A stretch of 64,000 nucleotides of DNA from Crambe crambe (taxonomy: Eukaryota > Porifera > Demospongiae > Poecilosclerida > Crambeidae), in contig OZ004595.1 of NCBI GenBank assembly GCA_963924555.1, forward strand, positions 5,264,599-5,328,598, given 5' to 3'. Below, one piece after another: positions 1-64,000 of the stretch; position 1 is the first letter of the stretch; each line of letters opens with the position of its first letter. The translations under genes and the position numbers were made by a program. The notes beneath the pieces were generated by a model. It searched no databases. It saw only the letters and a program-made list of their open reading frames with translations, and was not told the DNA's origin.

Positions 1-1163
1 AATTTAACTAGACCAATGTTACCTCCAGCACATGCATTATGTAGTAGGGATCTGCCCAAATAACCCTTGACAGTAATATCACAACCAAGCTTATTTATTA
101 GGAAAAATGCAACCTCTTTCTCTCCATATAAAGCAGCCATGTGGAGTGGTGTGTTATTTTCATCATCCCTAGTATATATATAAAAGTCAAATTTAAGTAT
201 CAGGGATCGAACTAGATTAACATTACCTCCTCTACATGCGTAATGTAGCAAGGATCTACCCAATCTACCACTGACATTAATATCACAATTGAATTCATAT
301 ATTAGACATAATGCAACCTCTTCCTTTCCACTTAAAGCAGCTACATGGAGTGGTGTGTTATTTTCATCATCCCTAACATTTATATTGGCATTGTGGTCAC
401 GTATAAGATATTGAACTAAATCAACATCACCTTTTTCACATGATAGATGTAGCAAGGACCTACCTAAATGACCCTTGACATTAATTAGAAATAATGTAAC
501 CTCTTCCTTTCCAGCCACATGAAATGGTGTGTTATTTTTATCATCCCTAGCAGTAATATCAGCATTATGAACACGTATCAGGGATTGAACTAGACTTACA
601 TTACCTCCTATAAATGCACGATGTAGCAAGGATCTACCCAAGCTACCCTTGACAGTAATATCACAGTCGAACTGATTAATTAGGAACAATGCAACCTCTT
701 TCTTTCCATGCAAAGCAGCCAAATGGAGTGGTGTGTCATTTTCATCATCCCTAGCATTGGTATTAGCATAGTGGCCAAGAGTCAAATATTGGACTAAGCT
801 AACATTACCTCCAATGCATGCATAATGAAGAATTGTTTTATTTCTTTTAGATAATACATCTAAAGGACAATGATATTCAGCCACTAGACTGAGTGCAATA
901 TCTTTCTTTCCATATAAACAGGCAACCATTAGTGGTATGCGACCACGGTTATCCTTAGCAAGCATATCAGCTTTGAACCTAGTTATTAGCATCTTAACTA
1001 TACTAAAGTGACCTCCACGACAAGCATAATGTAGTGGAGTCTGCCCATTGGAATCAGTACAGTTAACATTGTACTTGCATCTTTCCAGTAACCTTCTGAC
1101 TATATTTACTTCACCTGACTTGGCAGCTAGATGAAGAGGGGTGACATCAGTGGATGTAGCCAT
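1..1163 (-). CDS. Gene A: ankyrin-repeat protein, N-terminal part (runs off window)
   Basis: This is the 5' end of a fifth member of the ankyrin-Roc family. It reads without a stop from ATG at 1163 to the window edge, giving about 387 codons. The N-terminus (MATSTDVTPLHLAAKSG) matches genes C and D, so it belongs to the MATST 5' class. The whole visible product is ankyrin repeats with TPLHxAA and GRSLLHxAC cores, starting with the conserved block around CTDSNGQTPLHYAC. Compared with its paralogues, one repeat pair near 430-520 lacks 21 bp and 9 bp, both multiples of three, so the frame is kept and two repeats are shortened. The Roc, COR and death-fold half would lie outside the window. The family assignment is sure. 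Whether the full gene is intact cannot be judged. Confidence 0.85.
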   Translation of the reverse strand, partial: MATSTDVTPLHLAAKSGEVNIVRRLLERCKYNVNCTDSNGQTPLHYACRGGHFSIVKMLITRFKADMLAKDNRGRIPLMVACLYGKKDIALSLVAEYHCPLDVLSKRNKTILHYACIGGNVSLVQYLTLGHYANTNARDDENDTPLHLAALHGKKEVALFLINQFDCDITVKGSLGRSLLHRAFIGGNVSLVQSLIRVHNADITARDDKNNTPFHVAGKEEVTLFLINVKGHLGRSLLHLSCEKGDVDLVQYLIRDHNANINVRDDENNTPLHVAALSGKEEVALCLIYEFNCDINVSGRLGRSLLHYACRGGNVNLVRSLILKFDFYIYTRDDENNTPLHMAALYGEKEVAFFLINKLGCDITVKGYLGRSLLHNACAGGNIGLVK

Positions 1164-4100
1164 TATCTGTATAATAACATCGAATAGTCATAGCTACAAT
1201 GATTAGCTACCATGTGTACAATTTTTGTCATCTCACAATTGATTTATTTATGATTTTACATTGCCATATAGCAAAGCACAAATGAATAGCCACCATTTAA
1301 AAGATGGCAGGAGCAAAATAATATTAGCTAGTTAGATTTACAAAATATTAGACCTCACTCATGCAGTTATTGTTCCAAGTGGCAACAACTTACAAAAGAA
1401 AACACACGTTACAATCAATGAAGATGAGATATACGTGGGTAGCAGTTGACATGTGAGGAACAAGCTTGTCTGGTAGACCTGACTATTGTTATGAATCACC
1501 ACACTTACTATTAGCATTATCAGTATCAGTGTGTATCATGTGATTCCCTTTCCATACGATTGCTACATATGAAAATGTTTTTCCCATTTTGGTGAGGTGA
1601 GTATCTGGAACCTTAAATAGAACAATGCAATACTCAACAGTAGCTGTACATTAGGAAATTAAGTTGTATGGGTCAGACATCATGTTACATTGCATCAAAA
1701 AAGATGATGAACAAGTAAAGGAAAAAATATTTATTCTAAATAAAAAAGAGAAGTAGGGATGGCTGTCAGGATAAGTTAGTACTATAAGAGTTTAGCAAAA
1801 TTAGGGAATAGTTAGCATAGCTAATACACAGCTATTGTCATCAAAATTGTGCATTTGCTGATTTGTTTCGTTTCCCAGCTTCCTGAATTCCAAGGTGGTG
1901 CTAGTTTACCTCCTTAACTCATTTACACAACATCTGACTAAAAACACCTAACAACAAATGAATAGATAAAATGTAGTGATTATTTAGGACTCTCTCTGTT
2001 CTGATTATGAACACCTGTGAAGTCAGCCTTAGTTGAGTGAGGTACCTAGATGCTTATTTTTCTTGAAGAAAGATGTATGATAATCAAAAGAGAACATATA
2101 AGTATTGACAAAGTTGTGGTTATTAGTATTGGATATTTAAATAGCATTCAACTATAGAGACAATTTCCGAAATTGGAATAGCTTAGCTGAAGAAAAGCTG
2201 GATCAATAGCTGGAATTTTAGACACATGCAGCTGGATGACTGCAGCATTCATAAATGTCACTAATTAGAAGATAGACTGTGGTGTGTAGCCAGTATTGAT
2301 TGAGTATTAATTTAAAAATTAACTATAGTTGGAGCATTAATTAGAAGATTAACTGTAGTCAGTTGGTAGGAGCATCAATGAAGTGGGAGTGATAGTAAAA
2401 TATTTTTGAGGTGGATAATCGACCACATTTAATAAACATAGCTAACCACATTCTTTACAGGAAATAAGTTTAGCTGCCATAATCACCTTCATCAGGTACA
2501 GGGTTCAAAAGAATCTCTTTCTTTCTTTCCTTCCTTCTTTCTTTCTTCTCCGTCTTCTTCAATTTGAACACCTTTAAAACAATAGTGTATGAGGTTCAAA
2601 AGTTTTTAAAATTTCTTCATGATTACCATAGTAAAAATGTCTGTCAATGACTGCTTCACAGATATGGAACACATCCACTCTCAGAACTCTTGCAGTTAGA
2701 AAGGGAATATAAGGTAACATCCTCACTGTTATCAGGAGAAGTATAACGTCATCCCGACAGTCAGAATCTGTGAATAATAATACATTTTTGATGGATCATG
2801 CACACATAGCTAGTTGATATTATTACCATGAAGTATAGTTGATTGTGCTAGAGTAGAATCCACTGTAGCTCATGTATGGTGGCTGTAGTTGGATAAATAA
2901 ACTGTTGCTGGATAAACTGTAGCTGGATGCTTGAAGAACAGCAGCTAGATCTGGTTGCTGGGAGCATTAATTAGAAAATTAACTGTTGGTGGGAGCATTA
3001 TTACTGTAGCTGGTTGATGAAGTATAAACTTAATTGATAGTTGGAGCATTAATTAGAAACTTTACTGTAGCCAGTTGGCAGGAGCATTGATTAGAAACTT
3101 TACTGTAGCCAGTTGGTAGGAGCAGGAGCTGTCAGGTTGAAGCATTAGCATAATTAACTGCAGCTGGATGGCTAAGAAATTAATGGTTGTCCTTAGCCTA
3201 TGAGTTTCTTTTGAGGACTTTCTTCAGTAGCTATCCTCTGATTAATGTGAGTAGCTTGATGTGAAAGACCTAAAAATTACAATACACAATAATAGATATC
3301 ACATAATTTTATTTCCTTACCATGCATATCCTGTGACAAATTTGAAGGAGGCAACTGTAACTGAAAAAGGAATTCATCAACCAATCACTGTATGGGAGCA
3401 TTAATTTGAAGTGGGATAGTTAACTTTAGCCAGTTGGTTGAAACATTAGTAACTACGAAATTAACTGCAGCCAGATCATTATACAAGCTAAGCTGGGATT
3501 TTCTTCAGAGGGTTTTCTTCATTATATCACAATTCTATACTCAATCATTTGAATGTTGATTTGAAGACCTGAGAATTACAATACACAATTATTATACTTA
3601 CGTATCACACATCAATATTTATACCTTACCATGCATAGCTTCTGATGAAGTTGAATAATATGTTTAAAGGAGGCAATTGGGTGTAGCTGGGAAAATTTCT
3701 GATACTTATAGTTAGCTTGGACAAATCCACATGTTTGGTCATGTTTACTGGTTTGACTTTTCTAGGGATTTTTGGGATAGTAATCGGTAACAGCTTGTGG
3801 AAGTCACAATAAGTCAAAGATGATGTTTTGACCAGCAAGACTAGACATGGGAAAGGGGAAACAAACAGAAGGTGGTTAGCTAGCCTCCAATGGTCATTTA
3901 ACTTACCACTAAAATAGCTATATGCACACACCAATATCCATAGGGCATTCAAAGTAAACTGATAGCCAGTAGCAGTTTATAATGCAGAGTGGATATTAAC
4001 TTTTCTCTGGCAGTCAGTCACATGATTATACCTACATGATAATAATGTACATAATGAGTCTACAATACATTGCACAACACATCATGACTTACCTTGGTCA

Positions 4101-4825
4101 GGTCAGGTGTCCAGTAGATGTTGTATAAAATAAAAGCTGAGGGGTAGCTGGTTAAATGCTGACTGAACTGTTTAATTGTGAAGTATGTACAACTGAGTAA
4201 GAGATGATACACATTTTAATTTATAGGCAGAGAATGGGATGGGGAAAATGCTGAGAGACAAGAAATTATTCTAAAGAGCAGCGGATGACAAGAAAGGAGC
4301 CAATTGATAAAGCATGAGGTGCACATTTCTGAATCAGATAGAGGAGTAAAGCAGACAACAAAAAATACAGAAAAAAGAAAGAGAGTAAAAGAGATAGTTA
4401 TACACTATCATAAAGAAGAGCTTGAGGAAAGAGATGAATAAAATCAAGAGAGATAGCATTCCAAATGAGAGAGAGAGAGAGAGTTGGCAGAAATGATGTC
4501 ATACTGAATGATGGAAGTAAGAAAATAAGAGAGAGAGAGAGTGAAGAGATGGCTATAAACTAAAGAATAAATAAGGGACATGTGTAGCAGATGACATGAT
4601 GTATTATTGAGTAGGAAGGTGAAAAATGCACACTATGGAACAAGGAAGTGGGAATGATGGTAAACACAAATTTGAGGTTGATAATCTACCACAATACATA
4701 AACAAACTCTAAAGGAAGTAAACGTAGAAAGAAGTGGATGCAGTAGGAAGTAAAAATATATCACAAATGAAGTTTACAAGACAATAATAATATACTGCAA
4801 ATATCAGACATCACCTCCTTATTAG
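1164..4825. other. Spacer between genes B and A
   Basis: No gene recognised. The part near gene A (about 1,340-1,700) is paralogous to the 5' flanks of C and D. A pyrimidine tetranucleotide run lies at about 2,509-2,550. Diverged copies of the dispersed 38-bp minisatellite (core GGAGCATTAATTAGAAGATT) occur at about 2,320-2,370 and 2,950-3,130. Splice-like cassettes read on the minus strand: a consensus donor at about 4,091-4,096 (CCAAG|GTAAGT) and one at about 3,628-3,633 (GCATG|GTAAGG). The 108-codon ORF at 3,626-3,952 contains the second cassette but matches no family I know. Purine-rich AGAGAG tracts lie at 4,470-4,545. Confidence 0.6.
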
Positions 4826-7800
4826 CTAGATATACTGAAACAGTGAGATTTTTCTGAGTTTCTGGGACAACTGATCATAAGTAGAAGAGGGCCCTTCCTT
4901 GGAGGTCCACTTCTTCAACATGGAGAGAGCTTGGACTTGTAGGGACTGCCCCTCCCCCTCTGTCTTCACCTTGTCAATCTCTTCACTGGTCAGGGAGAGG
5001 AGGGAGGCCAGGGACGGCCATTTGGGCCCAACCACTTCAGCAAGCAAATCCAGGAAGTCGTCATCTGGTGTGGAATCATGTCCGTCAGGGTCAAGCAGCT
5101 TCTTCTGGAGCTCAATATGAACACCTGCAAAGAGAGCAGTACATAGTACCTATGTAGCCAAATCTTCACATACATTCTATTTAGCTCACAAACCTTTGAG
5201 CATGAGGAGGTGGTCATTGTTCTATACTCAACTGGAATGTTGGGGGTGACTAGTTCCCCCATTAGCTAAGTGCAGCTGTCAGTATGAATCTAACTATGTA
5301 ACTAGGTTATTATTCACTCACTGTGTTCTTCCTCAATCTCATTTGCAGTGGCATTTTTGCCTATCTCCTTCAGTGCTTCCACAAGATGCCACCAGCATGG
5401 AGGGTCCAGGGAGGAGCTCATCCAAGCCCTCACCACTTCCCTTGTTCTCCGATCTGCATCACTAGGGTGGTTTAATTCTATGGCCTCAAGAACTCCTTGG
5501 GGGATTTTGAGGTGGAGACCAAGGTCAAATAGAGGTTTAACTATGTCTTTAAGATAATGGAGGACTGAGCCAAAATCAATAGGAAACAAGTTGTCCCAAT
5601 GAGTGAGTTTACGCATGCATGTCAGCTTTGAACGCTCCATGTACTTTTTCCCTGAAACGCTGAGAACCACCTCCCTATCCTTTGGAGATATAAGTGCCAT
5701 TTCTACATCTTTCATGGGAAATAAATGATCTTTATCAAGGTTATATGATTGATGAATCACATCTAAAAGATAAAACTCAGGTTTGATGGAGTGGCAGAAC
5801 TCTGCCTTTGCCTCCATCACACAACAGATTATATCATTAAAGACACTAATACAAATCTCTGTTCTATCCTTAACACTCTTAGTGATGACAACAACTCCCT
5901 TACTGTCATCAACCAATTCAACCATACACTCCACCCCTTTCTCACTCAACCAGTGCACCCCAGTCTTCCACATGGTGCAAAACCTCCCAATATGTTCATT
6001 ACAGCGAATAAATGCTTGATGTTGTCTATCAGGATGGGAGAGGGCAAATCTGAAAACCATTCTGAGGAGAAGGACATGAAGGAAACGTGGGGGGAAGTAG
6101 TCATTAGGATCAGTGCATGAAGCAAACCAACCAATGCTGTAACTATTATCGGGAGGAGTTCTCCATGACACCTCACTCTTGTCTCCTAAAATGAGAGCTG
6201 GAAAGAACAGAAGAGATTGGGACCCAAGTGAAGAGTGTGATACGGAAGAGAAAACTACCACATCTCTTTGTTTAATTTCTTGGCAGTACTGAAGTCGAAT
6301 AAGGACTTCCTTTGTGCAATATTCAGGCAAGATTTTTAATAGAAGATTTTCTGGAATAACTCCAATATCAAGTGATAATACACCTTCAAGTTTGCACATA
6401 TCCTTTAACCTTTGAACTCCATATGAAGAAAATAAAGCTTTGTGTACTATGTTGGTAAGTTTTGAAATATTCAATACTATGTGAGGGTTACTCTCATCAG
6501 CTTTCTCTCCCACTAATAATAAAATGCCCACCTCATGGAGTTCATGCAGATATGGTACAAGTGTTTCAGTTTTGTTTGGTAACTGTACCCCAGTGTCCTC
6601 TATGTGGGACACTATGGTCTCTACAGAACAAGCAACGACATTGTTAAAATCCTTTTCCAGCAACCCTAAAAGTATGCTTGCTTCAATTGTTAGTTTGTAA
6701 CGCTCAGATTTGCTGATCATGCTTGTGATTTTTTTCTGGAGTCTACCTATTTCTTTAGATCCAGGTTTGCGGCAGTCAAATGTAAAATACCCCATATACT
6801 GAACAAGTGTATGTGATTCAGAAATATCCTTGTGGAATTGTGCAAATCTTTCTCTGCATTTCTTTACCACTTCTTTAGTAACTGAATCAGAGTGGCTACC
6901 AACTGCAATGAGGAAAGGCTTTTCACTGAATTTCTGGTGTTGTATGAATGAAAACCAATAGTGCAGCAATTTCTCTGTGGTCATCACATCCTTCCTTAAA
7001 TCAGCTACAACAATGAATATGTTGTCACCTTTTCTTGAGGAAGCAAGATTCTCAAGGATGGCAGCATGTGAGGAGTAGTACTCAGGGTCTCCAGCAAAGT
7101 CATAGAACATGACTCTCCCATAGTGTTTACTGACATGGATACTGGGGATTATACCGGCAGTGTGGGGAGGCACTACAGCTTCAGACACTTTCCGTAGAAA
7201 ATCAAAGAAACCCTCTCTTCTAAGGGACTCTATGAGAGTGCTCTTCCCTGCACCAGGGTTACCAATGACAAATACCCTAGTCATGTGTTGTGCACCCGAA
7301 TACTTCTTTTTAGCATGTTTTTGCATGATGCCATAATTGACCAGTATTTTATCTTGGCTTAGTTTTATATATTGGTCTAATACTAATCTTGAATCACCAG
7401 TTGCTAGGTCAATAGGAGTCTTTCCAGAAGCATTTCTTATCAGGATAGGAGCATCATGCTGTAAAAGAGTCTTAATACATTCACTATGGCCATGTACTGA
7501 AGAGATATGAAGAGGAGTGTTACCATCCTCATCAACAATCAAGGGAGACATGAATTTACAAAGTGTCTTTGTGAGATTAAAGTGTCCATTATGACATGCT
7601 GAGTGTAGCGATGAGTAACCATTACCACCTCTGACATTAATATCACAACCAAACTTATCAATTAGAAATGATGTTATCTTTTCATCCCCACTCAATGCTG
7701 CTACATGAAGTGGCATGTTATTTTCATCATCCCTAGCATTGATGTCAGCATTGTAGTCACATATAAGAGACTGAACTAAACTAATATTTCCTCCTCTACA

Positions 7801-10800
7801 TGCTTCGTGTAGCAAGGATCTCCCTAAACCACCTCTGACATTAATATCACAACAACTAATATCATTGATTAGAGATAATACAACCTCTTCCTTCCCATTC
7901 AAGCATGCTACATGGAGTGGTGTGTTATTGTTATCATCCCTAACATTGGCATCAGCATGGTAGTCATGTATCAGGGATTGAACTAAAATAAGATTACCTC
8001 TTTCACATGCTCTATGTAGGATGAATGTACCACTAACATTAATATCACACTCAAACTCATTAATCAGGGACAATGCAACTTCTTTTTCCCCATAAATTAT
8101 TGCTACATGGAGTGGTGTGTGTTTTTCATCATCCCTAGCATTGACATCAGCATTGTGGTTATTTATTAATGATCGAACTAAACTGACATTACTTCCTATG
8201 CTTGCTTGATGGAGTAAAGATCTACCTGAAGAACCCCTGATATTAATATCACAACCAAACTCATTTACTAGAGAAAATACAAGCTGTTCATTCCCATTTA
8301 ATGCTGCCACATGGAGTGGTGTGTTATTATAATCATCCATGACATTAATATCAGCATTGTAGTCTGTTATTAAAGATCGAACCAAATTAAAATCACCTTT
8401 TTCACATGCTCTGTGTAGCAAGGATTTACCAATAACACCTTTATCATTAATATCACAACCAAATTCATTGATCAGACATAAAATAACCTCTTTATTCCCA
8501 TTTAATACAGCCAAATTGAGTGGTGTGTCATTATAATCATCCATAGCATTAATATCAGAATTATGAGCAAGTATTAGGAGTCGAACTAAAAAAGAATCAC
8601 CTAGTTCACATGCTTGATGTAGCAAAGTTCTACCTGAAGCACCTCTGACATTAATATCACAACCATGCTCATTTATTAAATACAATGTAACCTTTTTTTC
8701 CCCATATAATACTGCCACATGTAGTGGTGTATCATTATCATCATCCCTAGCATTAATATCAGCATTATGGTCACATATCAGGGATTTAACTAGACTGACA
8801 TTACCTCCTTTACATGCTAGATGTAGTAGAGATCTTCCTAAGTAATTCCTGACATTAATATCACAACCGAAATCATTAATTAGAGACAATGCAACCTCTT
8901 CCTTTCCACGTGATACTGCCATATGGAGTGGTGTATTATTCCAAGCATCCCTAATATTGATATCAGCATTATACTCACGAATTAGGGATTGAACTAGACT
9001 AAGATCACCACTTGCACATGCTTTATGCAATAAGGAAATACCTAGTCGATTGCACCTATTAATATCACACCCATGCTCATCAATCAGATACAATGCAACT
9101 TCTTTTTGTCTGTTCAAAGCAGCCACATGTATAAGTGTGTTATCTTTATCATCCCTAGCACTGATATCAGCACTGTGGTCATTTATTAATGATTGAACTA
9201 AACTGACATTACCTCCTATGCATGCTTGATGGAGCAAAGATCTACCTGAAGAACCCCTGACATTAATACCACAACCAAACTCATTTATCAAAGACGATAC
9301 AACCTCTTTTTGCCCATTCAAAGCAGCCACATGTACAGGTGTGTTACCTTCATCATCCCTAGCACTAGAATTGTGGTCATTTATTAATGATTGGATTAAA
9401 CTGACATTACCTCCTGTGCATGCTTGATGGAGCAAAGATCTACCTGAAGAACCCCTGACATTAATATCACAACCAAACTCATTTATCAGAGACAATGCAA
9501 CCTCTTTTTGCCCATTCAAAGCAGCCACATGTACAGGTGTGTTATCTTCATCATCCCTAGCACTGATATCAGCATTGTGGTCATTTATTATTGATTGAAC
9601 TAAACTGACATTACCTCCTATGCATGCTTGATGGAGCAAAGATCTACCTGAAGAACCCCTGACATTAATACCACAACCAAACTCATTTATCAAAGACGAT
9701 ACAACCTCTTTTTGCCCATTCAAAGCAGCCACATGTACAGGTGTGTTAAAATCATCATCCCTAGCACTAGAATTGTGGTCATTTATTAATGATTGGATTA
9801 AACTGACATTACCTCCTATGCATGCTTGATGGAGCAAAGATCTACCTGAAGAACCCCTGACATTAATATCACAACCAAACTCATTTATCAGAGACAATGC
9901 AACCTCTTTTTGCCCATTCAAAGCAGCCACATGTACAGGTGTGTTATCTTCATCGTCCTTATCACTGATATCAGCATTTTGGTCATTTATTAATGATTGG
10001 ACTAAACTGACATTACCTCCTATGCATGCTTGATGGAGCAAAGATCTACCTGAAGAACCCCTGACATTAATATCACAACCAAACTCATTTATCAGAGACA
10101 ATGCAACCTCTTTTTGCCCATTCAAAGCAGCCACATGTACAGGTGTGTTATCTTCATCGTCCTTATCACTGATATCAGCATTGTGGTCATTTATTAATGA
10201 TTGGACTAAACTGACATTACCTCCTATGCATGCTTGATGGAGCAAAGATCTACCTGAAGAACCCCTGACATTAATATCACAACCAAACTCATTTATCAGA
10301 GACAATGCAACCTCTTTTTGCCCATTCAAAGCAGCCACATGTACAGGTGTGTTACCTTCATCATCCCTAGCACTAGAATTGTGGTCATTTATTAATGATT
10401 GGACTAAACTGACATTACCTCCTATGCATGCTTGATGGAGCAAAGATCTACCTGATGAACCCCTGACATTAATATCACAACCAAACTCATTTATCAGAGA
10501 CAATGCAACCTCTTTTTGCCCATTCAAAGCAGCCACATGTACAGGTGTGTTATCTTCATCGTCCTTATCACTGATATCAGCATTTTGGTCATTTATTAAT
10601 GATTGGACTAAACTGACATTACCTCCTATGCATGCTTGATGGAGCAAAGATCTACCTGAAGAACCCCTGACATTAATATCACAACCAAACTCATTTATCA
10701 GAGACAATGCAACCTCTTTTTGCCCATTCAAAGCAGCCACATGTACAGGTGTGTTATCTTCATCATCCCTAGCACTGATATCAGCATTGTGGTCATTTAT

Positions 10801-11451
10801 TATTGATTGAACTAAACTGACATTACCTCCTATGCATGCTTGATGGAGTAAAGATCTACCTGAAGAACCTCTGACATTAATATCACAACGAAACACAATT
10901 ATCAGAGACAATGCAACCACTTTTTGCCCATTCAAAGCAGCCACATGTACAGGTGTGATATCTATATTATAGCCAAACTCATTAAAGAGACAAAATGCAA
11001 CATCTTCTTTTCCTTGATGTGCTGCCACATGGAGTGGTGTGCTGCCAACAGGCAGGCAGTCATGTATCAATGTTTGTACTAAACTAGCACTACCTCCAAT
11101 ACATGCATAATAAAGAACCTTTCTATTGATAGTTTCATTTAAATCTAAAGGACAATCATATTCAGTCACTAGACTGACTGCAACATCTTTCTGTCCATAC
11201 AAACATGCAGTCATTAGTGGTATGCAACCATTCTTATCCTTAATAACCATATTGGCTTTGAAATTAGATATTAGCCATCTTACCATATCTAAGTGACCTG
11301 CAGCACAAGCATAATGCAGTGGAGTCTGCCCATTGGAATCAGTACAGTCTATATTATCATACTTGCCACTTCCCAACAACCTTCTGACCTTGTTCATGTC
11401 ACCTGACTTGACAGCCATATGGAGGGCAGTCAAAGTAGTAGAGGAGGCCAT
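4826..11451 (-). CDS. Gene B: ankyrin–Roc–COR–double death-fold protein (2142 aa)
   Basis: Two exons: 11451-5322 and 5124-4826. The donor is CACA|GTGAGT and the acceptor TTTGCAG|GTGTTC. The joint is phase 1 and gives ...EEHS-VHIELQKK. I chose ATG 11451 (MASSTT); the frame extends upstream only to a TTG. Roughly 39 ankyrin repeats fill residues 1-1355. The P-loop GNPGAGKST is at about 1396, the switch-like DFAGDPEYY at about 1448 and VGSHSD, in the place of the guanine-specificity loop, at about 1515, as in Roc GTPases. A COR-like region follows. A first death-fold segment ends exon 1 (about 1974-2043) and exon 2 encodes a second one with the W...L..LLSLTSEEI pattern. By analogy with other Roc-COR and death-domain proteins it should be a cytoplasmic GTPase-controlled adaptor or sensor. 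Ligand and partners are unknown. Reading through the intron would add only two codons and drop the second death fold. Confidence 0.85.
9110..10965 (-). repeat. Near-identical 204/198-bp ankyrin-pair array inside gene B
   Basis: Nine tandem units encode paired ankyrin repeats with the core GSSGRSLLHQACIGGN. A fixed landmark (GCTTGATGG on the plus strand) recurs at 9224, 9422, 9626, 9824, 10028, 10232, 10430, 10634 and 10838, giving spacings of 198, 204, 198, 204, 204, 198, 204 and 204 bp. The 6-bp difference is a deletion of two codons (NADISARD versus NSSARD). Units differ at only a few bases, far less than the flanking ankyrin repeats of the same gene, which points to recent expansion or homogenisation. 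Confidence 0.93.
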
Positions 11452-12724
11452 TATTTTTTGCAAAGAAAGAGCCAGTAGTAGAGAACTTGCCTTCCCAAAG
11501 TTAGTTGTTGAATAATGCAGTGGGGTGGAAAGGTGTTACCATAGTGATTATCAAAATTCATAGTGTATAGCTGGCTAGTCACATGATCAAAAGAAATCCA
11601 TCGTGTATAATTATGAATATTTTTCAATGTAGCTACATATCTCATACTGTTTATTACAGCAAACATAGACTGGCAGAAATATGCTAGGCCTGGGAATGAA
11701 GCTACAGGGTCATTATTATCTTTCAGTGATCATATACGTAGGAAAGGCTCCACAGCGGGGACAAGGGTGTGATCCCCAAGGTTCCCAACTTTAGTAGCTC
11801 TATAATAATAATTCTATAATAATAATAATAACCCAAAATCTCCTCAAGAATGCACCAAATTTGAAATACATATGCTCATGATACTAACTTTTATCGAAGC
11901 TGAATATACTACGTAGGTAGAATCACCGTATGAAACAGGGTTGCCAGACATTCTAACTACCAGCACATAACAGAACTATAACAAACCAAAACAGGTTTAG
12001 GGAGATCAAATCGAAACTTGTGTATAACTTGTACACTTTGAATGAAATCACATGATCAAGGGAAAATGCAGAGCCACCAAAAGAAAAGTTAACTGGTGTT
12101 ACATGCAGGCACAAATTAAATATAAGTATGGGGTCTTTAAAAATCTTTCTGAGTGAAGAAATAGCTATGAACAAGGCCCAAAGGAAAGAGTAAATAGGTA
12201 GAGGATTGGCATGTGTAGGGAGTTGGAAGATAACAAGGAAGTGGGGATGATGGTAAACACAAATTTGAGGTTGATAATCTACCACAATACATAAACAAAC
12301 TCTAAAGGAAGTAAACATAGAAAGAAGTGGATGCAATAGGAAGTAAAAAGTAGGATATGGAGCATTCCACTAAGGTGTTAAGGCATACTTAGTGTTATTA
12401 TCCCTTAGATAATTAGAGATTACTTAGCTACACGACACCTTAGATAATCATGCAATAATCTAAGGTGTTATTTTTACTGTCATAATAATGATTATGGGAA
12501 GACTCTACAGAAATAATTAAGATACTATCTTAATTCTTATATTATTCTTATGTGCCACTAGTCAACAGTGACTTACGTACGTAACTACAAAAAAAAATAT
12601 TTTGGATCTTTTGGATTTTCAGCACACTGATAACTAGTGGTGTTTAAACTGGCTGTGCCTGTCTATGAAAAAGGTGTGCTATAGCTAATAATGCCATAGT
12701 TGCCGGTTAAGTGTGATACCGTAC

Positions 12725-13089
12725 TCGCGCGTTATTAGGCGTATGCGCTTATATATATCTCCACAGGAAGCAAACCACCGCTTAACAGCGAGTATGCGCC
12801 TAACGGCGAGATGGATAATTTAATTTAGGTGGGCATTAATTAGAGTATCGCGTGAAGCGAGCGTGAAGAACCAGCAGTAAGTGGCAGTTCTGTGCAGAAA
12901 CACAGTTTTAAGTGAGGTAAGCTTAGCAAAGAGTTGCTAAACCAGTAAGAGAACACAAATAAGCCAGAAGAAGCAGAAATAGAGCTTATAAGTAAGGAGC
13001 GCTTAACAAAGGGTAGTTAGTGCAGCAAGAAAACCAGCGCCTAACAATGAATGTGCGCTTATTAGCGAGATGCGCCTAATAACGCGCGA
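12725..13089. mobile_element. CpG-rich MITE-like element with terminal inverted repeats
   Basis: Left end TCGCGCGTTATTAGGCGTAT and right end (reverse complement) TCGCGCGTTATTAGGCGCAT match at 19 of 20 positions. The interior repeats motifs such as GCGCCTAAC and GCGCTTATTAGCGAG in both orientations. Its CpG content stands out in an AT-rich spacer. TAC flanks both ends (the right one after one extra T), so a 3-bp target duplication is possible but the exact edge is ambiguous. There is no ORF, so it would be non-autonomous. The superfamily cannot be assigned. Confidence 0.65.
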
Positions 13090-14689
13090 TTACAAATTAC
13101 CTAGAGCTAGCTATGTAGGTAGCTATAGGGTGTAGTTCTTGGATAGATATCACAATATTATATTCTTCCTTCTCTGCTTCAAGTACCCCGCAAATCATTA
13201 TGAGCACCTATAAAACAATAATTATGTGAGGTCCAAATGTTATCTTTGTTATGATTATGCAGTACCATAGTAACTGTCTGAAAATGGATGAACACAGCTT
13301 CACACCAGTTTGGAACATGTCGACTCGAGTAGCTCCCTGTTAATAATCACATACATAGCTAAACTGCTGGTCATAATGGAGGCAAAGTTAGGGCACTTGT
13401 TATAGGAAGGTTATGTCTGGTAGCAGCCATTAAACATCATCACTGTTATCAGAAGAAATATGTCATCCTTCCAATGAGAATATTAACAGCAACACTATAC
13501 ACCACACTCAAGTATTGGTGGAGCATCAGGACCCTTACCATCGGGACTCTGATGAAATACCAATCAATAGTGAAGTACTTACTGATGAAATTCATACATA
13601 AAACTCTTCTTGAAAACTATTATAGCTAACAGGTTTAGCTGGCTGAAGACAGCTGGATTGAAGCATTAGTTGTAGCTGGTTGAAGCATTAATTGGAAAAT
13701 TAACTGTAGCCGGCTGAAGCATTAGTTGGAAAATAAACTGTTGCCAATTGGTGAAGCATAGCTGGCCATGGATAAAATCAGTCCTCATAACACATTCATT
13801 TGGCATCCTCTGATTGAATGTCAGAGTATTGATTTGAAACAAACACAATATTTATAATACGTATCACATGATAGTTTGACAATAGTAGGGGAAAACCAAA
13901 TCTATAATATTGAAACTTGTGCATAACTTGTACAAATAAATCACATGATCAAAAGAATGCAAAGCCACCAATAGGAAAGTTAACTGTTGTTATGAAGTAT
14001 GTAGGCACAAATTAAACATAGTAAGTATTGGGTCTTGAATACAAGTTGTGATAACCAAAGTGCATGCTAGCTAGCAATACAACTTTAGACTGAACTCAAC
14101 AATGACACACACAACACTATCATTACAGCTCATAATTACGTCAGGAAGTGACACAAAAAATAACAAAAATACTTGCATGCTTTAATTAGAACAAGTTTAA
14201 TATTAGTCAGTCAATGGATGAACACAGTTTCATAGATCTTTAACAAGATATCAGCTTTGAACATGTCCAGCTTTTATGCACTTGTAGCTCCCTGTTGATA
14301 GTCACATTCAATCGTTATCCAAACCCTTAAAAATAACTAGTAACATACATAGGTACTGATAGATGGTCATAATGGAGTGGGGGACTTGGATGCTTCCTCT
14401 TTCTTACTGTTAGGAAGGTTATGTCTGGTAGCAGCCATTTGACATCATCATCATCACTGCTATCAGAAGAAATATGTCATCCTTCCAATGAGAATGTTAA
14501 CAGCAACCAATGGGAAGACCTGTCAGTGTGAACAACAATACATAATACTCAATATTGATGGATCAGGCACGTACTTACCATCAGGACTCTTCTACCAAAA
14601 GTTAAAACACCAGCTGAAACTGATGGAAGTTATAACTGGCAGGATGAAATTCACTGAACTGTAGTTGGATGGCTGGACAATTTCATAGT

Positions 14690-15285
14690 TGGTTGGTTGG
14701 AAGTATTATAGTCGATTGGTCGAAGCATTAATTGGAAGATCAACTGTACCCAAGATTAACTGTAACCTGTTAATTCAAAGATTAACTGTAGCCTGTCAAT
14801 TAGAAGATTAACTGTAGCCGGTTAATTAGAAGATTAACTGTAGCCGGTTGGTTGGAGCATCAATTGGAAGATCAACTGCAGCCGGTTGGTTGGAGCATCA
14901 ATTGGAAGATCAACTGCAGCCGATTGGTTGGAGCATCAATTGGAAGATCAACTGTAGCCGGTTGGTTGGAGCATCAATTGGAAGATCAACTGCAGCCGGT
15001 TGGTTGGAGCATTAATTAGAAGATTAACTGTAGCCGGTTGGTTGGAGCATCAATTGGAAGATCAACTGCAGCCAGTTGGTTGGAGCATCAATTGGAAGAT
15101 CAACTGCAGCCAGTTGGTTGGAGCATCAATTGGAAGATCAACTGCAGCCGGTTGGTTGGACCATTAATTAGAAGATTAACTGTAGTCAGTTTGTTGGAGC
15201 ATTAACTGTAGCTCGGTTGGTTGGAGCATTAATTAGAAGATTAAATGTAGCTGGTTGGTTGGAGCATTATTAGAAGATTAACTTG
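14690..15285. repeat. 38-bp minisatellite
   Basis: Tandem units of about 38 bp, e.g. GGTTGGTTGGAGCATCAATT followed by GGAAGATCAACTGCAGCC. Two variants (CATCAATTGGAAGATCAACTG and the CATTAATTAGAAGATTAACTG type) alternate. The same motif recurs, diverged, in other spacers (about 2.3, 3.0, 13.7, 22.2 and 31.7 kb, and inverted at 42.2 kb), so it is a dispersed family of the cluster that has expanded here. Confidence 0.9.
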
Positions 15286-16240
15286 TGACTTTGAGATTAT
15301 GAAAGGATGACACGAGGCATTGTGAGTTGATTATGTAGATGGCCTTTCAGATAGTAGTCAGTAACTTGTGGAGGTCAGAGATGCTACTGGAGGGTTCATC
15401 TTTAGACCACATGGGAAAAGGGAAAACAAACAGAAGGTGATTTAGTTAATCACATGAGCCTCATTGGTCATTTAACTCACCACTATAATACGTAGCTATG
15501 CATACACCACTAGGTAAACATAATGTTAAGTTCTCATGGACAGTCAGTCACATGACTATACCTACATGATAACAATGCACATAATGAGTCTACAATACAT
15601 TATATAACACATCATGACTTACCTTGGCCAGGTCAGGTGTCAAGTAGAAAGGTGCTGTGATGATAAAAGCTGGGGAGATAGCTGGGTTAAATGCTGACTG
15701 GACTGTTTAATAGTAAAGTATGTATAACTGAATAAAGAGATGATACACTTTAGGAATGGGATGGGGGAAAATGCTGAGAGAGAAACATGTTGAGATGATA
15801 CAGAGCAGAGGATACATGTTATGTAGAGCAGATGACAAAAACATGCAGGAGAAAGAAAAGAGAGTAAAGAATACTAAGATCAAGAATAGCTTGAGGAAAG
15901 AGATCTATAAACTAAGAGCGAGAGACAGAGAGAGTTGGCAGAAATGATGTCATACTGATAGGAGTGTATAAGAAAATAAAAGAGAGAGTGAAGAGATAGC
16001 TATGAACAAGGCCCAAAGGAAAGAGTACGTAAATAGGTAGAGGATTGGTATGTGTAGGGAGTTGGAAGATAACAAGGAAGTGGGAATGATGGTAAACACA
16101 AATTTGAGGTTGATGATCTACCACAATACATAAACAAACTCTAAAATAAGTAAACATAGAAAGAAGTGGAGTCAATAGGAAGTAAAAAATGGAGATAATA
16201 ATATACTGCAAAATATCAGACATCACCTCCTATTACGTAG

Positions 16241-19200
16241 CTAGACATACTGAAACAGTGAGATTTTTCTGAGTTTCTGGGACAACTGATCATAAGTGGA
16301 AGAGGGCCCTTCCTTGGAGGTCCACTTCTTCAACATGGAGGGAGCTTGGACTTGTTGGGACTGCCCCTCCCCCTCTGTCTTCACCTCATCAATCTCTTCA
16401 CTCGTCAGGGAGAGGAGGGAGGCCAGGGACGGCCATTTGGGCCCAACCACTTTAGCAAGCAAATCCAGGAAGTCATCATCTGGTGTGGAATCATGTCCAT
16501 CAGGGTCAAGCAACTTCTTCTGGAGCTCAATATGAACACCTGCAAAGAGAGCAGTACATAGTACCTATGTAGCCAAATCTTCACATACATTCTATTTAGC
16601 TCACAAGAAGCATGCAGCCTTGGAGCATGAGGAGGTGGTCATTGTTCTATACTCAACCGGAATGTTAGAGATGACTAGTTCCCCCATTAGCTAAGAGCAG
16701 CTGTCAATCTAAATCTAATATTATGTAACTAGGTTATTATTCACTCACTGTGTTCTTCCTCAATCTCATTTGCAGTGGCATTTTTGCCTATCTCCTTCAG
16801 TGCTTCTACGAGATGCCACCAGCATGGAGGGTCCAAGGAGGAGCTCATCCATGCCCTCACCACTTCCCTTGTTCTCCGATCTGCATCACTAGGGTGGTTT
16901 GATTCTATGGCCTCAAGAACTCCTTGGGGGATTTTGAGGTGGAGACCAAGGTCAAATAGAGGTTTAACTATGTCTTTAAGGTAATGGAGGACTGAGCCAA
17001 AATCAATAGGAAACAAGTTGTCCCAATGAGTGAGTTTACGCATGCATGTCAGCTTTGAACGCTCCATGTACTTTTTCCCTGAAACGCTGAGAACCACCTC
17101 CCTATCCTTTGGAGATATAAGTGCCATTTCTACATCTTTCATGGGAAACAAATGATCTTCATGAAGGTTATATGATTGACCAATCACATCTAAAAGATAA
17201 AACTCAGGTTTGGTGGAGTGGCAGAACTCTGCCTTTGCCTCCATCACACAACAGATTATATCATTAAAGACACTAATACAAATCTCTGTTCTATCCTTAA
17301 CACTCTTAGTGATGACAACAATTCCCTTACTGTCATCTACCAAATCAACCATACACTCCACCCCCTTCTCACTCAACCAGTGCACCCCAGTCTTCCACAT
17401 GGTGCAAAACCTACCAATATGTTCATTACAGTGAATGAGTGTTTGATGTTGTCTATCAGGATGGGAGAGGGCAAATCTGAAAACCATTCTGAGGAGAAGG
17501 ACATGAAGGAAACGTGGGGGGAAGTAGTCATTAGGATCAGTGCATGAAGCAAACCAACCAATGCTGTAACTATTATCGGGAGGAGTTCTCCATGACACCT
17601 CACTCTTGTCTCCTAAAATGAGAGCTGGAAAGAACAGAAGAGATTGGGCCCCAAGAGAATAGTGTGATATGGAAGAGAAAACTACCACATCTCTTTGTTT
17701 AATTTCTTGGCAGTACTGAAGTCGAATAAGGATTTCCTTTGTGCAATATTCAGGCAAGATCTTTAGTAGAAGATTTTCAGGAATAACACCGATATCAAGT
17801 GATAATATACTTTCAAGTTTACACATATCCTTTAAATTTTGAACTCCATCTGAAGAAAATAAAGCTTTGTGTACTATGTTGGTAAGTTTTGAAATGTTCA
17901 ATACTATGTGAGGGTTACTCTCGTCAGCTTTCTCTCCCACTAATAATAAAATTCCCACCTCATGGAGTTTATGTAGATAGGGTATGAGTGTTTCAGTTTT
18001 GTTTGGTAACTGTACCCCAGTGTCCTCTATGTGGGACACTATGGTCTCTACAGAGCAAGCAACGACATTATTAAAATCCTTTTCTAGCAACCCTAAAAGT
18101 ATACTTGCTTCAATTGTTAGTTCGTAGCGCTCAGATTTGCTGGTCATGCTTGTGATTTTTTTCTGGAGTCTACCTTTCTCTTTGGATCCAGGCTTGCGGC
18201 AATCAAATGTAAAATACCCCATATACTGAACAAGTGTATGTGATTCAGAAATATCTTTGTGGAATTGTGCAAATCTTTCTCTGCATTTTGTTACCACTTC
18301 TTTAGTGACTGAATCAGAGTGGCTACCAACTACAATGAGGAAAGGCTTTTCACTGAATTTCTGGTGTTGTATGAATGAAAACCAATAATGCAGCAATTTC
18401 TCTGTGGTCATCACATCCATCCTTAAATCAGCTACAACAATGAATATGTTGTCACCTTTTCTTGAGGAAGCAAGATTCTCAAGGATGGCAGCATGTGAGG
18501 AGTAATACTCAGGGTCTCCAGCAAAGTCATAGAACATGACTCTCCCATAGTGTTTACTGACATGGATACTGGGGATTATACCGGCAGTGTGGAGAGGCAC
18601 TACAGATTCAGACACTTTCCGTAGAAAATCAAAGAAACCCTCTCTTCTAAGTGACTCTATGAGAGTGCTCTTCCCTGCACCAGGGTTACCAATGACAAAT
18701 ACCCTAGTCATGCGTTGTGCACCTGAATACTTTTTTTTAGCATGTTTTTGCATGATGCCATAATTGACCAGTATTTTATCTTGGTTTTGTTTTATATATT
18801 GGTCTAATACTAATCTTGCATCACCAGTTGCTAGGTCAATAGGAGTCATTCCAGAAGCATTTCTTATCAGGATAGGAGCATCATGCTGTAACAGAGTCTT
18901 AATACATTCATTATGGCCACGTACTGAAGAGATATGAAGAGGAGTGTTACCATCCTCATCAACGATCAAGGGAGACATGAATTTACAAAGTGTCTTTGTG
19001 AGATTAAAGTGTCCATTATGACATGCTGAATGTAGCAATGAGTAGCCATTACCACCTCTAATGTTAATATCACAACCAAACTTGTCAATTAGTAACGATG
19101 TTATCTTTTCATCCCCACTCAATGCTGCTACATGGAGTGGCATGTCATTCTCGTCATCCCTTGCATTGATGTCAGCATTGTAGTCACATATAAGAGACTG

Positions 19201-20994
19201 AACTAAACTAATATTACCTCCTCTACATGCTTCGTGTAGCAAGGATCTCCCTAAACCACCTCTGACGTTGATATCACAACTAAATTCATTGATAAGAGAC
19301 AATGCAACCTCTTCCTTCCCATTCAATGCTGCTACATGGAGGGGTGTGTTATCACTATCATCCCTAGCATTGATATCAGCATGGTAGTCATGTATAAGGG
19401 ATTGAACTGAAATAAGATTACCTCTTTCACATGATTCATGTAGGAGGAATTTACCACTGACATTAATATCACAGCCAAACTCATTAATTAGGGACAATGC
19501 AACTTCGTTTTCCCCATAAATTATTGCTACATGGAGTGGTGTGTAATATTCATCATCCAAGATATTGATATCAGCATCGTGGTCATTTATTAATGATCGA
19601 ACTAAACTAACATTACCTCCTCTGCATGCTTGATGGAGTAAAGATCTACCTGAAGAACCCCTGACATTAATATCACACCCAAACTCATTTACTAAGGAAA
19701 ATACAAGCTGTTCTTTCCCATTTAATGTTGCCACATGGAGTGGTGTATTATTATAATCATCCATGACATTAATATCAGCATTGTAGTCTGTTATTAAGGA
19801 TTGGACCAAATTAAAATCACCTTTTTCACATGCTACGTGTAGCAAGGATTTACCAAAAACACCTTTATCATTAATATCACAACCAAATTCATTGATCAGA
19901 CATAGAATAACCTCTTTATTCCCATTTAATACAGCCAAATGGAGTGGTGTGTCATTGTAATCATCCATAGCATTAATATCAGCATTGTAATCACGTATTA
20001 GGGATTGAACTAAATAAGTATCACCTCTTTTACATGCTTGATGTAGCGAGGTTCTACCTGCAGCACCTTTGACATTAATATCATAGCCAAATTCATTGAT
20101 CAGACATAAAATAACCTCTTTTTTCCCATTTAATACAGCCACATGGAGTGGTGTGTCATCGTAATCATCCATAGCATTAGTATCAGCATTGTAATCACGT
20201 ATTAGGGATCGAACTAAATAAGGATCACCTCTTTTACATGCTTGATGTAGCAAGGTTCTACCTGCAGCACCTTTGACATTAATACCACAACCAAATACAT
20301 GAATAAGAGAGAATACTATATTTTTTCTTCCATTCAATACTGCTACATGGAGTGGTGTATTATTTTCATCATCCCTAGCATTGACATCAGCATTGTGGTC
20401 ATTTATCAGGGATGCAACTAGATTAACATTACCACTTTCACATACTTTATGCAATAAGGATCTACCTGAAGCACCCCTCACATTAATATCACAACCATGC
20501 TCATTTATTAAATACAATGTAACCTCTTCTTGCCCATTGAATGCTGCCACATGTAGTGCTGTATCATTATTATCATCCCTAGCATTAATATCGACATTGT
20601 GGTCACGTATCAGGGACTGAACTAGACTAACATTACCTCCAGCACATGCATAATGAAGAACTGTTCTATTTTTATTATCTTTTACATTTAGAGGACAAAG
20701 GTGATCAGTCACTAGACTGACTGCAACATCTTCCCATCCATACAAACATGCAGTCATTATTGGTATGCAACCATTCTTATCCTTAAAAGATATACAAGCA
20801 TTGGACTCAGCTATCATCATCTTAACTATATCTAAATGACCTGCAGCACAAGCATAATGGAGTGGAGTCTGCCCATTGGAATCAATACAGTCTACATTAA
20901 ACCTGTAACTTTCCAGAAATCTTCTGACTTGAAAACCATACTTGGCAGCTAGATGAAGGGGAGTGACATCAGTGACTGAGGTGGATGTAGCCAT
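16241..20994 (-). CDS. Gene C: ankyrin–Roc–COR–double death-fold protein (1514 aa)
   Basis: Two exons: 20994-16749 and 16539-16241, with the same phase-1 intron as the paralogues (donor GTGAGT, acceptor TTTGCAG). MATST class: ATG 20994 begins MATSTSVTDVTPLHLAAK. This is the shortest complete member, with about 21 ankyrin repeats. The P-loop GNPGAGKST lies near residue 767 and the DFAGDPEYY switch near 819; COR-like, first death-fold and exon-2 death-fold segments follow. The first ankyrin repeat is two codons shorter than in D (KYGFQVRRFLES). The effector half resembles gene B more than D/E: both B and C end exon 1 with EEEHS, against EKEHS in D/E. No frameshift or lost motif is seen, so the gene looks functional. 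Ligand unknown. Confidence 0.85.
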
Positions 20995-21175
20995 TATCTG
21001 TATGCACAGATGAATAGTATTAATATGCTACTGTAGTGTAACACTGAGCAAGACAGCAGATAATTTCACAGCAATTTTTTTTTTAATCAAATGGAACACT
21101 TCCGGTAAATTTTCACATCCATCATGCTCACATCATTTAAAAATGAGATTTAGCTACAAATTTTAATTCTATATA

Positions 21176-21510
21176 GACCTCACTCGTGCAGTTATTGTAC
21201 CAAGTGGCAACAACTTACAAAAGAAAACACATGAGCCAATGATGAGATGTACGTAGCCCTTGGTAGCAGTTGACATGTGAAGAAGAAGACTGTCTTGTCT
21301 GGTATTGTTATGAACTACCACACTTGCTATTAATATCAGTGTGTATCATGTGATTCCCTTTCTACTAACCTATGCTCCATTGTCAGTACAGAAACATAAT
21401 ATTAATTGCAAAATGTTATTCCCATTTTGGTGAGGTGAGTATCTGGAGCCTTAAATAGAACAATGCAATACTCAACAGTAGCTGCACATTAGGAAATTAA
21501 GTTGTATGTG
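21176..21510 (-). promoter_or_regulatory. Conserved 5' flank block of MATST-class genes (putative control region)
   Basis: A block with landmarks GTTATTGTACCAAGTGGCAA and CCTTAAATAGAACAATGCAA lies roughly 200-500 bp upstream of the start codon. It recurs at about 1,360-1,680 (gene A) and 30,696-31,040 (gene D), and in part at 41,760-41,870 (pseudogene F). Conservation may simply reflect duplication. No core promoter motif is convincing, so a regulatory role is inference only. Confidence 0.3.
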
Positions 21511-21696
21511 TCAGACATCACGATGTTGTAAGGATAAGAAGAATTGGGAAATCACACATATCAGCTAGTGTCATCAAATTATGCACTTGCTGCATGGCTT
21601 GTCTTGCAAGACAGCTGCTTACTGGCCTGGTTTTTTCCCCCTCTCCCAGCCTCCTGAATTCCAAGGTGGTTTGAAATTACACCTCAAACAGCTAAT

Positions 21697-21838
21697 GAAC
21701 AAACAAACAAACAAACAACCAAACAAACAAACAAACAAACAAACAAACAAACAAACAAACAAACAAACAAACAAACAAACAAACAAACAGACCGACAGAC
21801 AGACAGATAAACAAACAAACAAACAGAAAACAAATAAA
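21697..21838. repeat. (AAAC)n run ending in (GACA)n
   Basis: About 140 bp of AAAC tetranucleotides with a short GACAGACA interruption. Shorter homologous runs occur at 31,217-31,322 and 42,063-42,107, so its length differs between the duplicated spacers. Confidence 0.95.
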
Positions 21839-22696
21839 CTAGTGATCATTAGAGAGTTCGTGGCCATAAAAATAATTAGCAGATTTGCACATACTCATTA
21901 ATTAACAGCTGTTAACAGCAAATCTGCACTGAAGTGACTGGGATGCACTAGGTTGTAATGATTCATGATGTTCATGATAAATATCTGTGAAGTTATAGAC
22001 CCCAAATCAAAAGAACTGACAAAGTTGTGGTTGTCCCTTATCATCAACTATAGAGACAATTGCCGGAATTATACAATAAAGCTGGATCAATAGCTGGAAT
22101 TTGCTGAATGGTTGGAGTATTCCTAAATGTCACTAATATAAAATAGACAGTTTGTATGGTGCTGTAGCCAAGTTGATTGAAGCATTAATTAGAATACCTA
22201 GTTGGAATAGTCAGAGCATTAATTAAAAAATTAATTGTAGTCAGTTGGTTGGAGCATTAATTAGAAGAGTAACTGTAGCCGGTAGGTTGGAGCATTAATT
22301 AGAATATTAACTGTAGCTGGTTGATTAAAGCATGTAGCGGTTGATTGATGGTTAACTGTAGCAAGGTTGGTGGGAGCATTATTGCCTTGTTCCCAGACCT
22401 TATTTTCAAGCCTGGGAATGAGGCTAGCTAGGACCATTAATGGAGTGGGATTGATAGTAAACAAACTTTGAGGCTACCACATTACCAGGAAATAATCACC
22501 TTCATGAAAATTAATTGTTATATTAAAATTGAATAAATCTTGTACTCGCTCAGTTGTGAGTTTTACAGACCATTACATTCTAGGCACATAAAAAGAATTA
22601 GCTATAGGAGGTACAGGTGGTCACTATTTACAAGATGATTCACTAGATACACAAAATGTTAAGTACAGAATTAAAGTATTAGAAATTACAGTTAAT

Positions 22697-22698
22697 TC

Positions 22699-22739
<41 letters not shown>

Positions 22740-22740
22740 T
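22697..22740. repeat. (CTTT)n microsatellite
   Basis: Pure CTTT run. Homologous runs sit at 32,187-32,232, at 42,721-42,760 (with a T interruption) and, more diverged, near 2,509-2,550, always at the same place in the spacer. Confidence 0.95.
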
Positions 22741-24983
22741 TCCTCTTTGAGCACCTGTAAAACAATAGTGTGTGAGGTGAATTTTATTTATTTCTTCATT
22801 ATTACCATGGTAAAAATGTAGATGGACACTGCTTCACAAATATCATCAGTTTGGGGGAAAAACTCCTTTCTTGGGGGATATAAGGTAGTAGCCATTAACA
22901 CCTTCAATGTAATCAGAAGAAGTATAATGTCATCCTGTCAGAGTCTGTGAATAACAATACATTTCTGATGGATCATGCACACATATTGATATCATCACCC
23001 CCTTACCATCGAGTATATATAGTGGGATTCAGTGATGCTAGAGAGAAGAATCTGCTGAAACAATCCATGGTAATTGTAGCTCATGTATTGTGGCTAAATT
23101 AACAGTTGCTGGATAAAACTGTGGCTGGATGCTTGAAGAATAGCAGCTATATCTGGTTGCTTGGAGCTTTATTTGGAAAATTAACTGCAGCTGCTTAATT
23201 GGTGGGATGTAGCAAGTTGCTTGGAGCATTAATCACAAACTGTAGTCAGTTGATTGGAGCAACTTTATAGCCGGTAAGTAGGAGCATAAATTTGAAGTGG
23301 GAATATTAGTTAATATGTACATTAGCATAATTATGTAACTGTAGCTGATTGCTAAGAAATTAAAGGTTGTGCTTATAGCCTAGGTATGTTGAGGATTTAT
23401 TACAAATATCGGTAGCTATCCTCCTACTAATGTTGGTAGCTTGAGTTTCATTAGAATGTTGATGTGAATTAAAGCTAGCTGGAAATTATAATACACATTA
23501 ATGAATATCACATAATAGCTATATCATTTATTTCCTTACCATGCATATCCTCTGATGAAGGAGGTGATTGTTGTATTAACTGTAGCTGAAAAAAAATTCC
23601 TGTAGCAATCACTGTATAGCTAAGCTGAGTGGTGACTGGATGGATGACGAAATTAACTGCAGCTGGATTATTACACATGGTTGAGCTTAGCTATAATTTT
23701 CCTTTAGAGTATATCCACAATACACAATTATACTTATCACACATTATCACAATCCCTTACCAACAGCTTCTGATGAAGTTGAATATGTTTAAAGGAGGCG
23801 ATAGGACTATTACTCATAGCTGGGATGCTTGTGTAGATCATAGATAATCTATGCTTGGATGAATTACAGTGACACAGATCTGATTTTTCACGATAAGTCA
23901 CAATAAGTCAAAGACCATGTTGGAGGGTATCTTTAGACCTACAGGATTAGACATGGGAAAGGGGGAACAAACAGAAGGTGGTTACTGATCACATGAGTCT
24001 CAGTGGTCATTTAACTTACCACTAAAATAGCTAACACTACTACCCATAGGAATATATACTGATAGTCATGATAGATAATGCCTGGACAGTCAGTCACATG
24101 ACTACACCTACATGATAACAATGCACATAATGAGTCTACAATACATTATATAACACATCATGACTTACTTTGGTCAGGTCAGGTGTCAAGTAGAAAGATG
24201 CTGTAATGATTATTGTACAGGATAAAAGCTGAGGAGATAGCTGGTTAAAAGCTGACTGGACTGTTTAATTGTAAAGTAAGTACAACTGAATAAAGAGATG
24301 ATACAATTTACAGGCAGAGGAATGGGGTGGGGGAAATGCTGAGAGAGCAAGAAAAAGAGTTGATAAATTCTTAAGGGAGAATGAAAGGGAAGGAAAGAGA
24401 TAAAAGAGTGTACGGACATGAGAGAAAGAAGCTGATCGATACAGCAAGAGGTGACATCTCTGAATCAAATGGAGGATTGGTATGTAGAGCAGACAAGGAG
24501 AAAGAAAGGAAAAAGAGAGTGGAGAGATAGCTACGAGATCGGAAGAAATAATGTCATACTGATAATGTAAAAGAGAGAGAGAGAAATAATTACAAGAAGA
24601 AGGCCATAAAGAATAAGTACAAGAAATGGAAAAAAAAAGTATATGGAAGTGGGAATGATGGTAAACACACATAAGAGCCAAATGAGAGAGAGAGTTGGCA
24701 GAAATGATGTCTTACTGATAGGAGCGTATAGGACAATAAAAGAGAGAGTGAAGAGCAAATGGGTAGAGGATTGGTATGTGTAGGGAGTTGGAAGATAACA
24801 AGGAAGTGGGAATGATGGTAAACACAAATTTGAGGTTGATAATCTACCACAATACATAAACAAACTCTAAAGGAAGTAAACATAGAAAGAAGTGGATGCA
24901 ATAGGAAGTAAAAATATATCACAAATGAAGTTTACAAGACAATAATAATATACTGCAAATATCAGACATCACCTCCTTATTAG

Positions 24984-27900
24984 CTAGACATACTGAAACA
25001 GTGAGATTTTTCTGAGTTTCTGGGACAACTGATCATAAGTGGAGGAGGCCCCTTCCTTGGAGGTCCACTTCTTCAACATGGAGAGGGCTTGGACTTGTTG
25101 GGACTGCTCCTCCCCCTCTGTCTTCACCTCGTCAATCTCTTCACTGGTCAGGGAGAGGAGGGAGGCCAGGGATGGCCATTTGGGTCCGACCACTTCAGCA
25201 AACAACTCCACGAAGTCATCATCTGGTGTGGAATCACATCTGTCAGGGTCAAGTAGCTTCTTCTGGAGCTCAATATGAACACCTGCAAAGAGAGCAGTGC
25301 ATAGTACCTATGTAGTCAAATCTTCACATACATTCTATTTAGCTCACAAGTAGTATCCAGCATTTGAGCATGAGGAGGTGGTTATTGTTCTATACTCAAC
25401 TGGAATGTTTGAGGTCCCATTAGCTAAGTGCAGCTGTCAATCTAAATCTAATATTATGTAACTAGGTTATTATTCACTTACTGTGTTCTTTCTCAATCTC
25501 ATTTGCAGTGGCTTTTTTGCCTATCTCCTTCAGTGCTTCTACGAGATGCCACCAGCATGGAGGGTCCAAGGAGGAGCTCATCCATGCCCTCACCACTTCC
25601 CTTGTTCTCCGATCTGCATCACTAGGGTGGTTTAATTCTATGGCCTCAAGAACCCCTTCAGGGATTTTGAGGTGGAGACCAAGGTCAAATAGAGGTCTAA
25701 CTATGTCTTTAAGGTAATGGAGGACTGAACCAAAATCAATAGGAAACAAGTTGTCCCAATGAGTGAGTTTACGCATGCATGTCAGCTTTGAACGCTCCAT
25801 GTACTTTTTCCCTGAAACACTGAGAACCACCTCCCTATCCTTTGGAGATATAAGTGCCATTTCTACATCTTTCATGGGAAACAAATGATCTTTATCAAGG
25901 TTATATGATTGACCAATCACATCTAAAAGATAAAACTCAGGTTTGATGGAGTGGCAGAACTCTGCCTTTGCCTCCATCACACAACAGATTACATCATTAA
26001 AGACACTGATGCAAATCTCTGTTCTATCCTTAACACTCTTAGTGATGACAACAACTCCCTTACTGTCATCTACCAATTCAACCATACACTCCACCCCCTT
26101 CTCACTCAACCAGTGCACCCCAGTCTTCCACATGGTGCAAAACCTCCCAATATGCTCATTACAGCGAATAAGTGCTTGATGTTGTCTATCAGGATGGGAG
26201 AGGGCAAATCTGAAAACCATTCTGAGGAGAAGGACATGAAGGAAACGTGGGGGGAAGTAGTCATTAGGATCAGTGCATGAAGCAAACCAACCAATGCTGT
26301 AACTATTATCGGGAGGAGTTCTCCATGACACATCACTCTTGTCTCCTAAAATGAGAGCTGGAAAGAACAAAAGAGATTGGGCCCCAAGTGAAGAGTGTGA
26401 TATGGAAGAGAAAACTACCACATCTCTTTGTTTAATTTCTTGGCAATACTGAAGTTGGATAAGGACTTCCTTTGTACAATATTCAGGCAAGATCTTTAGT
26501 AGAAGATTTTCTGGAATAACACCGATATCAAGTGATAATACACTTTCAAGTTTACATATATCCTTTAAATTTTGAACTCCATCTGAAGAAAATAAAACTT
26601 TGTGTACTATGTTGGTAAGTTTTGAAATGTTCAATACTATGTGAGGGTTACTCTCGTTAGCTCTCTCTCCTACTAATAATAAAATGCCCACCTCATGGAG
26701 TTCCTGTAAATATGGTATGAGTGTTTCAGTTTTGTTTGGTAACTGTACCCCAGTGTTCTCTATGTGTGACACTATGATCTCTACAGAACAAGCAGTGACA
26801 TTGTTAAAATCCTTTTCTAGCAACCCTAAAAGTATGCTTGCTTCAATTGTTAGTTTGTAGCACTTGGATTTGCTGATCATACTTGTGATTTTTTTCTGGA
26901 GTCTACCTATTTCTTTAGATCCAGGCTTGCGGCAGTCAAATGTAAAATACCCCATATACTGAACAAATATATGTGATTCAGAAATATCTTTGTGGAATTG
27001 TGCAAATCTTTCACTGTACTTTGTTACCACTTCTTTAGTGACTGAATCAGAGTGGCTACCAACTACAATGAGGAAAGGCTTTTCACTGAATTTCTGGTGT
27101 TGTATGAATGAAAACCAATAGTGCAGCAATTTCTCTGTGGTCATCACATCCTTCCTTAAATCAGCTACAACAATGAATATGTTGTCACCTTTTCTTGAGG
27201 AAGCAAGATTCTCAAGGATGGCAGCATGTGAGGAGTAATACTCAGGGTCTCCAGCAAAGTCATAGAACATGACTCTCCCATAGTGTTTACTGACATGGAT
27301 ACTGGGGATTATACCGGCAGTGTGGAGAGGCACTACAGCTTCAGACACTTTCCGTAGAAAATTAAAGAAACCCTCTCTTCTAAGGGACTCTATGAGAGTG
27401 CTCTTCCCTGCACCAGGGTTACCAATGACAAATACCCTAGTCATGTGTTGTGCACCAGAATACTTCTTTTTAGCATGTTTTTGCATGATGCCATAATTGA
27501 CCAGTATTTTATCTTGGTTTTGTTTTATATATTGGTCTAATACTAATCTAGCATCACCAGTTGCTAGGTCAATAGGAGTCTTCCCAGAAGCATTTCTTAT
27601 CAGGATAGGAGCACCATGCTGTAATAGAGTCTTAATACATTCATTATGGCCACGTATTGAAGAGATATGAAGAGGAGTGTTACCATCCTCATCAACAATC
27701 AAGGGAGACATGAATTTACAAAGTGTCTTTGTGAGATTAAAGTGTCCATTATGACATGCTGAGTGTAGCAATGAGTAGCCATTACCACCTCTGACATTAA
27801 TATCACAACCAAATTTATCAATTAGAAACAATGTTATCTTTTCATCCCCACTCAATGCTGCTACATGGAGTGGCATGTTATTCTCATCATCCCTAGCATT

Positions 27901-30345
27901 GATGTCAGCATTGTAGTCACATATAAGAGACTGAACTAAACTAATATTTCCTCCTCTACATGCTTCGTGTAGCAAAGATCTCCCTAAACCACCTCTGACG
28001 TTGATATCACAACTAAATTCATTGATAAGAGAAAATGCAACCTCTTCCTTCCCATTCAATGCTGCTACATGGAGTGGCGTGTTATTACTATCATCCCTAG
28101 CATTGGTATCAGCATGATAGTCATGTATCAGGGATTGAACTAAAATAAGATTACCTCTTTCACACGCTTTATGTAGGATGAATGTACCACTAACATTAAT
28201 ATCACAATCAGATTCATTAATTAGGGACAATGCAACTTCGTTTTCCCCATAAATTACTGCTACATGGAGTGGTGTGTAATTCTCATCATCCAAGATATTG
28301 ATATCAGCATTGTGGTCATTTATTAATGATCGAACTAAACTGACATTACCTCCTCTGCATGCTTGATGGAGCAAAGATCTACCTGAAGAACCCCTGATAT
28401 TAATATCACAACCAAACTCATTTAATAAAGACAATGCAAGTTGTTCATTCCCATTTAATGCTGCCACATGGAGTGGTGTGTTATTATAATCATCCATGAC
28501 ATTAATATCAGCATTGTAGTCTGCTATTAAGGATTGGACCAAATTAAAATCACCTTTTTCACATGCTATGTGTAGCAAGGATTTACCAAAAACACCTTTA
28601 TCATTAATATCGCAACCAAATTCTTTGGTCATACAAATAACAACCTCTTTTACCCCACTCAATACAGCCAAATGGAGTGGTGTGGCATTGTAATCATCCA
28701 AAACATTACTAAGAGCATTGTATTCCTGTATTAGGGATCGAACTAGATAATAATCACCTTTATCACATGCTTGATGTAGCAAAGTTCTACCTGAAGCACC
28801 TCTGACATTAATATCACAACCAAATACATGAATAAGAGAGAATACAATATTTTTTCTTCCATTTAATACAGCCACATGGAGTGGTGTGTCATCGTAATCA
28901 TCCATAGCATTAATATCAGCATTGTAATCACATATTAGGGATTGAACTAAATAAGGATCACCTTTATCACATGCTTGATGTAGCGAGGTTCTACCTGCAG
29001 CACCTCTGACATTAATATCACAACCAAATGCACGAATAAGAGAGAATACTATTTTATCTCTTCCATTTAATGTTGCTACATGGAGTGGTGTGTTATTTTC
29101 ATCATCCCTAGCATTAACATCAGCACTGTAGTCATGTATCAGAGATTTAACTAAACTAATATTACCATTTTCACATACTTTATGCAGTAAGGTTCTACCT
29201 GAAGCACCTCTGACATTAATATCACAATCAAAATCATTGATAAGAGAAAATACAACTCTTTTTCTTCCATTCAGTGTTGCTACATGGAGTGGTGTGTTAT
29301 TTTCATTGTCCCTAGCATTGATGTCAGCATTGTGGTCACATATCAGAGTTTGAACTAGACTAAGATTATCACTTTCGCATGCTTTGTGTAATAAGGATCT
29401 ACCTGAACCACCCCTCACATTGATATCACAACCATGTTCATTTATTAAATACAATGTAACCTCTTCTTTCCCACTTAATGCTGCCACATGTAGTGCTGTA
29501 TCGTTATTATCATCCCTAGCATTAATATCGACATTGTGGTCACATATCAGAGTTTGCACTAGACTAAGATTATCACTTTCGCATGCTTTGTGTAATAAGG
29601 ATCTACCTGAACCACCTCTGACGTTGATATCACAACCATGCTCATCTATTAAATACAGTGTAACCTCTTCTTTCCCATTTAATGCTGCTACATGGAGTGG
29701 TGTGTTATTTTCATTGTCCCTAGCATTGATGTCAGCATTGTGGTCACGTATCAGAGTTTGCACTAGACTAAGATTATCACTTTCGCATGCTTTGTGTAAT
29801 AAGGATCTACCTGAACCACCCCTCATATTGATATCACAACCATGCTCATTTATTAAATACAGTGTAACCTCTTCTTTCCCATTTAATGCTGCCACATGTA
29901 GTGGTGTATCGTTATTATCATCCCTAGCATTAATATCGACATTGTGGTCACATATGAGGGACCGAACTAGACTAACATTACCTCCAATACATGCATAATG
30001 AAGAACTCTTCTGTTATTATTATCTTTTACATCTAGAGGACAAAGGTGATCAGTCACTAGACTGAGTGCAACATCTCTCTGTCCATATAAACATGCAGTC
30101 ATTAGTGGTATGCAACCACTACTATTTTTAAAATACATACAAGCATTGAACTCAGCTATCAGCACCATAACTATATCTAAATGACCTGCAGCACAAGCAT
30201 AATGGAGTGGAGTCTGCCCATTGGAATCAGTACAGTCTACATTATACTCATAACTTTCCAGTAACCTTCTGACTTCAGTCAAATCACCTGACTTGGCAGC
30301 TAGATGAAGGGGGGTGACATCAGTGACTGAGGTGGATGTAGCCAT
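24984..30345 (-). CDS. Gene D: ankyrin–Roc–COR–double death-fold protein (1720 aa), apparent hybrid
   Basis: Two exons: 30345-25482 and 25282-24984. The donor CACA|GTAAGT is a perfect consensus, the acceptor is TTTGCAG and the joint is phase 1. About 27 ankyrin repeats precede the P-loop (GNPGAGKST, about residue 974); the switch DFAGDPEYY, VGSHSD, COR-like region and two death-fold segments follow as in B. The 5' end and flank are MATST class like gene C, while roughly the last 3.3 kb of exon 1 (below about 28.8 kb) and exon 2 are nearly identical to gene E (ends EKEHS; ELFAEVVGPKWPS in exon 2). This makes D look like a recombinant of C-type and E-type genes. The ankyrin region also holds an internal repeat pair with RGGSGRSLLHKACESDNLSL. 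Frame intact throughout. Confidence 0.85.
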
Positions 30346-32187
30346 TACCTGTATGCACAGATGAATAGTATTAATATGCTACTGTAGTGTAACACTGAGC
30401 AAGACAGCAGATAATTTCACAGCAAAAATTTTTTTAATCAAATGGAACACTTCCGGTAAATTTTCGCATCCATCATGCTCACATCATTTAAAAATGAGAT
30501 TTACAGAGGTTTTCAGGTTGGTTGACACAAAATTTGCCAACGGTGTCATAATTAAATTCGTGCTCGCTAAAATTAAGAATATTGCATTTGTATGACAGTA
30601 TATCTTGCTCGCTTGAATTTATCTTGCACATGTGCAAATTCTACTGGTCAACCAACCTGAAAACCTCTGTAGCTACAAAATTTAATTCTATATAGACCTC
30701 ACTCGTGCAGTTATTGTACCAAGTGGCAACAACTTACAAAAGAAAATACATGAGCCAATGATGAGATGTACGTAGCCCTTGGTAGCAGTTGACATGTGAA
30801 GAAGAAGACTGTCTTGTCTGGTATTGTTATGAACTACCACACTTGCTATTAATATCAGTGTGTATCATGTGATTCCCTTTCTACTAACCTATGCTCCATT
30901 GTCAGTACAGAAGCATAATATTAATTGCAAAATGTTATTCCCATTTTGGTGAGGTGAGTATCTGGAGCCTTAAATAGAACAATGCAATACTCAACAGTAG
31001 CTGCACATTAGGAAATTAAGTTGTATGTGTCAGACATCACGATGTTGTAAGGATAAGAAGAATTGGGAAATCACACATATCAGCTAGTGTCATCAAATTA
31101 TGCACTTGCTGCATGGCTTGTCTTGCAAGACAGCTGCTTACTGGCCTGGTTTTTTCCCCCTCTCCCAGCCTCCTGAATTCCAAGGTGGTTTGAAATTACA
31201 CCTCAAACAGCTAATGAACAAACAAACAAACAAACAAAGAAACAAACAAACAAACAAACAAACAAACAAACAAACAGACAGACAGACAGACAAACAAACA
31301 AACAAACAAACAGAAAACAAATAAACTAGTGATCATTAGAGAGTTTGTGGCCATAAAAATAATTAGCAGATTTGCACATACTCATTAATTAACAGCTGTT
31401 AACAGCAAATCTGCACTGAAGTGACTGGGATGCACTAGGTTGTAATGATTCATGATGTTCATGATAAATATCTGTGAAGTTATAGACCCCAAATCAAAAG
31501 AACTGACAAAGTTGTGGTTGTCCCTTATCATCAACTATAGAGACAATTGCCGGAATTATACAATAAAGCTGGATCAATAGCTGGAATTTGCTGAATGGTT
31601 GGAGTATTCCTAAATGTCACTAATATAAAATAGACAGTTTGTATGGTGCTGTAGCCAAGTTGATTGAAACATTAATTAGAATACCTAGTTGGAATAGTCA
31701 GAGCATTAATTAAAAAATTAACTGTAGTCAGTTGGTTGGAGCATTAATTAGAAGAGTAACTGTAGCCGGTAGGTTGGAGCATTAATTAGAATATTAACTG
31801 TAGCTGGTTGATTAAAGCATGTAGCGGTTGATTGATGGTTAACTGTAGCAAGGTTGGTGGGAGCATTATTGCCTTGTTCCCAGACCTTATTTTCAAGCCT
31901 GGGAATGAGGCTAGCTAGGACCATTAATGGAGTGGGACTGACAGTAAACAAACTTTCAGGCTAACCACATTACCAGGAAATGATCACCTTCATGAAAATT
32001 GTTATATTAAAATTGAATAAATCTTGTACTCGCTCAGTTGTGAGTTTTACAGAGCATTACATTCTAGGCACATAAAATTAAAAGAATTAGCTATAGGAGG
32101 TACAGGTGGTCACTATTTACAAGATGATTCACTAGGTACACAAAATGTTAAGTACAGAATTAAAGTATTAGAAATTACAGTTAATTC

Positions 32188-32232
<45 letters not shown>

Positions 32233-34514
32233 TTCCTCTTTGAGCACCTGTAAAACAATAGTGTGTGAGGTGAATTTTATTTATTTCTTTATTATTACCA
32301 TGGTAAAAATGTAGATGGACACTGCTTCACAAGTATCATCAGTTTGGGGGAAAAACTCATTTCTTGGGGGATATAAGGTAGTAGCCATTAACACCTTCAA
32401 TGTAATCAGAAGAAGTATAATGTCATCCTGTCAGAGTCTGTGAATAACAATACATTTCTGATGGATCATGCACACATATTGATATCATCACCCCCTTACC
32501 ATCGAGTATAGTTGGATTCAGTGATGCTAGAGAGAAGAATCCGCTGAAACAATCCATGGTAATTGTAGCTCATGTATTGTGGCTAAATTAACAGTTGCTG
32601 GATAAAACTGTGGCTGGATGCTTGAAGAATAGCAGCTATATCTGGTTGCTTGGAGCTTTATTTGGAAAATTAACTGCAGCTGCTTAATTGGTGGGATGTA
32701 GCAAGTTGCTTGGAGCATTAATCACAAACTGTAGTCAGTTGATTGGAGCAACTTTATAGCTGGTAAGTAGGAGCATAAATTTGAAGTGGGAATATTAGTT
32801 AATACATACATTAGCATAATTATGTAACTGTAGCTGATTGCTAAGAAATTAAAGGTTGTGCTTATAGCCTAGGTATGTAGGAGTTTCTTTGAGGATTTCT
32901 TACAAATATCGGTAGCTATCCTCCTACTAATGTTGGTAGCTTGAGTTTCATTAGAATGTTGATGTGAATTAAAGCTAGCTGGAAATTACAATACACATTA
33001 ATGAATATCACATAATATATCATTTATTTCCTTACCATGCATATCCTCTGATGAAGGAGGTGATTGTTGTATTAACTGTAGCTGAAAAAAAAATTCCTGT
33101 AGCAATCACTGTATAGCTAAGCTGAGTGGTGACTGGATGGATGACGAAATTAACTGCAGCTGGATTATTACACATGGTTGAGCTTAGCTAGAATTTTCCT
33201 TTAGAGTATATCCTCTTATCATAATATTATCGTGTAAACTCCATCATTGTTGATTTGAAGACCTGAGAATTACAATACACAATTATACTTATCACACATT
33301 ATCACAATCCCTTACCAACAGCTTCTGATGAAGTTGAATATGTTTAAAGGAGGCGATAGGACTATTACTCATAGCTGGGATGCTTGTGTAGATCATAGAT
33401 AATCTATGCTTGGATGAATTACAGTGACACAGATCTGATTTTTCACAATAAGTCACAATAAGTCAAAGACCATGTTGGAGGGTATCTTTAGACCTACAGG
33501 ATTAGACATGGGAAAGGGGGAACAAACAGAAGGTGGTTACTGATCACATGAGTCTCAGTGGTCATTTAACTTACCACTAAAATAGCTAACACTACTACCC
33601 ATAGGAATATATCATGATAGATAATGCCTGGACAGTCAGTCACATGACTACACCTACATGATAACAATGCACATAATGAGTCTTGCACAACACATCATGA
33701 CTTACTTTGGTCAGGTCAGGTGTCAAGTAGAAAGATGCTGTAATGATTATTGTACAGGATAAAAGCTGAGGAGATAGCTGGTTAAATGCTGACTGGACTG
33801 TTTAATTGTAAAGTAAGTACAACTGAATAAAGAGATGATACAATTTACAGGCAGAGGAATGGGATGGGGGAAATGCTGAGAGAGCAAGAAAAAGAGTTGA
33901 TAAATTCTTAAGGGAGAATGAAAAGGAAAGAGATAAAAGAGTGTACGGACATGAGAGAAAGAAGCTGATCGATACAGCAAGAGGTGACATCTCTGAATCA
34001 AATGGAGGATTGGTATGTAGAGCAGACAAGGAGAAAGAAAGGAAAAAGAGAGTGGAGAGATAGCTACGAGATCGGAAGAAATAATGTCATACTGATAATG
34101 TAAAAGAGAGAGAGAAATAATTACAAGAAGAAGGCCATAAAGAATAAGTACAAGAAATGGAAAAAAAAAGTATATGGAAGTGGGAATGATGGTAAACACA
34201 CATAAGAGCCAAATGAGAGAGAGAGTTGGCAGAAATGATGTCTTACTGATAGGAGCGTATAGGACAATAAAAGAGAGAGTGAAGAGCAAATAGGTAGAGG
34301 ATTGGTATGTGTAGGGAGTTGGAAGATAACAAGGAAGTGGGAATGATGGTAAACACAAATTTGAGGTTGATAATCTACCACAATACATAAACAAACTCTA
34401 AAGGAAGTAAACATAGAAAGAAGTGGATGCAATAGGAAGTAAAAATATATCACAAATGAAGTTTACAAGACAATAATAATATACTGCAAATATCAGACAT
34501 CACCTCCTTATTAG
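30346..34514. other. Spacer between genes E and D (copy 2 of duplicated spacer)
   Basis: Second copy of the 20,995-24,983 spacer. It has a shorter (AAAC)n run (31,217-31,322), a slightly longer (CTTT)n run (32,187-32,232), the MITE at 30,504-30,669, and about 40 extra bp near 33,210-33,270 that read as part of a splice-like cassette (on the minus strand TTCTCAG|GTCTTCAAATC). No gene recognised. Some long minus-strand ORFs (for example 33,747-34,394) come from AG/CT-rich spacer sequence. Confidence 0.65.
30504..30669. mobile_element. 166-bp MITE with perfect 23-bp inverted repeats and TA duplication
   Basis: The left arm (30,504-30,526, starting CAGAGGTTTTCAGGTTGG) and right arm (30,647-30,669) are perfect inverted complements over 23 bp. 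TA flanks both ends. The duplicated spacer upstream of gene C (near 21,154) has the empty site with a single TA, and the offset between the two spacers changes from 9,351 to 9,519 bp across this point. The difference of 168 bp is exactly element plus duplication. TA duplication fits Tc1/mariner-type mobilisation (family knowledge). No ORF. Confidence 0.93.
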
Positions 34515-37500
34515 CTAGACATACTGAAACAGTGAGATTTTTCTGAGTTTCTGGGACAACTGATCATAAGTGGAGGAGGCCCCTTCCTTGGAGGTCCACT
34601 TCTTCAACATGGAGAGGGCTTGGACTTGTTGGGACTGCTCCTCCCCCTCTGTCTTCACCTCGTCAATCTCTTCACTGGTCAGGGAGAGGAGGGAGGCCAG
34701 GGATGGCCATTTGGGTCCAACCACTTCAGCAAACAACTCCACGAAGTCATCATCTGGTGTGGAATCACATCTGTCAGGGTCAAGTAGCTTCTTCTGGAGC
34801 TCAATATGAACACCTGCAAAGAGAGCAGTGCATAGTACCTATGTAGTCAAATCTTCACATACATTCTATTTAGCTCACAAGTAGTATCCAGCATTTGAGC
34901 ATGAGGAGGTGGTTATTGTTCTATACTCAACTGGAATGTTTGAGGTCCCATTAGCTAAGTGCAGCTGTCAATCTAAATCTAATATTATGTAACTAGGTTA
35001 TTATTCACTTACTGTGTTCTTTCTCAATCTCATTTGCAGTGGCTTTTTTGCCTATCTCCTTCAGTGCTTCTACGAGATGCCACCAGCATGGAGGGTCCAA
35101 GGAGGAGCTCATCCATGCCCTCACCACTTCCCTTGTTCTCCGATCTGCATCACTAGGGTGGTTTAATTCTATGGCCTCAAGAACCCCTTCAGGGATTTTG
35201 AGGTGGAGACCAAGGTCAAATAGAGGTCTAACTATGTCTTTAAGGTAATGGAGGACTGAACCAAAATCAATAGGAAACAAGTAGTCCCAATGAGTGAGTT
35301 TACGCATGCATGTCAGCTTTGAACGCTCCATGTACTTTTTCCCTGAAACACTGAGAACCACCTCCCTATCCTTTGGAGATATAAGTGCCATTTCTACATC
35401 TTTCATAGGAAACAAATGATCTTCATGAAGGTTATATGATTGACCAATCTCATCTAAAAGATAAAACTCAGGTTTGATGGAGTGGCAGAACTCTGCCTTT
35501 GCCTCCATCACACAACAGATTACATCATTAAAGACACTGATGCAAATCTCTGTTCTATCCTTAACACTCTTAGTGATGACAACAACTCCCTTACTGTCAT
35601 CTACCAATTCAACCATACACTCCACCCCCTTCTCACTCAACCAGTGCACCCCAGTCTTCCACATGGTGCAAAACCTCCCAATATGTTCATTACAGCGAAT
35701 AAGTGCTTGATGTTGTCTATCAGGATGGGAGAGGGCAAATCTGAAAACCATTCTGAGGAGAAGGACATGAAGGAAACGTGGGGGGAAGTAGTCATTAGGA
35801 TCAGTGCATGAAGCAAACCAACCAATGCTGTATCTATTATCGGGAGGAGTTCTCCATGCCACATCACTCTTGTCTCCTAAAATGAGAGCTGGAAAGAACA
35901 AAAGAGATTGGGCCCCAAGTGAAGAGTGTGATATGGAAGAGAAAACTACCACATCTCTTTGTTTAATTTCTTGGCAATACTGAAGTTGGATAAGGACTTC
36001 CTTTGTACAATATTCAGGCAAGATCTTTAGTAGAAGATTTTCTGGAATAACACCGATATCAAGTGATAATACACTTTCAAGTTTACACATATCCTTTAAA
36101 TTTTGAACTCCATCTGAAGAAAATAAAGCTTTGTGTACTATGTTGGTAAGTTTTGAAATGTTCAATACTATGTGAGGGTTACTCTCGTTAGCTCTCTCTC
36201 CCACTAATAATAAAATACCCACCTCATGGAGTTCCTGTAAATATGGTATGAGTGTTTCAGTTTTGTTTGGTAACTGTACCCCAGTGTCCTCTATGTGGGA
36301 CACTATGGTCTCTACAGAACAAGCAATGACATTGTTAAAATCCTTTTCTAGCAACCCTAAAAGTATGCTTGCTTCAATTGTTAGTTTGTAACGCTTGGAT
36401 TTGCTGATCATGCTTGTGATTTTTTTCTGGAGTCTACCTATTTCTTTAGATCCAGGCTTGCGGCAGTCAAATGTAAAATACCCCATATACTGAACAAATA
36501 TATGTGATTCAGAAATATCTTTGTGGAATTGTGTAAATCTTTCACTGTACTTTGTTACCACTTCTTTAGTGACTGAATCAGAGTGGCTACCAACTACAAT
36601 GAGGAAAGGCTTTTCACTGAATTTCTGGTGTTGTATGAATGAAAACCAATAGTGCAGCAATTTCTCTGTGGTCATCACATCCTTCCTTAAATCAGCTACA
36701 ACAATGAATATGTTGTCACCTTTTCTTGAGGAAGCAAGATTCTCAAGAATGGCAGCATGTGAGGAGTAATACTCAGGGTCTCCAGCAAAGTCATAGAACA
36801 TGACTCTCCCATAGTGTTTACTGACATGGATACTGGGGATTATACCGGCAGTGTGGAGAGGCACTACAGCTTCAGACACTTTCCGTAGAAAATCAAAGAA
36901 ACCCTCTCTTCTAAGGAACTCTATGAGAGTGCTCTTCCCTGCACCAGGGTTACCAATGACAAATACCCTAGTCATGTGTTGTGCACCAGAATACTTCTTT
37001 TTAGCATGTTTTTGCATGATGCCATAATTGACCAGTATTTTATCTTGGTTTTGTTTTATATATTGGTCTAATACTAATCTAGCATCACCAGTTGCTAGGT
37101 CAATAGGAGTCTTCCCAGAAGCATTTCTTATCAGGATAGGAGCACCATGCTGTAACAGAGTCTTAATACATTCATTATGGCCACGTACTGAAGAGATATG
37201 AAGAGGAGTGTTACCATCCTCATCAACAATCAAGGGAGACATGAATTTACAAAGTGTCTTTGTGAGATTAAAGTGTCCATTATGACATGCTGAGTGTAGC
37301 AATGAGTAGCCATTACCACCTCTGACATTAATATCACAACCAAACTTATCAATTAGAAACAATGTTATCTTTTCATCCCCACTCAATGCTGCTACATGGA
37401 GTGGCATGTTATTCTCATCATCCCTAGCATTGATGTCAGCATTGTAGTCACATATAAGAGACTGAACTAAACTAATATTTCCTCCTCTACATGCTTCGTG

Positions 37501-40458
37501 TAGCAAAGATCTCCCTAAACCACCTCTGACGTTGATATCACAACTAAATTCATTGATAAGAGAAAATGCAACCTCTTCCTTCCCATTCAATGCTGCTACA
37601 TGGAGTGGCGTGTTATTACTATCATCCCTAGCATTGGTATCAGCATGATAGTCATGTATCAGGGATTGAACTAAAATAAGATTACCTCTTTCACACGCTT
37701 TATGTAGGATGAATGTACCACTAACATTAATATCACAATCAGATTCATTAATTAGGGACAATGCAACTTCGTTTTCCCCATGAATTACTGCTACATGGAG
37801 TGGTGTGTAATTCTCATCATCCAAGATATTGATATCAGCATTGTGGTCATTTATTAATGATTGAACTAAACTGACATTACCTCCTATGCATGCTTGATGG
37901 AGCAAAGATCTACCTGAAGAATCCCTGATATTAATATCACAACCAAATTCATTTAATAAAGACAATGCAAGTTGTTCATTCCCATTTAATGCTGCCACAT
38001 GGAGTGGTGTGTTATTATAATCATCCATGACATTAATATCAGCATTGTAGTCTACTATTAAGGATTGGACCAAATTAAAATCACCTTTTTCACATGCTAT
38101 GTGTAGCAAGGATTTACCAAAAACACCTTTATCATTAATATCACAACCAAATTCTTTGGTCATACAAATAACAACCGCTTTTACCCCACTCAATACAGCC
38201 AAATGGAGTGGTGTGGCATTGTAATCATCCAAAACATTACTAAGAGCATTGTATTCCTGTATTAGGGATCGAACTAGATAATAGTCACCTTTATCACATG
38301 CTTGATGTAGCGAGGTTCTACCTGAAGCACCTCTAACATTAATATCACAATCAAAATCATTGATAAGAGCGAATAAAACTCTTATTCTTCCATTCAGTGT
38401 TGCTACATGGAGTGGTGTGTTATTTTCATCATCTCTAGCATTAATATCAGCATTATGGTCACGTATCAGGGATTTTACTAGACTAATATTACCATTTTCA
38501 CATACTTCATGCAGTATGGTTCTACCTGAAGCACCTCTGACATTAATGTCACAATCAAAATCATTGATAAGAGAAAATACAACTCTTTTTCTTCCATTCA
38601 ATGCTGCTACATGGAGTGGTGTGTTATTTTCATTGTCCCTAGCATTGATGTCAGCATTGTGGTCACGTATCAGACTTTGAACTAGACTAAGATTATCACT
38701 TTCACATGCTTTGTGTAATAAGGATCTACCTGAACCACCCCTCACATTGATATCACAACCATGCTCATTTATTAAACACAATGTAACATCTTTTCCCCCA
38801 TTTAATGCTGCAACATGGAGTGGTGTATCATTGTTATCATCCCTAGCATTAATATCATCATTATGGTCATGTATCAGGGATTGAACTAGACTGACACTAC
38901 CTATTTTACATGCTAGATGTAGCAAGGATCTGCCAAAAGAACCCCTGACATTAATATCACAACCAAACTCATTAATTAGAGCCAATGCAACTTCTTTTTG
39001 TTCATTCAGCACTGCTACATGGAGTGGTGTGTTATCTTTATCATCCCTAACATTAATATCAGCATTGTGGTCACGTATCAAGGATTGAACTAAACCAATA
39101 ATGCCTCTAGCACAAGCACTATGCAACAAGGATCTACCAAAATCACCCTTGAGAGTAATGTCACAACCAAACTCATTAATTAGAGACAATGCAACTTTTT
39201 CTTGCCCATTCAGCACTGTTACATAGAATGGTGTGTTATCTTCATCATCCCTAGCACTAATATCAGCACTGTGGTCACTTATTAATGATTGAACTAAACT
39301 GACATTACCTCGTATGCATGCTTGATGGAGCAAAGATCTACCTGAAGAACCCCTGACATTAATATCACAACCAAACTCATTTATCAGAGATGATATAACT
39401 TCTTTTTGCCCATTCAAAGCAGCTACATGTATAGGTGTGTTATCTTCATAATCCTTATCACTGATATCAGCATTGTGGTCATTTATTAAAGATTGAACTA
39501 AACTGATATTACCTCCTATGCATGCTTGATGGAGCAAAGATCTACTTGAAGAACCCCTGATGTTAATATCACAACCAAACTCATTTATCAGAGACAATGC
39601 AACCTCTTTTTGCCCATTCAAAGCAGCCACATGTACAGGTGTATTATCTTCATCATCCCTAACATTGATATCAGCATTGTGGTCATTTATTAATGATTGA
39701 ACTAAACTGATATTACCTCCTATGCATGCTTGATGGAGCAAAGATCTACCTGAAGAACCCCTGATGTTAATATCATAACCAAACTCATTTATCAGAGACA
39801 ATGCAACCTCCTTTTGCCCATTCAAAGCAGCCACATGTACAGGTGTATTATCTTCATCATCCCTAGCACTGATATCAGCATTGTGGTCATTTATTAATGA
39901 TTGGACTAAACTGACATTACCTATTATGCATCCTTGATGGAGCAAAGATCTACCTAAACAAAATGGAGTATCTCTGATCCCAAACTCATTAATGAGACAT
40001 AATCCAACCATTTCTTTTCCTAGACGTGCTGCCACATGGAGTGGTGTGCTTCCAACAGGCAGGTTGTCATGTATCAATGTTTGTACTAAACTAGCATTAC
40101 CTACAATGCATACAAGATGAAGGATTTTTCTATTGATAATATCTTTCAAATCTAAAGGACAATCATATTCAGTCACTAGACTGACTGCAACATCTTTCTG
40201 TCCATACAAACATGCAGTCATTAGTGGTATGCAACCATAATTATCCTTAACAACCATATTGGCTTTGAAATTAGATATTAGCCATCTGACCATATCTAAG
40301 TGACCTGCAGCACAAGCATAATGCAGTGGAGTCTGCCCATTGGAATCAGTACAGTCTATATCATCATACTTGCCACTTCCCAACAACCTTCTGACCTTGT
40401 TCATGTCACCTGACTTGACAGCCATATGGAGGGCAGTCGAAGTAGTAGAGGAGGCCAT
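34515..40458 (-). CDS. Gene E: ankyrin–Roc–COR–double death-fold protein (1914 aa)
   Basis: Two exons: 40458-35013 and 34813-34515, with donor GTAAGT, acceptor TTTGCAG and the phase-1 joint shared by the family. The MASSTTSTALHMAVKSGD start and 5' flank match gene B, whereas the C-terminal half matches D. About 33 ankyrin repeats include four to five B-like GSSGRSLLHQACI pairs near 39,200-39,950. The P-loop GNPGAGKST is near residue 1168; just after it the usual LIESLRREG reads LIEFLRREG, a Ser-to-Phe change adjoining the nucleotide site. The switch, SHSD loop, COR-like region and both death folds are intact. The N-terminal ankyrin part around KEMVGLCLINEFGIRDTPFCLG is irregular, as in the matching part of B. 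Confidence 0.85.
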
Positions 40459-40889
40459 ATTATTTTTGCAAAGAAAGAGCCAGTAGTAAGAGAACTTGCT
40501 TTCCCAAAGTTAGTTTTTTGAATAGTGCAGGAGAGTGGAAAGGCATTACCATAAGGATTATCACAATAATAACAAAATTCATAGAGTAGTTAGCTAGTCA
40601 CATGATCAAAAGAAATGCATTGTGTATAAGTTTACACTATTAGCCATATTCAGACGTTTAACCACAACTATTACAGACAGGCATGAAATGTGGGAGCTAC
40701 AGGATCATTATTATCTTTCAGTGATCATAGGGGAGGCTCCACAGGAGTGTGATCCCCAAGGTTCCCAACTTTAATATATAGCTCTATAATAATAATCCTA
40801 TAATAGTAATAACCAAAAACTCCTCAAGAATGCACTAAATTCGAAATACATCTGGCTCATGAGACAAACTTTGACAAAAGCTACAAGAT
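40459..40889. other. 5' flank of gene E
   Basis: Paralogous to the 5' flank of gene B (AAAGAAAGAGCCAGTAGTA at both). It continues with an AATAATAAT-rich tract at about 40,790-40,820 that also appears at 11,800-11,835 upstream of B. No gene seen. Confidence 0.6.
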
Positions 40890-41740
40890 CTTTATGAGGA
40901 TGAATGTACCACTAACATTAATATAACTCATTAATCATGGACAATGCAACTTTGTTTTACCCATAAATTATTGCTACATGGAGTGGTGTGTAATTTTCAT
41001 CATCCAAGATATTGATATCAGCATTGTGGAATGATTGAACTAAACTGACATTACCTCCTCTGCATTCTCTATGGAGTAAAGATCTACCAAAACAACCCCT
41101 GATGTTAATATCATAACCAAACTCATTTAATAAAGACAATGCAAATTGTTCATTCCCATTTAATACGGCCACATGGAGTGGTGTGTCATTGTAATCATCC
41201 ATGACATTAATATCAGCATTGTAGTCTGTGATCGGACTAAATTAAAATCACCTTTTTCACATGCCATGTGTAGCAAGGATTTACCAAAAACACCTTTATT
41301 ATTAATATCACAACCAAATTCCTTGATCACATACCACTAATGACTGCATGTTTATATGGATGGAAAGATGTTGCACTTAAGTCTAGTGACTGATCACAAT
41401 TGTCCTCTAGATACAGAACAGTTCTTCATTATGCATGTGCTGGAGATTACAGTAACACACTACTCCATTTGGCTGTATTAAATAAAGAGGTAATTTTATG
41501 TCTGACCACTACTATTTTTTAAATACATACAAGTATTGAACTCAGTTATCATCATCTTAACAATATTTAAGTGACCTGCAGCACAAGCATAATGGAGTGG
41601 AGTCTTGCCATTGGAATCAGTACAGTCTACATTATACCTGTAACTTCCAGAAACCTTCTGACTTGAATCGAATCACCTGACTGGCAGCTAGATGAAGGGG
41701 GGGGTGACATTAGTGACTGAGGTGGATGTAGCCGTTACCT
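40890..41740 (-). pseudogene. Pseudogene F: decayed MATST-class ankyrin gene with internal inversion
   Basis: Minus-strand ankyrin relic about 0.85 kb long. Its right end matches the first exon of C/D, but the start codon is ACG at about 41,733 (plus strand GCCGTTACC where paralogues have GCCATTACC) and indels break the frame in the first repeats. The middle, about 41,330-41,505, reads as ankyrin on the plus strand instead (PLMTACLYGWKDVAL and TVLHYACAGD), with a stop inside. Minus-strand ankyrin resumes at 41,335 and below and ends near 40,890 in a damaged repeat. No Roc or death-fold sequence remains. It cannot make the family protein. Confidence 0.85.
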
Positions 41741-43785
41741 GTATGCATAGACTGTTTTTTTTCCCTCTCATTTTGATGAGGTGAGTATCTGGAACCTTAA
41801 ATAGAACAATGCAATACTCAACAGTAGCTGCACATTAGGAAATTAAGTTGTATGGGTCAGACATCACGATGCTGTCACGATAAATTAGTACTATAAGAAT
41901 TGAGCAAATTAGGGAACCACACACAGATCAGCTAATGTCATCAAAATTATGCACTTGCTGCATGGCTAGTCTTGCAAGATAGCTGTATGGCCTGGTTTTC
42001 CCCCCTCTCCCAGCCTCCTGAATTCCAAGGTGGTTTGCAATTACAGCTCAAACAGCTAATAAGCAAGCAAACAAACAAACAAACAAACAAACAAACAAAT
42101 AAACATAGTGATTATTAGAGAGTTTGTGGCCATCAGCCAGCTGATGTAGTGCACATAAACAACAAGGCAATAATGCTCCCACCAACCTTGCTACAGTTAA
42201 TCATCTAATCAATCAACAACCAACCTGCTACAGTCAATCTTTTAATTAATGCTCCAACCAACTGGCTACAGTTAATCCTCTAATAAAAATACTTCAATCA
42301 ACCGGCTACTTCTAATTAAAGCTGCTCCAACCAACCAGCTACAATTAATCTTCTAATGCTCTAACTATTCTAACTAGCTATTCTAATTAGCTAATGGCTA
42401 CAGCACCATACTAATTATTAGTGACTGATAGTTACCATACCAACTGTCTATTTATATTAGAGACAGTTCCATTCAACAAAGTCCTGTTGATTGCTTCAGC
42501 TATTCCAATTCCAGCATTTATAGTTGATGATAAGGGAATGCTATTAATGAAAATTGAATAAATCTTGTACTCACTCAGTTGTGAGTTTTACAGAGTATTA
42601 CATTCTAGGCACATAATAGGAGGTACAGGTGGTCACTGTTTATAAGATGATTCACTAGATACACAAAATGTGAAGTACAGAATTCAATTCTTCAAAAAGT
42701 ATTAGAAATTACAGTTAATTCTCTTTCTTTCTTTCTTTCTTTTTTTCTTTCTTTCTTCTTCCTCTTTGAGCACCTGTAAAACAATAGTGTGTGAGGTGAA
42801 TTTTATTTATTTCTTCATTATTACCATGGTAAAAATGTCTGACAATAGATGGACACTGCTTCACAGATACGTATCATCAGTACTTTCAGAACTTTCAGGA
42901 TTTAAATCTTAATGAAGCAACTGACTTTGGGAGCAAACTCCTTACTTGCAGTTAGAAAGGGAATATAAGGTAGCAGCCATTAACATCCTCACTGTTATCA
43001 GAAGTAATCCTGTCAGAGGCTGTGAATAACTACATTTTTGATGGATCATGCACACATAGTTGGTATCATCACTCGCTTTGTAGCACATTAATAGTCCTGA
43101 ATAGTTTAACAATTGCTATAGAATCATTGGTTTTAATTGGGAGTAGCTATGCAATTATTCGGTTGAGGAATCTGAGACTCACATGCCAATTGATGGAAGT
43201 AGCTACGTAGATCCAACCACCTCACTTTCATAATAGCTATTGATGATCATCTGCAGATACTAAGTCAGCACATCATTTTTCAAGGTATGTAGCTCTAGCT
43301 ACATGACCCTAACTGGGTTGGCTTTATCTGTGGTCCCATGAATTGGTGGGGGATGTGGTGTGATTGACTGACATAGCTGTATTCATGGGCTAAAAAATAC
43401 TTTTCTGATATCCATGCAGAGTATCTATTTCACACCTCAAGTTTCCTTATAATATACTTGCAGTAAATGCAAGAAGTTAGCATACTACAGCCTATGATGT
43501 AGTTGTTAGTGTGCAAGAAGACTGCAACACTCGGAAAGTGGTAAGTCAGGAAAGGGGCCCAACGAATGCACCTTGATACTATTTCAGTGGTTGTATCTCT
43601 TATAAGCAACCAGGCAGGTGATTTTTATAGCACATTATAACTTATTGGTCAAAGAAATTAGCTAATTTTTTGGTGAATAAGAAACTACAAAATTAGCCAT
43701 ACAATGGAAGCATAGATACTATATAGTATCTATGATAGAAGTAATAGGCGTATTTTTTTGGGCTCACTGGATATAATAAAACCTG
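41741..43785. other. Spacer relic right of pseudogene F
   Basis: No gene recognised. Homologous to the other spacers: the 5' flank block at 41,760-41,890, an (AAAC)n run at 42,063-42,107 and a (CTTT)n run at 42,721-42,760. The stretch at about 42,150-42,535 matches the other spacers only in reverse orientation (minisatellite copies read GCTCCAACCAACTGGCTACA). Beyond about 43,200 nothing recognisable is seen up to the LINE relic. Confidence 0.55.
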
Positions 43786-45400
43786 ATAAAATACACCAAA
43801 ATATCATGGAAAAAATCGCTAGCTGAAGAGCATTTGAAGCAGATGATGGAATCCTCAACTGCTGACAGATAAGACAGTTTCGCTTTTGTTGAGTAATTGT
43901 GAAGGACTCCATCACCCTGACATATTAAACATCCCATGTTTAATACGTCGGGGTGATGGAGAACAGCCACTATTGTGGATCTAGTTAACCCCAGCCATGA
44001 CTTGATATATTTCGTAGCAAGGGCTTCTGCTTTCATGATGGTTTGGAATGTACCGATAATCTGAAGTGGAAGGAAGGGACTAAATACATAGCATTTGTAA
44101 CAGTATATCCACATTTTCTATTCTCCTCGGGCTAACTTTGTCCAAGCAACTGAGAGTGGATGTGAACGACTTGCTTGCTGTTCTTTGAGTGTTGCAAGTA
44201 TTATAACAAACCATGGAGCCTAGGAAGGCAATTGTAATGTTGATAGTGTGACCATCTCCGACGGAAAATGTGGCATTACTATTTGCAAACTTCCGTCAAA
44301 GACCACATTTATCGGGGCAAATAGTGAGACTAAGGTCACGGCACTTGTCTTTTGCAAAGGAGATGACCTGCTTTTGATCAACTGGACTTTTTATAATGAG
44401 CGAAGCCCTTAACTTTGTGTTCTTTGGATAACTTAGGTGGAGTCATCAGTAGAGTTGGGAAGGTTGTGGAGAGTGGAAGAAACCACTTGTCGTTTGCTTT
44501 TGCTGGGGCCCATGAGATCTTTGATAGGGCAACTTCCTCTATGCACACACACCCACCCCCCCCCCCCCCCCTGTTTGCATCACCCTCATTGGTAACAGAG
44601 TGAGGGACCAGCCAGATTTCTCATCTGAGGGATATTCGTTCCCATATTATTGGAGAATGGTGGAGGAGAAAGTATAGTATTTTTGGCTGGGTGAGACCAG
44701 AGGGATTAGGAATAGGAGTGGCGACAGAGTGTCACCTTGAAACACTTCCCTCTCGATTGGGAATAGAGAAGTAGACCATTCTGTATGGATATAAGCAGAT
44801 AACAAGTAGTACTATATCGTTGCAATTCAGCATGTGAGATAGAATATCATAATTGTGTGAAATTGAACCATCTGATTCTTCAGGTCAATAAGGGGACAAG
44901 AATGTTGCTTGGTACTGATTATTTATTTAGATATTTGCTTGCATGGTGTACCGCAAAGATCCTACCAACAAGAAGGGACCCAGCCAACTTCCGCCCAATA
45001 GCATTAACATCAGCAGTTGGAAAACTATCTTATCATCTAGACTTGAACATGTTACAGCAAAAGACACTTCAGTACAGAAGGTCTTCTTAAAGGAGTCAAT
45101 GGCTGCATTGAACATATCTTCTCCATGAGCTTGCCTTGGGGGTCATTTAGCCTTGAACCCAGCCTCTGGGGCAATAAAAAAGAAAGAAAGAGGTTGGGTT
45201 TGAGGCTAGGGAGTCGTTGTGTTGAAAGGAGCAAGGATCTTAGAAAATAAAGTTGCCAGGAAATGATAGTATGCCAGCAGCTTCTTCAGGACGTGGTAAC
45301 TGATTTTATCATTGCCAGGTGGGGTCTTTTCTGGAGAAGGTCTGACCTGGGGTGATAGGAGATAAATCAAAAGGCATATCTGCTTCATTGACAACTTGTG
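43786..45400 (-). mobile_element. Decayed LINE (non-LTR retrotransposon) with inverted middle piece
   Basis: Minus-strand fragments of a reverse transcriptase ORF, read from the right: PPGNDKISYHVLKKL and FLATLFSKIL (about 45,220-45,360), the signature FQGDTLSPLLFLI (about 44,700-44,755), a KC/FLG-type segment (about 44,170-44,400), then a C-terminal piece with KYIKSWLGLTR (about 43,990-44,030). The stretch at about 44,935-45,135 instead reads on the plus strand (DPANFRPIALTSAVGKL, LSSRLEH, DTSVQK), the part that should lie between the first two. Frameshifts and stops are frequent. A 16-bp C run (44,556-44,571) interrupts it. Family not assigned more closely than a CR1/Jockey-like or related clade. 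Confidence 0.7.
43907..43961. repeat. 55-bp near-perfect hairpin
   Basis: Arms of 26 bp (43,907-43,932 and 43,936-43,961; CTCCATCACCCTGACATATT on the left) pair with two mismatches around a CCC spacer. It lies inside the LINE relic, where the minus strand reads LHHPDVLNMG followed by CQGDGVLHN. Confidence 0.85.
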
Positions 45401-45464
45401 TCAGTTACTGTGCTCATATCTGATTTTAAAGCTGATTGGAGCCCACGAGCCACTTGAAGTAGCT

Positions 45465-45665
45465 ATAAGCACCCCATTGGAATCGGTACATCTTGTTTAT
45501 GTCTTCTGACTTTTCAGTAATATGAGGATGGTCAAAGTAGCTAGTTTGCAAAGAGAGAGCCAGCAGTAAGACAACTTGTTCTCTAAGTTAGTTTCTGAAT
45601 AGTGCAGGAGAGTGCCAGGGAAAGGTGCTACCATAGGGATTATCACATGATCACATCATATAATT
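45465..45665 (-). pseudogene. Relic G: 5' end of a MASST-class ankyrin gene
   Basis: The first part (about 45,470-45,545) resembles the first-repeat coding region of B and E (plus strand CCCATTGGAATCGGTAC; then TCTTCTGACTT... and GGTCAAAGTAG) with deletions and no intact start codon. The rest (about 45,548-45,660) resembles their 5' flank (GCAAAGAGAGAGCCAGCAGT; GTGCAGGAGAGTG). It is the last trace of the cluster, about 120 bp before the start codon of the next gene, which is on the opposite strand. Confidence 0.7.
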
Positions 45666-45788
45666 GATGCAATTGAATATTATTGCTGGCAGATTGTGAT
45701 ATGCTTTTTTCCCATCTGCCAGATATCAATTTAGCGAGCACGTGGCTTTCGCGCGCGCCTACATTTCATTTAAATAGAGCAAAGAAAA

Positions 45789-48700
45789 ATGTCTGCATCA
45801 TCGATCAACATATCTATGATCAACATAACACAACAAAAGACCGAAGAAAGAGAGACCTTTCATATATATATTCTCTCCTTTTTCTACGGATTTCTACTGG
45901 TAAGGTTACAGCTTACATGCTTTTCAGGAAAGGAGGAATAAAAAGGGTTTAACGCAATATTTTTTTAGCTGATTGTCTTGGGACATCTCGTGGTTCGCTG
46001 GCAATGGAGAAGAGTCAAGGGCTCTCGCTTCCCTAATCACTATCCTGGAGACAAATCCTTCAAGTGCAAGGTCAGTAAAAACATACATGTCTCTCCCGGT
46101 AAAGGGTCGTCAGTGCACTCGTACATATATATAGGCAATTCGTCAAAGATTGTGTTTGGACTTCAATACCATTAGTAAGCTGACCCCTGATCCTACATTA
46201 ATCAATGAAAAATATGAGCCAAAGATATTTGGTCCTTGTAGAGGTGAGTTGTACAGTAGTCGTGGCCCCACTCCTTCCCTCCATGTCTACCTCTTCTCTT
46301 TGCTTTGTCTTTTCCCTCCTCCCTCCATCTTGGTCTGTTCTTCCTCCTTTCTCCCTCCTCCCCTTCTCTCCCTCCTTTTCCTCTTTCCCTTATTCTCCCT
46401 CCTCCCCTTCCTCCCTTCTCCCCTTCTTCCTTCCTCCCCTTCTCTCCCTCCTCTTTCCCTTTTTCACCTCCTCCCTCCTCCCCTTCATCCCTTCTCCCCT
46501 TCCCCCCTCCTTCTCCCCTTTTGGTTTCCTCTCCACCCTGACATCTATTTCCTTCCTTCAATTGGGTGGGTACTCCACCCCTGAATACCACACATACCAC
46601 ACATACCTAATTATGGGGAAATAAAATGCTCCAACAAACCATGTGGCCTCTATAATAATGATGCTAGCAGGAATCTTGTGATACCAGATGTGAGTCCAGT
46701 CTCTTCTTTAGCACTTTTTTTGAACTTGGGGATGAAAAGAAATGCCTAAATTTGCATAGTGATACTCCCAAGTTATGATGCACATAACTTAGACGATACC
46801 TTGTTCTGTTCACAGTTCGAAGTAATTCTTTTTTTCATTTCATTGTTTTCTCTCTTGTGGCATGCATATGTTCATACATCATAGATGGACCTGTACCGGA
46901 TCACTGGTTCAGGATGAAAACATGTGAAGCAGCTGCTTCGTTAGGTAAGAAATTGTGTAAGCTTGTGGTTACCATAATTAATTAATTAATTAATTAAGGT
47001 GATTCAGTTATAGGGTCTTCCCCAAAATGAGAGCTTGGTAACTGTATATCAATGAGATAATGACTATGTCTCCCTAGAGATCTGATGAAAGACATTGACA
47101 ATTGTTAGAAGGGAAGGCAATAACCTTTATGTAGTGTATAAAAGTGTAAGTGGTGTAGGTAGGTAATCACAGGATTTCACCCTCAATGGGAAAATAGGTA
47201 ATCACAGGATTTCACCCTCAATGGGAAAGTAGGTAAAGGTTGAGTTGTGTGAGACCACTCTATATCTAGTTCTCTCATCCTCTGATGTAGTAAGGGTATC
47301 TACACTACGTTGGCGTACTAAACTGAAAGTACTCTCAATGGACCATGGATCCATTCTTATCTATAAGGTGTTGATGGCGTACTCTTTGCTACGAGTTGTA
47401 TACTTTCAGCCATCTACACCCCCATGGACCCATTCTTTAAGGCGTGGCATACTCCTTGCTAGAATTTGGCTGCTATGAGTCACATAGTCTTTGCTGGAGT
47501 TACATACTTATGGGTTCTCCCCAGGATTTATTGAAGGCATAGGGGCAAGACCATGATCACCATGAAGGAGAGGGGCCCAATGATTACGAGTGTTCTGAGA
47601 TGGCTTCTGGTGTAGAAGACAGTCACCAGTATGGGGGGAAGAACTGGTTATTATTCTTTGCTATGCGTTACGTACACTCTTGGCTGTCTGTCTGTATGTA
47701 CATATGCATCTAGGTATCTAGTGTATAGATGAGCTCTGATATTTACTGTATGTAGAAGAAAAGTTTTTAGTTTCACTAGTTAGAGGTTCAGTGACTCTTG
47801 TCCCTGAATGTGGTGCTGCAAGAAATATAAAATTGTGATGGTCTCCATGGACAATGCAAAGGTCAAGTTCCATACATTAATCTGTATTCTACTCCCCCAA
47901 AGTACATTAATCAATCTTTATGATGGACAGTACAGAGGTCAAATTCCATGCATTATAGTCTCCTATTTCAGACTAAACCTGCTGATCTTCTACCCGAATT
48001 TTAACCTTTATTTGTGTCACTCTTAACTGTTGGTAATGATCTCCTATGCCAGACCCCACCTGCTCGAACATTGCTGTATGAGGTCTTATAATAATGGGTT
48101 TAATTCTGAGGGGTCTTGTTACTGCTGTGTGGGGGAATTTAGTTGACGTATGATCAGAGTTTTAAACAGCTGTGTGCCACACTCCATGCCAGAGTGAACC
48201 AAAATTATAAGAACTATGCTACTGTTCCTTATGCCTGATTAGAAAGTCAAAGGGTACAGTGACCTCTGGTCTGGGAATGGTATTCTGGGTTCAGGGTTAA
48301 GTACTCTTGTCTATGAGGAATGAGCACCTTCGGGTTAAGTTCTTTATGAAAATGGTTTTTCTGTTGATGTGGAATGAGCAGAGTCGGAGGTGTTTTCCCT
48401 GATTGGTTGCAGAAAGTGTTGGAATGATGAGGGAATGGGGTTATCCCCCAATTAGCTGTGATCAGGTGATTTAGGATGTCCTATCCATGAAAAATGAGGG
48501 ATTTTCGTCAAAATAGAAATCTCTCCTTCCACTCGTACTATTTCCTTGTACAGGCTTAGTATACACTATCTGGTAAGGATCATCGGTATTGCAGGTGCTA
48601 TGTTTGTCTCCAGCTTGGCACTCCAGCTCGTATTTTAGGTACTAACTGTGTAGGTGGCTTATCCCCTCTATATACATGGGACATCTCTCCGGTGCAAGTA

Positions 48701-50500
48701 CTTCTCTAACATTCCCCTCTCTATAAATGCAAATAAGGACTTCTTTCCCCACCCAACTTCGTAATCCAAGGACCAGTTTGTGTGTCTTCCCTCCCAAAGA
48801 AGCATGTAAGGTTGGACTGGTATAATATGAGGTGTTCTACATTAAGGGAACTTTCATGAGACTATTCTTTGACATTCCCCACATCAGAAGGAATTGACTG
48901 GTGGGCCGTTGCTGAGCAGAGTTAGTGAGCGAAGCATTGTATTTCCTTGCAGTGGGGGAAACCCTACCCTACCCATACTTTTGCTGACCAAGAAAGAAGG
49001 TCATAAAGATTCCAAGGATAGTTCAAGTTACAAGAATAGTGGGCTGGATGCCATTTTATAATTCCTCCAACACATTAGGGGGGGAATAAACAAACCAACA
49101 CCATGTGATGTTGACAAGCATTCCTTAGTGGTAGGCCACCATAGTTATCCTCAAACCCTAACTGTGCTTACAAGTGTGGGGTTAAGGCATCCAGGGCATG
49201 CTTAATTTTGCTTTGAAGAAGTCTTGTTTTTTGGGGGGCACTGTTGCAGGCCGACCATCCTGTGGCTTCAAATATGCTCAGATTACATGCGTAGTGCCTA
49301 TCATGTTATTTCCCTAGAAAGGCAGATATACAAGTGAGCAGGTTTCTAAGCATGCCCTGTGCAGCTTCATGTATCCTTCAGTGTAAGCTGTGAGCCAATC
49401 AAATGCATACTGTCCACATGTTATAATGGATACAGATGCAGAAATATAACTCACCAAGGACAACCGTTTGGCAATATATAGTGATGAAACTGTCTAACCA
49501 GTTAATGTGATTCTAAGGCATCCTGGTTTGATACTAACCAGCTACCATGTACTTACAAATCTAACATCCATGCATAGCCGTTTACATCCATGTTACAGCT
49601 TTTTTTACATGTGCCATGTTACAACCATGTTACAGGCATTGTACATCCATATTATAGTCATATTACATTTTTTTTTGCAGTCTCAGATAATGCCCATCTT
49701 GTTGGGAGGAGAACTGAGGACTCCATTACTGGAGGGTATACTGGCAGACCCTCTGACCGTCACTCAAGGACTGAAATGCTGCCAGACTTTGTGTCGAGAC
49801 TGCAGCAGAAGGGTATCTTGGATCCAAGGGAACAGGCTGTTGAAAGAGTGTGCAGTATCTACACTCAGGCCAGATTCAGAGACGGGGTGAGGGGGTTATG
49901 TATTGGTAGCCTGAAATGGACCCATTTCCATTAAGAGGACCAGGGACTGGAGGATAGGGGGAGGGGGGAGGATAGGGGGGAAGGGGAGGGGTAGGGGATT
50001 GAAGGGGAAAGAGAGAGGTGGAGGGAGCTAGCATGTCTATTATAAGCCACACAAAGTAAGTTGATCTTTCCAGATACATTAAATGCCCATGCCATGTGGC
50101 TATAATGTAGTGGATATCATACTCCCAAGGTTTACATGCATGCATGCATACATACATACATTAGTCGTAGTCATAGTGATGCATGCGCAACACATTGGTA
50201 TACACCGTAAATATGTTATGTTTGGTTATACTTTTCCATGGTGATGGTACCAGGCGTGCCTGGTGGTGTGACACAGCTGCCCTTGTACACAGCCTGGTGC
50301 CTGCTGAGAGATGTACACAGCTGCCTTCGTACACAGCCTAGCCTGCTGCTGGATGTACACAGCTAGGCTGTATGTACGTGACTGTTGTCTGGTGTGTGTG
50401 TGAATGAGTTATCACTATGCCAACCTCCTACTCACCAATCAGATTGTTCGATTCTTTAGCATATACTTACTGACTATAAACTCAGAGAAAAAGAGTGAGG

Positions 50501-50554
<54 letters not shown>

Positions 50555-50625
50555 CATAGAAGTTCATTTTAGTAATGCTACACCCAGCCAACTCACTCAA
50601 GTATAGGCTATATATGCTGAGAGAG

Positions 50626-50656
<31 letters not shown>

Positions 50657-53600
50657 TATCAGATAATTATAACTTTGTAGAACAATCCAACACAGCTGCT
50701 GTCCCAACCATTTCATGGAAAAAGCCAACAAAATCATCATCATAATAACCAATCTTAGCCCTGTAAACCTCCACCATATTTCCTCCCTGAGCCTTGTTCA
50801 ATCTTGCTGTGATGACTTTCTCCCTCGACAATCCCACTGCTTTTTAAGGTTATCAGCTCCGACATCAATAAACCCTACTCCCCTATTTGGGCAATGTGTA
50901 GTGAGTGAATGATTCCTCACCATGCCATGATCTGCGGAGAGAGTCACTCCATTGAGTGATGTGGAAGGGTCCTGATGTTGTTGACTATGTGTAGTACCTT
51001 ACCTTACGTACATGTAGTAACTTTTAGATAACTCTTTAATATGAACTCACTCTGCAGTCAATAACAGTAACTAGTTACTCCAAGATTACATCACTTTGTT
51101 CCGATGTTATCTGTCATCAATCGTCCATTACCTCTCCAAGTAGATAACTTTGATGTATGTATGTATGTATGTATGTATGTATGTATGTATGTATGTATGT
51201 ATGTATGTATGTATGTATGTATGTATGTATGTATGTAGATGTATATCTCTTCAGTTTATTGATCTAACATTAAGAACCTGCAAGCCTAATTTAAGACTTG
51301 ATCTCATGCTCTCTGAATCCATTGAGCAGGCTTGATCGATTAAATTAAATTGAGTTTCAATATTTCAACAGATCTTTATCTATTGAAGACATTAGATCTG
51401 GTCTCCAATGCTCCACCATTGGACTCAGCAGGCCTTGACTGATTCAATTAGACCTGGAACTGGTGGGAAAACATCTTTCCTTGGCAACAGTATTATCTCC
51501 CCCAAAGGGTTTTCCTGTAGCAACCCATAGAAGCTTGACCTTTGGGGAAGGCCCTGCATGTGCATTATCTCTATAATTATGGTCTTGACCTTTGGTAGTA
51601 ATGTGGAAATAAACAGTAGTTGTAATAGTGGGGTCAGGCAGGAACTATGGACTTTGTGAAGTGGGTATTTGCTCTGCTAAAGTGGAGCCTCTTAATTTAT
51701 TAATTAATGTGTTACTAGAAAAGTGTCAAGTGTCCTGATTAGAGAAGTGTCCTGATAGCCTGATTAGAGAAATGTCCTGATTAGAGAAGTGTCCTGATAG
51801 CCTGATTAGAGAAATATCCTGATTAGAAAAGTGTCAAGTGTCCTGATTAGAGAAGTGTCCTGATAGAAAAGTCTCCTGATTAGAGAAATGTCCTGATTAG
51901 AAAAGTGTCAAGTGTCCTGATTAGAGAAATGTCCTGATTAGAAAAATGTCAAGTGTCCTGATAAGAGAAGTGTCCTGATTAGAAAATTGTCAAGTATCCT
52001 GATTAGAAAATTGTCAAGTATCCTGATTAGTGTCCTTATTTCAACAAGGAGTGTGACAGCAGCATTAATATTATTAGCATACCCCTAGCTATAATTCAAT
52101 AGTGTCCCTGTTTTTATTGTCTTATAATCAATGTACGCATATGCATACACTTTGCAGGAGTTTCCAGAAAGTCTCTTCCGTGAGTTCAGCGGCCACCTTC
52201 AGCAAGTACAGAAAATGTATGTTATGGGGTGGTACAGCTTGTTATGATTATGTGTCTGTGTGATCCAATGCCATGGTTACTTGCTTAATAATTATTATTT
52301 CCTCTTGAGGGGAAATTCATAGCAGCTGTTTTAATTATACCCCCCTTATACATACCTGGAAGTGTATTCCTTAATAGCAGGGTTATCCCCTCATTGTTGC
52401 AATGTTGTCATATCTGCTATAGACACTGAGATTTCCCTGGCATGGTGAATTACTTGTAGAGTAGGACAAGGATAGACCTTTATTAAGGCTTGGAAATATA
52501 TATATTGTTCATTGGTTATTTACTTGAGGGGGGACCTCACTCCACACAATATCTAGCAGATACCTAATTCTTATCCTTTCCATGGTTTTTCAAGAACATA
52601 TCCTGTGGTGTGGGGTTTCTCCCAATCTTTCTCCTTTCCCTGGTCTTTCAATTACCTCTGTCACCTTCATGTGATGTGATGTGAGGTTCTCCCAATCTTT
52701 CTCCTCCCTGATCTTTTACAAGAACATAACCTCTGTCACCTTCATGTGATGTGATGTGAGGTGTGTGGGGGTTTCTCCCAATCTTTCACATAACCTCTGT
52801 CACTTACATAATTACAATATTAAGTGTGGGGTTTCTCCCAATCTTTCTCCTTTGTGTACTCCTACATACACATCCTTCCTGCTTCACACTTCCTTACATG
52901 TTGGCTTCCTGAAGCCATTGGTGTGTGAGTGTGTGTGTGTGTATTCTTCTTCCTGCCTCAAACTCTTAAACTACTGGCTCCATCAATGGCCTCCCCCCTT
53001 CTTCTACCTTCCTACATCATGATACGATTCTTATGCATACTCTTGACCTACTGGCTCCTGGTGCATGGCCTTTCCCCTTTCCTCTACCTTCCTAGGTAAT
53101 GATACGATTCCTCTTGACATACCGACTCCTGGGTGCATGGCCTCCCCCTTTTCTCTACCTTCCTACATCTCCATAGGTAATGATACGATTCTTATGCATA
53201 CTCTTGACCTACTGACTGCTGACTCCTGGGTACATGGCCTCCCCCCTTTCCTCTACCTTCCTAGGTAATGATACGATTCTTATACATACTTTGGCTCCCC
53301 TCCCCTGGAGAATGAAGCCATTACTCGCCACGTACATGACATGTACATGTTTGTATGTGTTTCCTTTCTATCACTATCCCTTTGTTAGCTCCAGAGACTT
53401 TGGGTTCTCCCATGATGGGTGGGGATATTTCTGCCTCTAGGTACCTTGTGATATGTGATACATGTCTAAGTCATGAACACATGTTAATCCTCTACTTACA
53501 TGCATGGATACTCCCTCTCCTTCCTCCCTCTCCTTCTATCTCCCCTGGGGTCCTCCTCCTCTTCCTGCACCCTCTCTGTCTCTCCCCTCTTCCTCTTTTA

Positions 53601-56600
53601 AAAAAAATAATAATTAACAGGTTTACTCCATGGAAATGCACTTCCTGTGTCACGCCTTTTTCCAGGTATTTATTAACATCTCCAAGAATATGAATTCTGC
53701 GTGACAGTCTTCTTTCTTCTTTCCTCCTGACCTACAACTTCCTGTGTTACACATGCTGTTGTGGTGACAACACTATACTATTCTTATCCTCAGGGTAGAC
53801 AGCTTTTTGTCCTCAGACAGGCCGGCCAAAGGTGGCCTTTAAATCATTTTCGTATCCATAAGTATGTGTTTTTGTGAAGCAAGTTATACCAATGGTTAGA
53901 AAATTGGACCAATAGAATAGTTGCATCCTGGAGAGATGCTGGACCAATGCGATAAAATGCTAGACCAGATTTAAGTAGCTTTAGAATGCCTGTGGCCATG
54001 GTATACGTAAATTAGATATCAACCTTGGTATTTATAGCAGAAGCTTAACTTTTGTATACATGCCTAACCGTATCTGAAGAGTAGCTGCTTCTGAAATTGC
54101 TTGTTTAACAAACTAAAGCTCTTCTGTGAATTCCTGATTTCCCCCCTCTTCTTGCCTATTGCCTCCTTACTTTGTTTGTTTGTTTGTTTGTTTGTTGTTT
54201 GATTGTTTTGCTTGCTCTCTTACATGTGTAGGAATGGAATGTGTAGTAAACTAAGGTGAGGTGGGGGAATGTTTGTGTGTAGGCTTGTAACAAGTTTAGT
54301 TTGCATGTACAAGGTTGCACGTAGGTTGCATGTATGAGGTTGCATGTATGAGGTTGCATGTGGCTTCTTAGCTTAGAGGATGCTACCTCTAATGGCACCA
54401 TTAGTGACCATGCTACTTGCTCATTCCACTTGATTTAAAGGTTTCTGGGGAGGATGTGACAAATCTTTAGTTGCTAGCATACAGTCTCCATGGCACCTCA
54501 ACACTTAATAAAATGAAAAGCACTGAAGTGCTAACCCTCAGTGCAGCAAACTATTATTGGTTGTGCATGTGTAGAAGCAATATTGCAAGTCAGAGAATAT
54601 CAAAAGTCAAGTTCCAGAAGTTGAATTGTCTTGCTCTGATAAGTCAAACCATGCACAGGTGTCATGAATGAAATACTCAGCTTCTAGCTATACTTGGCAC
54701 ACACACTCCAGAGATATCAAAATGTTAGAATTATGAAATCTTTGCTACCAGCAATAATACTATTATTGTAGTTTTGAATTGGCTTTCCCACACCCCCTAC
54801 GTAAATCCCATAGCTTACAAACTTGATAGCTGCTGGTTATCCTTGGGCTTGCATGCTAAGCAAATGGTTGAGAATTAAATCTGCATGCCCTTTATGGTTA
54901 GGGATTGCACCTCTAGAGTAACAGGAGTAAGTGTCAGTGGAATAACCCTATTATGCAATCAAGTGGTGTGACCTACAGGCAGTCTGAAAAGTGAATATAA
55001 GGAGACAATGATATAAATTTCTTACCGAGAACTATGCCTTATCTACGTACCATAGCAAGTACAGGAACTTTCTTGCATGCTGTGCAAGAGTATGTCATAG
55101 CAGGCTAATTACATGAGCCCCCATATCCAATCAAGTCTCACAGTTGCCTTATCTATGTACCATAGCAAGGCACAGTACCATCGTACTCTTATCCTCCCAA
55201 TTATCGTATGCTATCTTTACATCTACGGCCTTATATGACAACGATGTTTCCCCTTGGGAGATTTTCCATTAAGCGTCTCAACTTTCCCCTGAATAGTTGC
55301 CATTTCTCACTTGTTAATGCAACTATTGGCATGGGTTAGTTATGGGTTCAGTTCCTTGACCTTGATGGCCCTGACTGAGTCCCTGAGCTCGTTAATTGGC
55401 TTTTGCAATCACTGGATTGCATAATTGGTGTGGGTGCCTTTAGGTTTTTGCCCTGACAGATAGCATAAGGCGTCGATTATCGACTATTGCAGCACTTATT
55501 ATCGACTACTTAGTATACGGAAAGTTTACGGTAGTAAACAAACGTAAACAGAGTCTAAGAAAATGGCTGCATTGAAAAATATATGGGAAAAACTTACAAG
55601 CTCTAGAGAGAAAACAGGACTTCAACAGCACATATTTATCAACTGCAGCATGAAAGTAAGTTACTAGCTCATGTTACCCATTGCCATGGCTCCGGAAGAT
55701 CACTTAAAAGGCACGAAAGCTATCGACTTAGAGTCGAATTTGGTGCTTGTTTAGTGAGGACTGTATGGATAGATTATGACTGGATTCTGTAGGAATATGA
55801 AACACAGACCAATGAAGACTGTGTCTGAAAAGTATCACCAGAATCCAACGAAAAGGAGAGCTTCTACAGCAGTTCCATTCCACCGTTAAATTGTGAAGCA
55901 GTTTATGGTATAAATGCTTCAGTTCATTTTTTAATAAAATTTGTTATGATGATATATTTTATAGCATAAAATGTATAAAAGTATCTTTTTGAGGGCCCTA
56001 ACATGTAGTGGAGCAAAACTGAAAGAAAGAATGGAACGGACGATGATTGATACTATGATTTTCAATAGGTGGTCAAAAATAGGTGTCGGTGGTCGATAAA
56101 TGATTTTTTAGTCGACGTAGTAGATTCAGTATAGCAAAATTTCTATCCAATTGTGAGAAAAATAATTTATATGACGTTATAGAGGATGAATTGCTATGGT
56201 TGTTGTTTAAGACTTTGATGACCATCGGTGAGGGAGATATGGTGTGGGGAGTAAGTTATGGTCGATAATCGACGACTTACGCTAATGTGATCCTGTAGTT
56301 ATATTGTGATTCACACTCCTTGTTATTCACTATCAGAGTTAGTTTGAGTTTTAATTTATATTTGCACTTTGTCCCCACTCCCTTTGGTTGTCTACTCTCC
56401 CTCTTCCCTTCTGTGGACCAGTTCTTTGACTATCATGTGAGTTAGTTTAGATTCGTGTATGATGTTCACATTGGAGCTAGGTCACAATCTGGTTCATACA
56501 CTACACGTAATAAATAGCAATGAAAGTTCATTCCTCCTTCTCTTGTCTCTTCCCTCTCCCCTCCTTCCCTTTCCCCTCTCCCCTCTACCCTCCCTCCTTT

Positions 56601-59600
56601 CCTCCCTTCCCCTTCCTCTCCCTCCCTCTCTTCCCCCCTTTCCCCTCCCTCCCTTTCCCCTCCCTTTCCCCATCCCTCCCTCCCCCCTCCCCATCAGCAG
56701 CTACAGGACCAATCCATGATGCATGGTACAGACTAAGAGTTAAAAATACAATAATCTCCAAGATTATGTCAATCTCCATCAGAAGCGAGCCCCCAATCTG
56801 GAAATCTGCCCCTCTGGTTCTCTCAGGTCCCTTAAATAAATATGAGGGCGGCTTGTATAAACCTTGCAGTCATACACATGTACAAACATGTCTGTATGTA
56901 TTACAAACATACATACACCTCTTATACGCATGTTGTAGACATGCCTGTACATGTGTGCGTGTGTGTGTGTATAGGCCTTTGTTATGTACACTCAACATGA
57001 TGCAAGACTCATAACCACCAAGGACGAGTTTCCCCAAAAGAATTAATCATGATCAGTAGTGAAGCTGGCTAGATGGCAAAGCACTGTCTGGCTGTCTGGA
57101 TCCTGACTGTGCAGCATTGATGGGATAGTAGTCAGTCTTGAATGAAGGATAACTCAGCATGGACAATAATCATCGTGCAACTGGTTAAAAGCATGGGCAA
57201 TAACTATCTATCATGCACTTGATTAAAAGTGTCCTGATTAGAAAGGGTGTCCTAATGCACCACATTTATGGGATGCTGAAAGTGTCCTGATTAGAGAGGT
57301 GTCCTCATTTCGGAGGTACCAAATTATTCTGAGCCTTATTTTGGAGATATGTCTGCATTTGAAGAGAAAAAAAGAACTATCACAATTATTGTTAAATGTA
57401 ACAAATATTTCGTCTATTTCATCTATACTGAGTCTCCTTAAGAATAGTTCTTTGTCTGATACTGTATGTAGAGGATTATGGCGTTGAAAAGTTCCAGCTC
57501 AAGAGGATGACTTTCAGTTATAAAAGTACTATCATCATGGAACTTCTAAAGAAAGGGATGTATACGATTAAGCAGACTGCCTTCTCTTTTTTACTGTTGA
57601 GTTGTGTAGAATCATACAACTCTTGCAATGAACTGGAAGATTTTTTCAATCTTTGCTCCATATTATGTGTCTATAACGTACAAGAGTTGCTATTGTTGAG
57701 TTTGACTCTCTGACTGATTCTTGGTGTGGGAAAGCTTGGCTTGTTGCAAGTACTTGGACTTGTGCATTAGTTCTCTGTTATGACCCCCAATAGCTTTGTC
57801 TCCGTTTTAACGGGTCATTTTCAAGCTGTCTTCTCTGGTACTCCAAACCATTAGATTCCTAATGTATTGACATGTATACCTGGATCAACCATTTTTTAAC
57901 CCCACCAACACATACATATCATCAATGTCACAGCATAGACATAACCTTCCATCTCCTCTCCTCTCCTGCACCTGTGCCCACTCTCACTCTGTTTATAACC
58001 CACCCTGCTTCCATATCCATCAGAACTTCCATGTGCATCAGAGCTTGCACAAACCCACCTACTGCGTCAGTTGAGCTAAGAACTTGCAAACCTACCCTGC
58101 TTCCATGTGCATCAAGATCTTTCAAACCTACCCTACTTCCAAGTTGAGCTAGGATTAAACTTACAAACCCACCCACCCTGCTTCCATGTGTATCAAGATC
58201 TTGCAAACCCATGTGCAACTGTGCATATGCATAGTGATGGTTGATGGATACAAGGAAACATGTTAACTAGCCATAACTCTTTAATTAGCATAATACCCCC
58301 ACGTTAGCTAAATAGTAACCACTTCTGTCCCAGAGGAGGAAATTGCCACCAGCTGTTGGGTGTGCAGCATTTTGAAACGAGGAGGAGCTTCCCCCTCCCT
58401 CCTGCGTGTATCTTATTGAGTCTACTTATGCCCACCTTCTAATGGGCTTGAGGTCACAGCTTTTTGTAATGATCATTTCACATTTTGTTGTGATATGATT
58501 GCAGTCAAAATATCCCTCCCTGATTGAGGGGTCACATGGTCAGCCATGCTCCACTCCTAACTACCCTCCCTGATTGAGGGGTCACATGGTCAGCCATGCT
58601 CCACTCCTAACTACCCTCCCTGATTGAGGGGTCACATGGTCAGCCATGCTCCACTCCTAACTACCCTCCCTGATTGAGGGGTCACATGGTCAGCCATGCT
58701 CCACTCCTAACTACCCTCCCTGATTGAGGGGTCACATGGTCAGCCATGCTCCACTCCTAACTACCCTCCCTGATTGAGGGGTCACATGGTCAGCCATGCT
58801 CCACTCCTAGCTACCATTGGAGCTGATATTTAGCCCGAAGGGAGCCAGGGTTGATAGGCCATTCTGCCTATTTTCCCATTTTGAAGGGGTCCCCTTTCAT
58901 TTGTTGGGGTTGATAGGCCATACTGTCGGTTTTGCTAGTATTGAGGGGAGCCCCTTCATTTGTTTGGGTTGATAGACCATACTGCTGGTTTTGCTAGTAT
59001 TGAGGGGAGCCCCTTTCATTTGCATCAATCTGATAGGCCTCCTTACTAGCTTAGAGATAACTGGTCACAGGAGCACTGTTAATAATTATATACGTAGCAG
59101 GGCCAATTTCACATAGCATTGGAATTTCAAAATATCAGGCATTTTAAGGCATAGCAGGCCACTATGTATGCCTTCAGTTCTGCCCTCTCCTTGCCACTAT
59201 GGTTTGTTTTCATGGACCACTATGCTTATGTATCTTCTACCCTGTGTGTAGACTGCAGCTCAAACAGTCCCCGAGGTCACCTAGTCTCCGAGTTGATCCA
59301 GAAATTTCTCTGAGCTCCTCCCACCAGCAGCAGTTAGAACTGGAAATCCTCTCCAGCGACTCCATGAAACAGAGAAGGATTTCTATGGAACCTTTATTAC
59401 TAGGTGAATGAATTGTGAGATGTTATACTGACTTGCTATTCAGTAAATTCCAAGAATACCAAGCTATTTTGTGAACCCTCATTTGAGTCCTAAAAATGAA
59501 TTCCACTTTGCAAAATCACATTGGTCAGATTTCAACAGTGTTGTTGTTGCTTTCATAAGTGCTATCACAAAGGCAGTGGTTTCCCCTCATTAATTGAATC

Positions 59601-60324
59601 TTGTACCTGGAAGTGGCTTGAGCATAACATTATCTATGTTATTACTATGTATGAAGCTAGTGGCCCTTACAGCATTCCATTGGGTGGGAGTCAGCAGATT
59701 GGAATGAAGGAAGACTGTATAATTTTAGTGTGTACAAGTAGACACATTGTCTTCTGGGTACACACGGTGGAACCTCCAATAAAGGACATGCTGAAAGAAG
59801 GCAAATCTCTCAACAAAAGATAATCTAAAAGTACCACCTTTGTGTTATCCATACACTCTATACAAAACAACCTCACAACTTCTCTACAAAGAACCATAGA
59901 CTATAATAGGTTCCAACCTCTATAACCTGGAACTCTGGAGCCTCTATAGTCTATGAAAGGACGATGGTACACTTTATACAAAACAAACTCCAAAAGAGGA
60001 CAACCTCTCTGTGACCCTCAGTTTGACTATCAATATCACAACCCTCTGAAGCAAAGGTTTATGCACAAAATATTTCTACGGGGTGGTCCCTATCCTTGTT
60101 AATTTTAATGTTCCTTCCCTTCCCTTCTCTCTCTCTCTCTCACACACACACACCACTACACAGCTACTTCCCCGGAGGAGATGGCAGAGAAGTCACGCTC
60201 GCTGACACTCCCTTCCTCCCGCTCTCGAATACACAAGTCGTACAAGACCGAACACTCACCTTTGATATCTATCTCCAGTTTAGATGACTCAGCGGTGTCT
60301 TATTCCACAGAAACACCAGTGTAG
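45789..60324 (+). CDS. C1orf43/NICE-3-like single-pass membrane protein (304 aa, eight exons)
   Basis: Exons: 45789-45899, 45969-46070, 46180-46243, 46885-46944, 49681-49886, 52158-52216, 59252-59403 and 60164-60324. All joints keep the frame (phases 0,0,1,1,0,2,1) with GT-AG borders; the weakest is the acceptor before 46180. Start ATG 45789 (MSASSINISM) has an in-frame TAA at 45771. The hydrophobic segment FHIYILSFFYGFLL-LIVLGHLVV (about residues 24-46) is created across the first intron and followed by basic WQWRRVKG. Later landmarks agree in order with the human protein: INEKYEP, HWFRMK, the RHSRTEMLPDF region, IYTQARFRDGEF and, near the end, LPSS. Human C1orf43 is 253 aa, a membrane protein reported at Golgi/mitochondria and linked to phagocytosis; its biochemical role is unknown to me. 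The 7-kb intron between exons 6 and 7 could hide a further exon. I compared from memory, so the family call is good but not certain. Confidence 0.72.
46244..46884 (+). other. Third intron of the C1orf43-like gene, polypyrimidine-rich
   Basis: A C/T-rich tract at about 46,264-46,550 (CCTCCTCCCCTTCTCTCCC type) fills most of this intron. It creates open frames on both strands (Ser/Pro/Leu/Phe on plus, Glu/Gly/Lys/Arg on minus) that are compositional artefacts. Confidence 0.8.
46945..49680 (+). other. Fourth intron of the C1orf43-like gene
   Basis: No other gene seen. Contains an (ATTA)n run near 46,975-46,998 and a tandem pair of about 37 bp (AGGTAATCACAGGATTTCAC at about 47,159-47,235), otherwise unremarkable AT-rich sequence. 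Repeated ACAGGCATT/ACATCCAT-type motifs precede the acceptor at 49,680. Confidence 0.6.
49887..52157 (+). repeat. Fifth intron of the C1orf43-like gene: simple and tandem repeats
   Basis: Holds a G-rich tract (49,940-50,000), two (GA)n runs (about 50,505-50,551 and 50,617-50,656), an (ATGT)n run (about 51,153-51,236) and a degenerate array of GTGTCCTGATTAGAGAA-like units (about 51,716-52,035). No gene recognised. Confidence 0.85.
55463..56282 (+). mobile_element. 820-bp element with terminal inverted repeats and TA flanks
   Basis: The left end GCATAAGGCGTCGATTATCG and right end (reverse complement) GCGTAAGTCGTCGATTATCG match with two differences, and the match extends two bases inward. TA sits outside both ends, fitting a TA target duplication. 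Internal copies of the motif (GTCGATAAATG near 56,092-56,102, GTCGAC near 56,114) suggest subterminal repeats. No transposase is seen, so it is probably non-autonomous. It contains a possible small spliced ORF listed separately. Confidence 0.65.
55563..55828 (+). CDS. Possible 42-aa spliced ORF inside the 820-bp element
   Basis: ATG at 55,563 opens 31 codons (MAALKNIWEKLTSSREKTGL then QQHIFINCSMK) ending exactly at a consensus donor AAA|GTAAGT (55,656). A plausible acceptor TTCTGTAG at 55,792 resumes phase 0 with EYETQTNEDCV and a TGA at 55,828. An AATAAA lies about 105 bp further on. No homology recognised. It may be a captured 5' exon of a host or transposon gene, or chance. Confidence 0.25.
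58513..58812. repeat. 50-bp tandem repeat, six copies
   Basis: The landmark TGATTGAGGGGTCACATGGT recurs at 58,521, 58,571, 58,621, 58,671, 58,721 and 58,771, an exact 50-bp period. Copies are practically identical; the last differs near its end (CCTAGCTACC for CCTAACTACC). Confidence 0.97.
58848..59040. repeat. About 60-bp repeat, three diverged copies
   Basis: Three units begin GTTGATAGGCCAT or GTTGATAGACCAT and contain TTGAGGGGAGCCCC or a variant. They directly follow the 50-bp array. Confidence 0.85.
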
Positions 60325-60535
60325 TGTCCTATTATCATCATTGTCCTATTATTGTGTCCTAGTATCCATTGTCCTAATAATGTGTCCTATCATTCACCAG
60401 TCTAGTGTCCTATTATCCTAATAATGTGTCCTAGTATTCATCAGAAATACCAGTCTAGTGTCCTATTATCATCATTGTCCTAATAATATTCACCAGTCTA
60501 GTGTCCTATTATCATCATCGTCCTAATAACGCGGT
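60325..60535. repeat. GTGTCCTATTATCATCA-type minisatellite in the 3' flank
   Basis: Degenerate units of AGTGTCCTATTATCATCATT and GTCCTAATAATGT start immediately after the stop codon of the C1orf43-like gene, so its 3' UTR probably includes them. An ATTAAA near 60,587 could be the polyadenylation signal, but this is unproven. Confidence 0.85.
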
Positions 60536-60769
60536 AAGTTGAATTGGTTGCTCTCAGTAGAGAATTGACCATCTACAATCAGCGAGATTAAAGTAGAAAT
60601 TACATCATCTAAAGATAAAATTTTGCAAAGCCAGTCACATGATCGATATGAGCAAACAGTTCGCTCCGCTTTCCACTTTCCTGTTACAAGGTTTTGGAAA
60701 AGAATCACGTTATGCCCAGAGATCCAACGAACTTTGACCTTAAGCGGAAATTCATTTGTAGGCGTATTT

Positions 60770-61570
60770 AGTGTTTGTTGCTGTTGTATCCCTGGTGTCC
60801 CTAGTGTCTTTCTGCCTTAGTATGCTTAATGCCTGCAGTGTCCCCGGTGTCTATGGTGTCCCAGGTGTCTATGGTATCCCTGGTGTCTTAGGTGTCCCTG
60901 GTGGTGTCTTTGGTGCCCCCAGTGTCTTTGGTGTCCCCGGTGTCTTTGGCATCCCCAGTGTCTTAGACGTCCCTGGTATCTTAGTGTCTATGGTGTCTTA
61001 GGTGTCCCAGGTGTCTATGGTGCCTTAGGTGTCCCAGGTGTCTTAGGTGTCCCAATCTATGGTGCCTTAGGTGTCCCAGGTGTCTATGGTGCCTTAGGTG
61101 TCCCAGGTATCTTTGGCATCCCCAGTGTCTTTGGTGTCCCAGGTGTCTTAGGTGTCCCCAGTGTCTTAGGTGTCTTTGGTGTCCCCAGTATCTTAGGTGT
61201 CCCAGGTGTCTTAGGTGTCCCCAGTGTCTTTGGTGTCCCTGGTGTCTTTGGCGTTTCTGGTGTCTTTGGCGTCCCTGGTGTCTTTGGTGTCCCAGGTGTC
61301 TTTGGTGTCCCTGGTGTCTGTCTTTGGTGATCCCAGTGTCTTTGGTGTTCCTCCCAGGTGTCTTTGGTCTGTCTTTGGTGTCCTGGTGTCTTTGGTGTCC
61401 CCAGTTTCTTTGGTATTTTTGGTGTCCTTGGTGTCTTTGGCATCCCTGTGGTGTCCCTATAAAGTTTTTGATGTCACAGGTGCCTTTGGTGTCCCTGGTG
61501 CCTGCAGTGTCCTTGGTGTCCCTAGTGCCTTTGATAGCTACCTGCAGTGTCCCTGGTGCCCTATGGCTAT
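60770..61570. repeat. GGTGTCYYWGGTGTC minisatellite (about 0.8 kb)
   Basis: Irregular array built from GGTGTC followed by three- to nine-base linkers (CCTGGTGTC, TTTGGTGTC, TTAGGTGTC). Most steps are multiples of three, so several frames stay open (VSLVSLVSL on plus; [10 protein letters not shown] and HQRHLGHQ on minus). There is no unique sequence, start context or splice context, so it is treated as non-coding. Confidence 0.88.
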
Positions 61571-61698
61571 GTATAGTTGTCCCTTCAGTCAAGTTTCAAG
61601 AGTCGCATGTGAATTAGCTAGCTACAAGTGCAGTCTTTAACATGGAAACATCAAATCTAAAAATGCTGTCATTAGTAAGAATTGTGTGAAGGTTATGT

Positions 61699-64000
61699 AT
61701 GTATAAGGATGTGTTCCCTTCATATAAGAAATCATTCTCATGTCCACTGGAGGAATGTCAAAAGGTGTACTCACGACAGGACAGTCTCAAACATCACCTT
61801 CAGCATGATCATCTAATGGAAGATGTAGTTAAGAAGGGAAGGTTTTTATGCAGCCACTGTGAAAAGAAGTATTACCATGCAACCAGACTTGTGAAACACT
61901 GTGAGAAAGAAGAACAAATAGGCAAGACAATATATTGTGTGTCCAGTACTATGACTTAACAGAACTATGTAAAGTGTTTTCTAGTTGGATAAGTTTTTTA
62001 GCATGGAAAGAAGAAGAAGAAACTGAAACTTATACTTGCTTTGTTCAGCCTAATGGAGAGATAGCAAGATGTGAAGAAAAAACTGCAGGTTTTTCTTCCT
62101 ATGCCTTACATGTCTAATGTTCCTAGTCGCAGTGTATTGTATGTGTGCTGCAGAGATAGCAGCAAGAAACGCATCAACAATCGTCCAAATAAATCAGGAC
62201 AAACACGAAAGCGTGTTAGTTCATGCAAGCTTGAAAGTTTCTGCATCATCTCACGCATGATGGCTACAGAGGATGCTAAAAATGGAAATGTTAAGGTTAC
62301 ATACATTACTTCACATACCAACCATGAACTTGGAATAAAGGAGTGCAAGCACCTTCCTCTCCCTTTATCTGTGAAGAACTACATACAAGAACAGTTTTCA
62401 GCAGGAGTATCCCTGGAACATGTACTTGATGGTTCTATAGCCCATTACAATCAAGTCATAGCATCCATGATGTTTGCTGCTATCTTTAGATATCAGAGGT
62501 GATATTGGTGCAAGGGCAAACCGTGAAGACTTTGTTAAAGCTGCTTCTAGAAAGCATTTCAAGACTCCAGGTATTGCGGTAGCCCTATATAAACCTTTAG
62601 TTTGTGTATAACACAATGGTTCAATTTAGAAACATATGTCGAAAACTACGTGAATTCACCAATCACCGACACTCAGAAGATGCGATATCAGTTGACAGAC
62701 TTGTAAAAGAACTACAAGAAGAAAGTCCATCACCCGTTTTATTAAAGCCCAAAATATTTCCATCCCAGAATTTCCGATGTTAGCAAGAGAGAGTTTTCTT
62801 TTGGTCATAATGACCAGTTTTCAAGCATCCATTTTCAAGGAATTTTGTGATAAAATTGTGTGTATTGATTCTACACATAAGACAAATGAATATCGCTTCA
62901 AGTTACGTTGTTCCTGATGAATATCGCAATGGTAGGTCAATTTAACAATAATTATAGGGTAATCTTTGTGACTTTTTACACTTAGGGCAACCAGTCGTCT
63001 GGGTAATCTCTGACAGGGAGGATACACAAACACTTGAAGTTGTTTGGACTGTTGTGAAAAACCGTTGTCCACAAGCCAATGTTACTACTTTAATGACAGA
63101 TGATGGTATTAACATGCAGTATTATGATGCATAAAATTTTTAGGTCACATACATAATACAGATCTTGCTGGCATACTTGCCTGTTCCCATGCATACCCTG
63201 GAGTTCGTCATATCCTCTGCAAGTGGCACATAGACAGGTACAATGTTTTTATACAGTTCTAAATATCTTCTCCAAAAAATCATACCTTCCTATGTTAGTG
63301 CCCACACTTCTAGCCCAAAACTATAGACTCCATTAGGAAACTACACAGCACTGTGAAAAATAAAGAACACCAAGCTGAAATATATGCTTGCCTATGGATG
63401 CTGATTTCTGAAGAGGATGAAAATACGAAATCAAGATACCTTCTTGTCATACTGGCATGATAAAGAACCGGCCTATTAGGCCACTATTTATAGAATCCTA
63501 GTTTCCTGTCCAAGAAAACATCCACAAGTGCTGCGGGCGGGCGGTTATTATAATTATTCTATTACTGCTTCGTTGTTTATCTCAAGGGTCCTGTCTTCAT
63601 CATTCACTAGTCTCGCGGCCCGCGAGACTAGTCATTCACCACGGGCTTTCCCAAAAAGAGCTGCATGTGAAGCCAAATGTGCGCGCTCTACTGCGCGCAT
63701 GAGCAATGGCAGGCGCTAGGCGCTAGGCAGTAATAATATTTTTTGATGCGGTGATATTTTCAATACGCGGGCGGTGGACAGGAAACAATCATTCTATAAA
63801 TAGTGGCCTTACCGACAAGAATATTTAGGAAGAGCAGGTTCACAGTCACATGTATATAAATACATTGCAATTCATGCAATCTACATAGATAAGTGGGCTA
63901 TGTGTTATCGGCATTTTGATCACAGCTGTACGGATACTAACATGCTTGTGGAGAGGTTAGAGTAGTTATCCTACCATTACGATGTCATTTTTGTTACACT
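61699..64000 (+). mobile_element. Decayed MULE transposon with C2H2 fingers (continues past window)
   Basis: The first part (61,699-61,960) encodes two zinc-finger-like motifs (SCPLEECQKVYSRQDSLKHH with H...DH; LCSHCEKKYYHATRLVKHC). Next come a FSSWISFLAWKEEEE block, a CKLESFC domain (about 62,230), DIRGDIGARANREDFVKAA (62,490 on), SVDRLVKEL, then the MULE catalytic core: CIDSTHKTNEYRFKL (about 62,860), GQPVVWVISDREDT (about 62,987), LMTDD (about 63,095) and LCKWHIDR (about 63,210). The C-terminal WAMCYRHF and TDTNMLVERL follow at about 63,897-63,957. Short GT-AG introns are likely (for example 62,432-62,489 and 63,105-63,143). Frame breaks between VLL and AQNIS and between FKL and VVPDEY, plus a MITE insertion, make it a relic. 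Terminal repeats were not found. Confidence 0.8.
63479..63808. mobile_element. 330-bp Harbinger-like MITE inserted in the MULE
   Basis: Ends of 33 bp (63,479-63,511, GGCCACTATTTATAGAAT..., and 63,776-63,808) are inverted complements with three mismatches. TTA lies directly outside both ends (63,476-63,478 and 63,809-63,811), the target duplication typical of PIF/Harbinger elements. The interior is CpG-rich, with a perfect 27-nt palindrome at 63,606-63,632 and GCGCGC motifs. Without the element and one TTA the MULE frame continues as DKEPAYYRQEYLGRAG, confirming the borders. No transposase. Confidence 0.9.

What the first reader, a model, noticed from the sequence alone, without database searches (positions are those of the whole stretch)
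1..41740. Tandem cluster of ankyrin–Roc–COR–double death-fold genes with variable arrays and a constant output half
Four intact genes share almost the same P-loop, DFAGDPEYY switch, COR-like and two death-fold segments, but differ greatly in the ankyrin part (about 21, 27, 33 and 39 repeats). Death folds usually connect sensors to signalling complexes, and Roc-COR modules act as nucleotide switches. A variable repeat region on a switch with a death-fold tail is the design of innate immune receptors such as NLRs. A sponge counterpart built from ankyrin plus Roc-COR is plausible; the immune role is inference.
Basis: partly seen in the sequence, partly recalled or inferred. Interest (0 to 1): 0.75.

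Follow-up and report, generated by a model that had tools for sequence, protein, structure and literature searches.

The report
Sponge receptor-like ankyrin GTPase genes
A sponge genome carries dozens of clustered genes that join a long, recombining ankyrin-repeat array to a nearly constant GTPase switch and two death domains, which looks like a repertoire of intracellular recognition receptors, although no immune function has been shown.

Summary
Four intact minus-strand genes (and the 5' end of a fifth) each encode 21-40 ankyrin repeats of 34 residues, a ROC GTPase, a COR-like region, a death domain at the end of a giant exon and a second death domain in a spliced exon 2. The core has at least 65 matches in this demosponge genome (C18, C17, C15, C14, C1, C6); about 150 further loci match Pfam COR-A. 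A contig with the same layout sits in a sponge-derived archaeal MAG and is probably DNA of another sponge. The copies are cassettes: in most pairs upstream region and array diverge (array dS about 0.6 for the fifth gene against the rest), while core and the 700 bases downstream are 93-97% identical. One gene is a chimera of two others; another grew by recent duplication of a two-repeat unit. Replacements concentrate at ankyrin groove positions in a sister cluster (omega 2.2 against 0.5 elsewhere), weakly or not at all in the window's own cluster. ROC and both death domains are supported; COR is probable but unmatched by Pfam. No structure could be predicted. A recognition receptor is the best explanation (0.55); an immune role is inference.

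The parts
3..1163 (-). g0: 5' part (ATG at 1163) of a fifth family member; the rest lies left of the window (whole ORF 1619 aa, 27 repeats)
5322..11451 (-). g1 exon 1: ankyrin array (40 repeats), ROC, COR-like, death domain 1
4826..5124 (-). g1 exon 2: death domain 2 and stop
16749..20994 (-). g2 exon 1: 21 ankyrin repeats, ROC, COR-like, death domain 1
16241..16539 (-). g2 exon 2: death domain 2
25482..30345 (-). g3 exon 1: 27 ankyrin repeats, ROC, COR-like, death domain 1
24984..25282 (-). g3 exon 2: death domain 2
35013..40458 (-). g4 exon 1: 33 ankyrin repeats, ROC, COR-like, death domain 1
34515..34813 (-). g4 exon 2: death domain 2
26884..27441 (-). ROC GTPase domain of g3 (core residues 30-215 aligned to LRRK2 ROC); G1 GNPGAGKS, G3 DFAGDPEYY, G4 GSHSD
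25720..26883 (-). COR-like region of g3, between ROC and death domain 1; carries a PPRFLHVLLLR motif where the compared COR families have PPGF(F/W)
   Evidence: collinear profile extension; no Pfam COR match
25498..25719 (-). death domain 1 of g3 (core residues 604-677, FADD-like)
9150..10866 (-). g1 repeats 6-22 (approximate limits): recent internal amplification of a two-repeat unit; each of the 17 repeats is 97-100% identical to another repeat of g1
39246..40458 (-). g4 5' part (repeats 0-11, approximate limit): among the other genes g1 is the best match of each repeat (75-98%)
34515..38736 (-). g4 3' part (repeats 17-32, core, intron, exon 2; approximate limit): g3-like

Best explanation
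These genes most likely encode cytoplasmic recognition receptors built on a ROCO switch. Shown by sequence: a long two-type ankyrin array is joined to a ROC GTPase with intact nucleotide-binding motifs, a COR-like region and two different death domains; arrays change by duplication of two-repeat units and by exchange between copies, while the core and 3' half stay nearly the same; replacements concentrate on the ankyrin groove in one sister cluster. Inferred: the groove binds ligands (microbial, or self/non-self markers), binding changes the nucleotide state or dimerisation of ROC-COR, and the freed pair of death domains (one FADD-like, one RIPK1/ankyrin-like) seeds a homotypic assembly that starts a death or NF-kB-type response. 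The output half would stay constant because all copies feed one pathway and because recombination homogenises it.
For: Architecture and intact frames: 63 of 65 core matches have no in-frame stop; ROC matched in 30 of 30 aligned cores at E up to 1, key G1, G3 and G4 residues invariant in 30 of 30; death domain 1 in 22 of 30 and FADD by profile; exon 2 in 32 of 32 loci looked at by tblastn, death domain in 30 of 30 scanned, RIPK1 death domain by profile E 6.5e-8. COR: the ROC+COR profile aligns to COR-bearing families of this genome over 315 columns in order, score 128.7, against 108.7 for ROC alone, 110.0-115.6 in 8 of 8 column shuffles and 110.1 reversed. Diversification: g1 internal amplification, g4 chimera; array dS 0.58-0.64 against core dS 0.08-0.12 for g0 with g1-g4. 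Groove positions 2,3,5,13,14: C17/C1 type-B repeats omega 2.21 (bootstrap 1.28-3.27, 400 of 400 above 1) against 0.47 for the rest; type A 1.16 against 0.38. Core dN/dS 0.25-0.37.
Against: No expression, ligand, signalling or population data. In the window's own C18 cluster type-A repeats show no groove excess (0.44 against 0.42) and type B only 0.96 against 0.53. In C17/C1 type B the synonymous rate is also higher at the groove positions (0.238 against 0.149), so the local ratio is about 1.4, not 2.2. The tree-based count gives omega 1.12 for type B and 0.74 for type A, and no single site passes correction. Array dS exceeds core dS strongly only for pairs with g0; among g1, g2 and g3/g4 it is 0.15-0.18 against 0.08-0.11, and for g3-g4 0.023 against 0.019. 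COR alone is not significant (score 19.2; shuffles 14.4-20.8). No excess of an NF-kB-type consensus in the window (3 found, 4.4 expected). The groove set and its numbering are recalled from designed ankyrin proteins, not from a call.
Confidence: 0.55

Rival explanations
1. A cell-death or cytoskeletal regulator family of the DAPK1 sort: the ankyrin array docks endogenous partners, ROC-COR sets the level, and the death domains relay stress, with no foreign ligand. Copy number gives dosage or tissue-specific paralogues.
For: The DAPK1 group is the ROCO group with a death domain and without LRR (PMC6337361, passages); the order ankyrin, ROC-COR, death domain in DAPK1 is recalled. Core and compared array repeats are under net purifying selection within the window cluster.
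Against: At least 65 core matches in clusters, chimeric arrays and groove-biased replacement in a sister cluster are more than housekeeping scaffolds usually show.
Confidence: 0.2
2. Allorecognition repertoire: the recombining arrays mark self and decide fusion or rejection between sponge individuals, through the same switch and death domains.
For: Same facts as the best explanation; allo-incompatibility in sponges is named in PMC8195603 (passage).
Against: No signal peptide or membrane segment was noticed by eye (no predictor was run); no linkage to a fusion phenotype.
Confidence: 0.12
3. Mainly a product of genome mechanics: 204-bp tandem units and about 10-kb gene-plus-spacer units expand by unequal crossing-over, with little function attached to the variation.
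For: Stretches outside the coding exons were duplicated with the genes (600 bases upstream of g2 and g3 98.1% identical over aligned columns, with gaps; 700 bases downstream, about 400 of them non-coding, 93-99.9% between all pairs); minisatellites in the spacers.
Against: 63 of 65 core matches without a stop, core dN/dS 0.25-0.37, conserved splice sites and exon 2, the same layout in a contig that probably comes from another sponge.
Confidence: 0.13

Closest known systems
DAPK1 (ROCO group 3)
   Same: ROC-COR with a C-terminal death domain and no LRR (PMC6337361, passages); ankyrin repeats before ROC-COR (recalled)
   Different: No kinase found by Pfam in the four exon-1 proteins; 21-40 repeats; second death domain on its own exon; dozens of clustered copies
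Brown-algal LRR-ROC-COR genes
   Same: Proposed immune receptors made of a variable repeat array on a constant ROC-COR switch (PMC11378527, abstract and passages)
   Different: LRR not ankyrin; one repeat per exon and exon shuffling there, whereas here array and core sit in one giant exon and change by unit duplication and exchange; LRR-ROC-COR is given there as the only layout, so no death domain
Animal NLRs, including sponge NLR expansions (Dysidea avara: 126 NACHT+LRR genes)
   Same: Repeat sensor, nucleotide switch, death-fold signalling part, large repertoire (PMC12909245, passages)
   Different: ROC GTPase instead of NACHT, ankyrin instead of LRR, death domains at the C-terminus and twice
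Amphimedon NCOA6-clade TRADD-N proteins (357)
   Same: Sponge expansion joining death-like domains and often ankyrin repeats, proposed as immune (PMC8195603, passages)
   Different: No TRADD-N match in the window proteins by Pfam; reverse order of domains; GTPase switch in the middle

Membership tests
ROCO proteins | ROC GTPase domain | tested here: met
   Pfam Roc in 30 of 30 cores at E up to 1, best 7.9e-9; 2 of 4 full-length window proteins above the cut-off; LRRK2 ROC by profile E 6e-7
ROCO proteins | COR domain directly after ROC | tested here: inconclusive
   No Pfam COR match in 5 window proteins, 17 COR regions and 8 further members (one search shows only 25 of 41 families); none of the 150 COR-A matches scored genome-wide lies in the window's cluster. 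Collinear profile extension beyond 9 of 9 controls, but COR alone no better than shuffles
DAPK1 | N-terminal Ca/calmodulin-type kinase domain | tested here: not met
   No kinase family among the Pfam matches of the four proteins; no conserved coding exon recognised in the spacers, though a distant upstream exon is not excluded
DAPK1 | Ankyrin repeats before the GTPase part and a death domain after it | tested here: met
NLR (NACHT-LRR) | NACHT/STAND ATPase | tested here: not met
   No NACHT match in the window proteins; only sub-threshold P-loop hits (AAA, nSTAND) beside ROC
NLR (NACHT-LRR) | Leucine-rich repeats | tested here: not met
   No LRR family among the matches of the window proteins
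Classical ankyrins | ZU5-UPA module between ankyrin repeats and death domain | tested here: not met
   No ZU5 match in the window proteins; ROC in its place
TRADD-N immune proteins of Amphimedon | TRADD-N domain | tested here: not met
   No TRADD-N family among the Pfam matches of the four exon-1 proteins or of exon 2; Pfam only
Immune receptor (function) | Binds a non-self ligand and triggers a response | not testable with these tools
   No expression or binding data

The most novel reading that the evidence does not exclude
Demosponges carry a separate class of intracellular receptor repertoire in which a GTP-driven ROC-COR switch takes the place of the ATP-driven NACHT switch of NLRs: a long ankyrin array is diversified by two-repeat duplication and by cassette exchange between clustered copies, while a homogenised half with two unlike death domains works as a self-contained signalling seed. 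Together with the roughly 150 other COR-A loci of this genome (of six sampled, two carry a death domain and one of these also Ig domains), it would make ROCO proteins a main arm of sponge recognition.
Probability: 0.35. Interest if true: 0.85.

Novelty: new variant of a known kind. Interest (0 to 1): 0.7.

Why it matters
Vertebrates have four ROCO proteins (MFHAS1, DAPK1, LRRK1, LRRK2; PMC6337361, passages). A sponge with at least 65 ankyrin-ROC core matches plus about 150 COR-A loci, one branch with recombining ankyrin arrays and paired death domains, would show the switch used as a receptor platform in an early-branching animal, parallel to NLRs and to the brown-algal ROCO candidates. The constant core and clustered copies make the idea directly testable by long-read comparison of individuals and by challenge experiments.

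Tried and rejected
NLR and classical-ankyrin readings: rejected, no NACHT, LRR or ZU5 in the window proteins. Bacterial, archaeal or viral origin: a scan of the prokaryote genome collection by two peptide patterns gave one relative, on a 3,960-bp contig of a Nitrosopumilus MAG 'HM_N'; it has the same ankyrin, ROC, death domain and exon 2 layout, with Roc (19.1 bits) and death domain 1 (17.7 bits) under the Pfam cut-offs and exon 2 over it, and what looks like an intron at the same place, so I read it as host sponge DNA binned by mistake. One scan of viral contigs (of 8 allowed) gave none. NF-kB-like consensus: no excess. COR by Pfam and by PDB profile: no match. Upstream coding exons: none recognised. 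Positive selection site by site: not significant after correction.

Literature: searches. In the rows listed (20 of 67, 25 of 667, 20 of 290, 15 of 24, 15 of 80, 3 of 3, 0) I saw no title or abstract start describing an ankyrin-ROC-COR-death family in sponges; unlisted rows were not seen, and most subscription papers are not held. Papers opened by passages only: PMC11378527, PMC6337361, PMC12909245, PMC8195603, PMC12345144 (no 'Roc' word), PMC7848895.

Rows dropped: of 32 loci, L021 and L032 (in-frame stop) from A1; L022 (in-frame stop) and L023 (exon 2 in two pieces) from A2. Exon 2 was not looked for in L048-L054. Unit pairs under 75% or 80% DNA identity were left out of the per-position counts. 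Loci L001-L008 and L055-L060 were fetched and not analysed. One search printed nothing and was repeated; one search stopped with a script error after 17 loci.
Full report
What is there. The window is part of contig C18 of a 143-Mb genome. A silicatein-like exon elsewhere in that genome supports a demosponge. Four minus-strand genes lie at 4826-11451, 16241-20994, 24984-30345 and 34515-40458, and a fifth begins at 1163 and runs off the left edge. Each of the four has one giant exon with the whole ankyrin array, the GTPase, a COR-like region of about 385 residues and a death domain, then a phase-1 intron of about 200 bases with canonical ends, then exon 2 with a second death domain. The predicted lengths are 2142, 1514, 1720 and 1914 residues by my arithmetic. 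Non-coding 5' exons were not excluded.

The array. Repeats are 34 residues and alternate between two types, giving a 204-bp DNA period and 40, 21, 27, 33 and 27 repeats in g1, g2, g3, g4 and g0. Repeats 6 to 22 of g1 are each 97-100% identical in DNA to another repeat of g1, a recent internal amplification. g4 is a chimera: its first 100 codons are 98.0% identical to g1 and 79.4% to g3, while its last repeats, ROC, COR plus death domain 1 and downstream stretch are 99.3, 99.3, 98.6 and 99.9% identical to g3. Repeat by repeat, among the other genes, g1 is the best match of g4 units 0-11 (75-98%) and g3 of units 17-31 (89-100%); unit 32 is 99% to g2 and 98% to g3.

The core. Among 30 aligned cores (32 loci less 2 with in-frame stops) the key G1, G3 and G4 residues are invariant. 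Pfam Roc matches 30 of 30 at E up to 1; of the four full-length window proteins two pass the curated cut-off and two miss it narrowly. A profile of the cores finds the FADD death domain (E 4e-8) and LRRK2 ROC (E 6e-7) in the PDB set. Pfam Death matches 22 of 30 at E up to 1, best 2.5e-8. Exon 2 was found by tblastn in 32 of 32 loci looked at, in L023 as two pieces; 30 of 30 scanned members match Death, and RIPK1 is the best PDB profile hit. The COR region has no Pfam COR match in 17 members scanned apart, in the window proteins or in 8 further members, and no PDB chain. Joined to ROC, its profile extends the alignment to six COR-bearing sequences of the same genome in order, up to the COR-B motif (score 128.7); 9 of 9 shuffled or reversed controls do not (110.0-115.6), and alone it does not rise above shuffles. 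I call it COR-like.

How widespread. The core has 65 matches in this genome (64 loci by my reading, as two rows share one ORF), a lower bound: 18 on C18, 20 on C17, 19 on C15, 5 rows on C14, 2 on C1 and 1 on C6; 63 of 65 have no in-frame stop, and open frames run from 501 to 4065 residues (counts per contig are mine from that listing). Pfam COR-A gives 150 scored matches of 339 candidates, 149 over its cut-off, 28 of them on C1 8.1-9.4 Mb and 21 on C3 7.49-7.83 Mb, none in the window's cluster (counted by eye). Of six such loci fetched, five ORFs carry COR-A over the cut-off and one, with an Ig domain and a death domain, falls just below it on rescanning (32.2 against 35.3 bits); one is an LRR-ROC-COR gene with COR-B. 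Of three downstream ORFs that looked like death domains by eye, one matches Pfam Death and two do not. In the family tree of 38 rows the C18 genes form one group; C1 falls inside C17, C6 beside C14, and one distant C17 gene stands apart.

A second sponge. One contig of an archaeal MAG named HM_N carries ankyrin repeats, ROC, death domain 1 and, after an intron-like gap at the same place, death domain 2. It is 48% identical in the best segment, with query residues 1-684 matched, and falls inside the family with moderate support (87/86), on a long branch whose place the tool calls unsure. A paper on sponge Thaumarchaeota includes a genome from Hymedesmia methanophila (PMC7848895, passages); that HM_N is that MAG, and that the contig is host DNA, are my inferences.

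Evolution. For g0 against g1-g4, array dS (ten repeats in register from the core) is 0.58-0.64 and core dS 0.08-0.12; among g1, g2 and g3/g4 the gap is smaller (0.15-0.18 against 0.08-0.11), and g3-g4 shows none (0.023 against 0.019). The 700 bases downstream, intron, exon 2 and the start of the spacer, are 93-95% identical (99.9% for g3-g4). The likeness of the core thus owes much to recent duplication or exchange and not only to purifying selection. Synonymous divergence also varies along the core in the C18 genes, from 0.04-0.05 over alignment columns 50-150 (switch regions) to 0.40 in columns 300-350. Core dN/dS is 0.25-0.37 by cluster; array dN/dS in the window is 0.38-0.63.

Groove test. 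I took positions 2, 3, 5, 13 and 14 as the ankyrin groove (recalled from designed ankyrin proteins, coded before any result). Pooled pairs of different genes give 0.72 against 0.39 (type A) and 1.54 against 0.47 (type B). Tree counting gives 0.74 against 0.44 and 1.12 against 0.57, each reached by 0.78% of all five-position sets; no single site passes correction. With repeats in register: C17/C1 type B 2.21 against 0.47 (0.18% of sets), type A 1.16 against 0.38 (0.06%); C18 type B 0.96 against 0.53 (4.3%), type A 0.44 against 0.42 (41%). In C17/C1 type B, positions 10, 2, 3, 13 and 5 rank highest. The synonymous rate is raised at the groove there too, so the local ratio is about 1.4. The result supports groove diversification in a sister cluster, is weak to absent in the window's own cluster, and does not prove positive selection.

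Mechanism. The best-supported reading is a ROCO-type recognition receptor: groove binds, ROC-COR switches, two unlike death domains seed an assembly. The anatomy, the cassette evolution and the groove bias in one cluster are shown; ligand, switching, assembly and immune role are inferred. Compared with known families it is a kinase-less DAPK1-like layout that may be used like an NLR or brown-algal ROCO repertoire; kinase, NACHT and LRR were tested and not met.

Noticed in passing
L042-L045, L047 and (C1 8.1-9.4 Mb, C3 7.5-7.8 Mb, C5, C8, C9, C11): About 150 other loci with a Pfam COR-A domain, many in large clusters; one (L045) joins COR to an Ig domain and a death domain, another (L042) has a death domain in a downstream ORF.
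   Followed up: partly
L063 (JACERO010000092.1): A contig of a Nitrosopumilus MAG encodes an ankyrin-ROC-death gene of this family with an apparent intron: probable sponge host contamination of an archaeal genome record.
   Followed up: yes
L046 (C13:7354501-7360500): LRR-ROC-COR gene (COR-A and COR-B by Pfam) with what looks by eye like ankyrin exons upstream and a kinase start downstream, LRRK-like.
   Followed up: partly
window 14824-15283, 22214-22323, 31701-31810, 3043-3124: A 38-bp minisatellite with a related unit recurs in the spacers between the genes, apparently duplicated with them.
   Followed up: no
window 60762-61617: A short-unit repeat that reads Gly-Val-Pro-rich on the plus strand and is open on both strands; probably a minisatellite.
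   Followed up: no
window 61690-61959 (+): ORF with a C2H2 zinc finger just under the Pfam cut-off (24.2 against 25.2 bits).
   Followed up: partly
L062 (C15:882001-883100): Silicatein-alpha-like exon, with CGAS where the cathepsin-like gene L061 has CGSC; one search lists similar matches nearby on C15 that were not read.
   Followed up: partly
C18 5.249-5.302 Mb and 5.44-5.59 Mb: The window's cluster (6 genes, minus strand) and a second cluster (12 genes, plus strand) about 140 kb away point away from each other; of the 12, one has an in-frame stop in the core, one an in-frame stop in exon 2 and one a broken exon 2.
   Followed up: partly
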